This document shows, in pieces, positions 1 through 64,000 of a DNA stretch of 64,000 nt (its first letter is position 1; each line of letters opens with the position of its first letter). The position numbers were made by a program, and so were the translations under genes. The notes below the pieces were generated by a model. It was not told where the DNA came from and made no database searches. It worked only from the letters and a program-made list of their open reading frames with translations. The stretch spans positions 2,741,501-2,805,500 of the forward strand of contig NZ_CP093528.1 in assembly GCF_022682305.1 (NCBI RefSeq), written 5' to 3'. The stretch comes from Shinella zoogloeoides. Lineage in GTDB: Bacteria > Pseudomonadota > Alphaproteobacteria > Rhizobiales > Rhizobiaceae.

Positions 1-673
1 GCCGGGCGAAGATATAGGGCGCCTCGCCATCCAGCCGCGCCGTCTCGCAAAGCAATGCACCGCCGAGCACGAAATCCTGCTCGGCAAGGATGACGCGCAG
101 GCCCGACCGCGCCGCGACCAGCGCCGCCGCAAGGCCCGCCGGACCGGAGCCGACGACCAGCAGGTCGCAATGCGCCCAGCTTTTCTCGTAGCTGTCCGGA
201 TCGGGCGGCAGCGCCGTGCGGCCGAGGCCGGCAGCGCGGCGGATCAGCGGCTCGTAGACCTTTTCCCAGAAGGCCGAGGGCCACATGAAAGTCTTGTAGT
301 AGAAGCCGGCCGAGAAAAAGCGCGACATCAGGCCGTTCGCCGCGCCGATATCACAGGCAAGGCTCGGCCAGCGGTTCTGGCTGGCGGCGACGAGACCGTC
401 GTAAAGCTCGGCGACCGTCGCCTTCGTATTTGGATCGCGCCGCGCGCCGCTGCCGATGGTGACCAGCGCATTCGGCTCGGAAGGGCCTGCCGTCACGATC
501 CCGCGCGCACGGTGATACTTGAAACTGCGGCCGACGAGCAGCCGGTCGCTGGCGAGCAGCGCCGAGGCCAGCGTGTCGCCGGCATGGCCGGCGAGGTCAG
601 CCCCGTCGAAGGAGAAGCGCAGGGCATGGCTGCGGTCGATCAGACCCCCGGAGGCGAGGCGATAGGCGGTCAT
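1..673 (-). CDS. soxA: Sarcosine oxidase alpha subunit, N-terminal part (runs off left edge)
   Basis: This is the large subunit of heterotetrameric sarcosine oxidase, which oxidatively demethylates sarcosine to glycine in the cytoplasm and passes the one-carbon unit to tetrahydrofolate. About 224 residues are visible; the family has close to 1000. The visible part holds the N-terminal 2Fe-2S-like fold region (conserved SFKYHRARGI near residues 50-59) followed by a Rossmann motif VVGSGPAG at about 173-180. The ATG start overlaps the soxD stop as ATGA, which indicates translational coupling. Gene order soxB-soxD-soxA matches the standard sox operon; soxG would be expected beyond the window. The family call is secure; only the C-terminal part is unseen. 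Confidence 0.93.
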   Translation of the reverse strand, partial: MTAYRLASGGLIDRSHALRFSFDGADLAGHAGDTLASALLASDRLLVGRSFKYHRARGIVTAGPSEPNALVTIGSGARRDPNTKATVAELYDGLVAASQNRWPSLACDIGAANGLMSRFFSAGFYYKTFMWPSAFWEKVYEPLIRRAAGLGRTALPPDPDSYEKSWAHCDLLVVGSGPAGLAAALVAARSGLRVILAEQDFVLGGALLCETARLDGEAPYIFAR

Positions 674-945
674 TGCGCGCCTCCCCTCTCCGCCGCGGCG
701 TCCGTCACGGCGAAGACCTCATGGGTGAAATTGTCCCGTTCCACCACCAGCCAGCGGCGACAGCCGGCGACATGCTGCCAATGCTCGCGGATGCGCCCGC
801 GCGGATTGACGCGCAGATGGACATAATCGTGCCAGATCTCGTCCGCCGCCAGCGGCGCGGGGCGGGCGGGCGTGGCATCGCCGCGGATCGTGAATTCTTC
901 CTTGGGACGTATGCCGCAATGCGGACAGGGGATCAGGCTCGCCAT
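670..945 (-). CDS. soxD: Sarcosine oxidase delta subunit
   Basis: This is the small zinc-binding subunit of heterotetrameric sarcosine oxidase, 91 residues, the usual size. The N-terminal CPHCG motif (residues 7-11) supplies two zinc ligands, and HVAGCRRW (about 58-65) matches the conserved downstream Cys/His segment. The central IWHDYVHLRVNPRG stretch is typical of the family. It sits 8 bp after soxB and overlaps soxA by 4 bp, so the three genes are one transcript. The role is structural and needed for assembly of the alpha-beta-gamma-delta complex. I see no anomaly in length or motifs. Confidence 0.95.
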   Translation of the reverse strand: MASLIPCPHCGIRPKEEFTIRGDATPARPAPLAADEIWHDYVHLRVNPRGRIREHWQHVAGCRRWLVVERDNFTHEVFAVTDAAAERGGAQ

Positions 946-953
946 GGCTCAGC

Positions 954-2204
954 TCAATGCAGGTTCGGCTGGGCGCCGGCGCCCGCCTCGTCGATGGGGA
1001 AACCGCGCTCGAACCGGTCGAGCCGCAGGGCGCGCGCCACGTGATGGCTCTCGCCCCGGGCGATCAGATGCGCGAAGCAGAAGCCCGAGGCGGGCGTCGC
1101 CTTGAAGCCGCCGTAGCACCAGCCGCAATTCAGGTAGAGGTTCTCGATGGGCGTGCGGTCGATGATCGGCGAGCCATCCATCGACATGTCCATGACGCCG
1201 CCCCAGGCGCGCAGCACCCGCACGCGCGACAGGCCGGGGATCATCGTCACCCCCTCCTCCATGACATGTTCCGCCGTCGCGAGATTACCGCGCTGCGCAT
1301 AGGAGGAGTAACCGTCGATCTCCGCCCCGAAGACCAGCCCGCCCTTGTCGGACTGGGAGATGTAGAAATGGCCGGCGCCATAGGTGATGACATGGTCGAT
1401 GCAGGGTTTCAGTCCCTCGGTCACGAAAGCTTGCAGAATGTGGCTTTCGAGCGGCAGCTTCAGCCCTGCCATTTCGCCGACGCGGGAACTGTTGCCGGCG
1501 GCGGCAAGCGCCAGCCGGTTGCAACCGATGAAACCCTTCGACGTCTCGACGCCCGTCACGACGCCGTTTTCCCGGCGGATGCCGGTCACTTCGCAATTCT
1601 GGATGAGATCGACGCCGAGCCGGTCCGCCCCGCGCGCAAAGCCCCAGGCGACCGCATCGTGCCGCGCCGTGCCGGCGCGCCGCTGCAGAAGACCGCCGAC
1701 GATGGGGAAGCGCGCATGGTCGAAATTGAGGAAGGGCAGCATCTTCATCAGCGTCTCGCGGTCGAGCTGCTCGGCCGCCACGCCCTCCATCATCATCGCA
1801 TTGCCGCGCCGGGTGTAGTGATCGCGCTGGCTGTCGTTGTGATAGAGGCTGATGATGCCGCGCTGCGACAGCATCACATTGTAGTTCAGTTCCCGCTCCA
1901 GCCCTTCCCAGAGCTTCAGCGAGAATTCGTAGAACGGCTCGTTGCCGGGCAGCATGTAGTTGGAGCGCACGATGGTCGTGTTGCGGCCGACATTGCCGGA
2001 GCCGAGATAGCCCTTCTCCACCACCGCGACATTGCGGATGCCGAATTCCTTCGCGAGATAATAGGCCGTCGCCAGCCCATGCCCGCCGCCGCCGACGATG
2101 ATCACATCGTAATGCGGTTTCGGCTGCGGCTCGCGCCAGACGGGTTTCCAGCCGAGGTTTCCGGCGAGGGCCTGCTTGAAGATGGAAAGGGCGGAGTAGC
2201 GCAT
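954..2204 (-). CDS. soxB: Sarcosine oxidase beta subunit
   Basis: This is the catalytic flavoprotein subunit that binds FAD and covalent FMN and oxidises the sarcosine N-methyl group. The protein has 416 residues, the family's normal length. It starts with MRYSALSIFKQALAGNLGW, the standard SoxB N-terminus, and carries the FAD-binding GGGGHG at residues 38-43 and the conserved RHDAVAWG segment at 181-188. The reading frame stays open for about 600 bp upstream, but that part is antisense to cysQ and has no SoxB character, so the ATG at 2204 is chosen. It is the first gene of the soxBDA operon. The 144-bp gap to the divergent cysQ should hold both promoters. Confidence 0.95.
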   Translation of the reverse strand: MRYSALSIFKQALAGNLGWKPVWREPQPKPHYDVIIVGGGGHGLATAYYLAKEFGIRNVAVVEKGYLGSGNVGRNTTIVRSNYMLPGNEPFYEFSLKLWEGLERELNYNVMLSQRGIISLYHNDSQRDHYTRRGNAMMMEGVAAEQLDRETLMKMLPFLNFDHARFPIVGGLLQRRAGTARHDAVAWGFARGADRLGVDLIQNCEVTGIRRENGVVTGVETSKGFIGCNRLALAAAGNSSRVGEMAGLKLPLESHILQAFVTEGLKPCIDHVITYGAGHFYISQSDKGGLVFGAEIDGYSSYAQRGNLATAEHVMEEGVTMIPGLSRVRVLRAWGGVMDMSMDGSPIIDRTPIENLYLNCGWCYGGFKATPASGFCFAHLIARGESHHVARALRLDRFERGFPIDEAGAGAQPNLH

Positions 2205-2348
2205 GCGAAATCCCGGATCAGTTCCCCCACATTCGCATATGCCGCACAAACGGCAAGGCGTGGCATCGTCGCAGGCGCCGCGAGCGGCACTCTTTCCACA
2301 TACTCCGCGAAACGCGCATTTGCTTTCACACCCTACCGCGACTAAGCC

Positions 2349-3161
2349 ATGGACATGCAACCCGATCCCGCAGCACTCAAACAGGTCATGGAATCTGCCG
2401 CCCTTTCGGCCGGCCGGGCGATCATGGCTATTCACAGCGTGGGGCCGGAGGTACAGATCAAGCTCGACAGCTCGCCTGTCACCGAGGCGGACGAGGAGGC
2501 CGAGCGGCTGATTCTCGCGGCCCTGCGGCAGCAATTTCCCGCCATCCCTATCGTTGCCGAGGAAGCGGTCGCGGCAGGCCATGTGCCCGATATCTCCGCC
2601 GGCCTGTTCTTCCTCGTCGATCCGCTCGACGGCACGAAGGAATTCATCGCCGGCCGTAGCGAGTTCACCGTCAACATCGCCCTCATCCAGAACGGCGCGC
2701 CAATTGCCGGCATCGTCCTCGCCCCGGCGCTGTCGACCGGATTTACGGCGGTGGAGAACCGCGCCGAGCGCTTCTCCATCACGGAAGGCATCATCGGCGA
2801 ACGCCGGGCAATCGGCTGCCGCGACCACAGTTCAGCGGTCACCGCCGTCGCCAGCCGCTCGCACGATACACCGGAGACGGCGCGCTTCCTCGACGACCAC
2901 GGCATCGACGCCTGCACGGCCATCGGCTCGTCACTGAAATTCTGCCTCGTCGCCGAGGGCCTTGCCGACGTCTATCCGCGCTTCAGCCGCACGATGGAAT
3001 GGGATACGGCCGCCGGCGACGCCGTGTTGCGCGCGGCGGGCGGCGAGACGCGCACGCTTGACGGCGCGCTCCTCGCCTACGGCAAGCGCAACCAGCCGCA
3101 CGACGCGGACTTCGCCAATCCGAACTTCATCGCCGCGCGCGCGGGCTGGAAAACGAAATAG
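2349..3161 (+). CDS. cysQ: 3'(2'),5'-bisphosphate nucleotidase
   Basis: This is an inositol-monophosphatase superfamily enzyme that removes a phosphate from PAP/PAPS-type nucleotides, recycling the by-product of sulfate assimilation. All the family's metal and phosphate motifs are present in 270 residues: EE at 71-72, DPLDGTKEF at 91-99 and WDTAAGDAVL at 218-227. GTKEF rather than the GTxNF of inositol monophosphatases supports CysQ. It is transcribed divergently from soxB, and a strong hairpin follows the stop codon directly. A true inositol monophosphatase is less likely given these motifs. Confidence 0.9.
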   Translation: MDMQPDPAALKQVMESAALSAGRAIMAIHSVGPEVQIKLDSSPVTEADEEAERLILAALRQQFPAIPIVAEEAVAAGHVPDISAGLFFLVDPLDGTKEFIAGRSEFTVNIALIQNGAPIAGIVLAPALSTGFTAVENRAERFSITEGIIGERRAIGCRDHSSAVTAVASRSHDTPETARFLDDHGIDACTAIGSSLKFCLVAEGLADVYPRFSRTMEWDTAAGDAVLRAAGGETRTLDGALLAYGKRNQPHDADFANPNFIAARAGWKTK

Positions 3162-3180
3162 CCCCGCCGCGCGGCGGGGC
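3161..3180. terminator. Bidirectional hairpin between cysQ and the RND operon
   Basis: GCCCCGCCGC is followed at once by its complement GCGGCGGGGC, a 10-bp stem with no spare loop bases, so a few central pairs would open. It starts at the last base of the cysQ stop codon and lies 8 bp from the end of the convergent efflux gene. There is no T-tract on either side, so it may act as a transcript-end stabiliser or block to read-through rather than a classic intrinsic terminator. Confidence 0.55.
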
Positions 3181-3188
3181 CATTCGGT

Positions 3189-6100
3189 TCAGGCCGCCGG
3201 AAGCGGTTCAGGCTCGGAGGGCGGAGCCTCCCCTTCCGTCCCGCTCTCCGGCTTGATACGGAACCAGGCGATATAGAGCGCCGGCAGGAAGAGCAGCGTC
3301 AGCACCGTGCCGACGATGATGCCGCCCATCATGGCATAGGCCATCGGCCCCCAGAATACTTCCCGCGAGATGGGGATGAGCGCGAGGCTCGCCGCCGCCG
3401 CGGTCAGCATGATCGGGCGCATGCGGTGCTCGGTCGCCTCGCGCACGGCATCCCAGGCCTGCATGCCCTCCCGCCGCAGGTCCTCGATCTGCACCACGAG
3501 GATCACCGAGTTGCGGATCAGGATGCCGATCAGCGCCAGCACCCCGAGGATGGCGACGAAGCCGAGCGGCGCGCCGCTGCCGAGAAGGGCGATGACCACC
3601 CCGATCAGCGCCAGCGGCGCCACCGCGAAGACGAGGAAGAGACGCGAGAAACTCCGCAACTGCAGCATCAGGATCGTCGCCATAGCGAAGAGCATGAGCG
3701 GCACGACCGCGACGATCGGCGCCTGGCTGTTGGCGCTTTCCTCCACCGTGCCGCCGACCGTGACACTGTAGCCGGAGGGCATCGCCGCGCGGAAGGCGGC
3801 CACGTCCTTGTCCATCTGCGAGACGACGGTCGCCGGCTGCACGCCGTCGGCGATGCTCGCCTTGACGGTGATGGTGGGCTGGCGCGAGCGCCGCCAGACG
3901 ACCGGCTGCTCCATCTCGTAGCGATAGTTCGCCACCGCCGCGAGCGGCACGGAGGTGCCGTTCGCCGTGGGAAGCTGGATCTGGCGGATCGTCTCGATGG
4001 ATTCCCGCTCGGAGGGCTTGGCCCGGCCGATAACATCGATCAGGTAGACGTCGTCGCGAATCTGGGTGACGGTCGTGCCGCCGACAACGCCGTTCAGCGC
4101 CGAGGCGATATCCTGCGAGGTGACGCCGAGCTGGCGGGCCTTGTCCTGCAAGACATCGACCTTCACCACGCGGGCCGGCTCGTTCCAGTCGTAGACGATA
4201 TCGCCGAGATGGCCGTTCCCGCCGAGGAGTTCGCCGAAGGCGAGCGCCTGCGCGCGCACCTCTTGGATATCCGGCCCCATGACGCGATACTGGATCGGCC
4301 GGCCGACCGGCGGGCCGATGTCGAGCAGTTTCACCAGCGCATCGGTGCCGACGAAGGTCTTGCGCAGATAGTCCTGAAGGTCCGCCCGCAGGCGGTCACG
4401 CGCCTTGAGGTCCTTGCTCACGATGATCGTCTGGCCGAAGGCCGGCGACGGCGGCTGCACGTCGAAGGAGAGCAGGAAGCGCACCGCGCCCTCGCCCACA
4501 TAGGAGGACCAGCGCTCGATATCCGGATTGCCCTTCAGCTTCTCCTCTTCGAGCCTGGCGATCTGCGCATTGGTCTCGGCAATGGAGGCGTTCTGCGGCA
4601 GCGCCCAGTCGATGACGAGTTCCGGCCTATCCGAGGAGGGGAAGAACTGCTGCTGCACGAAGCCCATGCCGAAGACGGAGCCGAGGAAGATCAGCACGGT
4701 CGCGGCGATGGTCGTCCACTTCCAGCGCATGCATGTATCGAGGATACGGGCGAAGCCGCGGGCGAACCAGCCCTTCTCCTCGTGGTGCTTCTTCATGCTC
4801 TTCGGCAGGATGGTGACACCGAGCAGCGGCGTGAAGATCACCGCCACCACCCACGATACGACGAGCGAAATGGCAATGACGACGAAGAGGCTGAAGGTGA
4901 ACTCGCCGGCCGCACTGTTGTTGAGGCCGATCGGGATGAAGCCCGCTACCGTCACCAGCGTGCCGGTGAGCATCGGGAAGGCGGTGGAGGTATAGACATA
5001 GGTCGCCGCCTTGCGCAGCGAATCTCCCGCCTCCAGCCGCGCCACCATCATCTCCACGGCGATCATCGCATCGTCGACGAGAAGGCCGAGCGCGATGATC
5101 AGCGCCCCGAGCGACACGCGCTGCAGCGATATGGCGTCGTAATACATGAAGACGAAGGTGATGCCGAGCGTCAGCGGGATGGAGAGCGCCACGACGAGGC
5201 CGGCGCGCAGCCCGAGGCTCACGAAGCTGACGATAAGGACGATGGCAACCGCCTCGAACAGCGCGCGCGTGAAGCCGGAAACGGCCTCCTCCACCACCTT
5301 CGGCTGGTCGGAGACGAGATGCACGTCGACACCCGCCGGCAGCTCGTGCGACAGGGTTTCGATTTCCTTCTCCACGGCCGCGCCGAATTGCAGGAGGTTC
5401 GATCCCTGCTTCATGCCGATGGCAAGGCCGATGGCCGGCTCGCCGTTGAAGCGGAACAGCGCGGACGGCGGGTCCTGGTAGGTGCGGGTGATGGTGGCAA
5501 TGTCGCTAAGGCGGAAGAAGCGGTTGTTGACGCGCAGGTTCACGTCGCGAAGGCTTTCCTCGGAGGTGAACTGGCCGCCGACGCGCACGCTCACCCGCTC
5601 GCCGCCGGCCTGCACCACGCCGGACGGCGCGATGGCGTTCTGCGCCTGAAGCGTGGCGACGACCTGCTGGGTCGAGATGCCGAGGGCGGCAAGCTGGCGC
5701 GTCGAGAATTCGAGATAGATCACCTCGTTCTGCGCACCGATGAGATCGACCCTGCCGATATTCGGCACGGTGAGGATGCGCGTGCGGGCATCCTCCACAT
5801 AGTCGCGAAGCTGGCGCGGCGTCAGGCCGTCGGCGGTGAAGGCGTAGATATTGCCGAACACGTCGCCGAAGCGGTCGTTGAAGGCCGGACCGACGACGCC
5901 GGAAGGGAACTCGCCCCGGATGTCGTTGATCATGTTGCGCACCGTCTGCCAGGTCGGCGCCACATCGCGGGCGCGGGTCGTCGGCTTCAGGTTGACGAAG
6001 ACGAGCGTCTGGCCGGGCGTCGTGATCGAGCGGCTGAAATCGAGCGATTCCAGCTCCTCCAGCTTGCGCTCGATGCGCTCGGTCACCTGCCGCGTGGTCT

Positions 6101-6281
6101 CCTCGACGGATGCGCCGGGCCAGGCGGCGCTGATCGTCATCGTCTTGATGACGAAGGAGGGGTCCTCCTCGCGGCCGAGATTCTGGTAGGCGAAGAAGCC
6201 GAGCAGCGCGAAGACCAGCATGAAGTACCAGACGAGCGATGCGTGATCGAGCGCCCAGTCCGAAAGGTTGAACTTCTTCAT
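3189..6281 (-). CDS. RND-family efflux transporter, inner-membrane pump
   Basis: This is a proton-driven inner-membrane pump of the AcrB/MexF superfamily (HAE1-like), 1030 residues, full family length. It shows the N-terminal membrane helix (about 14-31), a large periplasmic loop, the helix-4 acidic pair DD at 403-404 within GLLVDDAMIAVEM, a second large periplasmic loop and a C-terminal helix bundle. It is the last gene of a three-gene operon behind two adaptor genes, joined by a 4-bp ATGA overlap. No outer-membrane channel lies in the operon; the NodT-type gene at 15914 is the nearest candidate partner. Substrates cannot be told from sequence; drugs, dyes or aromatic compounds are all possible. 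Confidence 0.9.
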   Translation of the reverse strand: MKKFNLSDWALDHASLVWYFMLVFALLGFFAYQNLGREEDPSFVIKTMTISAAWPGASVEETTRQVTERIERKLEELESLDFSRSITTPGQTLVFVNLKPTTRARDVAPTWQTVRNMINDIRGEFPSGVVGPAFNDRFGDVFGNIYAFTADGLTPRQLRDYVEDARTRILTVPNIGRVDLIGAQNEVIYLEFSTRQLAALGISTQQVVATLQAQNAIAPSGVVQAGGERVSVRVGGQFTSEESLRDVNLRVNNRFFRLSDIATITRTYQDPPSALFRFNGEPAIGLAIGMKQGSNLLQFGAAVEKEIETLSHELPAGVDVHLVSDQPKVVEEAVSGFTRALFEAVAIVLIVSFVSLGLRAGLVVALSIPLTLGITFVFMYYDAISLQRVSLGALIIALGLLVDDAMIAVEMMVARLEAGDSLRKAATYVYTSTAFPMLTGTLVTVAGFIPIGLNNSAAGEFTFSLFVVIAISLVVSWVVAVIFTPLLGVTILPKSMKKHHEEKGWFARGFARILDTCMRWKWTTIAATVLIFLGSVFGMGFVQQQFFPSSDRPELVIDWALPQNASIAETNAQIARLEEEKLKGNPDIERWSSYVGEGAVRFLLSFDVQPPSPAFGQTIIVSKDLKARDRLRADLQDYLRKTFVGTDALVKLLDIGPPVGRPIQYRVMGPDIQEVRAQALAFGELLGGNGHLGDIVYDWNEPARVVKVDVLQDKARQLGVTSQDIASALNGVVGGTTVTQIRDDVYLIDVIGRAKPSERESIETIRQIQLPTANGTSVPLAAVANYRYEMEQPVVWRRSRQPTITVKASIADGVQPATVVSQMDKDVAAFRAAMPSGYSVTVGGTVEESANSQAPIVAVVPLMLFAMATILMLQLRSFSRLFLVFAVAPLALIGVVIALLGSGAPLGFVAILGVLALIGILIRNSVILVVQIEDLRREGMQAWDAVREATEHRMRPIMLTAAAASLALIPISREVFWGPMAYAMMGGIIVGTVLTLLFLPALYIAWFRIKPESGTEGEAPPSEPEPLPAA

Positions 6282-7351
6282 AGGCTTGCCTCGTCTTCCA
6301 TCTTTATCTTCTGGCCTTCCTCAAGGCTGTGCACGCCGGCCGTGACGATGCGTTCGCCCTCCTTCAGGCCGCTCGTCACCGGCAGGTAGCGGCCGATGGC
6401 CGCGCCTGTCTCGACCGCCGCCAGGCGCACCTCGCTCTTGGTCTCGTCAACGAGCCAGACATGCGGCTTGCCGTCCTTCACAAGCACGGCCGTCTCCGGC
6501 ACCATGAGGGCCGTCAGGTCTGGCCCCTCCAGTTCGGCCGTGATCGTCGTGCCGAGACGCACGGTGTCCGGCGGGTTGTCCAGTGCGATCTTGACGCGCC
6601 GCGTGCGCGTGGCCGCATCGGCCGACGGCGCGATTTCGCGCACCACGCCGCGCACGGTGACGGCAGGGTTGATCTGCAACGAGACGGTGAACCGGCTGCC
6701 GACCGCGATGGCCTCGGCCGTCTCGGGGATATCGACGACGGCGTCGCGCGCATCCGGCTGGGCGACGGTGACGATCGTCTCGCCGGGCGAGACCGTCTGG
6801 CCGACCTCCGCGCCCGTCGCGACGACGACCCCGTCGAATTCGGCGAGAATCTGCGTGTAGGAAAGCTGCTCCTCGGCCTTCACCAGCGCCGTACGCGCCC
6901 GGATGAGACCGGCATCGGCCGCCGCGCGCGACTGTTCGGCGCTCTCGACGGCCGCCTTGGCCGCGGCGTTCGACTGGAGCAACGTCTTCTGCCGCTCCTC
7001 CACCGCTATGGCGCTGGCAAGGGTCGCCTCGGCGCTGGAAAGCTCGGCGCGCGCCGAGCGCACCGCAAGCTCGAAGGCCGTGGCGTCGAGCACCGCGAGC
7101 ACGTCGCCCTTCCTGACGAGATCGCCGACATGAACGCTGCGCGACACAAGACGGCCCGCGACGCGCGAGCCGAGCGCGGCCTGCACCTTGGCCTGCACCG
7201 TGCCGGCAAAGCGCGTGCCCGGCAGCGCGGTGGGCGTCACGACCATCGAGAGAACGGGACGCGGCGGCGCGACCGCCTCCTCTTCCTTCTTGCAGCCGGC
7301 AAGCGCCACGGCGGCGATGACAGCCACGGCGAGCGGAACGAAAATCCTCAT
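6278..7351 (-). CDS. RND efflux periplasmic adaptor, lipoprotein type
   Basis: This is a membrane fusion protein of the HlyD/AcrA family, 357 residues. A signal peptide ends in the lipobox LAGC (residues 17-20), so the mature protein should be a lipoprotein anchored to the inner membrane. It has the biotinyl-lipoyl-like half motifs (around VAGRLVSRSVHVGDLVRKGD and the later FDGVVV), a coiled-coil hairpin between them, and a beta-barrel region. It overlaps the pump gene and the upstream adaptor gene by 4 bp each. Two adaptors for one pump suggest a heteromeric adaptor ring, as in the few known systems that need two adaptors. Confidence 0.88.
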   Translation of the reverse strand: MRIFVPLAVAVIAAVALAGCKKEEEAVAPPRPVLSMVVTPTALPGTRFAGTVQAKVQAALGSRVAGRLVSRSVHVGDLVRKGDVLAVLDATAFELAVRSARAELSSAEATLASAIAVEERQKTLLQSNAAAKAAVESAEQSRAAADAGLIRARTALVKAEEQLSYTQILAEFDGVVVATGAEVGQTVSPGETIVTVAQPDARDAVVDIPETAEAIAVGSRFTVSLQINPAVTVRGVVREIAPSADAATRTRRVKIALDNPPDTVRLGTTITAELEGPDLTALMVPETAVLVKDGKPHVWLVDETKSEVRLAAVETGAAIGRYLPVTSGLKEGERIVTAGVHSLEEGQKIKMEDEASL

Positions 7352-8418
7352 TGGGCTGCTCCTTCGCTTGCGGCTACCGTCTGGCCGGGTCGCAGCAGCT
7401 TCGTGCCGTCTGCGACATAGGTTTCCCCTTCCTCAATGCCGCCGGACACCAGCGCCGCGCCCGTCTCGAAGGACAGCACCTCGACCGGGCGCAGGCTGAC
7501 CGTGTTGTTCGCCTTGTCGACGATCCACAGCGCCGGCTTGCCCTCGATGCCGGAGAGCGCCTGCCACGGCACGACCGCGACCCGGCGCGGCGCGAGCGCC
7601 CCGACGCCGACCACGGAGGCGCCGAGCGTCATCTGCGGCGGCGTCTCATCCATGGCGATCTTCACACGAACGGTGCCGGTCTGCGCGTCGATGGTCGGCG
7701 AGACCTCGCGCACATGGCCCGTCGCGCGCACGCTCTCGTCGCTGAGCAGCGTGACGGTCACGCCATCCTTGGAGGGCTGGGCGAAGAACAGCGATTCATA
7801 GACATTGAAAACCGCGTCGCGCGGGCCGTTGTCGGCAATGGTGAACATGGTCTGCGCCGCCTGCGCGACCTGTCCCGTCTCGGCGAGCCGCGCGGTGACG
7901 ATGCCATCGGCGGGCGCGCGCAGCTCCGTATAGGAGAGGACCTCCCGCGCCGTATCACGCTGGGCGACTGCCGCCTCACGGGCGCTTTCGGCCGTGCGCA
8001 GCGCGGTCTCCGCGTCGTCATAGTCGCGCTGCGTGCTGATGCCGTCGTTGAGAAGCGATTTCTGGCGGTCGAAATTGGTGCGGGCGAGCTTCAACTGCGC
8101 TTCCGCCGCGCGCACGCCGGCCTCCGCCGCCTCCACGTCCGCCTTCTGTTCCTCAGGGTCGAGCCGCGCGAGAACCTCGCCTTCCCTGACCGCGTCGCCC
8201 ACATCGACGAACCAGCCCGTGATACGCCCGCCGACGCGGAAGGAAAGCTCCGTCTCCACCCGCGCAACGACCTCGCCCGTGATGGTGATCGACTGTTCGC
8301 GTTCCTCGAAATGCACCGGCGCGATACGCACCGGACGCGCCATGCCGTCGGCAAGGGCCGGCGCGGCGGCAGCGGACAGCAGGAGAGCCGCCAGCATCAT
8401 TCTACCCGATCGGGTCAT
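7348..8418 (-). CDS. RND efflux periplasmic adaptor, secreted type
   Basis: This is the second HlyD/AcrA-family adaptor of the operon, 356 residues from the ATG at 8418. That start follows GGAG by six bases and is preferred over a GTG four codons upstream. The signal peptide ends near APALA and has no lipobox, unlike its neighbour. The lipoyl half motifs surround VGDAVREGEVLARLDP and ELRAPADGIV, with a long helical hairpin between. As first gene of the operon it should set expression. A 17-bp inverted repeat lies 24 bp upstream of the start codon and is the best operator candidate. No regulator gene is adjacent. Confidence 0.88.
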   Translation of the reverse strand: MTRSGRMMLAALLLSAAAAPALADGMARPVRIAPVHFEEREQSITITGEVVARVETELSFRVGGRITGWFVDVGDAVREGEVLARLDPEEQKADVEAAEAGVRAAEAQLKLARTNFDRQKSLLNDGISTQRDYDDAETALRTAESAREAAVAQRDTAREVLSYTELRAPADGIVTARLAETGQVAQAAQTMFTIADNGPRDAVFNVYESLFFAQPSKDGVTVTLLSDESVRATGHVREVSPTIDAQTGTVRVKIAMDETPPQMTLGASVVGVGALAPRRVAVVPWQALSGIEGKPALWIVDKANNTVSLRPVEVLSFETGAALVSGGIEEGETYVADGTKLLRPGQTVAASEGAAQ

Positions 8419-8441
8419 CGTCGTCTCCACTGTTGCAGAAA

Positions 8442-8458
8442 CCCCATTTAATATGGGG
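8442..8458. promoter_or_regulatory. Inverted repeat upstream of the RND operon (candidate operator)
   Basis: The repeat is CCCCAT-TTAAT-ATGGGG, perfect 6-bp arms around an AT-rich 5-bp centre, 24 bp before the first adaptor's ATG. This is where a TetR- or MarR-type repressor of an efflux operon often binds. It could also fold in the leader RNA. A looser inverted repeat (GGAAAATAT...ATATTTTTC) lies further upstream at about 8575-8600. Confidence 0.45.
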
Positions 8459-8900
8459 CCTCATTATATTGCGAAGAGCAGACTGGCAAGCCTCCGTGCC
8501 ATCTGGCGTTGCGCGTGCCACGGAGGAGTGTGGCGGACTGCGCGCAAAAAGCCAATCGGCAAGGCGCCGTCGGTGGAAAATATAAAAAGTCATATTTTTC
8601 AGGGGCCTATGCCGCACCGCCCGCACCAGACAGGAAAGCCGCCGGCAGCCGGAAATCCTCGCGGTTTCCGTGGTTGCTGCACGACGGCTTGCCCGGAGCG
8701 TCATTCGTTGGACGCTTCTATCCGGTCCCCTCTGGACCTGTTTCGAGAATGCAGAAACCGTGCCAGATGCGGCCTCGCCTGGGATTCGCCGGAAAAACGC
8801 GCTATTCAATAGATATCTAATTTACAATATCTGTAATGCTGCCCGGCAAGGTTGCGCAAACGGTGTGCAGAACGGGACATCTGTGCCGCTTCTGCACAAC
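8459..8900. other. Intergenic region upstream of the RND operon, no gene seen
   Basis: About 440 bp separate the efflux operon promoter area from the chemoreceptor terminator. Open frames here lack ribosome sites, plausible composition or recognisable products. The AT-rich patches at 8575-8600 and 8808-8840 stand out from the high-GC surroundings and may hold promoter elements. Confidence 0.5.
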
Positions 8901-8927
8901 AAAAGGGCGGCCGCTGCGGGGCCGCCC
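8901..8927 (-). terminator. Intrinsic terminator of the chemoreceptor gene
   Basis: On the minus strand an 8-bp GC stem (GGGCGGCC at 8905-8912 pairing with GGCCGCCC at 8920-8927) with a 7-base loop is followed by TTTTGTTG. It lies 25 bp beyond the chemoreceptor stop codon. Confidence 0.75.
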
Positions 8928-8952
8928 TCCGGTCCAGAACCCGAAGCGGATA

Positions 8953-11274
8953 TCAGAATTCTTCCCAGTCCTGCGCGGCCGTGGCCGCCGCGGCCGGCTG
9001 TCCGCCGCCGAAGGCCCGGGCGAGCCTGCCGCCGAGCGCCCTCGCGCCGGACGCGGCTGGCTGGTGCTCCCCTGCGGAAGCCGCGACCGGGCGGGCCGCC
9101 GCCGCGCCCGTGCCCAGCCGGAACTGCGCGATGAGCGTGTTCAGCGCCGAAGCCTCGGTGGCAAGCGAATGGCTCGCCGCCGTCTGCTCCTCCACCATGG
9201 CCGCGTTCTGCTGCGTACCCTGGTCGATGGAATTCACCGCCGCGCTGATCTCGTTGAGACCCGTCGACTGCTCGCGGGCGGACCGCACGATGGCCGCGAC
9301 GTTCTGGTCGATCTCCTGCACCTGATCGACGATCTCCGTCAGCGCCGAGCCGGTCTCACCGACGAGCGCGACGCCGAGATGCACCTGCTCGCCCGACTTG
9401 GTGATGAGCGCCTTGATCTCCTTGGCCGCCTGCGCCGAGCGCTGGGCGAGTTCGCGCACTTCCTGCGCCACGACCGCGAAGCCCTTGCCGGCCTCCCCAG
9501 CGCGCGCCGCTTCCACGCCCGCATTGAGGGCAAGCAGGTTGGTCTGGAAGGCGATCTCGTCGATAACGCCGATGATGTTGGAAATCTCGCGCGAGGAATT
9601 TTCGATGCCGCTCATCGCATCGACCGCCCGGCGCACGACCGCGCCGGACTTCTCCGCACCGATGCGGGTGCGCTCGACGAGCTGGCCGGCATCCTCCGCC
9701 CGCTTCGTGGCGTCCTTGAGCGAAGTCGTGATCTCTTCCAGCGCTGCCGCGGTCTCCTCGACGGAAGCCGCCTGCTGTTCGGTGCGCTTGGCGAGATCGT
9801 CGGAAGCCGAACGGATTTCGGCCGACCCCGCCTGAATGGCATTGGCATTGCTGCCGACGGAGCGCAGCGCCGATTGCAGCTTCTCGACCGAAGCGTTGAA
9901 ATCGTGGCGGACCTCGTCGAGCGAGCCGGCGAAGGCCTCGTGGATACGGTGCGTCATGTCGCCATCGGCAAGCTTCTGCAGGCCCTCGGCCAGAGCCACC
10001 ACGGCGGCCCGGGTCTGCCGCTCGCGCTCGGCGGCTTCCTCGGCGCGCTGGCGGCGCTCTTCCTCGGAAAGCGCGCGGTTCTGCTCCGCCTCGCCTTCCA
10101 ACCGCACCTTGGCAAGTGTCGCATCGCGCAGAACGGCGAGCGAGCGGGCCATCTCGCCGATCTCGTCCTGGCGTTCCGATTCCGAAAGGTCGACATCGGT
10201 GCGGCCGCGCGCGATCTCGCTTGTTGCGACGATGACCTTGTCGAGCCGCTTGCGGAAGCGCGCCGCCAGCAGCCAGCCGATGGAGATCATCAGGCCGGCC
10301 GCAACCGCGATAACGATGATGGAGGTAACGGCCAGCGTCGACAGGCTGGCGAAGAGAACGGATTTCGGCACCGAGGCCACAGTATACCAGGTCGTGCCCG
10401 GCACCAGCGGTACCGGCACGGCAACCGCGATGGAAGCGACGCCGTTGGCATCGGTGATCTCCATCGCCTTCTCCGGGGTGTCGATCATCGCCTGCCAGGC
10501 GGCGACGTCGAGGCCGGAATCGGCGAGCGCCTTGCCGAGCGCGGCCTGATCGGGGTGGCTGATGATGCTGCCGCCCTGGCTGAGAAGGGCGACATACCCT
10601 TCCCCGAGCGGCTTCAACTGCGCCATGTCGGCGGCGAGCGCGTCGAGGGCGATGTCCACACCGGTCTCGCCCTGGAACGTGCCGTCGAACAGGAGTGGCA
10701 CCATGAAGGAGGTCATCAGCACGTTCTTGCCGCCGATGACATAGCTGTAGGGCTCGGTCAGGAAGTCCTTTCCGGTCGCCTTCGGCACCTGGTAATAGTC
10801 GCCGGCGCCGGGCTTGTCGTAGTCGACCAGCGCCTCCATGCCCACCTTGCCCTCGCTGCGCACGAAATAGGGAATGTAGCGGCCGGTGGCGTCGTGGCCT
10901 GGCTGGTTCCTGTAGTCTTCATCCTTGCCGTCAAAGGCGTTCGGCTCCCAGCCGGTGCTGACGCCGAGCGCGAACGGATTGTCGGCCATGAGGCGATCGA
11001 AGACGCCGTTCATCGTCTCGCGGCTCGGCGCACCGGATGCCTTCATCGCATAGAGCGCCGAGCGCATGTTCCAGCTCAGCGCCTTGACCTGCGCGAAATA
11101 GGTCTCAACCTTGCCGGCGCTCGCCTCGGCCGCATTGACCATTTCAGAGATCGACCGTTCCTCCACGGCCCGGTAGGACAGCCAGAGCAGAACGCCCGCC
11201 GTCGCGACGGTGGTGGCAACACCGGCCGCCACGATGGCGAACATATTCCGGGCAGTCGCAGTCTTTGGCAGCAT
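8953..11274 (-). CDS. Methyl-accepting chemotaxis protein
   Basis: This is a transmembrane chemoreceptor of 773 residues that signals through CheW/CheA. It has an N-terminal helix (about 10-30), a periplasmic dCache-type sensor (about 31-300), a second helix (about 302-325), a HAMP region, a long helical bundle and the conserved signalling tip VIDEIAFQTNLLALNAG at 570-586. After an Ala/Gly-rich linker the protein ends in DWEEF, which resembles the C-terminal pentapeptide that tethers CheR/CheB. The start at 11274 follows GAGGAG; a start 15 codons upstream has no such site. It is monocistronic with its own terminator. The ligand is unknown. Confidence 0.92.
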   Translation of the reverse strand: MLPKTATARNMFAIVAAGVATTVATAGVLLWLSYRAVEERSISEMVNAAEASAGKVETYFAQVKALSWNMRSALYAMKASGAPSRETMNGVFDRLMADNPFALGVSTGWEPNAFDGKDEDYRNQPGHDATGRYIPYFVRSEGKVGMEALVDYDKPGAGDYYQVPKATGKDFLTEPYSYVIGGKNVLMTSFMVPLLFDGTFQGETGVDIALDALAADMAQLKPLGEGYVALLSQGGSIISHPDQAALGKALADSGLDVAAWQAMIDTPEKAMEITDANGVASIAVAVPVPLVPGTTWYTVASVPKSVLFASLSTLAVTSIIVIAVAAGLMISIGWLLAARFRKRLDKVIVATSEIARGRTDVDLSESERQDEIGEMARSLAVLRDATLAKVRLEGEAEQNRALSEEERRQRAEEAAERERQTRAAVVALAEGLQKLADGDMTHRIHEAFAGSLDEVRHDFNASVEKLQSALRSVGSNANAIQAGSAEIRSASDDLAKRTEQQAASVEETAAALEEITTSLKDATKRAEDAGQLVERTRIGAEKSGAVVRRAVDAMSGIENSSREISNIIGVIDEIAFQTNLLALNAGVEAARAGEAGKGFAVVAQEVRELAQRSAQAAKEIKALITKSGEQVHLGVALVGETGSALTEIVDQVQEIDQNVAAIVRSAREQSTGLNEISAAVNSIDQGTQQNAAMVEEQTAASHSLATEASALNTLIAQFRLGTGAAAARPVAASAGEHQPAASGARALGGRLARAFGGGQPAAAATAAQDWEEF

Positions 11275-11457
11275 GAAACGTCTCCTCGCATCCGGGGGCG
11301 AGAAAGCCCGCACCGGCATTCATCGGAAATGGCGGAACATGCCGACGGTGCGGCGAAACAGAGACGAAGTCATTTCGCGGGATGAAGCCTACGGGATACC
11401 TGGTTTACGAAACAATAAAATCCGCGCGGGTGCCCGATACGGCGAAATCGCCGGTCA

Positions 11458-11478
11458 TCGTTCAGGAAAAATGAACGA
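11458..11478. promoter_or_regulatory. Inverted repeat upstream of the dioxygenase gene (candidate operator)
   Basis: TCGTTCA and TGAACGA form perfect 7-bp arms around a 7-base A-rich centre, 119 bp before the dioxygenase start. The size and symmetry fit a dimeric repressor site such as a MarR-type quinone sensor. The 323-bp gap 11275-11597 holds no gene; it must also contain the chemoreceptor promoter. Confidence 0.4.
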
Positions 11479-11597
11479 TCCGTTCGCCCCCGACAGTCTT
11501 CCGGGAACGCCACCGAAGGGCGATATTCGCCTCAAAGCAAGGCCCCGGCACGGGGCACGCACAGAACGCCCCGGACGGTTCCGGAGAGGAGCTCACC

Positions 11598-12551
11598 ATG
11601 ACCCTGCAGCTTACGGGCATCCATCATCTGACTGCGATCACCGCCAATGCGGCGGAGAACCTGCGCTTCTACACGCAGACCCTCGGCCTGCGCCTCGTCA
11701 AGAAGACCGTCAACCAGGACGATACGAGCGCCTACCATCTCTTCTACGCCGATGGCCTCGCCTCCCCCGGCTCGGACCTCACCTTCTTCGACTGGCCGGT
11801 GGGCTATGAGCGGCGCGGAACGCACAGCGTCTCCCGCACGGGGCTGCGTGTCGCCAGCCTTTCGACGCTCGAATGGTGGAGGGCGCGCTTTGCCGATCTC
11901 AAGGTCAAGGCCGGGGATATCCGCGATGTCGGCGGCCGCGCCACGCTCGATTTCGAAGACGGCGAGGGCCAGCGCTTCCGCCTGACGGTGGACGATGCCG
12001 GCCCGCCCTCCAATCCCTGGGCGAAAAGCCCGGTGCCGGCCGGACACCAGATCAAGGGCCTCGGCCCGATCACGCTCAGCGTGCCGGATATCCGCAACAC
12101 GGCGCTGGTGCTCACGGAAGTGATGAACATGAAGGAGACCACCACCTATCCCAACCCGGAAGGCGCGGGCGAGGTCCATGTCTTCTCGATGGGCGACGGC
12201 GGCCCGGCGGCCGAGCTGCACGTCGCGGTCGAGCCGGACCTGCCGGCCGCCCATCAGGGCGCGGGCGCCGTGCACCACGTCGCCTTCCGCGCGCCGGATG
12301 TGGAGGCGCTGCATGCCTGGACGGAGCGCCTGCGCGGCTTCCGTCTGCCCTCCAGCGGCGAAGTCGAGCGCTTCTACTTCCGCTCGCTCTACTTCCGCGA
12401 GCCGAACGGCATCCTCTTCGAGATCGCGACGGACGGACCCGGCTTCGCCGTGGACGAACCGCTCGAAACCCTCGGCGAGAGCCTGTCGCTGCCGCCCTTC
12501 CTGGAACCGCGCCGCGCGCAGATCGAGGCAAGGCTGAAGCCCCTCGCCTGA
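11598..12551 (+). CDS. Ring-cleaving dioxygenase-like VOC protein (MhqO/MhqA type)
   Basis: This is a vicinal-oxygen-chelate metalloenzyme of 317 residues made of two glyoxalase-like halves. Candidate metal ligands are in [10 protein letters not shown] (H9/H10), AVHHVAFRA (H226/H227) and [10 protein letters not shown] (E275). The family includes Bacillus MhqO/MhqA, induced by hydroquinones and catechols. A good ribosome site (GGAGAGGAG) precedes the ATG. An FMN reductase gene follows downstream, and a fused paralogue faces this pair on the other strand, so the context points to quinone or catechol detoxification. The actual substrate is inferred, not shown; a glyoxalase or another extradiol activity is the alternative. 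Confidence 0.85.
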
Positions 12552-12562
12552 CCCCAACCGAG

Positions 12563-12597
12563 CCCCGGCGCGACGACACCGTCCGCCGGGGTTTTTT
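12563..12597 (+). terminator. Intrinsic terminator after the dioxygenase gene
   Basis: CCCCGGCG (12563-12570) pairs with CGCCGGGG (12584-12591), followed directly by TTTTTT. This is a textbook terminator, lying 12 bp after the dioxygenase stop. It also sits just before the reductase ribosome site, so the reductase either has its own promoter or depends on partial read-through. Confidence 0.85.
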
Positions 12598-12620
12598 CCA
12601 TGCCCATGAGGAGATGCGAC

Positions 12621-13178
12621 ATGACGAGACTGGTGGCAATTTCGGGAAGCCTGCGCAAAGGCTCCTTCAACACGGCGCTGCTGCGCGCTGCCCTGACCAT
12701 GGCGCCCGAAGGCACCGTGATCGTGGAAGGCTCGATCCGAGGCATTCCACTCTATGACGGCGACGTGGAAGCTGCGGATGGCATTCCGGCGGCGGTGACG
12801 ACGCTGAAGGACCTCGTCGCGGCGGCGGACGGCGTCATCCTCTTCACGCCGGAATACAACAACGGCATTCCCGGCGTCTTCAAGAACGCCATCGACTGGA
12901 TGAGCCGCCCGTCCACCGACATCGCCCGCGTCTTCAGTGGCAAGCCATTCGCCATAACAGGCGCCTCGCCCGGCAATTTCGGCACGCTGCTTTCGCAGGA
13001 AGCCTGGCTTCCCGTCATGCGCACGCTCGGCACCGTGCCGTGGTTCGGCGCCAAGCTGATGGTCTCACGCGCCGGCACGGTCATTCAGGACGGCCGGATC
13101 GCCGACGAGGCGACCGAGAAGAAGCTTCGCGATTTCATCACCGGCTTTGCCGCCTTCGCCGCCGAACACAGGCGGTGA
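12621..13178 (+). CDS. NAD(P)H-dependent FMN reductase / quinone reductase family
   Basis: This is a flavodoxin-fold oxidoreductase of 185 residues that binds FMN and reduces quinones, azo compounds or flavin with NAD(P)H. The phosphate-binding GSLRKGSFN (residues 9-17) and the family signature PEYNNGIPGVFKNAIDW (77-93) are intact. The ATG at 12621 is chosen because GAGGAG lies seven bases upstream; an upstream in-frame ATG lacks a site. It sits between two dioxygenase genes of the MhqO type. In Bacillus, such reductases and dioxygenases are co-induced by quinones, which supports a shared detoxification role here by analogy. Confidence 0.87.
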   Translation: MTRLVAISGSLRKGSFNTALLRAALTMAPEGTVIVEGSIRGIPLYDGDVEAADGIPAAVTTLKDLVAAADGVILFTPEYNNGIPGVFKNAIDWMSRPSTDIARVFSGKPFAITGASPGNFGTLLSQEAWLPVMRTLGTVPWFGAKLMVSRAGTVIQDGRIADEATEKKLRDFITGFAAFAAEHRR

Positions 13179-13190
13179 CCCGGACAAAAA

Positions 13191-13216
13191 GGGCGCGTCC
13201 TGCGACGCGCCCTTTT
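13191..13216 (+). terminator. Intrinsic terminator after the FMN reductase gene
   Basis: GGGCGCGTC (13191-13199) and GACGCGCCC (13204-13212) form a perfect 9-bp stem with a 4-base loop, followed by TTTTCCTT, 12 bp after the stop codon. Confidence 0.85.
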
Positions 13217-13286
13217 CCTTGTCCCGCCTTGAGCATTTCCGGCCGCAAAACCGCGACGCGCTTTTGCTGAAAACACTTGAGCAGGA

Positions 13287-14843
13287 TCAGCCGATCACCC
13301 GTTCCTTGTAGGCCTTCGCCAGTTCCAGATCGGCCGTGCCGATATCGTGGCCCGCCGACAGCAGCTCGCTCGCCACCGTCGCACCGGCCGCCTTCAGCGC
13401 GGCCTCAAGCTCCCCGGCATAACGGCCATAGGGATCGGACCGCCCGGTCACCATCAGCACGTTCGCGCCGGCAAGATCGGCCTGCGGCACCGTCTCCAGC
13501 ACGTTCATGCCGCGCAGCAGCACGGCGTTGCGGATCAGGCCCGGATGCAGCAGCATGATCGCGCCGATCATGTTCGCCCCGTTGGAATAACCGACGAACA
13601 GTGTCTTGTCCGGGGCCAGCCCGTAGGCCGCATTCGCCCCTTCCATGAAGGCCGCGAAGGCCTCCGCCTCCTGAACGATATCCCTCTGGTCGAAGGTCAC
13701 GGCCGTCAGGCGGCGGAAGAAGCGCGGATAGCCTTCGTCCGTACTGCGCCCGCGCGGGCTGAGCAGCACCGCCTCCGGCGCGAGCCGCGCGCCGAAGGGC
13801 AGCAGGCTGGTCTCGTTGCCGCCGGTGCCGTGCAGCAGCACGACGGCGGTGCCGTCGGGATTTTCCGGGCGATGAACCCGGTGGATGAAAGGCAGGTCTC
13901 GTTCGGTCATTCTTTCCTCTCCCGGCAGGGAAAATTGCGGAAGCCTGGCCCGGACATCCTCCGGGTCGGCGCGAAAATGCCTCGGCACGAACAGCCGCGT
14001 GCCAAGCGTCTCCAGCGGTTCGTCGACCGTCATGCCCGGGCCGTCTGTCGCATATTCGACGAGCGAGCCGCCCGGTTCGCGGACATAGAGCGAGTAGAAA
14101 TAGGTGCGGTCGTGCATGTTCGTGTCGCCCGCCGCCTCGGCCTCCAGCCGGCCGGCGAGCGCTTCCACGGCCGCCCGGTCCGGCGCGCGCAGCGCGACAT
14201 GGTCGATCGTGCCGGTACCGGGCGCGGACGTCCAGAACCCGCCGGCATTGCGGATATCGAGCACATCGCCCGCCTCACCGGCAAGCCGGGTAACGCCATC
14301 CGCCTCGGCCACCGGCCGGAAGCCGAAATGGCCGGCGATGAAGCCCGCCGTCTCCGCCGGCGTTTCGGACAGGATCGTCGCGCCGCGGATGCGCTGGATC
14401 GCATCCCCTGCCGCGATATCCTTCGTGACATGCGGCGCGGGGCCTTCCACGCCCGTCTGCCCAACAAGCTTGACGATGATGCCGTCGGGGTCCTTCAACC
14501 GCAGCACGGGTTCGCCGAATTCCTGCGCGGGGCCGGTCATGGCGATATTCCGCGTCAGCGCGCGCGTCAGCCAGAAACCGATCGCCTCGGGCCGGATGGC
14601 AAGGGCGATCTCCGAAGGCTGGCCGAGACCGACCCGGCCGGGGGAGCCATCCTCCCAGGCGAGGAAGGTGATCAGCGAGCCGGGGCTTGCCGCCGCGTCG
14701 CCATAGAAGAGATGAAGCTGGTCCGCGTCCTCGTAGCCGGCCGTGCGCTTGACGAGCCGCAGACCGAGGAAGCCCGCGTAGAAATCCACATTCGCCTGGA
14801 TCTTGCGGGTGATGGCCGTGATGTGATGGATGCCGCTGGTCAT
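13287..14843 (-). CDS. Fused VOC dioxygenase and alpha/beta-hydrolase (MhqO-MhqD type fusion)
   Basis: This is one open frame of 518 residues with two enzymes. Residues 1-311 are a two-half VOC dioxygenase related to the gene at 11598 (SGIHHITAIT at the N-terminus, TIDHVALRAP centrally, VEYATDGPGM near its end). Residues 312-518 are a carboxylesterase/phospholipase-like hydrolase with HGTGGNE, nucleophile motif GYSNG (Ser 420), an Asp in GRSDPYG (470) and His in SAGHDIG (499). The start at 14843 follows GGAGGT by five bases. The hydrolase part begins MTERD and is preceded by AGAGGAAAG, so it could also be translated alone as a 207-residue protein. This joins two functions that are separate in the Bacillus Mhq quinone response. 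Confidence 0.85.
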   Translation of the reverse strand: MTSGIHHITAITRKIQANVDFYAGFLGLRLVKRTAGYEDADQLHLFYGDAAASPGSLITFLAWEDGSPGRVGLGQPSEIALAIRPEAIGFWLTRALTRNIAMTGPAQEFGEPVLRLKDPDGIIVKLVGQTGVEGPAPHVTKDIAAGDAIQRIRGATILSETPAETAGFIAGHFGFRPVAEADGVTRLAGEAGDVLDIRNAGGFWTSAPGTGTIDHVALRAPDRAAVEALAGRLEAEAAGDTNMHDRTYFYSLYVREPGGSLVEYATDGPGMTVDEPLETLGTRLFVPRHFRADPEDVRARLPQFSLPGEERMTERDLPFIHRVHRPENPDGTAVVLLHGTGGNETSLLPFGARLAPEAVLLSPRGRSTDEGYPRFFRRLTAVTFDQRDIVQEAEAFAAFMEGANAAYGLAPDKTLFVGYSNGANMIGAIMLLHPGLIRNAVLLRGMNVLETVPQADLAGANVLMVTGRSDPYGRYAGELEAALKAAGATVASELLSAGHDIGTADLELAKAYKERVIG

Positions 14844-14915
14844 GGGGCACCTCCTTTCGAAAGCACCCAATCAGGATTTGGCCGGACCCGCCAGCCGGCG
14901 CTGGGTGAATGCATT

Positions 14916-15000
14916 GTTCACAAAACGAGACCGCCCGCGTGCATGACGGGACGGCCGGGTTCACAAAACGAAACCGGCCCCGCGCAAGGCAGGGCCGGCC
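14916..15000 (-). terminator. Tandem terminator-like hairpins with a repeated 18-bp tail
   Basis: On the minus strand the GC-rich stem CCGGCCC...GGGGCCGG (about 14974-15000) is followed by TTTCGTTTTG. A second, weaker GC stem ends at about 14931 and is followed by almost the same tail. The shared 18 bp, GTTCACAAAACGAAACCG on the plus strand, occur at 14916-14933 and 14959-14976 with one mismatch. The pair lies after the small gene at 15038 and ahead of the fused gene. Tandem termination is the simplest reading. Confidence 0.5.
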
Positions 15001-15037
15001 GGGCCGGCACAGATGCGCCGGCGCATGGGAATTGGGT

Positions 15038-15256
15038 TCAGGCGGCCGCGATACTGGCCGGGGGCATCGCCCGCCGTGCGGCGGACGGATCGTTGAGGAG
15101 ACGACGGATCGCCGCACGCACCTCGTCGGCCGAGGAAAAGCGCTGGGAATCCAGATCCCATACGGAATATTTGACGGCCACGAACTTCAGCCGATCCTCA
15201 TCCGGAACGACGACGCCAACGGCCTCACCACCGATTTCGATAACCTGCTTTTGCAT
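15038..15256 (-). CDS. Small conserved-looking protein of unknown function
   Basis: The product has 72 residues starting MQKQVIEIGGEAVGVVVPD. The ATG at 15256 follows AGGAG by five bases; an upstream start in the same frame lacks one. The sequence is acidic and well structured (EDRLKFVAVKYSVWDLDSQRF), ending in a basic helix with RAAIRRLL. It has no Cys cluster, membrane segment or known motif that I recognise. It is monocistronic and followed by terminator-like hairpins. I believe it is a real gene because of codon use and the ribosome site. Confidence 0.7.
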   Translation of the reverse strand: MQKQVIEIGGEAVGVVVPDEDRLKFVAVKYSVWDLDSQRFSSADEVRAAIRRLLNDPSAARRAMPPASIAAA

Positions 15257-15772
15257 AACAACTCCTGCCGCACCCGAAGGCACAGCCAATTCAAACTTGC
15301 GCTTAATCGATAGGGGAACTCAGATCACATTCGGCACGGAGCCGTATGCACTTTCCCTGTAACCGTTTCACGACAGGAGTACGCCACACGCACGGAGGCG
15401 ATGCAGTTGATATCGTACATGACACACTCCCTCTGGTTGGCGCTGACGCTAAAAAGGAACGCGTCAGGATTGGGCCGAAGAATACGCATGCGGCCCTCTC
15501 ATGCGATGCTCAAACACATAGTCGACTCCCCTCTCTTTGTCAATGGAATCCCCGGAATATTGGAATAAATTACCGCAGGATTTGTGTGACAATTGCGAAT
15601 CGCAAAATTGTTTTCGCGCATGCAGCATTTTTCAGGAAAATATGTCGCGAAGACGAACATTCCGGGGAAAGATGGTGACGCAACCCGGCGGCGCAGCGCG
15701 AGGCCACCGACTTGCGCCATGCGCGCAGAAAAGCGACGTCCCGCGGCGCATTCCCGTTGCACCGCGGTCACA
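15257..15772. other. Long intergenic region, no certain gene
   Basis: Base composition is mixed with several AT-rich patches. The perfect palindrome TTGCGAATCGCAA lies at 15593-15605. A 31-codon minus-strand frame at 15325-15420 has a fair ribosome site (GGGAG six bases before ATG) but nothing else to support it. No protein motif was recognised. Promoters for the small gene to the left and the outer-membrane gene to the right must lie here. Confidence 0.5.
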
Positions 15773-15790
15773 CCCCGTTCGCGAACGGGG
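15773..15790. promoter_or_regulatory. Perfect 18-bp palindrome upstream of the outer-membrane factor gene
   Basis: CCCCGTTCGCGAACGGGG is perfectly symmetric, followed by seven A residues, 123 bp before the NodT-type gene. A terminator is unlikely because neither strand has a T-tract after the stem. A dimeric repressor site is more likely. Confidence 0.45.
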
Positions 15791-15913
15791 AAAAAAACGC
15801 TATGGGACCATTCTTTTTCCTAGCGGAGGCTCGCCCTCGGCCGCAAACATAAATAAAGAGTGAATCAGAGACATTTTGCGTTAAGCACGCCAAACGGCCG
15901 ACAGGATAGACCC

Positions 15914-17311
15914 ATGAATTTCACCAGGACGCTTCTTCCGCTGAGCATGCTTCTCCTGTCAGGCTGCGTCGTCGGCCCCGACTATCAGAAGCCGGAAACC
16001 GCCCTTCCCGCGAAATTCACCGAAAGCAAGGCCACGAGCGCCGACAATGTGGCGCTCAATCCGTGGTGGGAAGCCTTCCGCGACAAGCGCCTCAACGCGC
16101 TCGTCCATGAGGGTCTCGGCGAGAACCTCTCGGTCATGACCGCTCTGGAGCGCATCGAGGCGGCCGAGGCGAACGTCACCATCGCGGGCGCCGGCAGCCT
16201 GCCGAGCCTCGGCGTCGGCGCGAACGCAACCGCGCAGGGCGGCCACAACGCACAGGACAGGCGCACGATCACCGGCGGCGCGGACGCCTCCTGGCTGCTC
16301 GACTTCTTCGGCCAGTATCGCCGCGCGAAGGAAGCGGCCACCGCCTCGCTTGATGCCGCCTATGACGACGTCAACGTCGCGCGCCTCGCCTATCTGTCCG
16401 ATCTCGTCTCGAGCTACGTGAACGCCCGCTACTTCCAGGAAGCGCTGGCGCTGAGCCGCAAGAACCTCGAATCGCGCCGCGAAACCCTGAAGCTGACGAA
16501 CGAGATCCGCGAGGCCGGCGCCGCCTCCAATCTCGACGTGCTGCAGACCGAGGGTCTGGTCAACCAGACGCTGGCGGAACTGCCGGGCCTGGAAGCCGGC
16601 TTCCTGCAGGCCGCCAACCATATCGCCACCCTGCTCGGCGTGCCGGCCGGCACCGTCACGGCCAGCCTGACGAAGGGCTCCGCCCAGCCCATGCCGCGCT
16701 ACACGACGCGCACCGGCGTGCCGGCCGATCTCATCCGCAACCGTCCCGATATCCGCGCGGCCGAACGCCGCCTGCAGGCGGCGACGGCGCAGATCGGCGT
16801 CAACGAGGCGAACCTCTATCCGAGCATCCAGCTCGGCGGCTCGATCAACGCCTCGCGCGTCTTCACCAATCCGGGCGTCACCAACATGACGAGCTGGTCC
16901 TTCGGCCCGTCGCTGGCCCTGCCCATCTTCAACGGCGGCGAACTGAGGGCACGCGTCAAGGTCGCCCGCTCGCAGGCTGAGCAGCAGTACCTGACCTGGA
17001 AGTCGACGGTCCTGAACGCAGTCGAGGAAGTCGAGAACGCCCAGAGCGCGCTCATCCGCGACGGTCAGACGGTCGCGGCGCTGCGCAAGGTCGTGCAGAC
17101 CAACGAGAAGACGCTGGAACTTGCCCGCGAAAGCTATCGCGGCGGTGCAAGCACCATCCTCGACGTGCTCGATGCCGAGCGCAACGTCGCTTCGGCCCGC
17201 CTGTCGCTCGCCGCGGCGATCCGCCAGCTCGCCCGCGACTACGTGGCGCTCAACGTCGCTATCGGCGGCGGCGCGGAGATCGGCGCTGCGGAGACGGTTG
17301 CCAGCAAGTAA
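15914..17311 (+). CDS. NodT/OprM-family outer-membrane efflux lipoprotein
   Basis: This is an outer-membrane channel of the TolC superfamily, 465 residues. The signal peptide ends in a lipobox LSGC (Cys 18), followed by VVGPDYQKPE, the typical start of the NodT/OprM branch. Two outer-membrane-efflux domains are visible; the second contains RPDIRAAERRLQAATAQIG and later an ILDVLDAERNVASARLSLA segment. The ATG at 15914 follows AGGA and is better than an in-frame GTG 54 bp upstream. It has its own terminator and no adjacent pump. It could serve the RND operon about 7 kb away, which lacks a channel gene; that pairing is inference. Confidence 0.9.
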   Translation: MNFTRTLLPLSMLLLSGCVVGPDYQKPETALPAKFTESKATSADNVALNPWWEAFRDKRLNALVHEGLGENLSVMTALERIEAAEANVTIAGAGSLPSLGVGANATAQGGHNAQDRRTITGGADASWLLDFFGQYRRAKEAATASLDAAYDDVNVARLAYLSDLVSSYVNARYFQEALALSRKNLESRRETLKLTNEIREAGAASNLDVLQTEGLVNQTLAELPGLEAGFLQAANHIATLLGVPAGTVTASLTKGSAQPMPRYTTRTGVPADLIRNRPDIRAAERRLQAATAQIGVNEANLYPSIQLGGSINASRVFTNPGVTNMTSWSFGPSLALPIFNGGELRARVKVARSQAEQQYLTWKSTVLNAVEEVENAQSALIRDGQTVAALRKVVQTNEKTLELARESYRGGASTILDVLDAERNVASARLSLAAAIRQLARDYVALNVAIGGGAEIGAAETVASK

Positions 17312-17336
17312 GCCGGCAGGACACCAATCGAAACAA

Positions 17337-17367
17337 CGGCGGCCCGGCTATGCGGGGCCGCCGTTTT
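17337..17367 (+). terminator. Intrinsic terminator after the outer-membrane factor gene
   Basis: CGGCGGCCC (17337-17345) pairs with GGGCCGCCG (17355-17363) around a 9-base loop, followed by TTTT. It overlaps the 3' end of the convergent GntR gene. Confidence 0.8.
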
Positions 17368-18040
17368 CGTTTGCGAAGAAGGATTCGAGCGCGGCGGCCG
17401 TCCGGCCGTAATGCGCGCGCAGCAGCGCCGCCGCCCCATCAGGGTCGCGCGCCAGTGCGCATTCCATGATCCGGCGATGCTCGCCCTCCACATCCCGCGC
17501 GCCGCCCGAAAGGCTTACCGACAGACGCCGGTAGCGATCCGCACGGGAGAACAGCCTGTCGCAGATATCCAGAAGAATGGGCGACCCGCACGCCGAAACC
17601 AGCGCCGCATGGAAGGCCGCGTGCCGCGCCTCCCAATCCTCCCGCATCGCGGAGGGGATATCCTCCCGCGCCTGCGGAATACGCGTCATCAGGTGGTGGG
17701 CGGCGATCACCCGCGCCTCCCAGTCCGCATCCCCGTTCGTCACGGACAGCCGCAGCGCCTCACCCTCGCAAAGCTGCCGCGCCGCCGTGATGTCGCGCAG
17801 TTCTTCCAGGGAAAGGCTTGCCACGCTGTAGCCGCGGTGATCGTCCAGAACCGTGAAGCCTTCCGCCGTCAGCCGCGCCAGCGCCTCTCGCACCGGCGTC
17901 ACGCTCATGCCGCACAGCGCCTGCAGGTCGGCAAAGCGCAGCCGGTCACCCGGCTTGAAGCTTCCCGAGCGGATCGTCTGCCGGATCGCCGCATAGGCGT
18001 CGGCCGCAAGCGTCTTTCCCCCTGCCCGCTTCTGCTCCAT
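17348..18040 (-). CDS. GntR-family (FadR/FCD type) transcriptional regulator
   Basis: This is a DNA-binding repressor or activator of 230 residues. An N-terminal winged helix (about 12-75, with GSFKPGDRLRFADL and MSVTPVREALARL) is followed by an FCD ligand domain (about 90-220) with metal-binding type His residues in RHAAFHAAL. Such regulators usually sense an organic acid. It is divergent from the FAH-family hydrolase gene over a 117-bp gap that contains a perfect 14-bp palindrome, so it probably controls that gene and itself. Its 3' end overlaps the terminator of the outer-membrane factor gene. Confidence 0.88.
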   Translation of the reverse strand: MEQKRAGGKTLAADAYAAIRQTIRSGSFKPGDRLRFADLQALCGMSVTPVREALARLTAEGFTVLDDHRGYSVASLSLEELRDITAARQLCEGEALRLSVTNGDADWEARVIAAHHLMTRIPQAREDIPSAMREDWEARHAAFHAALVSACGSPILLDICDRLFSRADRYRRLSVSLSGGARDVEGEHRRIMECALARDPDGAAALLRAHYGRTAAALESFFANENGGPA

Positions 18041-18069
18041 CGGCCTTACCTATTTTATAAGATCTGGAA

Positions 18070-18083
18070 GATTTTCGAAAATC
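18070..18083. promoter_or_regulatory. Palindrome between gntR-type and FAH-family genes (candidate operator)
   Basis: GATTTTCGAAAATC is a perfect 14-bp palindrome placed 30 bp from the GntR start and 74 bp from the hydrolase start. Its position in a short divergent promoter makes it the likely site of the GntR protein. Confidence 0.5.
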
Positions 18084-18157
18084 ATTGACTCGATGTAAAA
18101 CCGGATGGAAGCTGCGCGCAACAGAAATCGGCGAAGCCGGCAACAATGGAGGACGGA

Positions 18158-18997
18158 ATGAAACTGGTGCGCTTTGGCGCGGCGGGCGCGGAAAAGCCCG
18201 GACTGATCGATGCGGACGGCAAGGTGCGCGACCTTTCCGGCGTGGTGCCGGACATTGCCGGCGACGTGCTCGGTCGCGCGGGCCGCGCGCGCCTTGGCGC
18301 CATCGACCCCGCAAGCCTGCCGCTCGCCCCGGAAGGCAGCCGCTTCGGCGCCTGCGTCGGCCGCGTCGGCAATTTCATCGCCGTCGGCCTCAACTATGCC
18401 GACCACGCCGCCGAAAGCGGCATGGCGGTCCCCTCCGAGCCTGTGCTCTTCAATAAGGCCCCCTCCTGCATCGTCGGCCCCGACGACACGGTGCTCATTC
18501 CGCGCGGCTCGGAAAAGACCGACTGGGAAGTGGAGCTTGCCGTCGTCATCGGCGAGCGCGCCTCCTACGTCTCCGAAGCGGAGGCGCTGGACTACGTCGC
18601 CGGCTACTGCATCTGCAACGACGTGTCGGAACGCGCCTACCAGATCGAGCGCGGCGGCCAGTGGACCAAGGGCAAGGGCTGCCCGACCTTCGGCCCCATC
18701 GGACCCTGGCTGGTGACGGCGGACGAGATGGACACCGGCGATCTCGCCATGAAGCTCAGCGTCAACGGCGAACTGGTGCAGAACGGCTCGTCGAGCACCA
18801 TGGTCTTCAAGGTGCCCTTCCTCATCCATTACATCTCGCAGTTCATGATTCTCGAACCCGGCGACGTCATCACGACCGGCACCCCGCCCGGCGTCGGCAT
18901 GGGCATGAAGCCGCCGCGTTACCTGAAGCCCGGCGACCGGATGGAAGTCTCCATTGCCGGCCTCGGCGTGCAGCGGCAGGCCGTGGCGGCAGGCTGA
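18158..18997 (+). CDS. Fumarylacetoacetate hydrolase family protein
   Basis: This is a 279-residue metal-dependent hydrolase, isomerase or decarboxylase acting on a 2-keto acid-like substrate. The metal site is visible as DWEVELAVVIGE (E124, E126) and the Asp of YCICNDVSERA (155). GLNYADHAAE, and TTGTPPGVGMG near the C-terminus, are typical of the subgroup that includes ureidoglycolate lyase and 2,4-diketo-3-deoxy-sugar-acid hydrolases. The start is the ATG behind GGAGG. It is divergent from a FadR-type regulator, which suggests induction by a sugar acid or similar organic acid. The exact substrate cannot be set from sequence. Confidence 0.87.
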   Translation: MKLVRFGAAGAEKPGLIDADGKVRDLSGVVPDIAGDVLGRAGRARLGAIDPASLPLAPEGSRFGACVGRVGNFIAVGLNYADHAAESGMAVPSEPVLFNKAPSCIVGPDDTVLIPRGSEKTDWEVELAVVIGERASYVSEAEALDYVAGYCICNDVSERAYQIERGGQWTKGKGCPTFGPIGPWLVTADEMDTGDLAMKLSVNGELVQNGSSSTMVFKVPFLIHYISQFMILEPGDVITTGTPPGVGMGMKPPRYLKPGDRMEVSIAGLGVQRQAVAAG

Positions 18998-19021
18998 GGC
19001 CCGTCAGCAGCCCGAAAAGCG

Positions 19022-19046
19022 AGAGGGGCCTCGAAGGCCCCTCTTT
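19022..19046. terminator. Hairpin terminator after the FAH-family gene
   Basis: AGAGGGGCCT (19022-19031) pairs with AGGCCCCTCT (19035-19044) around CGA, followed by TT. A small gene ends 11 bp away on the other strand, so it may serve both. Confidence 0.75.
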
Positions 19047-19056
19047 CGTTCAGCGC

Positions 19057-19218
19057 TCAGTGCACGGTCGCGGGCGAGGCTTCGCCCTCGAGGATGCGGA
19101 AGGCCTCGTCGAGCGCGGCCACCAGAATGTCCGTCAACTCGTCCGCATCGTTTTCAAGGAGATAGAGAGCGACCGTTGCATTGTCCGGATCGCTGTAGCG
19201 CTCGAGGTCGTTCGACAT
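19057..19218 (-). CDS. Small acidic protein of unknown function
   Basis: The product has 53 residues starting MSNDLERYSDPDNATVALYL. It is strongly acidic, with a long predicted helix (ENDADELTDILVAALDEAF). The ATG at 19218 is preceded by a weak GGGA site; longer frames upstream have atypical Arg/Cys-rich composition. It ends next to a shared terminator. I do not recognise a family; acidic composition and codon use suggest a genuine small gene. Confidence 0.5.
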   Translation of the reverse strand: MSNDLERYSDPDNATVALYLLENDADELTDILVAALDEAFRILEGEASPATVH

Positions 19219-19330
19219 GTCATTGTCCCTTTCCAGCCGGCACCATCCCGGTAAAGGAAAGCTTAGGGACGAAGGCTTGCGTCTGGCTTGTGCCGGAAAG
19301 ACACAGCGCACGCAAGGCAAAAAGCATGCG

Positions 19331-19969
19331 TTAACCGCACCAGGATCGATGCTGTCCGGTCCAGGGTTTGGCAAAGCCCTCGCGCACCAGCCGGCGGCCG
19401 ATCGACTGCCCGCCGCGCAGCACGAGATGCGGCATCGCCCCCGCTTTGCCGGCAGCGCCGTCTTTCGCCGCGACGAGCGTGACATCGCCCTCGTTCAGGA
19501 TTTCGCGCAGCCGCAGCTTGGCATCGCCCCCGCGCGAGCGCTCAGCGTCGCAGCGCGCACCGGATATCGACGGCGCATCGATATCCGCGAGCCGCACCTT
19601 GCGTCCGGCATAGAGGATCGTGCTGCCGTCGAGCACGCAATAGTCGGTCTGCGTCGTGCAGATGAACCACTTGCCCGAAAAGGCCGGCAGCTTCTCCGGC
19701 GTGGGCAGCGCCTGCTCGACCCGCGTGGCGGGTTTCGTCTTCGGCCGTGCCGCCACCGCCTCGCGCTCGACCTTCGTCTCCCGGCGCTCGATGGAGGCCG
19801 TACGGATGCCTGTGGCCGCGCTTTCCGGCCCCGGCATCCGATGATCCATGTAGAGGATGCCGCCGACGATGGCCGCGCCCAGCACATACCAGTGCGCCAT
19901 GCCGCCCCGCCGGGCCGAGCCACGCTTCGCGCCGCCGCTCTTCTTCCGTCTCGCCGTCTTCTTCGCCAT
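19331..19969 (-). CDS. Membrane-anchored SNase-like (thermonuclease fold) protein
   Basis: The product has 212 residues. A Lys/Arg-rich N-terminus (MAKKTARRKKSGG) is followed by one membrane helix (HWYVLGAAIVGGILYM, about 26-41), a Pro/Arg linker and a C-terminal domain resembling a staphylococcal-nuclease fold (AGRKVRLADIDAPSISGARC, then LREILNEGDV). Several Cys residues (ICTTQTDYC, GARC, WCG at the end) suggest disulfides outside the cytoplasm. The classic SNase catalytic Arg/Glu pattern is not clear, so activity is uncertain. The start is the ATG behind GGAGG. Confidence 0.6.
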   Translation of the reverse strand: MAKKTARRKKSGGAKRGSARRGGMAHWYVLGAAIVGGILYMDHRMPGPESAATGIRTASIERRETKVEREAVAARPKTKPATRVEQALPTPEKLPAFSGKWFICTTQTDYCVLDGSTILYAGRKVRLADIDAPSISGARCDAERSRGGDAKLRLREILNEGDVTLVAAKDGAAGKAGAMPHLVLRGGQSIGRRLVREGFAKPWTGQHRSWCG

Positions 19970-20052
19970 CACCGGCCTCCTGCGCGGGACAGTGCAGCGA
20001 TCTCTTGAATATATGGTTACCGGCGCGCCTCGGAAGCGCCGCCGATGGGCTG

Positions 20053-21102
20053 TCAGCCGCGGAGCGACTCCTTGAACAGAGTGGCCGCAAGATCGATGCG
20101 CTTCGGTTTCCAGCGCGCGATCTCGCCCGCCGCTTCCTTCTCGACCAGTTCCGTCACAAGCCGCCTTGGATCCGACCAGTGCGGAGGAAGGTCGATGAAG
20201 TTGAAATCCCACCATTTCGTCTCCAGCAGGAGATCGATCAGGTCGGCATCGAAGCGCTTGCGGATGGGCTTTGCCGGCACGCCCCCGACAATTGTGTAGG
20301 GCGGCACATCCTTCGTGACCACCGACCGGGCCGCCACGACGGCGCCGTCACCGATCGTCACGCCCGGCGAGAGCAGGACCCCCTCCCCGATCCACACGTC
20401 GTTGCCGATCGTGACGGGCGCATCGAGTATGCTGTACGGCTCCGGCACAACGGTGCGGCCATAGTGATCGCGGGCGATATCCGCGAAATCCTGGTGGTAG
20501 GTGAACGGATGCGTCGTCAGCCGCTCCATCGGGTGGCTGTCCCCCATGAGCTGAAGATTGCCGGCAATGCTGCAATACCGGCCGATGGAGAGATTGCCGC
20601 GGACAGGCCCCACGACATAGCTGTAGGCGCCCATCTCGATGAAGGACCGGAATGGCAGCGTCGCGTAGGGCTCGACGGACACCGGCCACATGAACGGGAC
20701 GAATTCGCCCGGCGCATAGACATTGTCGTGCCGCCAGCCGATGCACAGATACACGTGATTGCGCTTGAGAAACTCCGTGCAGCCTTCCGTCCAGACAAAG
20801 CCCATCGGATAGGTCAGCCCAGTCTTCTCCAGGATGTGCACCAGCCCCGGCCGCCAGCCCGGCACCGTAGGCAGCACCGGCCCTTCATATCGGCTGTCCG
20901 AGACGCGGCGGAGAACGGCGGTCGGCTGCCGGTCTCCGTTCACCATCACGATGGCATCGTCGTGCCTCAGCCAGAACGTCTCGTTATGGTGCCGGTGATT
21001 GAGGACAAGGCCCCGCTCATCCAGCACCACGACATCGGCGATTGGACCATCGGAACTGCTGAACCGCCAGAGATGGTCGCCAGGATCGTCGTCATGCACC
21101 AA
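20053..21102 (-). CDS. Left-handed beta-helix (CatB/Vat-type) acetyltransferase with extra N-terminal domain
   Basis: The product has 349 residues. Residues from about 165 on carry hexapeptide repeats ([48 protein letters not shown]) and the [13 protein letters not shown] ending typical of xenobiotic acetyltransferases, which acetylate small alcohols with acetyl-CoA. The first 150 residues are an additional beta-rich domain with no clear identity. No ATG begins the frame; TTG at 21102 or GTG at 21099 is required unless translation starts at an internal ATG. A decayed homologue of the C-terminal part lies at 22546. Drug resistance or glycan O-acetylation are both possible. Confidence 0.75.
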
Positions 21103-21227
21103 GATGAACTGCCTTCAGGATCGCGTGTCTCGCCAATCCTGGAACTGTGTCACGGATAGGTTGCGTGAAGCTGCCCCGCAGAGGAACCGCACGCCGAGGG
21201 CCGCAAGGGAATCCGGATGCGCGCCGG

Positions 21228-21917
21228 TCAGGGTAGCGGTATGGCCCGGCACGCCTTCCAGTCCCGCAGCATATCCCGCCGGGAGGCCGGGTAGGCCGAT
21301 CCTGTCGGCGCTATGCGCTGCAGGCGGTCCGTCCGGAAGTGGCGATAGTCCTGCCGGGTTTCGCACCAGGCCGCGACGATACGGACCGCATCCATATAGG
21401 CGATGAAAATCGGCCAGATTATCCGCTCGCTCCTCACGCCCTGCGCATCGACATAGGTGATGGCGACCTTCTGCCGGTCGCGAATGGCATGGCGCAGTTC
21501 CGCAAGGTCGATGGTCTCGACCGGCTGGCACGTCATGCTGACGGGTTTCAGGCCCGCATCGAGCACGATGGGCCGCAACGCCGCAGGCACGACCGCAGTC
21601 AGTTTGGCGATCAGGTCGCGCGCGCCCTGCGCGAGTTGAGCGTCGCCCCGCGCCGCCACCCAGCTCGCGCCGAGAACGGCGGCCTCCAGTTCATCCGGCG
21701 TTAGCATCAAAGGGGGCAGGTCGTATCCCTTGTCGAGGACATAGCCGGTGCCCGCCTCGCCGCGCACAGGTACGCGCTGCGCCATCAGCTCCGCGATATC
21801 GCGATAGAGCGTGCGCAGCGATACTTCCAGCTCGTCCGCCAGTTCGCGCCCGGTCATCGCCCGCCGCGCGCCGCGCAATGTCTGGATGATGCGGAAAAGC
21901 CGCTCGGTTCTCCTCAT
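21228..21917 (-). CDS. YafY/WYL-domain transcriptional regulator
   Basis: The product has 229 residues. It has an N-terminal HTH_11 winged helix (about 1-60, with LADELEVSLRTLYRDI) and a C-terminal WYL-type sensing domain (about 130-210, around ITYVDAQGVRSERIIWPIFI and the AAWCETRQDYRHFRTDRL segment). AGGAG precedes the chosen ATG. The gene is divergent from a GFA-family gene over 86 bp, a common arrangement in which the regulator controls its neighbour. The ligand is unknown. Confidence 0.85.
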   Translation of the reverse strand: MRRTERLFRIIQTLRGARRAMTGRELADELEVSLRTLYRDIAELMAQRVPVRGEAGTGYVLDKGYDLPPLMLTPDELEAAVLGASWVAARGDAQLAQGARDLIAKLTAVVPAALRPIVLDAGLKPVSMTCQPVETIDLAELRHAIRDRQKVAITYVDAQGVRSERIIWPIFIAYMDAVRIVAAWCETRQDYRHFRTDRLQRIAPTGSAYPASRRDMLRDWKACRAIPLP

Positions 21918-22003
21918 GATCTCATCTCCTGCCAAGCTGCTGCCATAACGGTGGCAGCAGGCCTGTGACAAGAGGCAGGCTCCATCATCAAGGAGAGATC
22001 GCC

Positions 22004-22426
22004 ATGAATCGCGAAGGAGGGTGCGCCTGCGGCGCCATCCGCTTTACCATCGAGACCGCCCCGCTCGGCACGGGCGCCTGCCACTGCACCAACTGCCAGA
22101 AATTCTCGGGCGGCGGGCCGAACTACGTCGCGCTCCTGCCGAAAGGCGCGCTCAGGGTCGCGTGCGGAACACCCAGGCTGTTTTGCGACCGGGGCGACAG
22201 CGGCGGCGAAGTCCAGCGCGCCTTCTGCCCCGACTGCGGAACGCCGCTCTGGAGCATCCCCGAGCATGCTCCCTTCATGACCGTCAAGGTCGGGGCATTC
22301 GACGAGAGCGCGGATCTCGGCCCCGGTCTGCATGTCTATTGCGTGTCCGCGCCCAAGTGGCATCCCATCCCCGACGGGGCGACGCGGTTCGAGAAAATGC
22401 CGCCGCCGGATACAGCACCGGCTTAA
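22004..22426 (+). CDS. GFA family protein (glutathione-dependent formaldehyde-activating-like)
   Basis: This is a zinc protein of 140 residues. The Cys pattern is complete: CAC at residues 7-9, CHCTNC at 26-31 and CPDC at 75-78, as in the Mss4-like GFA fold. AAGGAG precedes the ATG. Members bind zinc and sometimes glutathione; most have no proven role, and the name does not prove formaldehyde chemistry. It is divergent from a WYL regulator that probably controls it. A hairpin follows 16 bp after the stop. Confidence 0.85.
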   Translation: MNREGGCACGAIRFTIETAPLGTGACHCTNCQKFSGGGPNYVALLPKGALRVACGTPRLFCDRGDSGGEVQRAFCPDCGTPLWSIPEHAPFMTVKVGAFDESADLGPGLHVYCVSAPKWHPIPDGATRFEKMPPPDTAPA

Positions 22427-22442
22427 CCGTCCGGCCCAGGAC

Positions 22443-22464
22443 GGGCAGGCGCATCCGCCTGCCC
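22443..22464 (+). terminator. Hairpin after the GFA gene
   Basis: GGGCAGGCG (22443-22451) pairs with CGCCTGCCC (22456-22464) around a 4-base loop. No T-tract follows, so it may be a weak or Rho-assisted terminator. Confidence 0.5.
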
Positions 22465-22545
22465 GCCACAGCGTCTGGGCAGACGTTGCGGCCCTTACAG
22501 AATGAACACAACCTTTAATTATATATCTCTAATTTTAATGATAAC

Positions 22546-22725
22546 GAAGCCTTCCTGGTCGATCTTCTCCTGGAGTCGACGTGACGGGAATTCAACATCA
22601 TCGATCGCCCACCCCATTGAGCGTATCCTCAGCGCACCATCACGGAGCGCCTGAATGGAGACCACCGGCAATATTCGGCGCTGGAAGCCGAAACGCATCG
22701 ATCTCGCGCTCGAATTGTCAAGGTG
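22546..22725 (+). pseudogene. Remnant of a CatB/Vat-type acetyltransferase (3' end only)
   Basis: Translating from 22546 gives EAFLVDLLLEST, a stop, REFNIIDRPPH, a second stop, then AYPQRTITERL. This aligns with [36 protein letters not shown] near the C-terminus of the intact acetyltransferase at 20053. Both stops are TGA at positions where the intact protein has Trp (TGG). A frameshift then restores [13 protein letters not shown], matching [13 protein letters not shown]. No 5' part of the gene is visible, only 3' coding sequence. The surrounding 418-bp gap holds nothing else I can identify. Confidence 0.75.
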
Positions 22726-22844
22726 CCGACCCTCAACCCGTCCACGGTAGATCGGATCATGCATTGACGTCAGCAGGTTTCACCACAATAGGGTTGAGCA
22801 GAAAAATGTGGTAGGCGCAGGCCGACCAGAACAGGAGTATAGCC

Positions 22845-23078
22845 GTGAGCGAACCGACCGTGGCAGAGATAACAAACCGCATCTATGAATCGCTTCAGGC
22901 GGACAATGCCGACATCGACACGCATATTGCAGCCCTCAAGGCAGCGTTGACGCGGGAGGGGTTGAAAGAGGCCGTATTCGACCCGGCCAGGCTCGCGCAC
23001 AACAACCGTTCCGGCAGGAAGCTGATGCAGGCCTATTTCCGGCAACGCGGCGTGACGGTAAAATATTCGGCGGCCTGA
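22845..23078 (+). CDS. Small helical protein of unknown function
   Basis: The product has 77 residues with a GTG start six bases after AGGAG. The sequence (MSEPTVAEITNRIYESLQAD then IAALKAALTREGLKEAVFDP) predicts mostly helices, with a basic C-terminal part (NNRSGRKLMQAYFRQRG). It has no signal peptide, membrane segment or metal motif. It lies between a gene remnant and the AruI-like gene and shares a hairpin with that convergent gene. I do not recognise the family. Confidence 0.55.
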   Translation: MSEPTVAEITNRIYESLQADNADIDTHIAALKAALTREGLKEAVFDPARLAHNNRSGRKLMQAYFRQRGVTVKYSAA

Positions 23079-23207
23079 TAAGGCTCGGCCTGAAGCCGGA
23101 CTTCGCCCTTCGGTGCGAAGATTGGCAGTCCGCTATCGACCCCGCACCCAAGGGCCAGAACACCTCGATCTTCGCGAGTGCATGATCGACACCGCATGAC
23201 CGCTCAT

Positions 23208-23234
23208 AGAGGTCGTGGCGCCGGGACGACCTCT
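23208..23234. terminator. Bidirectional hairpin next to the AruI-like gene
   Basis: AGAGGTCGT (23208-23216) pairs with ACGACCTCT (23226-23234) around a 9-base loop, ending at the base before the AruI-like stop codon. On the plus strand TT and an A-rich run follow. It can end transcripts of both convergent genes. Confidence 0.6.
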
Positions 23235-24857
23235 TTACACCGCCAGCATTTCGGCAAACCGCGAGCCGGCGCGGATCTCGATGACGGTAGGCACCTTGCG
23301 GGCGCTCGATGCCTTCAGTTCGCTTTCGAATTCGGCAGACGAAGCCGGGCGCGAGGCCTCGCAGCCAAGCGCCCTGGCCAGTTCGATGAAATCTGGCGTG
23401 AAGATATCCACGCCGATCTGCGGAATGTCCCGCTCGGCCATGAAGGCCTTGATCTCGCCGTAGCCGGCATTGTTCCAGATGATGACGGCCGTCGCGATAC
23501 CCGCCTCCACGGCGCTCGCCAGCTCCTGCACCGAGAATTGCAGCCCGCCGTCGCCGATCAGGCAGACAGAGGGGCGGTGCGGCACGCCCAGCTTGGCACC
23601 GAAAGCAGCGGGCAAGCCATAACCGAGCGTGCCGTAGCCGGTCGAAGAGTTGAAGAAGGAGCGGGCCTGGGGCGCCTGATAGATCTGGTTCACCGCATAG
23701 ACCGGCTCTGTCTGGTCGCCGGCGACGATCGCACCGGGTAACGCCCTGCTGATGATTTCCATCAGCTTGCCATGCATGCGGCAGGCGGGCCAGAGGCCGG
23801 CCACCACCGCTTCGCGCACGGCGTTGGCACGGGCTGCGCCGTGGCCGGCCCTGCGGGCTTGGCCAAGCGCAGCATTGAGGCTCGTAGCGGCAAGCTTGGC
23901 ATCGGCAGCGATCGGCACATCGGCGCGAAGCCCCGTGACGATCTGCGCCGGGTCGATATCGATACGGATCAGCGGGCCGCCGAAGGAAAGCGGCTTCGGC
24001 TCGGGATACATCTCCGTCTCGCCGAACTCCGTGCCGATCGCGAGGATGGCGTCGCTGGCGGCAAGCTCGTCACGCAACGGCTGCATGGCGAGATTGCCGG
24101 TCATGGTCAGCGCGTGGCCGGGCTTGAGGATACCGCGCCCATTGATGGTCATGAAGACGGGGGCATCGAGCTTTTCGGCGATGGCCGTGATCTCCTCAGC
24201 GGCATCGGCGGCGCCGCCCCCGGCGACGATCACCGGGCGCTTCGCCTCCTTGAGGATCGCTGCGGCCTTTTCGATGGCGGCCGGATCGGCAGCGGCGCGG
24301 CACGGCAGCGGCCAGGCATCGACGGGTAGATGCCGCGCCTCGGCGACGATGATGTCGAGCGGGATCTCGATATGGACGGGGCGCGGGCGCGCCGAGTTGA
24401 ACACGGTGAAGGCGCGCGCCATCACCTCGGGGAGCTGAGCGGGATCGAGCAGCGTGTGGCTGAAGGCGGCAACGCCGGCCACGAGGTTGCGCTGGGAAGG
24501 CAGCTCGTGCAGGCGGCCCTGTCCCATGGCGAGCTGGCCGCGGGAATTGACCGCCGAAATGACCAGCATCGGCACAGAATCCGCATAGGCCTGCCCCATG
24601 GCGGTGGCGATGTTGGTCATACCGGGGCCGGTGACGATGAAGCAGACGCCCGGCTTGCCGGTCACGCGCGCATACCCGTCAGCCATGAAGCCCGCGCCCT
24701 GCTCGTGGCGCGGCGTGACATGGCGGATCTTCGTCGCCGGCAGGCCTCGGTAGAGTTCGACCGTATGGACGCCGGGAATGCCGAAGATAAGTTCGACACC
24801 ATAGGACTCCAGTAGTCGGACGAGGTATTCGCCGGTGGTAAGACGGGTATCTGTCAT
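23235..24857 (-). CDS. aruI: ThDP-dependent decarboxylase, AruI-like (5-guanidino-2-oxopentanoate decarboxylase)
   Basis: This is an acetolactate-synthase-family enzyme of 540 residues with all three ThDP domains. The catalytic Glu is E52 in RHEQGAGFMADGYAR, and the ThDP-binding motif runs from GDGG (435) to NN (463-464). The N-terminal pattern TTGEYLVRLLESYGVELIFGIPGVHTVELYRGLP is what I associate with AruI, which decarboxylates 2-ketoarginine in the arginine transaminase pathway. That subfamily call is from memory; a generic acetolactate synthase-like enzyme is the alternative. It is monocistronic. A LysR gene lies 306 bp upstream on the same strand. No arginine transaminase (aruH) is nearby. 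Confidence 0.65.
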   Translation of the reverse strand: MTDTRLTTGEYLVRLLESYGVELIFGIPGVHTVELYRGLPATKIRHVTPRHEQGAGFMADGYARVTGKPGVCFIVTGPGMTNIATAMGQAYADSVPMLVISAVNSRGQLAMGQGRLHELPSQRNLVAGVAAFSHTLLDPAQLPEVMARAFTVFNSARPRPVHIEIPLDIIVAEARHLPVDAWPLPCRAAADPAAIEKAAAILKEAKRPVIVAGGGAADAAEEITAIAEKLDAPVFMTINGRGILKPGHALTMTGNLAMQPLRDELAASDAILAIGTEFGETEMYPEPKPLSFGGPLIRIDIDPAQIVTGLRADVPIAADAKLAATSLNAALGQARRAGHGAARANAVREAVVAGLWPACRMHGKLMEIISRALPGAIVAGDQTEPVYAVNQIYQAPQARSFFNSSTGYGTLGYGLPAAFGAKLGVPHRPSVCLIGDGGLQFSVQELASAVEAGIATAVIIWNNAGYGEIKAFMAERDIPQIGVDIFTPDFIELARALGCEASRPASSAEFESELKASSARKVPTVIEIRAGSRFAEMLAV

Positions 24858-25163
24858 AATTCATTGCCTCTCAGCGCCCGGAGGGACGCAAAGCCTGTGT
24901 TTCGCGCGCGTGCGAGATGTAGCTGACGAAGACTTTTGTGGGCTCGCGTTGCGGATTGTCGAAGGGTTCGGCGGAAAAGCGGAGAGAAGACCGGCATCGA
25001 CCATTCCCTCGGCGCCGTTCTGCCGCTGCATCATTGGCGATGAGCGCAAGGCGCGGAAGCTCGAAAATGCGGAGGCGTATATAAGGATTCGTGATAGTCG
25101 GATGGGATATTCCGCAAGGCTGAATACCCGGGTCATCCGGGGCGGGCAGAGCAGCAAGATGCG
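24858..25163. other. Intergenic region upstream of the AruI-like gene
   Basis: This is 306 bp between two minus-strand genes. The 98-codon open frame on the minus strand here has no ribosome site and atypical composition, so I do not call a gene. The region should hold the AruI-like promoter; no clear -35/-10 pair or strong palindrome was seen. Confidence 0.4.
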
Positions 25164-26021
25164 CTAGGCGGGCAGCATGGCGGCTTGTCGCGCGATGAAG
25201 TCGACAAGATGGCGGGCGCCTTCCGCCATTTCCGGCTGGTTATACAAGCCAATCTCGATACGGACCGGCCCCGGCAGATCGGACGACCTGTCCAGTGTCC
25301 GGCACCCCTCCGGCTGCGTGTTGGCGATCATCGGCGCGATGCCGATACCCACACGCACCGCCGTCGCCACAGCCACAAGCGTAGACGCGACGCAGGCCGT
25401 TTTCCATTTGATGCCACGCTGCGACAAGGCCCCCGTCACCGGGATCGTCCAGGGGCATCCCTCGTCGAACATGATGATGGGCAGCGGCTCTCCCGCATCG
25501 ACGACGAAATCGGATCGTACCGTCCACATCAAATATTCGGTCCAGACCAGCGCCGGCTTTCGCAGCAGGCAGGTCACGTCGCACACCGCCAGATCAAGCG
25601 CGCCGTCCTTGAAAAGCGCAGCCAGCCGGCGGTTTGGCTCGATGATGATGTCGATCTCGATATCCGGGTTCTGGTCGCGAAAATTGCGCAGAATCCGGAT
25701 AAGATGACCCGCCGCGAAATCCTCGACGACGCCGAGACGAATGCGGTCACGGATCGTTTTCCCGCTCAGCCTCTTGCCGGCCTCATCGCCGAGCCGGACG
25801 ATCTCACGGGCATAGGGCAGCATGATCTGCCCCTGCGCGGTGAGCGAAAGTCCCTTCTGCGACCGCGAGAACAGCCTGACGCCGACAAGGTCCTCCAGCT
25901 TGCGGAGCTGCATGCTGACGGCCGCCTGCGTTCGGTTGAGTGTCGCGGCCGCGCCGCTGACCGTGCCTATTTCGGCAACGGCCAGAAACGCTCTGAGCAG
26001 ATAGGGATCGAGGTCCAGCAT
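25164..26021 (-). CDS. LysR-family transcriptional regulator
   Basis: The product has 285 residues with the standard plan: an HTH at about residues 1-62 (LRAFLAVAEIGTVSGAAATLNRTQAAVSMQLRKLE) and a periplasmic-binding-protein-like effector domain (about 90-280). It is on the same strand as, and upstream of, the AruI-like gene, and nearly 0.5 kb from the divergent ABC operon. Either could be its target; LysR proteins most often control the divergent neighbour, but the distance is long here. The effector is unknown. The ribosome site is weak, so the start is moderately certain. Confidence 0.87.
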   Translation of the reverse strand: MLDLDPYLLRAFLAVAEIGTVSGAAATLNRTQAAVSMQLRKLEDLVGVRLFSRSQKGLSLTAQGQIMLPYAREIVRLGDEAGKRLSGKTIRDRIRLGVVEDFAAGHLIRILRNFRDQNPDIEIDIIIEPNRRLAALFKDGALDLAVCDVTCLLRKPALVWTEYLMWTVRSDFVVDAGEPLPIIMFDEGCPWTIPVTGALSQRGIKWKTACVASTLVAVATAVRVGIGIAPMIANTQPEGCRTLDRSSDLPGPVRIEIGLYNQPEMAEGARHLVDFIARQAAMLPA

Positions 26022-26342
26022 TCAAACTCGACTTCAGGATGGGGTGGGCTACGGGCTGAACCAGATGCTGCACCCGCTCCGGCCAGAGATCGCCGCACCA
26101 TAGCAAAGACGATGCAGCGAATGGAGAAGAAACAGGGCGGCATTGGCAAAATCGGATTGAACGGATCCCCGTCCCCGAACGCTCCTACTCATCCGGGGTC
26201 CGTTTCGACTGAAAAATGTCTACACTAATCGCACACATGCAACACATAGAAAGATGCTTCCTCCCGTTAAAACCGTTAAATTTCCCGTAAATTCGAACAA
26301 ATCCAACAGGATTTCCAAATCGCTCCGCGTAATGTTAGATTG
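26022..26342. other. Intergenic region between LysR gene and ABC operon, no gene seen
   Basis: About 320 bp without plausible coding sequence. The part from 26250 on becomes AT-rich and leads into the strong promoter at 26343. No clear LysR box or palindrome was identified. Confidence 0.4.
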
Positions 26343-26371
26343 TTGACATAGAAATTGTATACAGTTATAAA
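26343..26371 (+). promoter_or_regulatory. Strong sigma-70 type promoter of the polar amino acid ABC operon
   Basis: TTGACA (26343-26348) and TATAAA (26366-26371) are separated by exactly 17 bp. The spacer holds TTGTATACAG, a near-symmetric sequence of the kind bound by GntR or RpiR family proteins, and may be an operator. Transcription would begin about 26378, leaving a 50-base leader before a short open frame. Confidence 0.7.
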
Positions 26372-26431
26372 GATGACAAGGGACCTGAAGGTCCACTCGC
26401 CTGAGGAGCGCGGGCTCACGGAGGAACATCG

Positions 26432-26500
26432 ATGACTGACGAACGGTGGCGTTTCGCCCCCGATGGCGAAGGCTTGCCTGCATCCATGGGAGAGCGTTGA
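26432..26500 (+). CDS. 22-codon leader peptide coupled to the first permease gene
   Basis: An ATG at 26432 follows a strong ribosome site (GGAGG, seven bases upstream) and opens a frame beginning MTDERWRFAPDGEGLPASMG that ends in a TGA overlapping the permease ATG (TGATG). The placement, first on the transcript from a consensus promoter and directly coupled to the permease, suggests a translated leader rather than chance. It has no run of regulatory codons that would indicate attenuation. It could also be the stub of a lost first gene. Confidence 0.45.
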   Translation: MTDERWRFAPDGEGLPASMGER

Positions 26501-27219
26501 TGCAGGGGGCTTCGTTCCTGGATCTTGTCGGCTTCGGCCCGGAGGGCTGGGGCGCGGCGCTGCTCATGGCGACGGGCATGACGCTCGCCGTCGCGACGGG
26601 CGGCTTTGCGGCCGGCTCCGTCATCGGCGCAGGCATCACCACCGCCAAGCTGTCGCGCAGCCGGTTCCTGCGTGCTTTCGGCGACGGCTATACCACCGTG
26701 CTGCGCGGCATCCCCGACCTTCTCGTCATCTACCTCTTCTATTTCGGCGGCAGCGCGGCGCTCGGCGCCATTGGCCGGCTCTTCGGCGCGCAGGGCTTCA
26801 TCGGCATGCCCGCCTTCATCACCGGCGTGCTCGCCATCGGCGTCGTTTCCGGCGCCTACCAGGCGGAAGTCTTCCGCGGGGCCTTCAACACGATCAGCCG
26901 CGGCGAGCTGGAGGCGGCCCGCTCCGTCGGCATGACGACTTGGCTGCGCTTCCGCCGCATCATCGCCCCGCAGGTGCTGCGCTACGCCATTCCCGGCCTC
27001 GGCAACACCTGGCAACTGGTGCTGAAGGAATCCGCGCTCATCTCCGTCACCGGCCTTGTCGAATTGCTGCGCCAGTCGCAGATCGCCGCAGGCTCGACAA
27101 GCCGGCCCTTCGATTTCTACGTCACCGCCGCCGCGCTCTATCTCGTCATCACCGCGGCCTCCTCCTACCTCTTCCGCCAGGCAGAAGCCCGCTCGATGCG
27201 CGGCGTCAGGAGAGCATGA
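26500..27219 (+). CDS. Polar amino acid type ABC transporter, permease 1
   Basis: This is an inner-membrane permease of the HisQ/OccQ class, 239 residues with about five membrane helices. The EAA loop is visible as GELEAARSVGMTTWLRFRRIIAPQVLRYAIPGL (about 140-170). The ATG at 26500 overlaps the leader stop and follows GGGAGAG. It overlaps the second permease gene by one base (or four, depending on the start used). Permease pairs of this kind import amino acids, opines or similar charged compounds. The partner binding protein is encoded 5 kb downstream, after two enzymes. Confidence 0.88.
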   Translation: MQGASFLDLVGFGPEGWGAALLMATGMTLAVATGGFAAGSVIGAGITTAKLSRSRFLRAFGDGYTTVLRGIPDLLVIYLFYFGGSAALGAIGRLFGAQGFIGMPAFITGVLAIGVVSGAYQAEVFRGAFNTISRGELEAARSVGMTTWLRFRRIIAPQVLRYAIPGLGNTWQLVLKESALISVTGLVELLRQSQIAAGSTSRPFDFYVTAAALYLVITAASSYLFRQAEARSMRGVRRA

Positions 27220-27947
27220 TGGACTTCACCTTCCTCTCCGAAACCTTCCTGCAGCTTCTGTCCGGCGTGCCGCTGACGCTCAATCTGGCGCTCGTTTCCA
27301 CGGCGCTGGGCGGCATCCTGGCGGTGCTGTTGACGCTGATGCGCATGTCGCCCGTCCGTCCGCTCGGCTGGACCGCGCAATTCTATGTCTTCGTCTTCCG
27401 CGGCACACCGCTGCTGGTGCAGATGTTCGTCATCTATTACGGCCTCGGCCAGTTCCGGCCGACCCTGCAGGCCTGGGGTCTCTGGAGCTTCTTCCGCGAG
27501 CCCTACTGGTGCGCCATCTTCGCCCTCAGCCTCAACACCGCCGCTTATGCCAGCGAAATCCTGCGCGGCGGCCTGCAGGCCGTGCCTCACCAGCAAGTCG
27601 AGGCGGCGCGGGCGAGCGGCATGTGGGGCCTGCTGCTCTACCGCCGCATTATCTTCCCCATCGCCCTGCGCCAGGCCCTGCCCGCCTATGCCAGCGAAAT
27701 CATCCTGATGGTCAAGGCGACCTCGCTCGCCTCCGTCATCACCATGCTGGAAGTGACGGGCCTTGCCGCCAAGCTGATCTCCCAGTCCTACCGGGCCGTG
27801 GAAGTCTTTATCGTGGCCGGCCTCATCTATCTCGTCTTGAACTTCGCCATCACCCGTCTCGTGGCCTTCGTCGAGTGGCGCCTGTCGCCGCACCTTCGCC
27901 CCGTCCCGACACCCGTCTCTTCCGGAGCTGCGCTGCAAAATGCCTGA
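27219..27947 (+). CDS. Polar amino acid type ABC transporter, permease 2
   Basis: This is a HisM/OccM-class permease of 242 residues. The EAA motif is QQVEAARASGMWGLLLYRRIIFPIALRQALPAY (about 126-158). Two adjacent ATG codons are possible; the second (27219) has the better distance from AGGAG, while the first would add one Met. The 3' end overlaps the ATPase gene by 8 bp. With permease 1 it forms the membrane channel of the importer. Confidence 0.88.
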   Translation: MDFTFLSETFLQLLSGVPLTLNLALVSTALGGILAVLLTLMRMSPVRPLGWTAQFYVFVFRGTPLLVQMFVIYYGLGQFRPTLQAWGLWSFFREPYWCAIFALSLNTAAYASEILRGGLQAVPHQQVEAARASGMWGLLLYRRIIFPIALRQALPAYASEIILMVKATSLASVITMLEVTGLAAKLISQSYRAVEVFIVAGLIYLVLNFAITRLVAFVEWRLSPHLRPVPTPVSSGAALQNA

Positions 27948-28719
27948 AACCGCCTCCATCCCGCCCGCCGTTTCCATCCGCAACCTGCGCAAGAGTTTTG
28001 GCGCGCTGGAAGTGCTGAAGGGCATTTCCTTCGATGCGCGCGAAGGCGAGGTCATCTCGATCCTCGGCTCATCCGGCTCGGGCAAATCCACCATGCTTCG
28101 CTGCATCAACATGCTGGAAGTGCCGAGCGACGGCGAAATCCACATCGAGGGCGAGGCGATCCGCCTGAAGAACGGTCGTCACGGCCGCCAGCCCGCCGAT
28201 GTGAGGCAGGTCAGCCGCCTGTGCACCAATGTCGCCATGGTGTTCCAGAGCTTCAATCTCTGGTCCCACATGACCATTCTCGAGAATGTCATGGAGGCGC
28301 CGGTCTACGTCCAGAAGCGGCCGAAGGCAGAATGCCGCGAGGAGGCGATGGAACTGCTCGCCAAGGTCGGCATCGCCGACAAGCGCGACTTCTACCCGAC
28401 GCACCTTTCCGGCGGCCAGCAGCAGCGCGCCGCCATTGCCCGCGCCCTTGCCATGAAGCCGAAGGTCATGCTGTTCGACGAGCCGACCTCGGCGCTCGAC
28501 CCGGAACTGGTGGGCGAGGTGCTGCGCGTCATGCGGGCACTTGCCGACGAGGGCCGCACCATGCTGGTCGTGACCCACGAAATGGCCTTCGCCCGCGACG
28601 TCTCCAACCGGGTGATTTTCCTGCACAAGGGCCAGATCGAGGAAGACGGCCCGCCATCGGAGGTCTTCACCGCGCCGCGCTCCGAGCGCTTCCGCAAGTT
28701 CATCTCCTCGCACGGCTAG
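27940..28719 (+). CDS. Polar amino acid type ABC transporter, ATP-binding protein
   Basis: This is a HisP-type ATPase of 259 residues, full length. Walker A is GSSGSGKST (43-51), the signature LSGGQQQR (156-163), Walker B MLFDEP (177-182). VFQSFNLWSHMTILENV is the amino-acid importer type Q-loop region. It is translationally linked to permease 2 by an 8-bp overlap. It ends 18 bp before the convergent RpiR gene, so transcription must stop in or near that gene. Confidence 0.92.
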   Translation: MPETASIPPAVSIRNLRKSFGALEVLKGISFDAREGEVISILGSSGSGKSTMLRCINMLEVPSDGEIHIEGEAIRLKNGRHGRQPADVRQVSRLCTNVAMVFQSFNLWSHMTILENVMEAPVYVQKRPKAECREEAMELLAKVGIADKRDFYPTHLSGGQQQRAAIARALAMKPKVMLFDEPTSALDPELVGEVLRVMRALADEGRTMLVVTHEMAFARDVSNRVIFLHKGQIEEDGPPSEVFTAPRSERFRKFISSHG

Positions 28720-28737
28720 GACAGGCGGATGGCGGCG

Positions 28738-29622
28738 CTATTTCAGGCTGCGGCTATAGCCGACAAAGCTCTCATAGAGGCCGGCGACGTCGTTCAGCCG
28801 CTCCTCCACCGCGGGGCCACAATGGGCGAAGACGCTGTTCAGAAGCAGCTGCAGCAGCGTCCACATGCCGGAGGTCGCATCCCAGAACAGGTTGAGGTCG
28901 GTCGGAACGGCAAAGACCTCCTCGCCGTAGCTCGCGGCCCAGTCGCAGTAGAGGTCGGTGACGATCGTCACCGGCATGCCCCGCTCGGATGCCTTGGCGG
29001 CGAGCAGCTTGGACTGGTGCGAGTAGCGCCGGGCGTCGATCAGCACCAGCGCGCAGCCGGCCGGGTCAGTCAGGAGCACTTCAGCGAAATTGCCGCCACC
29101 GACATCCACCACCGTCACCTCGTCCCGCAGGTAGCGCAGCATATGCGCAAACCCTTCGGCAAGGCCGCGCTCGGTCTGGAAGCCGGCGACGAAGACACGG
29201 TCGGCCTGCGCGATACGCCGCGCCGCGCGATCCCAGGCGGCCGTCTCGGCATAATCGTAGACACGCACGACCGAGGCGACCGCAAGCTCCAGGCTGCGGG
29301 CGAGCGCCGTATCCGTGGCGCTCTTGCGCTGCAGGTCCTTCAACCGGTCACCGAGCAGCCAGGGGCTGTCGCTGATGTCATCCTTCAGCCGGTCCTTGAG
29401 ATCCTTGAAGCCATCGTAACCGATCGACCGGCAGAAGCGGCCGACCGTCAGTTCGCTGACCCCTACCTTTTCCGCAACGCTGCGAGCGGTCTCGAAGGGC
29501 AGGTCGCCGATATGGGCCAGCATGAAGTTCGCCAGCGCCTTGCCCGATGCCGTCGCCTCCTTGGATGCCACCGCAAGCCGCTGCCGTACCGAACTGTCGT
29601 CCATCCAGCTCCCGTTGCGCAT
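28738..29622 (-). CDS. RpiR-family transcriptional regulator
   Basis: The product has 294 residues: an N-terminal HTH_6 domain (about 10-85, with VAEKVGVSELTVGRFCRSIGYDGFKDLK) and a C-terminal SIS domain (about 130-260) that usually binds a phosphorylated sugar or related ligand. An alternative start six codons later (29604) has a better GGGAG site. It lies inside the importer locus, inverted, between the ABC genes and the oxidase gene, so it is the probable regulator of both transcripts. A symmetric element stands between it and the oxidase gene. Confidence 0.88.
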   Translation of the reverse strand: MRNGSWMDDSSVRQRLAVASKEATASGKALANFMLAHIGDLPFETARSVAEKVGVSELTVGRFCRSIGYDGFKDLKDRLKDDISDSPWLLGDRLKDLQRKSATDTALARSLELAVASVVRVYDYAETAAWDRAARRIAQADRVFVAGFQTERGLAEGFAHMLRYLRDEVTVVDVGGGNFAEVLLTDPAGCALVLIDARRYSHQSKLLAAKASERGMPVTIVTDLYCDWAASYGEEVFAVPTDLNLFWDATSGMWTLLQLLLNSVFAHCGPAVEERLNDVAGLYESFVGYSRSLK

Positions 29623-29661
29623 GTCCCCGCCTCTCGACTGCCCGCGACCTGCGGGATCCCC

Positions 29662-29695
29662 TTTTGCAGCGTTATGTAATCATCAGAACGCAAAA
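29662..29695. promoter_or_regulatory. Inverted repeat between RpiR and DadA-like genes (candidate operator)
   Basis: GCGTT (29669-29673) and AACGC (29687-29691) are flanked by TTTTGC on the left and AAAA on the right, giving an extended imperfect symmetry in a 94-bp divergent promoter. It is the likely RpiR binding region. The oxidase gene has no clear ribosome site beside it. Confidence 0.4.
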
Positions 29696-29716
29696 TAAAG
29701 TCAGAAAACTATCATT

Positions 29717-31003
29717 ATGTCTTACACACTCGGATCACTCCCCTCTTCGCAGCCCCCGCGTCCCGATATGGACGTGCTGGTGCTCGGTGCCGGCATCATC
29801 GGCGTCTCCGTAGCGCTGCACTTGCAGAAACGCGGCAAATCCGTGCTGCTGGTCGACCGCCGCGCGCCGGGCGAAGAGACGAGCTACGGGAATGCCGGGC
29901 TGATCGAACGGGCAAGCGTCGTTCCCTACGGCTTCCCGCGCGAGATTCGCACGCTGCTGAAATATGCGACGAACCGCTCCGCCGACGTGCGTTTCCGCTG
30001 GACCTTCCTGCCGAAAATCCTGCCGTGGCTGGCGCGCTTCTGGCTGGAATCCTCCAGCCGTCGCCTGCGCCGCGCCGCCTCCGACATGCTTCCACTCATC
30101 GAGCGTTCGGTGATCGAGCATACCGCTCTCATGGCCGAGGCGGGCATCGAGCACCGGGCGCGCCGCGGCGGCTGGATGGAAGCCTACCGCAGCGAGAAAG
30201 CCTTCACGGCGGCCAAGCAGGCGGCCCGCGCGTTGGACGAGTACGGCCTTCGCTACGACCTGCTCGGCCCGCAGGAGCTTGCCGCCCGCGAGCCGCATCT
30301 GGCGGGCGAGTTCGCCGGCGCCGTGCACTGGCTCGACCCCGCCACCGTCGCCGATCCCGGCGGGCTGGTGACGGATTATGCCGCGCTCTTCGAACGCCGT
30401 GGCGGCACCGTGATCCGCGGTAATGCGGCGGAGCTGAAGCAGAGTGGCGACGGCTGGAGCCTTGTCGCGGGCGGCCGCCGCATCGTCGCTCGCGAGGCCG
30501 TGGTGGCGCTCGGGCCGTGGTCGGATACGGTCTACAAGCCGCTCGGCTATCGCATTCCGCTCGCCGTCAAGCGTGGCTACCACGTCCATATCGAGCCGGC
30601 CGGCGATGCCGTTCTCAACCATCCCATCGTCGATGTGGAGCGCGGCTATCTGCTGGCGCCCATGACGCGCGGCATCCGCCTGACAACGGGCATCGAGTTC
30701 GCTGATCGCGACGATGCGGCAAGCCCGGTCCAGATCGACCAGACCGAACCCCATGCCCGCGCGATCTTCCCGCTCGGCCGCCGCGTCGAGCAGACGCCGT
30801 GGATGGGCGCGCGCCCCTGCCTGCCGGACATGCGCCCGATCATCGGCCCGGCGCCGCGCCACAAGGGCCTCTGGTTCGCCTTCGGCCACAACCACCACGG
30901 CCTGACGCTCGGCCCGGCCACCGGCCGCCTGCTGGCGGAAATGATGACCGGCGAGACACCCTTCGCCGACCCCGCCCCCTTCACCATGAGCCGTTTCGGC
31001 TGA
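29717..31003 (+). CDS. FAD-dependent D-amino-acid dehydrogenase-like oxidoreductase (DadA family)
   Basis: The product has 428 residues of the DAO superfamily. The Rossmann motif VLVLGAGIIGVSVALHLQ lies at about 20-37, with the following DRRAPGEETSYGNAG typical of DadA. The C-terminal WMGARPCLPDMRPIIGPAPRH is the conserved FAD-closing segment. Such enzymes oxidise an amine on an amino acid and pass electrons to the respiratory chain; opine oxidases are in the same family. The upstream ATG has no good ribosome site; an internal ATG at 29768 is possible. It is followed by an amidohydrolase and a binding protein, as one operon. Confidence 0.82.
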   Translation: MSYTLGSLPSSQPPRPDMDVLVLGAGIIGVSVALHLQKRGKSVLLVDRRAPGEETSYGNAGLIERASVVPYGFPREIRTLLKYATNRSADVRFRWTFLPKILPWLARFWLESSSRRLRRAASDMLPLIERSVIEHTALMAEAGIEHRARRGGWMEAYRSEKAFTAAKQAARALDEYGLRYDLLGPQELAAREPHLAGEFAGAVHWLDPATVADPGGLVTDYAALFERRGGTVIRGNAAELKQSGDGWSLVAGGRRIVAREAVVALGPWSDTVYKPLGYRIPLAVKRGYHVHIEPAGDAVLNHPIVDVERGYLLAPMTRGIRLTTGIEFADRDDAASPVQIDQTEPHARAIFPLGRRVEQTPWMGARPCLPDMRPIIGPAPRHKGLWFAFGHNHHGLTLGPATGRLLAEMMTGETPFADPAPFTMSRFG

Positions 31004-31027
31004 AATCCCGATCCCTGGAGAAACCCG

Positions 31028-32227
31028 ATGTCGACAGAATTCGTTCTCACCAATGTACAGCCCAACGGCGCGGCGGCCAGGGACGTGGTGATCCGCAACG
31101 GGCGGATCGCCGAGATCCTGCCGCACGGCTCCCGCCCCTTTCCAGCCGGAACCGCGACCGTCGACGGCGAAGGCCTCCTGATGCTGCCCGGCCTGGTCGA
31201 CGCCCATACCCATCTCGACAAGACCCTGCTCGGCATGCCCTGGTATCGCAATGATGTCGGCCTCGAACTAATCGACCTCATCGAGAACGAACGCCGCATG
31301 AAGCGGGAGCTCGGCATCGATCCGGCGCGCCAGTCGGCCGCGCAGATCGAGCGCTCCGTCGCCAATGGCACCACCCATATCCGCACTCATGTCGATATCG
31401 ACACGGAATACGGTCTTGCCGGCCTCGAAGGCGTGCTCGCCTCGCGCGAACGCTATCGCGATATCGTCGACATCGAGATCGTCGCCTTCCCGCAAAGCGG
31501 CATGCTGATCCGCCCCGGCACCGTCGACCTGATGGAGCGGGCGATGCGCGAAGGGGCGGACGTGGTGGGCGGCCTCGATCCTTCGGGCGTCGATCGCGAC
31601 CCCAAGGGTCATCTCGACACGATCTTCGCCATGGCCGAGCGCCACGGCAAGCCGGTCGACATCCACCTGCACGAGCCGGACGCGCTCGGCACCTTCGCCA
31701 TCGAACTCATCGTGGAGCGCACGAAGGCGCTCGGCATGGCGGACCGGGTAACGGTCAGCCACGGCTTCTGCCTCGGCATGCTCGCCGACAAGCCGCTAGC
31801 GCGGCTCGCCGGCATGATGGCGGAGACCGGCGTGCACCTGATGACCAAAGGCGGCGCGGCAAGCCCCCGCCCGCCGGTGCTGGATCTCACCGAGATGGGC
31901 GTGAAGATCTGCTCGGGCAGCGACGGCGTGCGCGACACCTGGCAGCCCTTCGGCAATGCCGACATGCTCGACCGTGCGGCCATCGTCTCGCAGCGCAACG
32001 ACTTCATCAACGACGTCCATATCGAGCTGGCGCTCCGCCTGTGCACCCATGGTGGCGCCCACACCATGGCGCTCGAAGGCTACGGGCTGGAGCCCGGCTG
32101 CGACGCCACCTTCGTTCTTGTGCGCGCAGAAACGCCGGCCGACGCCGTCGCATCCCGCCCCGTGCGCCGGGCGGTCTACCGCAAGGGCATTCCAGTCGCA
32201 AAGGACGGCGCGCTGATCGCCGCCTGA
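31028..32227 (+). CDS. Cytosine-deaminase-like amidohydrolase
   Basis: This is a TIM-barrel metal hydrolase of 399 residues. The metal motif DAHTHLDK (H60, H62), DIHLHEPD (H213, H215), the His of VSHGF (245) and Asp of SGSDG (299) are all present, and the GVRDTWQPFGNADML segment is close to cytosine deaminases. Family members deaminate cytosine, isoguanine, creatinine or other cyclic amides. It follows the DadA-like gene by 24 bp behind TGGAG and precedes the binding-protein gene. The substrate probably enters through the ABC importer encoded here; its identity is not clear. Confidence 0.8.
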   Translation: MSTEFVLTNVQPNGAAARDVVIRNGRIAEILPHGSRPFPAGTATVDGEGLLMLPGLVDAHTHLDKTLLGMPWYRNDVGLELIDLIENERRMKRELGIDPARQSAAQIERSVANGTTHIRTHVDIDTEYGLAGLEGVLASRERYRDIVDIEIVAFPQSGMLIRPGTVDLMERAMREGADVVGGLDPSGVDRDPKGHLDTIFAMAERHGKPVDIHLHEPDALGTFAIELIVERTKALGMADRVTVSHGFCLGMLADKPLARLAGMMAETGVHLMTKGGAASPRPPVLDLTEMGVKICSGSDGVRDTWQPFGNADMLDRAAIVSQRNDFINDVHIELALRLCTHGGAHTMALEGYGLEPGCDATFVLVRAETPADAVASRPVRRAVYRKGIPVAKDGALIAA

Positions 32228-32267
32228 AACAAACCCATTCGAACATCGGCAATGAGGAGTAGCCAAC

Positions 32268-33113
32268 ATGTTGAATAAAATCGGAAATGCAGTCATCGCT
32301 CTCGGCATCGCGCTTGGGGCCTCCGCCGCCTTCGCGGAGGAGCCGACGCGCACCATCACGGTGGCGACGGAAGGCGCCTATGCGCCTTGGAACTTCACGG
32401 AAGCCGGCGGCAAGCTCGCCGGCTACGAGATCGACATGCTCGAGGACATCTGCCCGCGCATGAAGGTCAAGTGCGATATCATCGTGCAGGATTGGGACGG
32501 CCTGATCCCCTCGCTGAACGCCGGCAAGTTCGATGCCATCGTCGCCGGCATGCTGCAGACCGAGGAACGCGAAAAGGTCATCGCCTTCTCGCGCAACTAC
32601 GGCACCGGCTCGGCCGCCTTCCTCGTGCGCAAGGATTCGCCGCTCGCCAAGATGCCGGTCGGCAAGCAGGTCGACATGGGCAAGGACAAGGAAGGCGCAA
32701 AGGCGGCCGCCGCCGAGATGCTTCCCTTCATGGAGGGCACGGTGATCGGCGCGCAGGGCTCGACGACCGCCGGCCAGATCATGGCCGAACTCTTCCCGAC
32801 CGTCGAATTCCGCGAATACAAGACGACCGAACAGCACGACCTCGATCTTGAAGCCGGCCGCGTCGATGGCGTCATGGCCTCGCCGGTCGCGCTCGACCGG
32901 GCGCTCGAAAAGATCGGCGCCGACCAGGTGGTGTTCGCCGGCACGGAATTCACCGGCGGCCCGCTGGGCGGAGGCCAGTCCGTCGGCCTGCGCAAGGACG
33001 ATACCGAACTGAAGAAGCTGTTCGACGACGCGATCAACGCCGCCATCGCCGACGGCACCCTCTCGCGCCTCGCCATCAAGTGGTTCAAGCGGGACATTTC
33101 GCCGAAGCAATAA
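32268..33113 (+). CDS. Polar amino acid type ABC transporter, substrate-binding protein
   Basis: This is a periplasmic class II binding protein of 281 residues with a signal peptide ending near SAAFA. TVATEGAYAPWNFTEAGGKLAGYEIDM is the family's hallmark N-terminal lobe. GAG-GAG precedes the ATG. It is last in the oxidase-amidohydrolase-binding protein operon and must serve the permeases and ATPase encoded upstream, the other side of the RpiR gene. Ligand type is an amino acid or opine-like compound by family; not resolvable further. Confidence 0.9.
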   Translation: MLNKIGNAVIALGIALGASAAFAEEPTRTITVATEGAYAPWNFTEAGGKLAGYEIDMLEDICPRMKVKCDIIVQDWDGLIPSLNAGKFDAIVAGMLQTEEREKVIAFSRNYGTGSAAFLVRKDSPLAKMPVGKQVDMGKDKEGAKAAAAEMLPFMEGTVIGAQGSTTAGQIMAELFPTVEFREYKTTEQHDLDLEAGRVDGVMASPVALDRALEKIGADQVVFAGTEFTGGPLGGGQSVGLRKDDTELKKLFDDAINAAIADGTLSRLAIKWFKRDISPKQ

Positions 33114-33132
33114 GCCATCTGAAAATATCGGA

Positions 33133-33157
33133 AGGCCCTGCGAAATTGGCAGGGCCT
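33133..33157. terminator. Hairpin between the binding-protein gene and a convergent LysR gene
   Basis: AGGCCCTGC (33133-33141) and GCAGGGCCT (33149-33157) form a perfect 9-bp stem with a 7-base loop. There is no strong T-tract; a bidirectional terminator is likely from its position. Confidence 0.6.
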
Positions 33158-33223
33158 ACCCTTACTCATCGTCCAGAGGCACTCAGGGCTGGCAGCGCTC
33201 CCATGCAAACCCCTTCCGTTGCC

Positions 33224-34123
33224 TCAGCCCGAGCCGCCGGGAGCATGTCCCAGCATACGGCGCGTCTCCGCGAGGAAGACCCGCAACGCCGGTGTCGGGT
33301 CATCCTGATGATACACCATATAGACTTCCGAATGGGGCGGGTCGGGGCGGATCGGCAGGAAAACGAGCGGGCCGGTGGTCAGTTTGGCAATGCCCGCCGG
33401 CACGATGCTGACGCCGAAGCCCGCCGCGACGAGGCTCGGGATCGACTGCGCGTCGATTACCTGCTGGGAGATACGCGGGCGATAACCGGACGCGACGATA
33501 TAGGACATGACATAGGCAGCGAAATCGGAACTCTCCGGCTGCAGCACGACGAACTGGTCGTCGCGCAGATCGGTGACCCAGACATCGGCGCGTCCGGCGA
33601 GCCGATGATCGCTGCGCACAAGCGCCACCAGCTCCTCCTGCCAGGCATATTCGTAGGCAAGCTCCTCACCATGCGGGATCGACCGGTTGAAGCTGACATC
33701 CGTGCGGCGGCGGCGCACTTCGTTGATCTGCGCCACGGGCGATTGCTCGTGCACCCGCAGCGTGATGCGCGGATGGCTCGCCGTGAAGCTGGAGAGAAGC
33801 TCCGAGAGCCCCCCACGCAATATCGACCCGGTCGTCCCGATCTCGACCATGCCGTCCTGGCCCTGCTGCACCTCCCGGATTTCCTGCAGACTGCGTTCAT
33901 ACTGGTCGAGCATATTGTTCGCCCGCTGCCGGAAGAGTTCGCCCGCCCGCGTCAACGCCACCTTGCGGCTGGTCCGATTGATGAGATCCACCCCCAATTC
34001 ACGCTCAAGTGTTTGAATCTGCGTGCTGAGCGGGGGTTGCGACATGTTCAGCCGCTGGGCCGCGCGGGTGAAGCTCAGCTCTTCGGCGAGGACCACGAAA
34101 CACTGGAGCTGGCGTAATCTCAT
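33224..34123 (-). CDS. LysR-family transcriptional regulator
   Basis: The product has 299 residues. The HTH is at about 1-60 (LQCFVVLAEELSFTRAAQRLNMSQPPLSTQIQTLE), followed by a LysR substrate domain. The NMSQPPLS form of the recognition helix belongs to the subgroup related to regulators of aromatic or organic acid uptake. It is divergent from the DctA-type carrier with a 177-bp gap; the AT-rich centre (34150-34180) carries imperfect symmetry TCGATAT...ATATTCGA. Control of the carrier gene is the likely role. Confidence 0.88.
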   Translation of the reverse strand: MRLRQLQCFVVLAEELSFTRAAQRLNMSQPPLSTQIQTLERELGVDLINRTSRKVALTRAGELFRQRANNMLDQYERSLQEIREVQQGQDGMVEIGTTGSILRGGLSELLSSFTASHPRITLRVHEQSPVAQINEVRRRRTDVSFNRSIPHGEELAYEYAWQEELVALVRSDHRLAGRADVWVTDLRDDQFVVLQPESSDFAAYVMSYIVASGYRPRISQQVIDAQSIPSLVAAGFGVSIVPAGIAKLTTGPLVFLPIRPDPPHSEVYMVYHQDDPTPALRVFLAETRRMLGHAPGGSG

Positions 34124-34300
34124 AGCCTCACCCTATAGATTGCCGATAAATCGATATTAGACATACATAAGATATTCGACAAGTATGAGGGCGTGAGGGG
34201 AAGATACATCGAAGGCTGCCGATGCGAGGAGACGGTGGAGGCCGTGCATCCGCAAGCTTACGGTCGTGGATTGCCCCTTTTCTCAAAGGGAGGAATATAC

Positions 34301-35611
34301 ATGCCCAATTGGTCGAAATCCCTGTTCGGACAGGTCTGCATTGCCCTCGTTCTGGGTATTGCCGCCGGCTTCTTCATGCCGGATCTCGCCACGAAGATGA
34401 AACCGCTCGGCGATAGCTTCATCAAGCTTATCAAGATGCTGGTCCCGGCCATCGTTTTCTGCGTTGTCGTACATGGCATCGCTGGCGCGGGAAGCCTCAA
34501 GAAGGTCGGCCGCGTCGGCGTGCGCGCCCTCATCTATTTCGAGGTCGTCACCACCATCGCGCTGGCGCTCGGCATCGTCGTCGCCTACCTCTTCGGCCCC
34601 GGCCACGGCATGAACATCGACATCAACACGCTCGATGCCTCTGCCCTCTCCTCCTATGTGGAAAAGGCTCATGAGGTCTCGAGCGGCGGCACCGTCGAGT
34701 TCCTGATGAAACTCATCCCGACCACCATGTTCAGCGGCTTCGCGCAGGGCGACATCCTGCAGGTCCTGCTCGTCGCCATCCTCTTCGGCTGCGCCCTGGC
34801 GCAGGTCGGCGAGCGCGGCAAGCCGCTTCTGCACATCATCGAGATGGCCGGCGACGTCGTCTTCAAGATCATGGCCTTCATCGTCCGCCTCGCCCCGCTC
34901 GGCGTGTTCGGCGCCATCGCCTTCACCACCGGCAAATACGGCGTCGGCTCGCTGGCCCAGCTCGGCTACCTCGTCGCCCTGTTCTATGTGACCATCGCGA
35001 TCTTCGTCGTCGTCGTGCTCGGCTCCATCCTGAAAGCGGCGGGTTTCAGCATCTTCAAGCTGCTGCGCTACCTGCGCACCGAGGTCAGCATCGTTGCCGG
35101 CACCGCCTCCAGCGATGCCGTGCTGCCGCAGACCATGCGCAAGCTGGAACATCTCGGCATCAAGGACTCGACCGTCGGCCTGGTCATCCCGACAGGCTAT
35201 TCCTTCAACCTCGACGCCTTCTCGATCTACCTCACGCTGGCCGCCGTCTTCATCGCCCAGGCGACCAACACGCCGCTCGCCTTCACGGATCTCCTCGCCA
35301 TCCTCGGCGTGGCGCTCGTCACCTCCAAGGGCGCCCATGGCGTGCCGGGTTCGGCGATCGTCATCCTCGCCGCGACGCTGGCAGCCATTCCCAGCATCCC
35401 GGCCATCGGCCTCGTCCTGGTGCTCTCGGTGGACTGGTTCATGGGCGTCGCCCGTGCGCTGGGCAACTATCTCGGCAACTGCGTGGCCACCGTGACGATC
35501 GCTTCGTGGGTCGGCGACATCGACAAGGATCGCGCCCGACGCATCCTCGACGGCGAAACCCTACCCGCGCCGAGCTTCTCGGAAGACCCGGTCCCGCACA
35601 GCGCAGGCTGA
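34301..35611 (+). CDS. DctA-type C4-dicarboxylate:cation symporter (DAACS family)
   Basis: This is an inner-membrane secondary carrier of 436 residues with about eight helices plus re-entrant loops. SIVAGTASSDAVLPQTMRKLEHLGI matches the family's Ser-rich hairpin, and IPTGYSFNLDAFSIYLTLAAVFIAQATN the following substrate/cation motif. The ATG at 34301 follows GGGAGG; an upstream in-frame start adds 36 residues not typical of the family. The divergent LysR gene suggests substrate-induced expression rather than DctB/DctD sigma-54 control. I therefore leave out the symbol dctA: it may be a paralogue for another dicarboxylate or related acid. Confidence 0.87.
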   Translation: MPNWSKSLFGQVCIALVLGIAAGFFMPDLATKMKPLGDSFIKLIKMLVPAIVFCVVVHGIAGAGSLKKVGRVGVRALIYFEVVTTIALALGIVVAYLFGPGHGMNIDINTLDASALSSYVEKAHEVSSGGTVEFLMKLIPTTMFSGFAQGDILQVLLVAILFGCALAQVGERGKPLLHIIEMAGDVVFKIMAFIVRLAPLGVFGAIAFTTGKYGVGSLAQLGYLVALFYVTIAIFVVVVLGSILKAAGFSIFKLLRYLRTEVSIVAGTASSDAVLPQTMRKLEHLGIKDSTVGLVIPTGYSFNLDAFSIYLTLAAVFIAQATNTPLAFTDLLAILGVALVTSKGAHGVPGSAIVILAATLAAIPSIPAIGLVLVLSVDWFMGVARALGNYLGNCVATVTIASWVGDIDKDRARRILDGETLPAPSFSEDPVPHSAG

Positions 35612-35827
35612 CAGGACACGCGCGACAAAGGCCTGTCGACATGCCTCGACCAGCGCCGAGGTCCGGGACGCCTCCTCCACCGGCCTGGAACCCATCCCGG
35701 GTTCGCCTGCAGCAAAATCCGGGCATATCCTCTGCGCCAAGCGCGCAGAGGATCGCGCAAACCGCCGCCTCTCCCCTCCTCCCCTGGGGAGATGGCCGCG
35801 ACGGACAAAGGCCATCGTCGACAAACA

Positions 35828-35855
35828 GAAGGCCCGTGCGATTGCACGGGCCTTC
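35828..35855 (+). terminator. Hairpin downstream of the DctA-type gene
   Basis: GAAGGCCCGTGC (35828-35839) and GCACGGGCCTTC (35844-35855) form a perfect 12-bp stem with a 4-base loop, followed by TTG. It stands 216 bp after the carrier stop. The 368-bp gap 35612-35979 shows no convincing gene. Confidence 0.65.
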
Positions 35856-35966
35856 TTGCGCCATGGGACGACCTTATTCCTGCAAACAGGGTCGCCGGCA
35901 TCGCAACAGCCGCCACCGTCCGGCTTTGATCGATAAGGCCATGGACGATCAGAAATGCGCAGCAAT

Positions 35967-35981
35967 ATAACGTCACGTTAT
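35967..35981. promoter_or_regulatory. Palindrome overlapping a LysR start codon (candidate autoregulatory site)
   Basis: ATAACGT-C-ACGTTAT is perfect over 15 bp and includes the first two bases of the ATG at 35980. A regulator bound here would block its own translation start region or transcription, as expected for negative autoregulation. Confidence 0.5.
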
Positions 35982-36915
35982 GACATCGGTGCGCTTCACC
36001 TTCAGCCTCCCCCGCCTGCAATATCTGGTCGCGATCGTGGACGAGCGGTCGTTCACCCGGGCCGCAGAACGTCTCGGGGTATCGCAGCCGGCGCTTTCGC
36101 GGCAGATCAGCCTTCTCGAGGGGGAACTCGGCGTAACGCTGCTAGAGCGAACGGCAGCAGGCATCGTTCCCTCGCCGATCGGACGGGAAGTGGTCATAGA
36201 GGCCCGGCAGGCCCTTGCCGCGGCCCAGCGCGTGGCTCAGGTCGCCCAGGACTCTATCCAGCTCCAGATGGGGCATCTTGAGATCGGCACCTTTCCGACG
36301 CTCGCGACGGGCGTGTTGCTGGCCGCGATCGGCGCCTGGCATGAACGCTATCCGAACCTGATGATCCGGTTGAGGGAATTCCGCAGCCGCTACGCACTAC
36401 AGGAAGCGGTACGCCTCGGCATGGTCGACCTTGCGATCGGGGTCCGCCCCGACGATTGGTCCGGGCCGAAGAAACCCCTGGGGGTCATGCCCCTCGTCCT
36501 GGTCCTTCCCCACAAGGACGAAGCCTTGAACGAGCGCGGCCCCATCCATCTCAACCGCCTCTCGTCACGCCGCTGGGTACTCTACGACCGGTCCTATGGG
36601 CTCGCCGATGTGCTCGACACGGTGTTCTCCTTCGCCGGATTCCGCCCCACCCCCGCCGTCGAGACGTCGCAGGCGGAAGCTGCCGCAAGGCTGGCGGTGG
36701 CCGGTCTCGGCCCCGCCCTCGTGCCGTCCCCCAACCTGCCGTCTGAACTGGTGGACTACAGCCGGCCCTTCGACCCCGTCGTGGGCTATGAGATCTATGC
36801 TTATACGCGCCAGCGCTGGTCCGCCTCTGCGAAAGCTTTTCTGCAAATCGTCTCTGAAGGGAACTGGCCGGATTCTCCGCCGGATATAAAGGTATTCGAA
36901 CTGCCGCCCTACTAG
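35980..36915 (+). CDS. LysR-family transcriptional regulator
   Basis: The product has 311 residues. The HTH lies at about 8-66 (LQYLVAIVDERSFTRAAERLGVSQPALSRQISLLE), followed by an effector domain. The ATG lies within a 15-bp palindrome, and there is no strong ribosome site. An internal start cannot be excluded, but the first HTH helix begins soon after this ATG, so it is likely right. Its targets are unclear; it faces the SDR-iolD operon end-on and lies downstream of the DctA-type gene. Confidence 0.85.
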   Translation: MTSVRFTFSLPRLQYLVAIVDERSFTRAAERLGVSQPALSRQISLLEGELGVTLLERTAAGIVPSPIGREVVIEARQALAAAQRVAQVAQDSIQLQMGHLEIGTFPTLATGVLLAAIGAWHERYPNLMIRLREFRSRYALQEAVRLGMVDLAIGVRPDDWSGPKKPLGVMPLVLVLPHKDEALNERGPIHLNRLSSRRWVLYDRSYGLADVLDTVFSFAGFRPTPAVETSQAEAAARLAVAGLGPALVPSPNLPSELVDYSRPFDPVVGYEIYAYTRQRWSASAKAFLQIVSEGNWPDSPPDIKVFELPPY

Positions 36916-37194
36916 GCGCAACATTTCATGGAGCCCCGGCGGATCTCCCTGATCCCGGCAATCATCATCGCCACCGCCCTCAGCCCCACTCTCTTGACCT
37001 TCGGTGATGACGTCCTGCAGGTACCGAATAGTCTTGTCCGAAGGACCCTAGGCGGCGCCCGTGCCAACCGGAAGCCGGTGAAGGCAATTCAAAGGCAGCC
37101 CGCGAGGCACTGACGAATGGAGCCATCCCCCTTACCAGGACAACTCTCCCTTGGGCACCAGCGTTAGCCCGAAATCAGGACGCGTTGTCTCGTT

Positions 37195-38004
37195 TTAAAG
37201 GGATTCGGCGGGGTGTGGCACGCCATCATAGGCGCCCCATATGCCCTGATCGAAGTTAACGATCGCACCGGTCATGAGGCCCGATTCCTCGGAGGCGAGA
37301 AACGCAATGGCGCGGGCAACTTCGTCGGGATCGATCAGGCGGCCATTGGGTTGAGCGGCCGCCGCCTTTTCCAGCCAATCATCAGGCTGGCCGTCAAGCA
37401 TGCGTTGCGTGTTGTCCTCGCCCTCGGAGGCCATCCAGCCGATATTGAGGCTATTCACGCGGATGCGATTGCGCAGCACCGCGTAGGCCGTATTACGCGT
37501 CAGCGTGTCGAGTGCGCCTTTTGAAGCGCAATAGGCGGCAAGGACCGGTTGCCCGCCCATCGAGGACATGGAGGAGATGTTGACGATCGTGCCCGCCACC
37601 GCGTCGCGGCGGAAGAGGCGGATCGCCTCCTGCATGAGAAAGAAGGGCGCGCGCGTATTGACCGCAAACAGCATGTCGAACAGTTCGGGCGTCGTCTCGA
37701 GGATATTGCCCCGATTGGTGGCGCCGGCGACGTTGACGAGGATATCGAGCCGGCCGAACATCCGGTCGGCCGCCGCGACGACAGCGCGGCAATCCTCTAC
37801 CCTGCCGAGATCAGCGGGCACGAACACGGCCTTCGCCCCGCGTTTTTCCAGTTCCGCCACCTGTGCCGCCCCCTTTTCGGCGGAGCGGCCACAGATGACG
37901 ATCCCTTTGGCTCCCCGCTCGGCGAAGAGCCGTGCGGTGGCCGCGCCCAGCCCCTGCGTACCTCCGGTGACGATGGCGACTTTTCCTGCCAGTTGTGCCG
38001 TCAT
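37195..38004 (-). CDS. Short-chain dehydrogenase/reductase next to iolD
   Basis: This is an NAD(P)-dependent oxidoreductase of 269 residues. The cofactor motif TGGTQGLG is at about 14-21, the NAG-equivalent NVAGAT near 90, Ser in ISSMSSMGG and the catalytic pair YCASKGALD near 157-165. It starts 15 bp after iolD on the same strand, so it is the second gene of that operon. It probably oxidises or reduces an inositol, inosose or related polyol; the SDR family does not allow a closer call. Confidence 0.87.
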   Translation of the reverse strand: MTAQLAGKVAIVTGGTQGLGAATARLFAERGAKGIVICGRSAEKGAAQVAELEKRGAKAVFVPADLGRVEDCRAVVAAADRMFGRLDILVNVAGATNRGNILETTPELFDMLFAVNTRAPFFLMQEAIRLFRRDAVAGTIVNISSMSSMGGQPVLAAYCASKGALDTLTRNTAYAVLRNRIRVNSLNIGWMASEGEDNTQRMLDGQPDDWLEKAAAAQPNGRLIDPDEVARAIAFLASEESGLMTGAIVNFDQGIWGAYDGVPHPAESL

Positions 38005-38019
38005 GATTCCGCTCCCGCC

Positions 38020-39861
38020 TCAGACCCCGACACGCTGCTTCTTGCGGCCGGCCTGCTGGTCGGCGGCTGCGGCGTTGACCTCCTCGCGCCCGCTCACCTG
38101 CGGCACGCCGACATCCCACCAGGCATCGCCCGGCGTCCAGGTGAACGCGTCGGAGACGATGGTGAGGACGGTGGTGCGATCGGTCGTCTGCGCCCATTCG
38201 ACCGCCTCACCCAGATCCGCGAGGCTTTCGACGCGGCGGGTATACGCGCCCATCGCCTCGGCGTGCTTGGCGAAATCGACCGGGAAAGGCTCCTTGACGC
38301 GGCAGTCCTTCAGGAGGTTGTTGAACCCCGGCGTCCCCTTGGCGTTCTGCAGGCGGTTGATAACCGCGTAACCGCCATTGTCGCAGACGATGAGGATCAT
38401 CTTGTGGCCGGACAGCACGGTCGAATAGATGTCCGAGTTCATCATCATGTAGGTGCCGTCGCCGATCATGACGATGGGCGTGCGGGTGGGATCGGCCATG
38501 GCCGCGCCCCAACCGGCGGCAATCTCGTAGCCCATGCACGAGAAGCCGAACTCGCAATCGAAGGTGTTCGGCGCCTTGACGCGCCAGTTCTTCATCACCT
38601 CGCCCGGCAGGCCGCCGGCGGCGGTGATGAGGAGGTCCCGATCCCTCGCCTTGGCATTGACGATGCCGACGACCTGCGCATAGGTCGGCACCGGCGCATT
38701 GGTCGGCTTCTGGTAGCCGTCGAGCGCTTCGTTCCATTTCGCGAATTCGAGTACGCCCTTCTTCGTCCAGGCAGCATCCGCCTTGTAGTCGCCGATGGCC
38801 GCTTCCAGCTCGCCGATGGTTTCCAGCGCGTCGCCGACGACGGCAGTCGCGCGGTGCTTGTTGGCGTCCCAACGCGCCGCGTTGATCGAGACGAAGCGGG
38901 CGTCGGGCGAGAAGGCCGTCCAGGAACCGGTGGTGAAGTCCATGAGCCGCGTGCCGACGGCGAGCACCACGTCCGCCTCGCCGGCGAGCGCATTGGCCGA
39001 GGTCGAACCGACAATGCCGATAGGGCCAACATGGGCGGGATGGTCGTGGGTGACGGTGCCCTTACCCGCGATGGTCTCGCAGAGCGGGATACCGTGCTTT
39101 TCGGCGAAAGTGGCCAGCGCCGTCTCCGCGCCCGAGTAATGCACACCGCCGCCGGAGATGATCAGCGGACGCTTCGCGCCCTTGAGGACCCGGACGGCTT
39201 CGGCAAGGCTGTCGCGATCCGGCCGGGGACGCGGGGTTCTGTGAACGGTTGGTGCGAAGAAGCTTTCCGGATAGTCCCAGGCGATTTCCTGCACGTCCTG
39301 CGGCAGGCCGATGAAGGCCGGGCCACAATCGGCGGGATCCAGCATGACCGCGATGGCCTGCGGCAGGGAGCCGATGATCTGCTCGGGATGGGTGATGCGG
39401 TCCCAGTAGCGCGTCACGGCCTTGAAGGCGTCGTTGACGGTGATCGTCGGATTGCCGAAATGCTCCACCTGCTGCATCACCGGGTCAGGCCGGCGATTGA
39501 CAAAGCTGTCGCCCGCAAGAAGCAGCACCGGCAGGCGATTGGTATGCGCCACGCCGGCCGCCGTCACCATGTTCAGGGCACCCGGGCCGATCGAGCTCGT
39601 TGCGACCATGATCTGCCGGCGGCGCGTCGCCTTGGCGAAACCGATGGCGGCGAGCGCCATGGACTGTTCGTTCTGGCCACGCCAGGTCGGCAGGGTCTCC
39701 TTCACGGCTTCCAACGCCTCGGAAAGGCATGTAACATTGCCGTGGCCGAAGATGGCGAAGACACCGGGGAGCAGCGGTTCGCGCTTTCCTTCAATCTCGG
39801 TGAACTGGTTGCACAGATAACGCACCAGGGCTTGCGCCACGGTCAGGCGAATGGTGGACAT
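38020..39861 (-). CDS. iolD: 3D-(3,5/4)-trihydroxycyclohexane-1,2-dione hydrolase
   Basis: This is a ThDP-dependent ring-opening enzyme of myo-inositol catabolism: it hydrolyses the cyclic dione to 5-deoxy-glucuronate. It has 613 residues, the normal length. It shows the ThDP family architecture, with GIVGSTSANALAGEADVVLAVGTRL centrally and the cofactor motif from GDGTYMMMNSD to CDNGGYAVINRLQ. The ATG at 39861 follows GGGAGG; the frame extends upstream without a ribosome site. A 22-bp palindrome of the shared cyclitol-locus motif lies 70 bp upstream. iolB, iolC and iolA are not in the window. Confidence 0.92.
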   Translation of the reverse strand: MSTIRLTVAQALVRYLCNQFTEIEGKREPLLPGVFAIFGHGNVTCLSEALEAVKETLPTWRGQNEQSMALAAIGFAKATRRRQIMVATSSIGPGALNMVTAAGVAHTNRLPVLLLAGDSFVNRRPDPVMQQVEHFGNPTITVNDAFKAVTRYWDRITHPEQIIGSLPQAIAVMLDPADCGPAFIGLPQDVQEIAWDYPESFFAPTVHRTPRPRPDRDSLAEAVRVLKGAKRPLIISGGGVHYSGAETALATFAEKHGIPLCETIAGKGTVTHDHPAHVGPIGIVGSTSANALAGEADVVLAVGTRLMDFTTGSWTAFSPDARFVSINAARWDANKHRATAVVGDALETIGELEAAIGDYKADAAWTKKGVLEFAKWNEALDGYQKPTNAPVPTYAQVVGIVNAKARDRDLLITAAGGLPGEVMKNWRVKAPNTFDCEFGFSCMGYEIAAGWGAAMADPTRTPIVMIGDGTYMMMNSDIYSTVLSGHKMILIVCDNGGYAVINRLQNAKGTPGFNNLLKDCRVKEPFPVDFAKHAEAMGAYTRRVESLADLGEAVEWAQTTDRTTVLTIVSDAFTWTPGDAWWDVGVPQVSGREEVNAAAADQQAGRKKQRVGV

Positions 39862-39930
39862 GGTAAACCTCCCTGAGCCGGCTTGACGGCGCCAGCCCCT
39901 ATCAAGAAACCAATATTTCACTTTATAAAA

Positions 39931-39952
39931 CTTTGCAATAATTATTGCAAAG
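39931..39952. promoter_or_regulatory. Cyclitol-locus palindrome, site 1 (iolD promoter)
   Basis: TTTGCAATAATTATTGCAAA with one more pair on each side makes a perfect 22-bp palindrome, the most symmetric of five related sites in this locus. It stands between iolD and the end of the upstream MocA-type gene, so iolD has its own controlled promoter. The likely binder is the RpiR-type IolR encoded 2.3 kb away. Confidence 0.7.
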
Positions 39953-39954
39953 CA

Positions 39955-41145
39955 CTAGAACAAAGTGCAGGCCGTCCAGGCGCCGCCTGACTTGCTGGAT
40001 GCAAGCGCGGCCTCGGCGAACTTCACGCCAAGCGCGCCATCCATCACCGTCGGATAGGCGAGGAGACCTTCGGGCAGGGTTACACCGAGACGGCGGGCTT
40101 CGATGGCGATCGCGAACTCCTCATAGAGATTGCCCCACGCATCGCTCAACGCCTCCGGATGGCCGCGCGGCATGTGTACGAAGCGTGCGGCATGTGTGCC
40201 GATGCCGGCGCCCTCGCCGCGCGTCAGCACACGAGCGGGTTCGCCGAAGCACCGGAAATGCAGAAGTTCCGGCTCCTCCTGATTCCATTCCAGGCTGGCC
40301 TTGTCGCCGAAGACCCGAATGCGCAGGCCGCAATGAGCACCGGGCGCAACCTGCGAAATCATGATGGTGCCGGGAATATCCCCCTCGTAGCGCACCTGCA
40401 TGAAGGCCGTGTCCTCCAGCGGCTTCGGCGGGCCGAGCGTGTGGAACTCCGCCCGAACCGCCGTAACGGGCCTGCCACAGACGAACGCGCCGAGATGGTG
40501 GCAATGCGTGCCTATGTCACCCGTGGTGAAGGTCGAGCCGACGATGGCGGGATCGACGCGCCACTGGGCACCCGCGCCCGCCTCGCTCGGTGGCGTCAGA
40601 GCCCATTCCTGGAAATACTCGACATGCACCTGCCGGAGTTTTCCGAGCGCCCCGCTCTGAACCATCTGGCGAGCCTGGCGAACCATCGACGAGGCCGCAT
40701 AGGCATAGGTAACCCCGAAGACAAGGCCTGTCTCCTTCTGCCGGCGCACCAGGTCAAGCGCATCATCGAGCGTTGTGGTCAACGGCTTGTCGCTGATGAC
40801 GTCGATGCCCTTTTCCATGAAAGCGACCGCAATGGCGTGATGGGAATTGTTGGGAGTGGTGATCGCCACGGCATCGATACCGTCCAGCCGGGCCGCCTCG
40901 CATTCGGCCATCACGCGATAATCGGTATAGACCCGGTCATCGTCGAGCAGCCATTCGCGACCCGATTCCCGGGCGACCTGCGGACGCGACGACAGCGCCC
41001 CCGCCACGACATCCCAGCGGTTGGAAAGCCTGGCACCACGGGCATGCACCTTGCCGATGAAACTTCCCTGCCCGCCGCCAACGACGCCGAGCCGCAAACG
41101 CCGCCGCGCCATTGGAAAAGCCATATCGTTCGAACGAACTTCCAT
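39955..41145 (-). CDS. Gfo/Idh/MocA-family dehydrogenase
   Basis: This is an NAD(P)-dependent sugar or cyclitol dehydrogenase of 396 residues. The N-terminal cofactor motif is VVGGGQGSFIG (about 21-31) and the EKP-equivalent is SDKPLTT. The extended middle part (YFQEWALTPPSE and the TFTTGDIGTHCHHLG segment) puts it in a subgroup larger than IolG. The second of two adjacent ATGs (41145) has the better spacing from GGAGG. It is divergent from iolG, and both share the motif at 41206. A role in oxidising an inositol isomer or a downstream keto-inositol is inferred. Confidence 0.85.
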   Translation of the reverse strand: MEVRSNDMAFPMARRRLRLGVVGGGQGSFIGKVHARGARLSNRWDVVAGALSSRPQVARESGREWLLDDDRVYTDYRVMAECEAARLDGIDAVAITTPNNSHHAIAVAFMEKGIDVISDKPLTTTLDDALDLVRRQKETGLVFGVTYAYAASSMVRQARQMVQSGALGKLRQVHVEYFQEWALTPPSEAGAGAQWRVDPAIVGSTFTTGDIGTHCHHLGAFVCGRPVTAVRAEFHTLGPPKPLEDTAFMQVRYEGDIPGTIMISQVAPGAHCGLRIRVFGDKASLEWNQEEPELLHFRCFGEPARVLTRGEGAGIGTHAARFVHMPRGHPEALSDAWGNLYEEFAIAIEARRLGVTLPEGLLAYPTVMDGALGVKFAEAALASSKSGGAWTACTLF

Positions 41146-41205
41146 CATCCCCTCCAACCGCCCGAAAGCGAGCTTGCAGAATTAATATTGAGATAATATA
41201 AAATT

Positions 41206-41223
41206 CGCAATGTTTTTTGCAAA
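41206..41223. promoter_or_regulatory. Cyclitol-locus motif, site 2 (divergent MocA / iolG promoter)
   Basis: CGCAATGTTTTTTGCAAA matches the GCAAT-N6-TGCA pattern of the other sites in the locus. It lies in the 99-bp gap between two divergent dehydrogenase genes and could regulate both. Confidence 0.6.
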
Positions 41224-41244
41224 CAACCTTTCGGGAGAAGGACC

Positions 41245-42249
41245 ATGACGAGGATCGCATTGCTCGGCTGCGGGCGCATCGGCAAGATGCACGCGGCGAC
41301 CATAGCGCGCGCCGAGGGCGCGGTGCTTGCCGCTGTCTACGACCCGGTCGCCGCCGCTGCCGAGGACATCGGCCGCCGCCATGGCTGCACCGTCGCCGCC
41401 AGCGCGCAAGAGGCTATAGCACTGGCCGATGCCGTACTGATCGCCACGTCCACGGCGACCCATGCAGACCTTATCGAAGCCGCCGCAAACGCCGGAAAAG
41501 CGATTTTCTGCGAGAAGCCGATCGATCTGTCGCTTGCCCGCGTGGTCGCCTGCCGCAAGGCAATCGCCGGTTTCGACAGGCCCGTCCAGATCGGTTTCAA
41601 CCGCCGTTACGACCCTGGCCACCGGGCTGCGCGCGATGCGGTGCACGCCGGCGAGATCGGAAATCTCCAACAGGTGATCATCACCTCCCGCGACCCCGGC
41701 CTCGCTTCGCGGGACTATCTCAAGGTGTCCGGCGGCATCTTCCGCGACATGACCATCCACGACTTCGACCTCGCCCGCTTCATGCTCGGCGAAGAACCCG
41801 TCGAGGTCTTCGCCACCGGCAGCACACTCATCGACCCGACGCTCGCGGAATTCGGCGATGTCGACTCCACGATGATCATCCTGCGCACCGGCAGCGGGAA
41901 ACTCTGCCACATCAACAATTCCCGCGCCGCCGCCTATGGCTACGACCAGCGCGTCGAGCTGTTCGGCACGAAGGGCATGCTGATCTCCGGCAACCGGCGC
42001 GCCCATCAGGTCGAGCGCTTTACCGCGACCGCAACCGGTGCGGGCGAACCCTATCTCGACTTCTTCATCGAGCGATATGTCGAAGCTTTCGAGATCGGTC
42101 TGCGGTCCTTCCTGAACTGCGTCGCGGAAAACCGCGTGCCGGACGTCACCTTCGACGATGGCGAGAAAGCGCTGGTTCTGGCCGAGACCGCCATTCGCTC
42201 GAAGACGGAGGGCCGCTTCGTCAAGGTCGAGGAGATGGTCGGCCGCTAG
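41245..42249 (+). CDS. iolG: Inositol 2-dehydrogenase
   Basis: This is an NAD-dependent oxidoreductase of 334 residues that converts myo-inositol to scyllo-inosose, the first step of the pathway. Motifs are GCGRIGKMHA (8-17), EKPIDLS (90-96) and the catalytic region GGIFRDMTIHDFDLARF (163-179) with the Asp/His pair of the Gfo/Idh/MocA family; these are close to rhizobial IdhA/IolG. GGGAGAAGG precedes the ATG. Its stop codon overlaps that of iolR on the opposite strand. This gene is also called idhA in rhizobia. Confidence 0.88.
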   Translation: MTRIALLGCGRIGKMHAATIARAEGAVLAAVYDPVAAAAEDIGRRHGCTVAASAQEAIALADAVLIATSTATHADLIEAAANAGKAIFCEKPIDLSLARVVACRKAIAGFDRPVQIGFNRRYDPGHRAARDAVHAGEIGNLQQVIITSRDPGLASRDYLKVSGGIFRDMTIHDFDLARFMLGEEPVEVFATGSTLIDPTLAEFGDVDSTMIILRTGSGKLCHINNSRAAAYGYDQRVELFGTKGMLISGNRRAHQVERFTATATGAGEPYLDFFIERYVEAFEIGLRSFLNCVAENRVPDVTFDDGEKALVLAETAIRSKTEGRFVKVEEMVGR

Positions 42250-43157
42250 CTTTTACGCCGCTGCTTGCCCGTGACCGTCGGTATCTCGGGCGAGCCTTTC
42301 TGATCCTCCTGCAACAAGGCAGCCAACGCCACGGCAATGGTCTGCGTCAGGCACATCGGTGCGGCAAGCGATCGCGAGAACGAATATTCGTCCTCGGGAA
42401 TGGTGAAGAGCACGGCAGCATTCTTCGCAAGCGGGGAAAGCTGGCTATCGGTAATCGCGACGATCGGCGTGCCGTTCTCCGCCGCGACATCGGCGATCGT
42501 CACCACCTCCTTGGCATAGTGGCGGAAGGATATCGCCACCAGGACATCCTTCTTCCCCATCACCTTGGCCATCTCGGGCGCAAGCCCTCCGGCGGGATCG
42601 AGCAGAATGACCCGGCATTGCAGCATGGACAGCACGTATCGAAGGAACTTGGCGATCGGCTCCGAGCGCAACTGACCGGCAATGAAGATGGTGTTGGCGT
42701 TCTTCATCGCCCGCGCTGCTCGCGACAGGCTCTCCTCCGTCGTCGTGTTCAACAGCTCCTGCAACGTGGCGATATCGCGCACGACGAGGTCGTGCAGGAA
42801 GCCGAGATTACCTTTGCGCTTGTTCTTCTCCAGATCGACGTCGAGCGCGCTGATACGCTCACGATATCCCGGCGCGGCTGTAGACAAGCGGGTCTGGAAC
42901 ACCGACTGGAGCTGCTTGAAACCCGCGAAACCGAAGTGCTGGGCAAATCGAACCAGAATTGAGGGATGGGCGCCGCACAGTTCGGAAATCGCATTGACCG
43001 ACTGCATCGCCACAACGTTCGGGTTTTGCGTGATGTAGCGGGCGACTTGCTGGAACCGGTCGGAGAGCTTCGGATACTCTTCAGTAATGAGGTTGACGAG
43101 CGTCTCGTAATTGGCCGTCTTCGGTGGCGGCTGGTCGGACTGCTTTATCCTCGGCAT
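42246..43157 (-). CDS. iolR: RpiR-family regulator, IolR-like
   Basis: The product has 303 residues with an N-terminal HTH_6 domain (about 15-95; VNAISELCGAHPSILVRFAQHFGFAGFKQLQ) and a SIS domain (about 140-270). RpiR-type IolR proteins repress inositol genes in rhizobia and enterobacteria, and its place beside iolG in the locus supports this name. The start is the ATG at 43157 with GGAG nearby. Upstream, TGCA repeats at 43218-43229 (TGCA-GTAT-TGCA) may be a variant operator. The five GCAAT-N6-TGCA sites in the locus are the proposed targets. Confidence 0.85.
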   Translation of the reverse strand: MPRIKQSDQPPPKTANYETLVNLITEEYPKLSDRFQQVARYITQNPNVVAMQSVNAISELCGAHPSILVRFAQHFGFAGFKQLQSVFQTRLSTAAPGYRERISALDVDLEKNKRKGNLGFLHDLVVRDIATLQELLNTTTEESLSRAARAMKNANTIFIAGQLRSEPIAKFLRYVLSMLQCRVILLDPAGGLAPEMAKVMGKKDVLVAISFRHYAKEVVTIADVAAENGTPIVAITDSQLSPLAKNAAVLFTIPEDEYSFSRSLAAPMCLTQTIAVALAALLQEDQKGSPEIPTVTGKQRRKS

Positions 43158-43264
43158 ACGGCCTGCTCCCAGATGCAATTCTCCGTAGCCAGCATAAGCT
43201 GACGTCGGGCATTTATTTGCAGTATTGCATAAGCGCAAACTCTGCAACGTATGTCTCAATGGGG

Positions 43265-43297
43265 GCGTCCCGTCATGGACACGCCATGACGGGACGC
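43265..43297. terminator. Long perfect hairpin after the first sugar ABC operon
   Basis: GCGTCCCGTCATGG (43265-43278) and CCATGACGGGACGC (43284-43297) are perfect 14-bp arms around ACACG. It lies 22 bp beyond the binding-protein stop, with no T-tract. It may stabilise the 3' end of the transcript or act with Rho. A protein-binding palindrome upstream of iolR is the alternative. Confidence 0.6.
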
Positions 43298-43319
43298 TAG
43301 AACAACCCTGCGACCGCTA

Positions 43320-44267
43320 TCAGTATGGCGCGTCGGGGAAGTAATATTCCGCAGCATTGTCCTTGGTAATCAGGGGGCTGCCGAGCACGTAGCGGCCATT
43401 GATCGGGGCCTGGGTGGCATATTTCATCGTGACCAGTTCAATGGCGGGGATGATCAGCGTCGGCGGGTAGAAGATGTCGGCATCGACCATGTCGTGACCG
43501 TCCTGCACCAGCTTGATGACCTTGTTCATGCCCGAGCCGCCGAGCACCGTCACGTTCTTGCGGTCGGCCTGCTTGATCGCCTCGATGGCACCGAGCGCCG
43601 CATCGTCGTCACCGGCCCACACGCCGTCGATCTGCGGGAAGCGCTGCAGGTAGTCCTGCATGACCTCGAAGCCCTTGTCCGGATTCCAGTTGGCGTACTG
43701 CATGTCGAGCACCTCGATCTTGGTGCCCTTCAGCGCCTCGTTGAAGGCGTCGATGCGGATATTGTCAATCGCCGTCGGAATGCCGCGCATCACGACGATC
43801 TTGCCGCCATCGGGGAACTTCTTCTTGAAGTATTCGGCCGCGGCCTTGCCATACTGCGGATTGTCGCCACCGACGTAGAGATCCTCGATGCCCTCCTCCG
43901 CAAGACCGCGGTCGACGGTGGCAATGAAGACACCCTTGGCCTTGGCCGCCTTTACCGGCTCCGTCAGCGGATCGGACTCGAAGGGCAGTACGACGAGCGC
44001 GTTGATGTTCCGCGCCATCAAGTCCTCGATATCGTTGACCTGCTGCGTGGCGCTCGACGACGTCGCCAGCACGAAATCGATGTTCGGGAACGCTTCCTTC
44101 ATCCGGTCGATGGTGCGCTTGGTGTGGTAGTTGAGACCACCCGTCCAGCCATGCGTGGCAGCCGGGATGGAGATGCCGATCACGGCGTCCGCAGAAAGCG
44201 CCGGCGACGCCAAACCTGCGACCGCAACCGCGCCGGCGGCAATAAGGGACTTCAGTCTATTGAGCAT
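43320..44267 (-). CDS. Ribose/inositol-type ABC transporter, substrate-binding protein
   Basis: This is a periplasmic class I binding protein (RbsB/MocB-like) of 315 residues. A signal peptide ends near SPALSA. IGISIPAATHGWTGGLNYH and GVWAGDDDAALGAIEAIKQ are typical of the sugar-binding group. It is the last gene of a long minus-strand operon, after its own ATPase and permease. Motifs point to a cyclic polyol, sugar or sugar acid; the neighbouring aldolase and dehydrogenases suggest the substrate yields a 2-keto-3-deoxy acid. Confidence 0.9.
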   Translation of the reverse strand: MLNRLKSLIAAGAVAVAGLASPALSADAVIGISIPAATHGWTGGLNYHTKRTIDRMKEAFPNIDFVLATSSSATQQVNDIEDLMARNINALVVLPFESDPLTEPVKAAKAKGVFIATVDRGLAEEGIEDLYVGGDNPQYGKAAAEYFKKKFPDGGKIVVMRGIPTAIDNIRIDAFNEALKGTKIEVLDMQYANWNPDKGFEVMQDYLQRFPQIDGVWAGDDDAALGAIEAIKQADRKNVTVLGGSGMNKVIKLVQDGHDMVDADIFYPPTLIIPAIELVTMKYATQAPINGRYVLGSPLITKDNAAEYYFPDAPY

Positions 44268-44305
44268 TTCGTTCCTCCTGTTGAAGCTAAGAAATCGTGA
44301 TGTCG

Positions 44306-45322
44306 TCAGTCTTGCGCACGATCGCGCTGCAGGAAGACGGCAATGATGATGATCGCGCCCTGGAACGCGCCGTTAAGGTAGGGGCTGATGAAGCCCGTTA
44401 GGTTCAGGATGTTGCTGATGAAGCCGAGGATCAGCACACCGACGATCGTGCCCCAGATGCGACCGAAGCCGCCGCTGAGCGCCGTGCCGCCGATGATGAC
44501 GGCGGCAATCGCCTCCAGCTCCCACATGAGGCCGGTCGAGGGCGTGGCCGCGCCGAGCCGCGGGACGTAGATGACAGTGGCGACGGCGACGCAGAGACCC
44601 TGGATGACATAGGTGAGGATGCGCACCCGGCTGACGGGAATGGCCGAGTAAAAGGCGACATGCCGGTTCGAGCCGATGGCGGCGACATGCCGGCCGAAGC
44701 GCATGCGCCTCAAAGCAAGCTCGCCGATGACCGCGATGACCGCGAGCACGACGATCGGCACCGCAATGCCGAAGACCTGCCCGTAATAGATCGGGCGGGC
44801 CGCGTCGCGCAGCGAGAAGTCCAGCGAGATCGAGCCGCCGTCCGCAAGCCAGGTGATGACCGAGCGGAAGATACCCATGGCGCCGAGCGTGACGATGAAG
44901 GCCTCCACCCGGCCCCTGACAATCATGAAGCCGTTGATGAAGCCGGCGAAAGCACCGATGGCGAGCGAGAAGACGATGCCGGCGGCGACGAGCAGCCAGC
45001 CATCGCCGAGCGTGGCGGCGGCGGCGTTCATGAACATGATCGTCATGCCGGCGACGAGCGCCGAGAGCGAACCGACCGAAAGGTCAAGCCCGCCAGCGGT
45101 GATGACGAAGGTGGCCCCGACCGCGATGATGCCGATGATGGCGCTGCGCGTGAAGACGTTTGACAGGTTCTCCGCGCCAAGGAAGCTGTCGCTCATCGCC
45201 GTGCCGATCAGCATCAGCAGGATCAGCGCGAGGAGCGGACCGGCGGCCTCGAGAATGCGCATGAGGGAGCGGCCCGGCGACGAGGCTGCGCCGCCGGCGG
45301 TCGTTGCGGTGATGTCGGTCAA
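44306..45322 (-). CDS. Ribose/inositol-type ABC transporter, permease
   Basis: This is an inner-membrane permease of the RbsC class, 338 residues with eight to ten helices. The conserved TAGGLDLSVGSLSALVAG (about 75-92) and GTALSGGFGRIWGTIVGVLILGFISNIL (near 275-302) are present. It overlaps the ATPase gene by 4 bp (ATGA). The binding-protein gene follows 38 bp later. It forms a complete importer with its two neighbours. Confidence 0.9.
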   Translation of the reverse strand: MTDITATTAGGAASSPGRSLMRILEAAGPLLALILLMLIGTAMSDSFLGAENLSNVFTRSAIIGIIAVGATFVITAGGLDLSVGSLSALVAGMTIMFMNAAAATLGDGWLLVAAGIVFSLAIGAFAGFINGFMIVRGRVEAFIVTLGAMGIFRSVITWLADGGSISLDFSLRDAARPIYYGQVFGIAVPIVVLAVIAVIGELALRRMRFGRHVAAIGSNRHVAFYSAIPVSRVRILTYVIQGLCVAVATVIYVPRLGAATPSTGLMWELEAIAAVIIGGTALSGGFGRIWGTIVGVLILGFISNILNLTGFISPYLNGAFQGAIIIIAVFLQRDRAQD

Positions 45323-46827
45323 TGGCTTGCCTCCTCCCTGGGGGTCTTCTCATCAAGGCCCATGGCAAATCGGATAATGTCGTTCTCGTTGATGTCTTCG
45401 CCCGAAAGCTCGCCGGCGATGCGCCCGCGGCGCATGACGAGCACCCGGTCGGAAAGGCCGACGATCTCCTGCATCTCCGAGGAGATGACGACGATGGCCT
45501 TGCCCTCGGCGGCGAGGCCCGCGATGATCTCGTAGATCTGCTGCTTTGCGCCGATATCGACGCCGCGCGTCGGTTCGTCGAAGACGACGAGGTCCGGCTC
45601 CACGCCTAGCGTCTTGGCGATGAGCACCTTCTGCTGGTTGCCGCCGCTGAGCGCACCGGCCGTGACATCCAGCCGGCCGGCGCGAATGTCGTAGCGCTTG
45701 ACCGCCGCCTCCAGCGCATTCCGTTCGGCACGCCGGTCGATCCATGCAGCCCCGGCGATAGCGCCACGGGTGAGCGCGACGTTCTGGTCCAGCGACTTGC
45801 CGAGCAGCAGGCCCTTGCCCTTGCGGTCTTCCGTCAGGTAGGCGAGCTTCAGCGCCCACGCTTCGCGCGCCGCCGGCAGGCGCCGTTCCTTGCCGCGCAG
45901 CACGAAGGAGCGGCACCTCGCCTGACGCAGACCAAGCAGCGCTTCGAACAGTTCCGTGCGGCCCGAGCCGACGAGGCCGGAAATGCCAAGGACTTCCCCC
46001 TCGCGGATATCGAGCGAGGCATCCTCGACGGTATCGGGCGAGGAAAGGCCGACGACGCTGAGCAGCGCCTTGCGCGGCGCGGCACCCCGACGGGGCGGGT
46101 AGATCTCCGCCAGCGGCCGACCGACCATGGCCTCGGCCATCTCGTCCTCGGAAATGGCTTGGGCCTTTTCCACCCGCACGATCTGCCCGTCGCGCAGCAC
46201 CGCGACGCGGTCGGCGATCGCCTTCACCTCGTCGAGACGATGCGATGTGAAGATCACCGACCCGCCGCTTTCGCGGAAGGCGCGGATACGGGTAAAGAGA
46301 TTGCCGGCCTCGGCCGCCGAAAGGACAGCGGTCGGCTCGTCCATCAGAATGAGTTTCGGCTGGCGGGCGAAGGCTTTCGCAAGCTCGATCATCTGCCAGT
46401 CGGAAACCGGCAGGTCGCGAAGCCGCGCCCGTACCGGAGCCATCGAGCCGAGTTCGGCGAGAAGCGCGCGCGCCCTCGTCTCCATCGCCTTGCGATCGGT
46501 AAAAAGGCCGCGCGTCAACTCGCGTCCGAGGAAGACGTTCTCCGCTACCGTCAGGTGCGGCGCGAGGCAGAATTCCTGGTGCACCATGACGATACCCGCA
46601 CGCTCGGCGTCGTGCAGCGTCGCCGGCGCAGAGGCGCCGTCCAGCAGCATCGCCCCGGCAGAGGGGGCGGCCAGACCTGCGGCGATGCGCATGAGGGTCG
46701 ACTTGCCCGCGCCGTTCTCGCCGACAAGGGCGAGCACTTCGCCCGGTTCGACGACGAGATCGATGCCCTTCAGAACGGGCACGACGCCGTAGGATTTCTC
46801 GATCTGGCGGAAGGTCAGAAGCGCCAT
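45319..46827 (-). CDS. Ribose/inositol-type ABC transporter, double ATP-binding protein
   Basis: This is an RbsA-type ATPase with two ABC domains in 502 residues. The first has Walker A GENGAGKST and Walker B LILMDEP but a changed signature (LPVSDWQM for LSxGxxQ). The second has a degenerate Walker A (GLVGSGRTE) and a good signature LSGGNQQK with VVFDEPTRGVDIG. This asymmetry is normal for the family. The ATG at 46827 is two bases after the stop of the 2-hydroxyacid dehydrogenase; a longer upstream frame lies over that gene and is rejected. Confidence 0.9.
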   Translation of the reverse strand: MALLTFRQIEKSYGVVPVLKGIDLVVEPGEVLALVGENGAGKSTLMRIAAGLAAPSAGAMLLDGASAPATLHDAERAGIVMVHQEFCLAPHLTVAENVFLGRELTRGLFTDRKAMETRARALLAELGSMAPVRARLRDLPVSDWQMIELAKAFARQPKLILMDEPTAVLSAAEAGNLFTRIRAFRESGGSVIFTSHRLDEVKAIADRVAVLRDGQIVRVEKAQAISEDEMAEAMVGRPLAEIYPPRRGAAPRKALLSVVGLSSPDTVEDASLDIREGEVLGISGLVGSGRTELFEALLGLRQARCRSFVLRGKERRLPAAREAWALKLAYLTEDRKGKGLLLGKSLDQNVALTRGAIAGAAWIDRRAERNALEAAVKRYDIRAGRLDVTAGALSGGNQQKVLIAKTLGVEPDLVVFDEPTRGVDIGAKQQIYEIIAGLAAEGKAIVVISSEMQEIVGLSDRVLVMRRGRIAGELSGEDINENDIIRFAMGLDEKTPREEASH

Positions 46828-46829
46828 GG

Positions 46830-47819
46830 TCAGGCCCCGGCCGCCGAGAGGCGATGTGCAGTGATCTCTGAGCGGTTGACGACCAGCGCCGGGTCGAGCG
46901 TCCCTCTGAAATAGTCGACGATATTCGTCGCCGCCGAAATCGCCATGCGGCGCGCGCAGGCTTCCGTCAGCCCCGCATTGTGCGGCGAGAGCACGACGCG
47001 TTCGCACGCGAGCATCGGGTCGCCCGCCGCCGGCGGCTCAGCGTCGAACACGTCGAGGCCGGCGGCGGCAAGGCGGCCCTCGTTCAGGGCGGCAAGCAAG
47101 CCCGCCTCGTCGATGAGCCCGCCGCGCGCGGTGTTGATGAGAATGGCCGACCGCTTCATGACGGCTAGCTCCGCAGCACCGATCAGCGGTTCGGCGCCTG
47201 ACTTCGGCACATGCAGCGAAACGACGTCGGCACGGCGCAGGCCGTCCACAAGATCGACGACCGGGGTGACACCCGCCGCCGCGATATCGGCGGCTTCCTG
47301 GAACCTGTCATAGGCGAGCACCGCCATGCCGAGCGCCGTCGCGATCTGCGCCAGCCGCCGGCCGATACGTCCGAAGCCGACGATGAGGAGCGTGCGCCCG
47401 TCAAGCTCGTCCGCGTCGAGGCTGTTGCGGTAGTTCCAGTCACCGGCGCGCATTTTCTGGTCGAAAAGTACGGTCCGTCGCGCGGCGGCCAGCATCAGCA
47501 TGACCGCATGCTCCGCGACGGCGCGCGAGTTGACGTCGCCGACGACGGCGAGCGGGATGCCCCGGGCATTCAGCGCCGCGACATCGACGGAATCGTAGCC
47601 GACGCCGTGACGGGAGACGATGCCGAGCCGGGACGCCTTCTCGACGAAGGCGGCCGACAGCGGCTGGGTGCGGATAAGCAGCGCATCGGCGGCCGGCAGG
47701 AACGGCTCGTAGCTCGCCGCCGAGACCTCCTCGACATAGTCCACCGTCACCTCCGGCGCGGCGCGAAGGACGGCGAGGCCGTCGGCGTGGATCTTGCCTG
47801 CAACGAGAACTCTCGGCAT
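46830..47819 (-). CDS. D-isomer-specific 2-hydroxyacid dehydrogenase
   Basis: This is an NAD(P)-dependent reductase of 329 residues. The Rossmann motif is IVGFGRIGRRLAQ (about 146-158). The catalytic set is Arg in NTARGGLIDE, Glu in FDAEPP and His in LSPHNAGLTE. The ATG follows GGGAGG, and the aldolase stop codon is directly adjacent (TGAATG). In this operon it may reduce or oxidise the 2-keto or hydroxy acid made next to the aldolase step, such as a tartronate- or lactate-like compound. Confidence 0.87.
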   Translation of the reverse strand: MPRVLVAGKIHADGLAVLRAAPEVTVDYVEEVSAASYEPFLPAADALLIRTQPLSAAFVEKASRLGIVSRHGVGYDSVDVAALNARGIPLAVVGDVNSRAVAEHAVMLMLAAARRTVLFDQKMRAGDWNYRNSLDADELDGRTLLIVGFGRIGRRLAQIATALGMAVLAYDRFQEAADIAAAGVTPVVDLVDGLRRADVVSLHVPKSGAEPLIGAAELAVMKRSAILINTARGGLIDEAGLLAALNEGRLAAAGLDVFDAEPPAAGDPMLACERVVLSPHNAGLTEACARRMAISAATNIVDYFRGTLDPALVVNRSEITAHRLSAAGA

Positions 47820-48635
47820 TCAGTATCCTCCCGTGTCGATGGTGTTGACGGGAGCAATCTCCTGGACCAGTTCGCGGAACCGTTTCACGCTCGCCTCCGC
47901 TGCGCCGGCGAGCAGGCGCACGTCATTGGAGACGGTCACGAGGTCGAAGCCCCAGCCGGCCGCCTCGGCGGCATAGTCGGGCGTGCCGTTGTGCAGCGCC
48001 GCGCGCTTACCTGCCTTGTGGGCGGCGTGGAGAATGGTCTTGATGGCCTCGACCATCTCCGGCTCACGGCGGTCGAAGCCGGGCGCGTAGCGCTTGCCCT
48101 GAAGCCCGAGCGTCAGGTCGGCGGGACCGATATAGACACCGTCGAGGCCGGGGGTCGCGAGGATATCCTCAAGGTTCTCATAGGCCTGAGCCGTCTCGAT
48201 CATGGCAAGGCAGATGATCTCGTCGTCGGCTTCCGCCGCATAGCCGGGGCCGGCGGAAAACAGCGCCCGGCTCGGGCCGAAGCTGCGCACGCCGGCGGGC
48301 GGATAGCGCACGTAGGAGACCAGCCGTTCAGCCTCGGCGCGCGTGTTGATCATCGGGCAGATGACACCGTAGGCGCCGGCATCCAGCGCCTTCATGATGT
48401 CGGCGGGGTCGAGCCAGGGCACACGCACCAGCGGCGTTACACCGCTCGCCCGCATCGCCTGGAGCATCGGCACCGCGCCGTCATAGCCGACGATACCGTG
48501 CTGCATGTCGATGGTGACGCTGTCGTAGCCCTGCGCGGCCATGATCTCCGCGCTGAAGGAGTTGGCGATGGAGAGCCAGCCGTTGAGCACCGGCCTGCCT
48601 TCCGCCCAGCGCTGCCTGACGCCGTTCCTGATCAT
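47820..48635 (-). CDS. HpcH/HpaI-family class II aldolase
   Basis: This is a metal-dependent pyruvate aldolase of 271 residues. The N-terminal barrel holds NGWLSIANSFSAEIMAAQGYDSVTIDMQHG with catalytic D43 and H46; metal-binding Glu and Asp are in AMIETAQAYENLE and GPADLTLGL. Family members cleave 2-keto-3-deoxy acids to pyruvate (or oxaloacetate) and an aldehyde. AAGGAGG precedes the ATG. The aldehyde dehydrogenase gene upstream could oxidise the aldehyde product, giving a coherent two-step degradation. Confidence 0.88.
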   Translation of the reverse strand: MIRNGVRQRWAEGRPVLNGWLSIANSFSAEIMAAQGYDSVTIDMQHGIVGYDGAVPMLQAMRASGVTPLVRVPWLDPADIMKALDAGAYGVICPMINTRAEAERLVSYVRYPPAGVRSFGPSRALFSAGPGYAAEADDEIICLAMIETAQAYENLEDILATPGLDGVYIGPADLTLGLQGKRYAPGFDRREPEMVEAIKTILHAAHKAGKRAALHNGTPDYAAEAAGWGFDLVTVSNDVRLLAGAAEASVKRFRELVQEIAPVNTIDTGGY

Positions 48636-48646
48636 GGATGCCTCCT

Positions 48647-50083
48647 TCAGACCGTCATCTGCGCGAGCTTGACGTTGGAATAGTCGAGGATGCCCTCGGC
48701 ACCCCCTTCGCGGCCCATGCCGCTCGCCTTGATGCCGCCGAAGGGTGCCTCGGCCGCGGCCAGGGCGAAGCTGTTAACACCGACCATGCCGGCCTCCAGC
48801 CGTGCCGCCGCCTCGCGGGCGCGGCCGGCATCGCGGGTGAAGACATAGGCCGACAGTCCCATTTCCGAGGCATTGGCGCGCTCGAAGACCTCGTCTGCCT
48901 TCGAGAAGGGCGTGATGGCGGCAATGGGACCGAAATTCTCTTCGGCGATGGCCTTAGCGTCGTCCGGCAGGCCGGTGATGACGGTGGGTTCGAAGAAGAA
49001 GCCCGCATTCATCTCCGCCGGCCGGCGCCCGCCGGCAAGAATCTTCCCGCCGCGGTCACGCGCATCCGCGATGATCTCCTCGACGGCGGCGATGCGGCGC
49101 TCGTTGATGAGCGGCCCCATCTGCGTCGCTTCATCGAGACCGTGGCCGAGCTTCAGCGCGCGGGCACGCGCGGCAAAGCCCTCGGCGAAACGGTCATGCA
49201 GCGTTTCATGCACGTAGAAGCGATCCGGCGTGACACAGACCTGCCCGGCATTTGCGTATTTGGTCGGCACGGCGAGATCGAGCGCCCTGTCGAGATCGGC
49301 ATCGTCGAAGACGATCATCGGCGCGTTGCCGCCAAGCTCCATGCTGACCCGCTTCACCGTCTCGGCGCTGTCGCGGATCATCTGCTGGCCCACACGGGTG
49401 GAGCCGGTCAGCGAGACCTTGCGCACCAGCGGCGACGCCATGATCGGCTTGTAGGTGCTGCCTGTCGGACCGATCAGGAGATTGGCGACACCTGCGGGCA
49501 TGCCGGCTTCCCGCAGGCAATCGAACATGATCATCGCCACGCCCGGCACCTCAACGGAAGGACGCACGATGACGGAGCAGCCGGCGGCAAGCGCCGGAGC
49601 GACCTTGCGGGCGATCAATGCCGCCGGGAAGTTCCAGGCGGTGAAAGCCGCGACGACGCCGACCGGCTCGTGCGAAACCTCAAGCCGGCCACCCGGCGCA
49701 CGGCTCTCGACGATGCGGCCGTAGATGCGGCGAGCCTCCTCGGCGTACCAGCGGAATTGATCGACGGCGAGACCCCATTCGCGGCCGGACTGGGCGAGCG
49801 GCTTGCCGGTCTCCAGCGTGATCTGGCGGGCGGCCTCGGCCGCGCGGGCAGCCATGACGTCGGCCGCCTTGTGCAGGAGGTCGGCACGCGTCCAGGCCGG
49901 CGTCGCCTTCCAGCTCCGGAATGCGCGGTCCGCGATGGCAATTGCGCGTTCCGTCTCTTCGGCCGTCGCGGCAGGCACCGTGCCGAGCACCGCACCGGTT
50001 GCGGGATCGGCAATCTCCGTAGAGGCTGCCTGCGCCGGCCCGGACCAGGCACCGTCAATGAACAAACCGTATGAGCCGTACAT
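48647..50083 (-). CDS. NAD(P)-dependent aldehyde dehydrogenase (succinate-semialdehyde dehydrogenase-like)
   Basis: The product has 478 residues and is full length. Catalytic residues are N151 (TAWNFP), E249 (MELGGNAP) and C283 (GQVCVTPDRF). It resembles GabD-type enzymes, but the operon suggests it oxidises the aldehyde from the neighbouring aldolase (for example glycolaldehyde, lactaldehyde or a semialdehyde). GGAGGAG precedes the ATG. A cyclitol-locus motif lies 68 bp upstream, so this gene probably begins the transcript that runs through aldolase, hydroxyacid dehydrogenase and the ABC genes. Confidence 0.88.
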   Translation of the reverse strand: MYGSYGLFIDGAWSGPAQAASTEIADPATGAVLGTVPAATAEETERAIAIADRAFRSWKATPAWTRADLLHKAADVMAARAAEAARQITLETGKPLAQSGREWGLAVDQFRWYAEEARRIYGRIVESRAPGGRLEVSHEPVGVVAAFTAWNFPAALIARKVAPALAAGCSVIVRPSVEVPGVAMIMFDCLREAGMPAGVANLLIGPTGSTYKPIMASPLVRKVSLTGSTRVGQQMIRDSAETVKRVSMELGGNAPMIVFDDADLDRALDLAVPTKYANAGQVCVTPDRFYVHETLHDRFAEGFAARARALKLGHGLDEATQMGPLINERRIAAVEEIIADARDRGGKILAGGRRPAEMNAGFFFEPTVITGLPDDAKAIAEENFGPIAAITPFSKADEVFERANASEMGLSAYVFTRDAGRAREAAARLEAGMVGVNSFALAAAEAPFGGIKASGMGREGGAEGILDYSNVKLAQMTV

Positions 50084-50150
50084 GTCATCTCCTCCATGCG
50101 GGAGCCGCCCGTAGGCGGCATCCGCATTTTTATTTCACGATCAGAGAAAT

Positions 50151-50166
50151 AGCAATTATTATTGCA
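50151..50166. promoter_or_regulatory. Cyclitol-locus motif, site 3 (aldehyde dehydrogenase operon promoter)
   Basis: AGCAATTATTATTGCA matches 15 of 16 positions of the symmetric half-sites (GCAAT...ATTGC). It lies in the 126-bp gap between the aldehyde dehydrogenase gene and the MocA-type gene upstream. Confidence 0.65.
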
Positions 50167-50209
50167 TGTCAAGCGCATTCCGCAATATCGCTTGCGCGGC
50201 CTTGTCGGC

Positions 50210-51184
50210 TCAACAAGGCCGCGGCGGCAGCGTCAGGGGTATGCGCTGGCGGGTCGCCATTGCCGCCACCACCTGGTCGGCAAGGCAGGTGGCGACAAGC
50301 CCGTCCCAGGCGGTCGAGCCGTCCGCCGGAGGGGTGCCGGCGCGGATGCCGTCGACCCAGGCCTGATTCTGAATACGGTAAGCATCGCGGAAGCGCGGAA
50401 TCCAGTTTTCCGGAAAACGCCCCTCCTGCGCCCCGTCACGGCGTATGCGGATCGGCGCGGGATGCGCCATGGCGATCGTGCCCTTCACGCAGACGGCTTC
50501 GGCGTGAACATGGTATCCGTAGGCAGCGTTCATGAAGACCTCCACGGAAACCAGGCTGCCGGCCTCCGTTTCGAAGACGAAGAGCACCGGATCGCCCGCG
50601 GGGGACGGAATGACGGTGACGGCGCTATATTCCGTCGACAGCAGCCATCGGCAGATATCGATTTCGTGCACCAGCGAATTCGTGACGGCCATCGCGCCGG
50701 TGAACCAGGCGGGCGCGGCCACGTTGCGGTGCTGGCAATGGAGGATGCGCACCCCGCCGAGCGCTTCGTCATCCATGATCGCCTTCATTTCGCGATAGGC
50801 GGGGTCGAAGCGGCGATTGAAACCGGTCTGCACCAGCCGGCGGCCGGCACGCGCCTCGGCCGCGACGATCTCCAGGCATTCGTCCGTGCTGACGGCAAGC
50901 GGCTTTTCGCAGAGCACCGGCTTGCCGGCGGCAATCGCCGCCAGCACCAGCCGCTGATGCGTGGCATCCGGCGAAGCCACGAGCACGGCCTCGACTGCGG
51001 GATCGGCGATGAGGGCCTCGGGATCGGCCATCGTTCGGCCGCCCTGCGCCGCCGCCTCCGCCCGCGCCAGATCGGCATCCGCGACGGCGGCAAGATGCGC
51101 GCCCGAGACCTCGCAGGCGATAAGGCGCGCATGTTCCGCGCCCATAACACCCGCCCCGATAACGCCGACACCGATACTCCTCAT
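50210..51184 (-). CDS. Gfo/Idh/MocA-family dehydrogenase, IolG-like
   Basis: The product has 324 residues. The cofactor motif is GVIGAGVMGAEHARL (about 8-22) and EKPLAVS follows near 94. The catalytic segment MAVTNSLVHEIDICRWLL carries the conserved Lys/Asp/His-type pattern with His in VHEID. It resembles inositol and scyllo-inositol dehydrogenases. GGGGAGGG precedes the ATG. It is the second gene after another MocA-type gene (14-bp gap), and both are read from the site at 52355. Substrate is probably an inositol isomer or methyl-inositol-derived compound. Confidence 0.85.
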   Translation of the reverse strand: MRSIGVGVIGAGVMGAEHARLIACEVSGAHLAAVADADLARAEAAAQGGRTMADPEALIADPAVEAVLVASPDATHQRLVLAAIAAGKPVLCEKPLAVSTDECLEIVAAEARAGRRLVQTGFNRRFDPAYREMKAIMDDEALGGVRILHCQHRNVAAPAWFTGAMAVTNSLVHEIDICRWLLSTEYSAVTVIPSPAGDPVLFVFETEAGSLVSVEVFMNAAYGYHVHAEAVCVKGTIAMAHPAPIRIRRDGAQEGRFPENWIPRFRDAYRIQNQAWVDGIRAGTPPADGSTAWDGLVATCLADQVVAAMATRQRIPLTLPPRPC

Positions 51185-51198
51185 AGTGCCCTCCCCGT

Positions 51199-52314
51199 TC
51201 AGGCCACCGCCAGCCAGCGTTCGGCGCGGGCGGAATTCTGAATCGTCTCCACCAATGTCTGGATGCGCAGGCCGGCACGGAAATTGAACGGCTCGGGCCG
51301 AAGACCCGCTATCGCCTCCAGATAGCCGGCGACCTCGATGGCCTTCAGGTCGTTGAAGCCGAGCTGATGGCCGGGCGCCACGCAGAAGCGGCCGTAGGGC
51401 ACATGGTCCGGTCCCGCCTCGATGCGGCGGAACCCCTGCCTGCCCTTCGCATCCGCCGTCGAATAGAAATGCAGTTCGTTGAAGCGCTCCTGCGAGAAGG
51501 CAAGCGCCCCCTTCGTGCCGTAGACCTCGAAATCGTGCTGCATCTTGCGGCCGGTGGCGATCCAGTTACCCTCGACGGAGCCACTCGCACCGTTCGCAAA
51601 GCGCAGGAACGCACGACCGACATCGTCGATCTCGACCGCGCGCGCGCCGCCCCTGCCATCGGGCCGCTGCGAGATCATCGTCACGCAATCGCCCATGACC
51701 CTGGTGATGGGGCCAAGGAGATACTCTGCGGTCGCCAGCGCATGGCTGCCGATATCGGCCAGCGCGCCGCCACCTGCCGGATCGTGCCGGAAAGTGAAGG
51801 GTGCACTGGCGTCGGCCATGTAGTCCTCGGCATGGAGGCCGCGATAGCCGCGGATCTCGCCAAGCTCGCCGCCGGCGATCATCTCCTTCGCAAGGGCAAG
51901 CATGGGATTGCAGAGATAATTGAAGCCGACCTGTGTCTTGAGGCCCGCTTTCTCCGCCGCCTCCGCCATCTCACGCGCATCGGCGGACAGCGGGGCGAGC
52001 GGCTTTTCACAATAGACGTGCTTGCCCGCGGAGATGGCGGCAAGCGCCATCTCCTTGTGCAGCGCGTTCGGCGCGGTGATGTCGATCAGGTCGATGCCGG
52101 GGTCGGCGACAAGACTGCGCCAGTCATCCGTGGCGCGCCGGAAGCCGAGCGCGGCGCGGGCAGCCTCGGCCTGCGCCATCGTTACGTCGGCAATGGCGGT
52201 CAGTTCCACCTCATAGGGCAGATCGAACACCCGCATGGCGGCGGCAAAACCGAACACATGCGTCTTACCCATGAAACCCGACCCGATGAGGCCAAGGCGG
52301 AGCGTCTTCTTCAT
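51199..52314 (-). CDS. Gfo/Idh/MocA-family dehydrogenase
   Basis: The product has 371 residues. Motifs are LIGSGFMGKTHVFGF (about 9-23) and EKPLAPLS (about 97-104). The catalytic region is HDPAGGGALADIGSHALATAEYLLGP, with the conserved Asp/His pair. This longer subgroup differs from IolG and from the gene at 39955, so the locus has three distinct dehydrogenases of the family besides iolG. The start is the ATG behind GAGGA; the frame continues 45 bp further without a site. It is divergent from iolE over 151 bp. Confidence 0.85.
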   Translation of the reverse strand: MKKTLRLGLIGSGFMGKTHVFGFAAAMRVFDLPYEVELTAIADVTMAQAEAARAALGFRRATDDWRSLVADPGIDLIDITAPNALHKEMALAAISAGKHVYCEKPLAPLSADAREMAEAAEKAGLKTQVGFNYLCNPMLALAKEMIAGGELGEIRGYRGLHAEDYMADASAPFTFRHDPAGGGALADIGSHALATAEYLLGPITRVMGDCVTMISQRPDGRGGARAVEIDDVGRAFLRFANGASGSVEGNWIATGRKMQHDFEVYGTKGALAFSQERFNELHFYSTADAKGRQGFRRIEAGPDHVPYGRFCVAPGHQLGFNDLKAIEVAGYLEAIAGLRPEPFNFRAGLRIQTLVETIQNSARAERWLAVA

Positions 52315-52354
52315 TCTGCTGATCCTCGGATATGCGGCCTCCTCCAGGCGCGAA

Positions 52355-52370
52355 TGCAATTATCTTTGCA
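52355..52370. promoter_or_regulatory. Cyclitol-locus motif, site 4 (divergent MocA / iolE promoter)
   Basis: TGCAATTATCTTTGCA keeps both half-sites (TGCAAT and TTGCA). It sits 41 bp from the MocA-type start and 96 bp from iolE, and could control both genes. Confidence 0.65.
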
Positions 52371-52465
52371 TAAATATTGAATTGTCAATATTTGTTTTGC
52401 ATGATCGCCCAGCCAGGCCGGCAGGCGGCCGGCATTCCCGTTTTCCGCAAGCCCGGAGCTAGAAC

Positions 52466-53365
52466 ATGAAGGCCAGACTTGGCATTGCCCCCATTGCATG
52501 GTGGAACGACGACCTGCCGGAAATCAGCAGCGACATCTCGCTGGAAGGCTGCCTTGCCGAAGCTGCGGAAGCCGGCTTCACCGGCATGGAGACAGGCCGG
52601 CGCTTTCCGATGGACGCGGCGGTGCTGCGTCCCATCCTCGACAGATACGGCATCCAGGTCTGCGGCGGCTGGTTCTCCGGTCTCCTGCTCGATGGCGACA
52701 TCGAGGCGGAGAAGGACCGGATCGCCGGGCAGATGGCGCTGTTCAAGGCTGTCGGCGCACCCTGCATCGTCTATGGCGAGACAGCCGGCACCATCCAGGG
52801 CGACCGCACCGCGCCCCTCTCCACCAAGCGCCGTCTCTCCGAGGGCGAGATCCGATCCTATGGCCACAAGTTGACCGCCTTCGCCGAATGGTGCGCCGAC
52901 CAGGGCATGCCGATCTCCTACCATCACCACATGGCCGCACCCATCGAGACCGAGGACGAACTCGATCTCCTGATGAAGCATTCCGGCGAGAGCCTGCCGC
53001 TGCTCTTCGACGCCGGCCACATGGCCTTCGCGGGCGGCGACGTGCTGCGCGTCATCGACAGGCACCACAGGCGCATCAGCCATGTCCACACCAAGGATGT
53101 CCGCCTGCCCGTCATCGCGGCGCTCGACCGCACGCGGGACAGCTTCCTCGACGCGGTGATCAAGGGCGCCTTCACTGTTCCCGGCGACGGCGACCTCGAC
53201 TTCGAGGCCATCGTCAAGCGTCTTGCCTCCCATGGCTACGAAGGCTGGTTCGTCGTCGAGGCGGAACAGGACCCCACCCACAACCCGCCACTCGATATGG
53301 CGAAGATCGGCCATCGGGAACTTCTGCGCGTCATGGCGGCCGCCGGCTACGAGGTGATCCGCTGA
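52466..53365 (+). CDS. iolE: Myo-inosose-2 dehydratase family (IolE/MocC type)
   Basis: This is a TIM-barrel sugar-isomerase-like enzyme of 299 residues, the IolE length. IAPIAWWNDDLPE matches the IolE N-terminus, and YHHHM (about 152-156), LFDAGHMAFAGGD, HVHTKDVR and EGWFVVEAEQDP hold the metal-binding residues. IolE dehydrates scyllo-inosose to the dione that IolD opens. MocC from rhizopine catabolism is in the same family and cannot be excluded. It is alone on the plus strand, with a shared terminator. Confidence 0.85.
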   Translation: MKARLGIAPIAWWNDDLPEISSDISLEGCLAEAAEAGFTGMETGRRFPMDAAVLRPILDRYGIQVCGGWFSGLLLDGDIEAEKDRIAGQMALFKAVGAPCIVYGETAGTIQGDRTAPLSTKRRLSEGEIRSYGHKLTAFAEWCADQGMPISYHHHMAAPIETEDELDLLMKHSGESLPLLFDAGHMAFAGGDVLRVIDRHHRRISHVHTKDVRLPVIAALDRTRDSFLDAVIKGAFTVPGDGDLDFEAIVKRLASHGYEGWFVVEAEQDPTHNPPLDMAKIGHRELLRVMAAAGYEVIR

Positions 53366-53394
53366 GGAGAGCCGCAAACTTCAAGTCTTCGGGA

Positions 53395-53430
53395 AGGCGT
53401 GCACGACAGACCGTCCGGCACGCCTTTCCT
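53395..53430. terminator. Bidirectional terminator between iolE and the second sugar ABC operon
   Basis: AAGGCGTGC (53395-53403) and GCACGCCTT (53419-53427) form a 9-bp stem, followed by T and C residues on the plus strand. The two flanking genes converge on it. Confidence 0.7.
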
Positions 53431-53434
53431 CGTT

Positions 53435-54211
53435 TCAGATCGTGCCGCCGAGCGAGCTTTCCAGCAGAGCAAGCTCCTGCCCGCCCGCCATCATGTCCTG
53501 CAACGCGGCGGCGTCCACCGTGCCGCGCTCCGCCGTCCCCAGCGTCTGGCCTCGGTTGAGCACCGTAAAGCGATCGCCGACGGCGAGTGCATGGCGAACG
53601 TTATGCGTGATGAAGACGACGCCGATGCCCTGCTTGCGCACGCGATCGATCGTGCTCAGCACGTTCGCCGTCTGGCGAACGCCGAGCGCCGAAGTCGGCT
53701 CGTCGAGGATCAGCACCTTCGCGCCGAAATAGACCGCCCGCGCGATGGCGACGGTCTGCCGCTCGCCGCCCGAAAGCGTGCCGACGGCCTGGTCCGGCCC
53801 GCGTAGGTTGATGCCCATCTTGCGCATCTCCGCCACGGTGATCTCGTCGGCCCTTGCCGTATCGAAGGTTTTGAACGGCCAGATGCCCCGCTCCGGCTCG
53901 CGCCCCATCCAGAAATTGCGGCTGACGCTCATCAGCGGGATCATGGCAAGGTCCTGGTAGACCGTGGCGATACCCGCGGCCATCGCGTCGCGCGGGCTTT
54001 GGAAGAGTGTCGGCGTACCCTCCACCAGCACTTCGCCATCGCTCGGCCTGTAGACGCCGGACATGATCTTGATGAAGGTCGACTTGCCCGCCCCGTTGTC
54101 GCCGAGCAGGCAGTGGCATTCGCCCGGCCGGATGTCGAAGGAGACGCCGGCCAGCGCGATGACATGGCCGAAGTGCTTCTGGATGTTCCTCATCTCCACG
54201 ATGGCGGTCAT
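53435..54211 (-). CDS. Inositol-type ABC transporter, ATP-binding protein
   Basis: This is a single-domain ATPase of 258 residues of the sugar-import group (FrcA/IatA-neighbour type). Walker A is GDNGAGKST, signature LSGGERQ and Walker [22 protein letters not shown] is typical of the group that serves ribose/inositol-like permeases with one ABC domain rather than two. Its ATG overlaps the permease stop (TGATG). A longer upstream frame is a shadow of the permease gene. Confidence 0.9.
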
Positions 54212-55332
54212 CAGCGTTCTCCCGTGATGATGCGGCGGATATAGGTGTTCATGATCACCGCCGTGAGCAGGATGACGCCAAGGAAGACGCGGAACAGCGA
54301 GCTTTCGGCATTGGCGAAGAACAGACCCTGCTGCACCACGCCGAAGATGATGGCGCCAAGCGCGGCGCCGATGACGGAACCGTAGCCGCCCGTCAGCAGC
54401 GCGCCGCCGATGACCACGCAGATAATCGCCTCGAACTCCTTGAGAAGGCCGCGGTCGGCCGCCGCCGAACCGAACTCCATCACCTGGCAGGTGGCGAAGA
54501 CACAGGCGCAGAAGGCCGAGAACATGAACATCAGGATTTTCACCCGGTTGACCGGCACGCCGACATAGCGCGCGGCGAGCGGGTCGCCGCCCGAGGCAAA
54601 TATCCAGTTGCCGAACTTGGTGCGCGTCAGAAGCCAATGGCCGAAGACGACGAGCACGATGGCCCAGACGACGAGCATGGGAACGCCATCGATGACGGGC
54701 TGGCCCGCGCGGTTGCCGCGGGTGAACGTGGCGATCCATCCCATCTCCCCCATCCAGGCGAAGAAGCCGGTCAGGATCTTGCCGCCGAAGAACGGCGCCA
54801 GCCAGTCGCCGGCCGCCTTCTCGCCCACGCCGCCGATGATCGTCTGGCCCGTGAAATAGACCGAGCCCCAGATCGTGAGACCGCGCAGGATATAGAGGAA
54901 GGCGAGCGTGACGATGAAGGACGGCAGGCCGGTACGGATGACGAGCCAGCCGTTCACCGCGCCGATGAAGACGCAGAAGAGGAAGGTCACGATGATGGAA
55001 AGCCAAAGCGGCACGCCGAGATGGACGGCAAGGATAGCCATCATCAGCCCGGAGAATCCGATCATCGAGCCTGTGGAAAGGTCGAACTCGCCCGCGATCA
55101 TCAGAAGGCAGGCGCCGACCGCAATGACCATGAACTGCGCCGAGACCACGGTCCAGTTCATCACGCCCTCGGCGGCGAACATGCCGCTGTCGCCGGCGAC
55201 GATGGCAAACAGCAGGAAGACCAGGATGGTGCCGCAGATACCGCCGAGTTCGGGCCGGATCAGCGCGCGCTTGAGCGGCGAGACGGGTTTGATGCGCTCG
55301 TCCTTCGACGCGCCATTGATGACGTCCGTCAT
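54211..55332 (-). CDS. Inositol-type ABC transporter, permease
   Basis: This is an RbsC-class permease of 373 residues with about ten helices. [23 protein letters not shown] (about 76-98) and [29 protein letters not shown] (near 310-338) are the family landmarks. A hairpin lies between it and the binding-protein gene, so its expression is probably lower than that of the binding protein. It overlaps the ATPase gene by one base. Confidence 0.9.
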
Positions 55333-55361
55333 GAATGCATTCTCCTCCCTCGAAAATCGTT

Positions 55362-55389
55362 CGGGGCGCGCCGTCGGCCGCGCACCCCG
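55362..55389 (-). terminator. Intercistronic hairpin between binding-protein and permease genes
   Basis: CGGGGCGCG (55362-55370) pairs with CGCGCACCCCG (55379-55389) with one bulged base. Hairpins in this place usually stabilise or partly terminate the binding-protein message. Confidence 0.5.
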
Positions 55390-55402
55390 ACGGACCGTCA
55401 GG

Positions 55403-56347
55403 TCAGCGGTACTGGCCTGCCAGCGACTCGACGAGCGCGATGTTGTCCTTGGTCACGAAGCCCGGACCCGTGAAGATCGAGTTGGCCGGGGCGACGCCGT
55501 AGCGGACGTAGCTCGTCAGAACCTGGATCGGGATCGAGCCTTGGAGGAAAGGCTGCTGATCGATGGCAAAGTTGATCGTGCCGTCCTTGATGGCGGCGGA
55601 GATCTCGGCCGAGAGGTCGAAGGTGCCGAAGTAGATATCGCCGTCCAACCCCATTTCCTTGACCGCGCGGATCGAGGGTTCCGCCGAATTCGGGCCGAGC
55701 GTCAGGATCGCGCCGGTGTCCTTGTTCGCCGTGAGGTAAGCCTTGACCTTGTTCTGGATTTCCGACGGGTCGATACCGGAGTCGATCATCTGGTTGCCGA
55801 GCTCGACACCGATACCCTCGGCAAAGCCGCGGCAGCGTTCGACGGAAGCGGGGTTCGTGATGTAGTGGTTCACGCACACGAAGCTCTTGACGCCGGCCTC
55901 CTTCGCGCGCTTTCCAGCACCAAGTCCCGCCTCGTATTCCGGCTGGCCGACATGCATCAGCGCACCGAGCTTCTGGCTCTCCTCCACCGTCCCCGAATTG
56001 ACGGTGACAACCGGAATCCCCTTGGCGACGGCGTCCTTGATCGGACCTTCGAGCACGTTGTAGTCGGCGATGGTGACGATGATGCCGTCGACGCCTGCCG
56101 CCGAGCTCTGCTGGACGATGCGCGCCATGTCGGCAAGGTCGCCGGTCGGCGGATTGCGATATTCGGTCTCGACATCCATCTGCTCGTTCGTGACCTTGAT
56201 GGCGTTCTTGATGACATTGAACCAGCTATCGCTGTCCGGCCCATGGCTGATCCACACGAACTTCTCACCATCGGCATGTGCCGCGCCGGCAAGCGCGGTC
56301 GTGGCCAGAAGCGCGCCGAGCGCCAGGGACTGCAGAATTTTCTTCAT
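55403..56347 (-). CDS. Inositol-type ABC transporter, substrate-binding protein
   Basis: This is a class I periplasmic binding protein of 314 residues with a signal peptide ending near AAHA. FVWISHGPDSDSWFNVIKNAIK and the AVAKGIPVVTVNSGT segment match the inositol/sugar-binding subgroup (IatA-like in Caulobacter). GGGAGG precedes the ATG at 56347; a longer frame upstream is non-coding. It is the second gene of the operon, 70 bp after the dioxygenase gene. Confidence 0.88.
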   Translation of the reverse strand: MKKILQSLALGALLATTALAGAAHADGEKFVWISHGPDSDSWFNVIKNAIKVTNEQMDVETEYRNPPTGDLADMARIVQQSSAAGVDGIIVTIADYNVLEGPIKDAVAKGIPVVTVNSGTVEESQKLGALMHVGQPEYEAGLGAGKRAKEAGVKSFVCVNHYITNPASVERCRGFAEGIGVELGNQMIDSGIDPSEIQNKVKAYLTANKDTGAILTLGPNSAEPSIRAVKEMGLDGDIYFGTFDLSAEISAAIKDGTINFAIDQQPFLQGSIPIQVLTSYVRYGVAPANSIFTGPGFVTKDNIALVESLAGQYR

Positions 56348-56417
56348 GTAAGACTTCCTCCCGAAGTTGGCTTCCTGTTCGTGCCCGCCCGAAGCCTTTG
56401 CGGGTGACTTCCTGCCC

Positions 56418-57527
56418 TCAGGCCGCGCGCTTTGCGCCCTGTGCCGAAAGAGCCGCATCGAGGCGGGCCTGGTCCCAGCCTTCGGCAACAGCCCTGGTCA
56501 GCACGTCCTGCTGGCTCTCCGGGGCAAGGCCGCCAAGCGGCGGATCCGTGTCGAGATTGGTCGGGAACGGATACCCGTCCGCCGTTGCGGCGATGACCGC
56601 CCGCCGTCCAGCCGGAGAGAGCGCCGCAAGATGCGGATACACCGCGCGCGCCATGGCGGTGCGGTCGAGGGTTTCCATGTGGCGGGCGAAGGCGGAAGCC
56701 GTCTGGATGAGGTTCACCATACGCACCACATCCGCCGTGCGGTTCTCCCCCGCGGCATGAAACAGGGCCGGGCTGAAGAAGATGGCATCGCCCTTTTCCA
56801 GCGGAAGCTGGACATAATGCTCCTCGAAATAGTCGCGGAATTCCGGGCGTGTGGCGGCAATGTAGCCAGGCAGATAGCGCTGCGAGTGCGGCAGGAGCTT
56901 CGTCGTGCCGCTCTCGACGGGCATGTCGCAATGGGCAACGCCTCCTTGCAGGATCAGCGTGGGGCCGGTCGCGTGGATATGCGTCGGATACTCCGCCATC
57001 TGCTCGGGCTTCATGAAGCCTAGATGGTAGTCGCGATGCGGGGCCTGCGCCTTGCCGCCGGGACGCACCTGGTTGACTTGCGTCGCGATCTGGTAGCCCG
57101 GGCCAAGCCAGGCGCGGCAGGCGATATCGATGACCGGGTTTGCCATGTACCGGGCATAGACGGCCGGGTCGCGAAGGCACAGCTTCTGCAAGCTGTTCCA
57201 GATGCGGTCGTTGGCGCCAGCCTTCGCGAAATGATCGCCTGCGGCCGTACCGGCGGCACGCTCGTCGGCGATGATCTGCCGGAATACCGCGCTTGCTGCG
57301 TCTATAGCGCCGGGATCGGTGAAGGCGCGCTTGACAACGAACACACCCGGCCCCGAGCCGATGACCGAGGCCCATTCCGGGCCGATACCGTCAACCACGC
57401 TTGCGCCATCGTAGATGGGGATGTTCTTCTCGATGGCGATCGCGGTCGGGCACATCGCCTTCGTCGTCTCGGTCTCAACCTCACGCCGGAACTGCGCCAG
57501 GTCGATCACCGTTGCAATATCATTCAT
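56418..57527 (-). CDS. Phytanoyl-CoA dioxygenase family Fe(II)/2-oxoglutarate oxygenase
   Basis: This is a non-haem iron oxygenase of 369 residues. The iron triad is visible as H164 and D166 (APHRDYHLGF) and H257 (LFHAAGENRT), with R263 in place to bind 2-oxoglutarate. CAGGAGG precedes the ATG. It is the first gene of the inositol importer operon and has a cyclitol-locus motif in its promoter. Members hydroxylate, demethylate or epimerise small molecules. Attack on an O-methyl-inositol or an inositol is a reasonable inference; no known inositol pathway gene of this type comes to mind. Confidence 0.83.
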   Translation of the reverse strand: MNDIATVIDLAQFRREVETETTKAMCPTAIAIEKNIPIYDGASVVDGIGPEWASVIGSGPGVFVVKRAFTDPGAIDAASAVFRQIIADERAAGTAAGDHFAKAGANDRIWNSLQKLCLRDPAVYARYMANPVIDIACRAWLGPGYQIATQVNQVRPGGKAQAPHRDYHLGFMKPEQMAEYPTHIHATGPTLILQGGVAHCDMPVESGTTKLLPHSQRYLPGYIAATRPEFRDYFEEHYVQLPLEKGDAIFFSPALFHAAGENRTADVVRMVNLIQTASAFARHMETLDRTAMARAVYPHLAALSPAGRRAVIAATADGYPFPTNLDTDPPLGGLAPESQQDVLTRAVAEGWDQARLDAALSAQGAKRAA

Positions 57528-57648
57528 CGAAATCCTCCTGTTCGATGTCCGAAAACCCATTTGAAGGCAGCAGGTACCGTTCTCGCACACCCCCTCCAGA
57601 GGCAAAGCGAGCGGCAAATTCAGGCATGACTTGCAACCAACAACAGGC

Positions 57649-57682
57649 CGCAATATTAATTGTGGATTTTTCTCAATGTCAA
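57649..57682 (-). promoter_or_regulatory. Promoter with cyclitol-locus motif, site 5 (dioxygenase / inositol ABC operon)
   Basis: On the minus strand TTGACA (57682-57677) and TTAATA (57659-57654) are 17 bp apart. The motif variant CGCAATATTAATTGTG (57649-57664) covers the -10 element, where a bound repressor would block transcription. It is the least symmetric of the five sites. The leader is about 120 bases. Confidence 0.5.
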
Positions 57683-58029
57683 TACAAAGTGCAGAAAGGA
57701 GTAACCGACCTTGGACGCTCCCTGGATCCGGCTCATGTCGATCATTGGACTTATCGTTACGTGAGACGTTGAAGGGATCAAAGCCGCCACCCCTGTCGGA
57801 GAATGCCCATTCATCCGGGTTTCGTAGCCGCCCGGAATTGGGGAAAGGTCGCTTGGAGGCCGCAGCGGAACGGCACCAGAAAGGCGTGCTGCAGGCAAGC
57901 GTTCGGCGCTTGCCATATCCGGAACGTTTCACCGAGCCTGGGAAACGATGTTGTACGCTCCCGACGGGACAAAGCGATACTCACGACCGGAAGGCAATCG
58001 CTGCCGCAATCTGGCGGCGCAGCAGTTAA
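57683..58029. other. Intergenic region, no gene identified
   Basis: About 350 bp between the dioxygenase promoter and the CobW remnant. Open frames are short and lack ribosome sites or recognisable products. It may hold eroded sequence from the lost 5' part of the GTPase gene, but I see no alignment that proves it. Confidence 0.4.
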
Positions 58030-58410
58030 CGGGCGCCGACCTCGTGCTCGCCTCCGGCGGGAAGATCTTCCAGATGCAGAACGGCCGCATCTGCTGCTTC
58101 GTCGACGTGCGCAACGACCTCATCGACGTGATAAGAAGCTCTTGAGCCAGAAGGACAAGTTCGACCACATCATCGTCGAGACCTCCGGCCTTGCCGACCC
58201 GACACCATGCATATCGACCAGCACCTCTACGACCCGGTGCTCGATGGCAGCGACAACCGGTTCTTCGTCCTCCAGGCGGTGCACAAGCTGGTCGATTTCC
58301 GGCCGGGCCACACCTGGGGCGAGGATATGCCGAAGTTGAAATTCGTATTCATCGGCCGCAACCTCGACCGTGACGGCATCGACAGAAGCTTGCCCGCGGG
58401 CGGACTTTCC
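58030..58410 (+). pseudogene. Broken CobW/G3E-family GTPase gene (frameshift and internal deletion)
   Basis: Three pieces of a CobW-type metallochaperone appear in order. First, GADLVLASGGKIFQMQNGRICC corresponds to the region around the CxCC metal motif, with the first Cys changed to Arg. After a frameshift comes KKLLSQKDKFDHIIVETSGL-ADPTP, the next conserved block. Then, in a third frame, DQHLYDPVLDGSDNRFFVLQ, VHKLVDFRPGHTWGED and LKFVFIGRNLDRDGI match the C-terminal domain. About 150 residues between the second and third pieces, and the N-terminal GTP-binding region, are missing. Confidence 0.75.
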
Positions 58411-58488
58411 CTTCATATATTGTCATTAATAAAATCCCGCCTGAAACGCAGGATATTCACATGTTTACCGTCGCTCATTGATATGCTT

Positions 58489-58503
58489 TTGCCAAACTGG
58501 CAA
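58489..58503. promoter_or_regulatory. Inverted repeat upstream of the Lrp-type gene (candidate autoregulatory site)
   Basis: TTGCCA-AAC-TGGCAA is perfect over 15 bp, 43 bp before the regulator's start. Lrp/AsnC proteins commonly bind such sites and control their own gene. Confidence 0.45.
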
Positions 58504-58546
58504 TAAGGGGAATGGAATCTGAAGTTCTTCTGCGTGGGTGAAGTGA

Positions 58547-59029
58547 ATGACAAATTGGCGACTGGATCAGACGGATATTCAAATCCTGGACCAACTGCAA
58601 AAGAACGCGCGCATATCCAACAACGAGTTGGCCAAGGCCGCCGGCCTGTCTCCCTCTCCATGCTCGCGCCGCGTGCAGGAGCTGGAAGCCTCCGGGGTCA
58701 TCAAGAGCTTCAACGCGCTGCTCGATCCTCGCGCGCTGAACCTTAAGGTGAATGTCTTCATCACCGTCAAGATGGAGCGTCAGCTCGACGACAAGCTGTT
58801 CGAGCAGAAGATCGTAGAGTTCCCCGAAGTCATGGATTGCTACTACCTGTCCGGATCGGCCGACTACATTCTGCGCGTCATCCTGAGCGATCTGGAGGAA
58901 TATAATGTCTTCCTTTCGGAGAAGATCGGCAAGATTCCCGGTGTTCGGAACATCACGTCCAGCTTCGCCTTGAAGCAGGTCGTTCACCGTACCTCTCTGC
59001 CCCTTCCGCAGCAGCCCCCCGAAACGTGA
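58547..59029 (+). CDS. Lrp/AsnC-family transcriptional regulator
   Basis: The product has 160 residues. An N-terminal HTH (LDQTDIQILDQLQKNARISNNELAKAAGLSPSPCSRRV, about 6-43) is followed by an RAM/AsnC ligand domain (about 70-150). Members respond to amino acids. It stands at the head of a deacylase-MFS-aap region on both strands, so regulation of amino acid derivative uptake is likely. The ribosome site is modest but the HTH begins right after the ATG. Confidence 0.9.
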   Translation: MTNWRLDQTDIQILDQLQKNARISNNELAKAAGLSPSPCSRRVQELEASGVIKSFNALLDPRALNLKVNVFITVKMERQLDDKLFEQKIVEFPEVMDCYYLSGSADYILRVILSDLEEYNVFLSEKIGKIPGVRNITSSFALKQVVHRTSLPLPQQPPET

Positions 59030-59161
59030 CTCCAGCAGTCACCAAGGAGATATTTGCTCGTTTCTGATAAAAATTGGCACAACCATCCATTTAAAATTGC
59101 TTTATTGAACATTATCGGCGCAATCTAAGCACAGAACGTGATTCTAGCGCAAGGATTCGCC

Positions 59162-60316
59162 ATGCCCCGCTCCATCCAGACCGTCTCGCTCCCGGTCGTC
59201 GTCCAGGGCACGGAGCGCAGCCTGCAGGTCTTTCGCTATGGCGAAGCTGGCGCTCGCCCGAAGATCTACATCCAGGGCGCGCTACACGCAGGCGAAATGC
59301 CAGGCCCGCTGGTGATCCATCACCTGACGCGCCTGCTGGACGAGATGGACGCCGCCGGGCGCATCCGCGGCGAAATAGTCCTCGTCCCCTTCGCCAATCC
59401 CATCGGCTTTGCCCAGGATCTTTCCGGCACCCATTACGGCCGTTTCGACCAGGCCAGCCGGGAGAACTACAATCGCGGCTTCCCCTGGATCGGCGCCGAG
59501 GTCGCGGCGCTGATCGGCGATCGGTTGACCACAGATGCGACGGCCAATGTCCCGCTCGTGCGGGCGGCGGCGCATAAGGTGCTGGAGCACATCCCTGCAC
59601 GCACCGAGTTCGACCATCTTCGCCTTGCGCTGATGCGGATGGCCATCGACGCCGACTACTGCTTCGATCTGCACTGCGCAGGCGAAGCGCCCCTTTACAT
59701 CTATTGCGACGACGATCCCGGCGAGGAACGCATAGCGGAATTTGCTGCGCAGCTCGGCAGCGAGGCCACCTTCATTCATGCCTATATGGAGGACGGCCGC
59801 CCGTTCAGCTCCGCAGTCGGTCAACTGTGGCTCCAGGTCGCACGCGCGCTCGACGATAGCGGCAAACCGGTCCGCCAGCCGGGCTTGAGCGGCACGGTGG
59901 AACTGCGCGGATCGCGCGACGTGGACGACGCCGTCAGCGCCGCCGACGCCCTGAACCTTCTCCGCTACATGATGCGCCGCGGGATCGTCACGGGCGATCC
60001 AGGCCCCTTGCCCGAGGCCAAATCGGCGCCCATGCCGATCACGGCCTGCGATCACGGCTATGCGCCGTGCACGGGGATCATCGTTTACAGCGTTCCCGTC
60101 GGCGCACGGCTGAGGCAGGGACAGGAAGTATGCTGCATCGTGGATCCGGGGATCGCCGATTTCGAGGCAGCCCGTTTTCCCGTCCTGGCCGGTTGCGACG
60201 GCGTCCTGTTCGATCGGGCGGGCGACCGTCTGGCACGTGCCGGCGAACAGATCTTCCGCATAGCCGCCGAAGAGCCGCTAGCACACCGTATCGGCAAGAC
60301 CGCACTGGACGATTGA
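59162..60316 (+). CDS. Succinylglutamate desuccinylase/aspartoacylase family hydrolase
   Basis: This is a zinc carboxypeptidase-fold amidase of 384 residues. Zinc ligands are H42 and E45 (ALHAGEMPG) and H171 (CFDLHCAG); FDQASRENYNRGF (95-107) holds the substrate-binding Arg/Asn pattern. Enzymes of the family remove an acyl group from N-acyl amino acids, including acetyl-diaminobutyrate in ectoine breakdown. The ATG at 59162 follows AAGGA. Context of an Lrp regulator and amino acid importers supports use of an N-acyl amino acid. No other ectoine genes are present. Confidence 0.82.
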   Translation: MPRSIQTVSLPVVVQGTERSLQVFRYGEAGARPKIYIQGALHAGEMPGPLVIHHLTRLLDEMDAAGRIRGEIVLVPFANPIGFAQDLSGTHYGRFDQASRENYNRGFPWIGAEVAALIGDRLTTDATANVPLVRAAAHKVLEHIPARTEFDHLRLALMRMAIDADYCFDLHCAGEAPLYIYCDDDPGEERIAEFAAQLGSEATFIHAYMEDGRPFSSAVGQLWLQVARALDDSGKPVRQPGLSGTVELRGSRDVDDAVSAADALNLLRYMMRRGIVTGDPGPLPEAKSAPMPITACDHGYAPCTGIIVYSVPVGARLRQGQEVCCIVDPGIADFEAARFPVLAGCDGVLFDRAGDRLARAGEQIFRIAAEEPLAHRIGKTALDD

Positions 60317-60322
60317 AGTCGT

Positions 60323-61558
60323 TCAATCCGCGCCGGCAGTCGCAACACGGTGGAGAACCGGCCTGAGCGCGAAGAGCAAGAACGCGGCCGCCAGCGTATA
60401 GAGCGTGAAACCGAACATCTGCTGTTCCACCGAAACACCGAGATCAAACAGCATTCCCATGAAGCCGGGGGCAAGTGCGGAGGCGACGACGCTGCTGGCC
60501 ATGGTAATCGAGCGGATGGCGCCGAGGTGCTCGCGGCCATAAATCTCCGCCCAGAGCGCGCCGGTGACGGGTCCGACGAAGCCGGAAGCGACGCCGACGA
60601 GCCCCATGAAAACCGGAACCATCGCCGCGTGGCTGAACAGGCACAGGACCAGGCAGGCGGCCGCGAGCGGGACCAGGCCGATCGGCAGGAGGGTCCGCGC
60701 ACTCCATCTGTCGACCATGCCGCCGGCGATCAACGAAGCCGCCACCGTCAGGCCGGCATAGATCGGATAATTGGCGGCAAGCCAGGCGACGCTCCAGCCT
60801 TTACGGGTCACGACTTCGATCTGGTGAAAGAAGATGCCGGTGGTGATGAGTGAGTGCGACTGGACTCCGAGCAGAATGAGATAGAACAGCGGGTCACGGA
60901 CCACCTGGCTGCGGGTTCGGTCTCGTGGACGTGCGCGCGGCCAGGCATTGGCCCCGGCATGGATCGCCTCCTCCGGCGGCGGCGCCGTTTTCAAGAGCCA
61001 GAAAAGCACTGGCGCGGCCGCGAGCAGCAGCACGCCGGCGACCGCCAGCCACACATCGCGCCAGCCGATGGCCGCGACGAGGGCAACGCCAGCCAGCGGC
61101 AGCAAGGCCTCCCCGACCGGATGCCCGAGCGACGCGACGCTGAGGGCGCGTCCGCGATTGAGATCGTACCAACGGGTCATGGTGACGCCGGCAATATGAT
61201 CGAGCATTCCCTGGCCGCAAAAGCGCAGGAGGTAGAGCGCCACGGAAAAGGCAAGCAGCGACTGCGCATAACCCGTCAGAACGGCGGCCGCGGCGGTCGC
61301 CAGGACCGCGCAGACGGCAATCTTCTGTGCGGGATACACATCCACCATCCGCCCGACCCAGAGGATGCTTGCGGCACTTCCAAGCGTGGCGGCCATATAT
61401 AGAAGGCCGAAACTGCTGTGTGTCAGCCCGAACTCCGCGCGAATATCACCGGAGAAAAGCGCTATGAAGAAGGTCTGCCCGAAACAGGACGCGAGGTTGA
61501 GCAAAAGCCCTGCCAGCAGCCATCGGGAATTCGTCAGCAGGAATCGTATATTTCGCAT
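60323..61558 (-). CDS. Major facilitator superfamily transporter
   Basis: The product has 411 residues with about twelve helices. The loop-2 motif is present in changed form (GSAASILWVGRMVDVYPAQK), and a second copy is visible as GGMVDRWSARTLLPIG. It resembles OFA/monocarboxylate-like or general MFS carriers; no substrate is evident. It converges on the deacylase gene with a 6-bp gap and may export or import its substrate or product. The start is chosen at MRNIRF because the upstream extension is Arg/Cys-rich; the ribosome site is weak. Confidence 0.8.
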   Translation of the reverse strand: MRNIRFLLTNSRWLLAGLLLNLASCFGQTFFIALFSGDIRAEFGLTHSSFGLLYMAATLGSAASILWVGRMVDVYPAQKIAVCAVLATAAAAVLTGYAQSLLAFSVALYLLRFCGQGMLDHIAGVTMTRWYDLNRGRALSVASLGHPVGEALLPLAGVALVAAIGWRDVWLAVAGVLLLAAAPVLFWLLKTAPPPEEAIHAGANAWPRARPRDRTRSQVVRDPLFYLILLGVQSHSLITTGIFFHQIEVVTRKGWSVAWLAANYPIYAGLTVAASLIAGGMVDRWSARTLLPIGLVPLAAACLVLCLFSHAAMVPVFMGLVGVASGFVGPVTGALWAEIYGREHLGAIRSITMASSVVASALAPGFMGMLFDLGVSVEQQMFGFTLYTLAAAFLLFALRPVLHRVATAGAD

Positions 61559-61644
61559 GGCAAGCAATACGCACTCGGCCCGCGCGGCCGGGTGGCGGCC
61601 GCGCCTGCAAAGGCGCTCCATCATGTGGCTGCGGGCAATCGGCC

Positions 61645-62442
61645 CTAGTGGCCGACGATCTGGCTCAGGAACAGCCGGGTCCGGTCCATCTTCGGCCGCT
61701 CGAAGAAGTCCTGCGGCCGCGCCTCCTCGACGATCTCACCGCCATCCATGAAGATGATCCGGTCGGCGACCCTGCGGGCAAAGCCCATTTCGTGGGTCAC
61801 GCACAGCATGGTGATGCCGCTTTCGGCCAATTCCGCCATCACGTCGAGAACCTCCGACACCATTTCGGGATCGAGCGCGGATGTCGGCTCGTCGAACAGC
61901 AGGATGTTCGGGTCCATGCAGAGTGCGCGCGCGATCGCCACGCGCTGCTGCTGTCCGCCGGACAGTTGCGCCGGATATTTATGCGCCTGTTCGGGGATGC
62001 GGACACGCTCGAGGAACTTCATGGCCAGCGCGGTCGCCTGCGCCTCCGGCATCTTGCGGATCCAGAGCGGCGCCAGCGTGCAGTTCTCCAGCACCGTCAG
62101 GTGGGAGAACAGATTGAAGCTCTGGAACACCATGCCGACATCGGCGCGAACCTTGTCGACGTTCCTCAGATTGCCGTCCAGGCACACGCCGTTGACCAGG
62201 ATTTCGCCGGACTGATGCTCTTCCAGCCGGTTGATACAGCGAATGAGCGTCGTCTTTCCCGAACCCGACGGACCGCATAGAACGATCCTCTCGCCTTTCT
62301 TCACGGCGAGAGAAACATCCTTCAGGACATGGAACGGGCCGTACCACTTGTTGACGTCGGTCATACTCACCACGATCCGGTCGGTCACGGCCGAAGCGAC
62401 GTGCGGACTGGCGGCGCCTGTTTCGTTACGAGCCGATGGCAT
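61645..62442 (-). CDS. aapP: General L-amino acid ABC transporter, ATP-binding protein
   Basis: The product is 265 residues. Walker A is GPSGSGKTT (57-65), signature LSGGQQQR (160-167), Walker B LLFDEP (181-186). The N-terminal [21 protein letters not shown] is the AapP form. The ATG at 62442 overlaps the permease stop (TAATG) and follows GGGAGG. This importer moves a broad set of L-amino acids across the inner membrane in rhizobia. A longer upstream frame is a shadow of the permease gene. Confidence 0.9.
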
Positions 62443-63788
62443 TAGATTCCTCCCGTGACGCCGCTGCCGCGTCTTTCCAGATAACGCCCGTACAGGGACA
62501 TGCAGTAGCAAAGAACGAAGAAGATCGCGGTCCCGAACAGGAGCGGCTCCTGATAGAGCCCGTTCCATTCCGGGTTCTGGCCCGAGACGTTGATCATGCC
62601 CAGCAGGTCGTACATGCCGATGATGGAAACGAGTGTCGTATCCTTGAGATTGCCGATGAAATAGGTGACGAGAACGGGCGTCATCGTCTTCAGCGCCTGT
62701 GGCAGGATGACGAGATAGGTCGCCCGCCAATAGCCGAGGCCCAGCGACGTCGCCGCCTCGTACTGCCCTTCCGGTATGGCCTGCATTCCGCCGCGCACGA
62801 CCTCGGCCAGATAGACCGCGGTAAAGAGGGAGAGGCCGACAAGCGCATACATGAGCTTGTTGAACTGCGTTCCGGCCGGCATGAACAGCGGCAGGAGCAC
62901 GATGACCATGAACAGCAGCGTCACCAGCGGTATCGACCGCAGAACCTCGATGAAGGTCGCGCAGAAGATCCTGACGAGCGGCATCTCGGAGCGCCGGCCG
63001 AGCGCCAGCAGAATGCCGAGCGGGAAGGCGAAAAGCGACGAGCTGACCGCTATGATGAATGTCAGGAAAAGCCCACCCCATTTGCCTGTTTCGACATAAG
63101 GCAGCGTGAAGCCGTAGGACAGGGCCACCGCCCCTGCCGTGAGGAGGGTGACAAGCCCGGCCATCGGATAGATAAGGACGGAGGGATGCCTGTCGGCAAG
63201 CCCGAACAGTCGCCCAAGGTCTTGGGATAGGCTTCGCCCCGTGGTCATCGACAGGATAGCACTTGCCCAGTTCACAATGAGGAAGGCAACGCCGAGCATG
63301 GCGAGCGTCCGCGGAAGTAACGACCAGTCTCCGCCGAGGAACAGGTAAACGGCAAGGAACGGAAAGACCAGCACCATGGTCGCAAGGACCGTCGCCTTGT
63401 TGTGCGTGCGCGGCAGCCAGATGGGAATGGCCCAGAGAACCAGCAGGAGGCAGCCCAGATTGGCGCGCCAGCGCTCCGAGGCCGGGAACTGGCCGTACAT
63501 GTAGCTGTCGAACCAGTGGACGACGCCCGCCCAGCAGGCGCCGTCGACATTCTTCTCGAAGCATTCGCGGCGCGTGCCGGCCTCCCAGACCGCATTGGTC
63601 ACCGCCCATTCATAGAAGGGCGCTGCCGCCCGATAGAGGAGGTAGAGCGTGACGACGGTAAAAAGGCTGCTAGCGGGGGAATAGAACAGCCGCGTCCTCA
63701 ACCAGTGCACCACACCCCTCTGCCCCACAGGGGCAGGGCGAGCGGGCATCGGCGTGAAGACGGTAGCGACGGAGGCTGTATCAGGCAT
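62442..63788 (-). CDS. aapM: General L-amino acid ABC transporter, permease AapM
   Basis: This is a large permease of 448 residues, longer than simple His-type permeases, as is normal for AapM. It has a long N-terminal half with extra helices and the large periplasmic loop ([20 protein letters not shown]). The C-terminal half has the EAA region [27 protein letters not shown] and the ending [19 protein letters not shown]. It overlaps aapQ by 8 bp and aapP by one base. The gene order aapQ-aapM-aapP matches the rhizobial operon; aapJ would lie beyond the window. Confidence 0.9.
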
Positions 63789-64000
63789 TGCGGCGTCCCC
63801 TTGCCAGCAGATGGCGGTTATAGGCGTTGAGGATGCCGGCGACGGCGAGGCTGATGCTGGTGTAGAACGCCATCACCATCGCGACCTTCTCGATAGCATG
63901 CCCGCCCTGCTCGATAGAGGTGACCATGAAGAGGGTGATCAGTTCCGGGAAGCCGATGGCCACCGCCAGCGACGATTCCTTGATGATGTTGAGCCAGATG
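63781..64000 (-). CDS. aapQ: General L-amino acid ABC transporter, permease AapQ, C-terminal end (runs off right edge)
   Basis: The last 72 residues of the partner permease are visible: the region IWLNIIKESSLAVAIGFPEL, a segment ending in TLFMVTSIEQGGHAIEKVAM, a final helix (FYTSISLAVAGILNAYN) and a basic tail ending in ARGRRNA. The stop codon lies inside aapM, giving an 8-bp overlap. The family and position fit AapQ. The rest of the gene, and aapJ, are outside the window. Confidence 0.85.
   Translation of the reverse strand, partial: IWLNIIKESSLAVAIGFPELITLFMVTSIEQGGHAIEKVAMVMAFYTSISLAVAGILNAYNRHLLARGRRNA

Follow-up and report, generated by a model that had tools for sequence, protein, structure and literature searches.

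Rhizopine (moc) loci encode a rhizopine substrate-binding protein (SBP), MocA-type dehydrogenases, an iolE-type protein and the Rieske-type MocDEF system. Among regulators, IolR of Caulobacter crescentus and Sinorhizobium meliloti, a protein of the RpiR type, is described with the operator GGAA-N6-TTCC (PMC2597717). In B. japonicum the same 2008 study detected no IolR homologue and no GGAA motif, and it did not find several iol genes (PMC2597717). HexR and RccR of Pseudomonas are reported to use TTGT-N7-8-ACAA and TGTAGT/ACTACA, respectively (PMC5489143).

In a Shinella-like soil bacterium we found five palindromes with the layout TGCAAT-N4-ATTGCA, marking a 20-kb cluster of inositol-type sugar-alcohol genes in the window, the whole 64-kb stretch of DNA that was analysed. 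They very probably serve as operators for a single local repressor, which is encoded at 42246-43157 and belongs to the RpiR family. As the initial annotation had it, one site stands at each operon start or divergent gap. In all five cases start codons follow 23-121 bp downstream. The coordinates of the initial annotation stand for the sites at 41206, 50151, 52355 and 57649, the first 20-mer beginning at 39932 and not at 39931, and its gene identities agree with our profile-based annotation of the locus. The features are as follows (mismatches are to the 16-bp layout).

37195..38004, minus strand: SDR oxidoreductase (PRK06198 subfamily), near iolD in most relative loci of sufficient length
38020..39861, minus strand: iolD, trihydroxycyclohexanedione hydrolase (TIGR04377, 834 bits, cut-off 715), start picked by a Shine-Dalgarno-like sequence
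39932..39951, unstranded: putative Operator 1, 20-mer TTTGCAATAATTATTGCAAA, 72 bp from the iolD-SDR start codon, top-ranked in the window with each matrix
39955..41145, minus strand: mocA1, GFO/IDH/MocA dehydrogenase
41206..41221, unstranded: putative Operator 2, CGCAATGTTTTTTGCA, two mismatches, between divergent mocA1 (minus) and iolG (plus)
41245..42249, plus strand: iolG, inositol 2-dehydrogenase (TIGR04380, 391 bits, cut-off 355)
42246..43157, minus strand: RpiR-family regulator (HTH_6 and SIS), proposed operator binder
43320..46827, minus strand: ABC1 sugar transporter (SBP 43320-44267, permease 44306-45322, ATPase 45319-46827)
46830..47819, minus strand: HADH, D-2-hydroxyacid dehydrogenase of the PGDH / glyoxylate-hydroxypyruvate reductase type, below cut-offs
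47820..48635, minus strand: HpcH/HpaI class II aldolase, nearest solved relative the hydroxyketoacid aldolase SwHKA
48647..50083, minus strand: ALDH, aldehyde dehydrogenase, SSADH-like, below cut-off
50151..50166, unstranded: putative Operator 3, AGCAATTATTATTGCA, one mismatch, before ALDH-HpaI-HADH-ABC1-rpiR
50210..51184, minus strand: iolG2, inositol/chiro-inositol dehydrogenase-like, below curated cut-offs
51199..52314, minus strand: mocA2, GFO/IDH/MocA dehydrogenase, levoglucosan dehydrogenase-like, below cut-off
52355..52370, unstranded: putative Operator 4, TGCAATTATCTTTGCA, one mismatch, between divergent mocA2-iolG2 (minus) and iolE (plus)
52466..53365, plus strand: iolE, inosose dehydratase (TIGR04379, 390 bits, cut-off 290)
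53435..56488, minus strand: ABC2 transporter (ATPase 53435-54211, permease 54211-55332, SBP 55403-56488)
56418..57527, minus strand: PhyH-family dioxygenase (PF05721), start ATG 57527
57649..57664, unstranded: putative Operator 5 (degenerate), CGCAATATTAATTGTG, three mismatches, before PhyH-ABC2

IolG, IolE and IolD exceed their NCBIfam cut-offs and are members of the canonical myo-inositol pathway. iolB and iolC were not found within the locus; their sole above-cut-off matches are at C1:961376 and C1:965999, some 1.8 Mb from it. Like the rhizopine loci, the window has MocA-type dehydrogenases, an iolE-type protein and a rhizopine-SBP-like importer subunit. However, the best family of this ABC2 SBP, NF052284 (rhizopine SBP), is matched at 263 bits against a cut-off of 420, the dioxygenase is of the PhyH type, and no MocDEF Rieske demethylase was present among the locus genes scanned. 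A PDB search with the PhyH protein gave two weak matches, and a protein search that scored the 8000 candidates with most words in common gave, among the best 120, no name more specific than a dioxygenase family.

The position of the palindromes bears on how they may act. Read as a 16-mer (TGCAATAATTATTGCA at 39934), Operator 1 has no mismatch to the layout and spans the -35 element and spacer of a promoter-like pair, TTGCAA-17-TATAAA. Operators 4 and 5 overlap the -10 elements of TTGACA-18-GATAAT and TTGACA-18-TAATAT, respectively. Six sigma70-like promoters were called in 38,900-58,800 and overlap four of the five sites; three of these calls are variants for a single site, another is on a strand without a gene start, and shuffled sequences gave 3.4 ± 2.2. 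In the best predicted promoters, most of the sites fall on the -35, the spacer or the -10, where a repressor would sit, so repression is most likely. It is unlikely that the sites, though real, serve an activator or dual regulator. GlaR of Lactococcus is described as an RpiR-family activator (PMC6528599), and RccR is reported to shift its affinity up or down with ligand depending on the site (PMC5489143), but deletion of Caulobacter IolR is reported to derepress its targets (PMC2597717).

As a repressor, the regulator would cover the -35/-10 elements and block RNA polymerase; a catabolic intermediate bound to its SIS domain would lift the block. Its gene is probably the last of the operon under Operator 3, which would result in negative autoregulation. 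For its operator we propose the 16-18 bp palindrome (T)TGCAAT-N4-ATTGCA(A), with the core GCAA-N6-TTGC. The regulon would comprise two ABC importers, four MocA/IolG-type dehydrogenases, iolE, iolD, the SDR, the ALDH-aldolase-2-hydroxyacid dehydrogenase set and the PhyH dioxygenase, and would serve the uptake and breakdown of inositol-type cyclitols. We infer direct binding, repression, effector and substrate.

Two other readings of the sites were rejected. A hairpin with a T run was called at 57648-57665 (plus strand), as in a terminator, yet the Operator 5 word is aligned across the dioxygenase promoters of 13 genomes of the genus, its own included, and the only plus-strand ORF of at least 150 aa ending just upstream (57024-57629) is antisense to PhyH and without a Pfam hit. 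As for a LacI-type operator, such sites typically carry a central CG, and none of the five site centres has one. The PckR motif is also described with a central CG (PMC8877191).

We scored the motif in the window and genome. The initial annotation noticed no further copy of the loose pattern GCAAT-N6-TGCA in the window. As a test statistic alone this pattern is weak and little above chance (25 hits when one mismatch is allowed; shuffles gave 14.3 ± 3.8). An additional exact match lies at 23527 (minus strand) within a TPP-enzyme ORF, so that the claim is not strictly true. With up to two mismatches, the full 16-mer has five matches in the 64 kb, namely 23527 and four of the claimed sites, the remaining one being matched only at three mismatches. 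Genome-wide (5.14 Mb), 10 places match the 16-mer with at most one mismatch, three of them in the locus, and an exact copy outside it at C1:143540 has a GC-rich centre. At two mismatches there are 84 forward matches versus 25 for the reversed control. The initial annotation had expected hits to concentrate in this locus and near iolA/B/C. The first part held, with GCAATWWWWWTTGC at up to one mismatch found at 11 places, five of which are the claimed sites, and at none for the reversed control (binomial P = 2e-10 for 5/11 within 17.7 kb, the pattern itself being shaped on these sites). The second did not, as no GCAA-type site with two or fewer mismatches was found at the canonical IolR locus, near iolB and iolC.

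Since GCAATWWWWWTTGC was shaped on the five sites, matrices from other genomes are the fairer test. A matrix of all 31 distinct best sites from 35 gaps of nine Shinella relatives placed the five sites at window ranks 1-5. With 13 distinct GCAA-N6-TTGC sites from non-Shinella loci they took ranks 1, 2, 3, 4 and 6, the dioxygenase site being sixth and rank 5 a shifted position inside the same iolG gap. Earlier matrices, built on 27 of these 31 Shinella sites and on 11 hand-picked distant sites (one a reverse-complement duplicate), both gave ranks 1-5. The sites and their specificity are computational results. It is extremely improbable that there is no operator here and that AT-rich promoter DNA is alike by chance or shared descent. 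The gaps around the sites are indeed AT-rich, in a window of 65% GC, and Operator 5 by score alone (13.7 bits, 27-site matrix) is within chance range; what supports it is its conservation in the alignment of dioxygenase promoters. In contrast, the other four score 27-35 bits with that matrix, compared with a mean best of 11.7 and a maximum of 18 in 100 random 64-kb sequences, and the word precedes unrelated genes within each locus.

Conservation and regulator association were observed in relatives. Among the 35 promoter gaps of the nine Shinella relatives, 26 had a best site with at most two mismatches, as had 0.5% of shuffled gaps, and all 35 had one with at most three (shuffled gaps, 4.4%). 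The iolG/mocA1 site (Operator 2) is weak and degenerate among relatives, with three mismatches in six of nine. An unbiased palindrome ranking that did not use the window returned the same word from upstream regions adjoining non-Shinella relatives of the 42246 protein: GCAA-N6-TTGC was the commonest of 2816 palindromes, in 13 of 21 regions (runner-up 6/21), although these are not 13 independent cases because the regions were hand-chosen from the gene map and include near-identical loci, and the L036-L038 site may be coding. By locus it occurs in 10 of 12, L035 and L041 being left out, and TTGCAA-N6-TTGCAA ranks first of 40,960 in the distant loci. PhyH, which belongs to the most remote of the five sites, was found in 13 of the 21 genomes that represent the genus. 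These are the same 13 that carry the regulator (88-100% identical), a co-occurrence due partly to linkage and shared descent. Those 13 genomes average 8.8 forward matches to GCAATWWWWWTTGC at up to one mismatch and the other eight 3.9, with overlapping ranges (3-12 and 1-9). Sites in Bradyrhizobium-type and Acetobacteraceae loci are degenerate, and a strict scan of nine genomes with TGCAAWWWWWWTTGCA (at most one mismatch) found none in their modules; in-module matches were 3/5 and 1/4 in two Acidocella genomes and 1/1 in a metagenome-assembled genome (MAG), G029.

A single regulon over the five promoters is well supported by these patterns, and the 42246 protein is the best candidate reader of the sites. 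It matches PF01418 (42.3 bits, cut-off 28.3) and PF01380 (69.4 bits, cut-off 25), which places it in the RpiR/MurR family. Its ORF is open to TTG 43259; the ATG at 43157 is the likelier start because most relatives align only from residue 26-50 on. Another regulator, whether the RpiR protein at 28738-29622, the LysR protein at 35980-36915 or an unlinked factor, is an improbable owner of the sites. Both window proteins carry DNA-binding domains and the genome has six RpiR (HTH_6) genes, but in other genera the motif is again found next to relatives of the 42246 protein (the comparison was made for these relatives), and the RpiR protein at 28738 is 23% identical to it and sits in an amino-acid-type ABC/DAO/amidohydrolase locus.

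The 42246 protein shares with Caulobacter/S. meliloti IolR the RpiR family, a proposed role in inositol uptake and catabolism, a 16-bp palindrome at several operons and an ABC importer in the regulon. HexR and RccR are likewise RpiR proteins on a short palindrome, and the RccR half-site shares the form T-G-x-A; they differ in a T as third half-site base, in spacing, in central-carbon-metabolism targets and in a known effector, KDPG, as reported (PMC5489143). The regulator chosen by the initial annotation, at 42246, is also our best candidate, but the name IolR belongs to a separate RpiR gene (C1:967115-967966) adjoining iolC/iolD/iolE/iolB. The two proteins are paralogues, 31-34% identical, and in an unrooted tree module proteins (relatives of the 42246 protein) and canonical-like proteins fall on two sides. 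The canonical locus has three sites within two mismatches of the published GGAA-N6-TTCC type, each at two, and no GCAA-type site within two; this therefore looks like a second regulon parallel to the canonical one rather than its extension. Unlike the canonical regulon, it lacks iolB/iolC and has ALDH, HpaI aldolase, HADH and PhyH.

The operator types separate by regulator, with the half-site TGCAAT proposed for the module and TGGAAT for canonical IolR. With up to one mismatch, TGGAAT-type (TGGAAT-N4-ATTCCA) and TGCAAT-type sites number 13 and 0 in canonical-like loci (n=16, 60 kb, classed by similarity, with L092, L093 and L069-L071 left out), 0 and 22 in Shinella module loci (n=9, 183 kb) and 0 and 3 in distant module loci (n=11, 145 kb). 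With up to two the separation is less clean (46 and 9, 8 and 30, 2 and 19, respectively), and the control word TCGAAT gave 1, 21 and 10. Joint control of this locus by canonical IolR is very unlikely: the palindrome layout is identical with one base different per half-site, and Operator 1 is within two mismatches of TGGAAT-N4-ATTCCA, but the types do not mix at one mismatch, and the module regulator occurs without iolB or iolC above cut-off in 8 of 11 non-Shinella genomes. In the recognition helix, module proteins have His and Lys (25/25 each; His98 and Lys115 in 337-aa ORF numbering) where the canonical-like group has Gln and Ser (17/17 each), and we infer that these residues may set the operator difference. 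Insulation of the two regulons would then depend on one symmetric base change at half-site position 3, from G to C, to which Q to H and S to K in the helix would correspond. A paralogous pair of inositol regulators in one cell, with operators one symmetric base apart, would offer a testable specificity switch.

The lack of iolB and iolC above cut-off in those eight genomes makes an alternative lower inositol pathway plausible. Where the regulator and iolE-iolD occur without them (Bradyrhizobium, Acidocella aminolytica, MAGs), the IolD product must be handled otherwise. For bacteria of the Bradyrhizobium kind, our analysis puts forward a regulator and a set of genes. We tentatively suggest, as a possibility with somewhat less than even chances, that this is the regulon of a second inositol pathway needing neither IolB nor IolC, with an unphosphorylated acid as effector and PhyH acting on modified cyclitols. 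In this chemically coherent route, meant only for loci having the enzymes, ALDH or SDR would convert 5-deoxyglucuronate to 5-deoxyglucarate, the 2-hydroxyacid dehydrogenase would yield a 2-keto acid, and the HpaI-type aldolase would split it into hydroxypyruvate and malonic semialdehyde without a kinase. The effector would then be unphosphorylated, in contrast to the DKGP proposed for IolR, and PhyH might act on O-methyl inositols and other modified cyclitols by stripping or hydroxylating them. The regulon itself would link a PhyH dioxygenase and an HpaI aldolase to cyclitol use.

Only Shinella, L035 and Acidocella have HpaI close to the regulator, so it was rejected as a universal module gene. 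The best homologues (46-51%) in Bradyrhizobium-type and Acetobacteraceae genomes had no motif and no ALDH/HADH homologue in 1.5-kb flanks, and G029 had no HpaI match; the pathway proposal is therefore weakened there. A weaker HpaI homologue (32%) in another genome (G022, locus L119) has a HADH-like neighbour.

The cyclitol module lies in a genome of 5.14 Mb whose nearest relatives, judged by this locus, are Shinella species. Its genes and candidate operators, by window coordinate, are as follows.

37.2-57.5 kb, first part: SDR, iolD, mocA1, iolG, RpiR regulator, ABC1 (a sugar ABC importer), 2-hydroxyacid dehydrogenase (HADH)
37.2-57.5 kb, remainder: HpcH/HpaI aldolase (HpaI), aldehyde dehydrogenase (ALDH), iolG2, mocA2, iolE, ABC2 (a second sugar ABC importer), PhyH dioxygenase
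42246-43157, minus strand: RpiR regulator
47820-48635, minus strand: HpaI aldolase
39932: operator 1, iolD
41206: operator 2, iolG/mocA1
50151: operator 3, ALDH
52355: operator 4, mocA2/iolE
57649: operator 5, PhyH

Scores exceeded the NCBIfam cut-offs for iolD, iolG and iolE; those of iolG2, mocA2 and the ABC2 binding protein fell below the cut-offs of their best families. The initial annotation had placed a palindrome, GCAAT-N6-TGCA, at five promoters of one regulon, and we found that all five in the window do lie at operon starts or in divergent gaps. As a statistic, this loose pattern proved weak (25 matches in the window versus 14.3 ± 3.8 in shuffles). When at most two mismatches were allowed, the complete 16-mer matched the window five times, and four of these matches are claimed sites. 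A genome-wide scan allowing at most one mismatch located GCAATWWWWWTTGC at 11 places, including the five claimed sites, with both exact matches inside the module, and the reversed pattern gave no match in the same scan. Since GCAATWWWWWTTGC had been shaped on the window sites themselves, matrices were built from other genomes instead. A matrix from 31 distinct best sites (35 promoter gaps, nine Shinella relatives) ranked the window sites 1 to 5, as had less complete site sets used earlier. With 13 distinct GCAA-N6-TTGC sites from non-Shinella loci, the ranks were 1 (iolD), 2 (iolG), 3 (mocA2/iolE), 4 (ALDH) and 6 (PhyH); the fifth rank went to a shifted position inside the iolG gap. By score alone the PhyH site is in the chance range (13.7 bits, where the best scores in random sequence averaged 11.7 and reached 18). 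We accepted it because it is conserved: aligned PhyH promoters from 13 genomes, our own included, carry a TTGACA box followed by CAATTAATATTGC or a variant covering the -10.

Conservation was then assessed in other genomes. In the nine Shinella relatives, the best site had up to two mismatches in 26 of 35 promoter gaps (0.5% of shuffled gaps) and up to three in all 35 (4.4%); the nine three-mismatch gaps comprised six iolG/mocA1 gaps, two in locus L031 and one in L030. A distant test, in which the window was not consulted, used 21 regions beside regulator relatives in Bradyrhizobium, Acidocella and MAGs, drawn from 10 of 12 non-Shinella loci (L035 and L041 were left out). TTGCAA-N6-TTGCAA came first among 40,960 palindromes (14 of 21 regions, up to two mismatches) and exact GCAA-N6-TTGC first among 2816 (13 regions, next best 6), in a set that was hand-picked from the gene map, with some loci near-identical and three matches possibly coding. 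When nine genomes were scanned strictly, the modules of Acidocella and MAG G029 yielded sites, and those of the Bradyrhizobium-type and Acetobacteraceae genomes yielded none. Two other genomes of Shinella have one more operator, upstream of another sugar ABC operon (L122, 4343; L125, 6744), indicating that regulon content varies within the genus. An extra operator was also seen in another Shinella genome at L123, 5305.

The RpiR gene at 42246 sits mid-locus, and the motif is found alongside its relatives. The regulator (88-100% identical) was present in 13 of 21 genomes of the genus, and PhyH in the same 13. However, its initial assignment as IolR did not hold. Among six HTH_6 genes in the genome, a separate RpiR gene at C1:967115-967966 (genome coordinates outside the window) adjoins iolC, iolD, iolE and iolB and is the canonical IolR; its locus has three sites within two mismatches of GGAA-N6-TTCC, the published IolR operator type (PMC2597717). 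A second RpiR gene in the window (28738-29622, minus strand) belongs to an amino-acid/opine-like locus with an ABC transporter, DAO oxidase, amidohydrolase and SBP_bac_3.

We compared the canonical operator, TGGAAT-N4-ATTCCA, with the proposed TGCAAT-N4-ATTGCA. With up to one mismatch, TGGAAT/TGCAAT counts were 13/0 in 16 canonical-like loci (60 kb), 0/22 in nine Shinella module loci and 0/3 in 11 distant module loci, the canonical-like loci being classed by similarity, with iolC adjacency confirmed for our own genome's locus only. With up to two mismatches they were 46/9, 8/30 and 2/19, and a control word gave 1, 21 and 10. Two columns of the recognition helix followed this division: all 25 module sequences had His and Lys there, and all 17 canonical-like sequences had Gln and Ser, in a set where some sequences share a genome. 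A canonical-like Acidocella protein (L071) has RFAQ as in the module clade, yet has Gln and Ser, with GGAA sites nearby, which points to the His/Gln and Lys/Ser columns; we infer that these set operator specificity. RccR is reported to read TGTAGT and HexR a TTGT-type half-site (PMC5489143). Like the module operator, the RccR half-site has the form T-G-x-A, so a variable third base fits the RpiR family, at least RccR. A search of titles and abstract openings, with subscription journals and RegPrecise outside its scope, returned no description of this TGCAAT-type operator, nor of a second inositol regulon under an RpiR protein.

Six sigma70-like pairs were called in 38.9-58.8 kb (shuffles, 3.4 ± 2.2). 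All six overlap operators, covering four of five sites, although three of the calls compete for a single site and another falls on a strand from which no gene starts. A second promoter scan put operator 1 over TTGCAA-17-TATAAA. Judged from these predicted promoters, operator placement is that of a repressor, with the overlap inflated by AT-richness. The regulator lies downstream of ABC1 in the operon beginning at operator 3, which suggests that it would be autoregulated.

Of the 11 genomes outside Shinella that carry the regulator, eight yielded neither iolB nor iolC over cut-off. Both iolD and iolE were visible in the examined loci of seven of these eight (iolD is in two pieces in L036; L037 is too short to show either). 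Three regulator-bearing non-Shinella genomes had iolB over cut-off, two of them also iolC; in G028, iolB passed and iolC fell narrowly below (292.6 of 300). Absence from MAGs is possibly chance loss, but the set also includes named strains, namely Bradyrhizobium cytisi, B. niftali and Acidocella aminolytica. For B. japonicum, a lack of IolR, of the motif and of genes had already been noted (PMC2597717). DKGP, a proposed IolR effector (PMC8877191), would not be expected to form in cells without IolC. The nearest solved relative of the HpaI aldolase is SwHKA, which accepts hydroxypyruvate (PMC10099721); His at residue 215 aligns with SwHKA F210, reported important for accepting pyruvate analogues. 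These observations hint at a route that would need no kinase and would yield hydroxypyruvate and malonic semialdehyde. Against such a route, no ALDH-HpaI-HADH set was found beside the regulator in Bradyrhizobium, and in A. aminolytica the ALDH there is seen only as two fragments. These short pieces lie by HpaI (L044, 4442-4789), apparently a remnant after a large internal deletion.

In Shinella lacus (L047, 9898-10001) the regulator directly follows HADH, and no ABC1 genes were found between them. In the window, a perfect 14-bp inverted repeat, GCGTCCCGTCATGG / CCATGACGGGACGC, with a 5-base loop (43265-43297), separates the ABC1 binding-protein gene from the regulator and could act as an attenuator of regulator expression.
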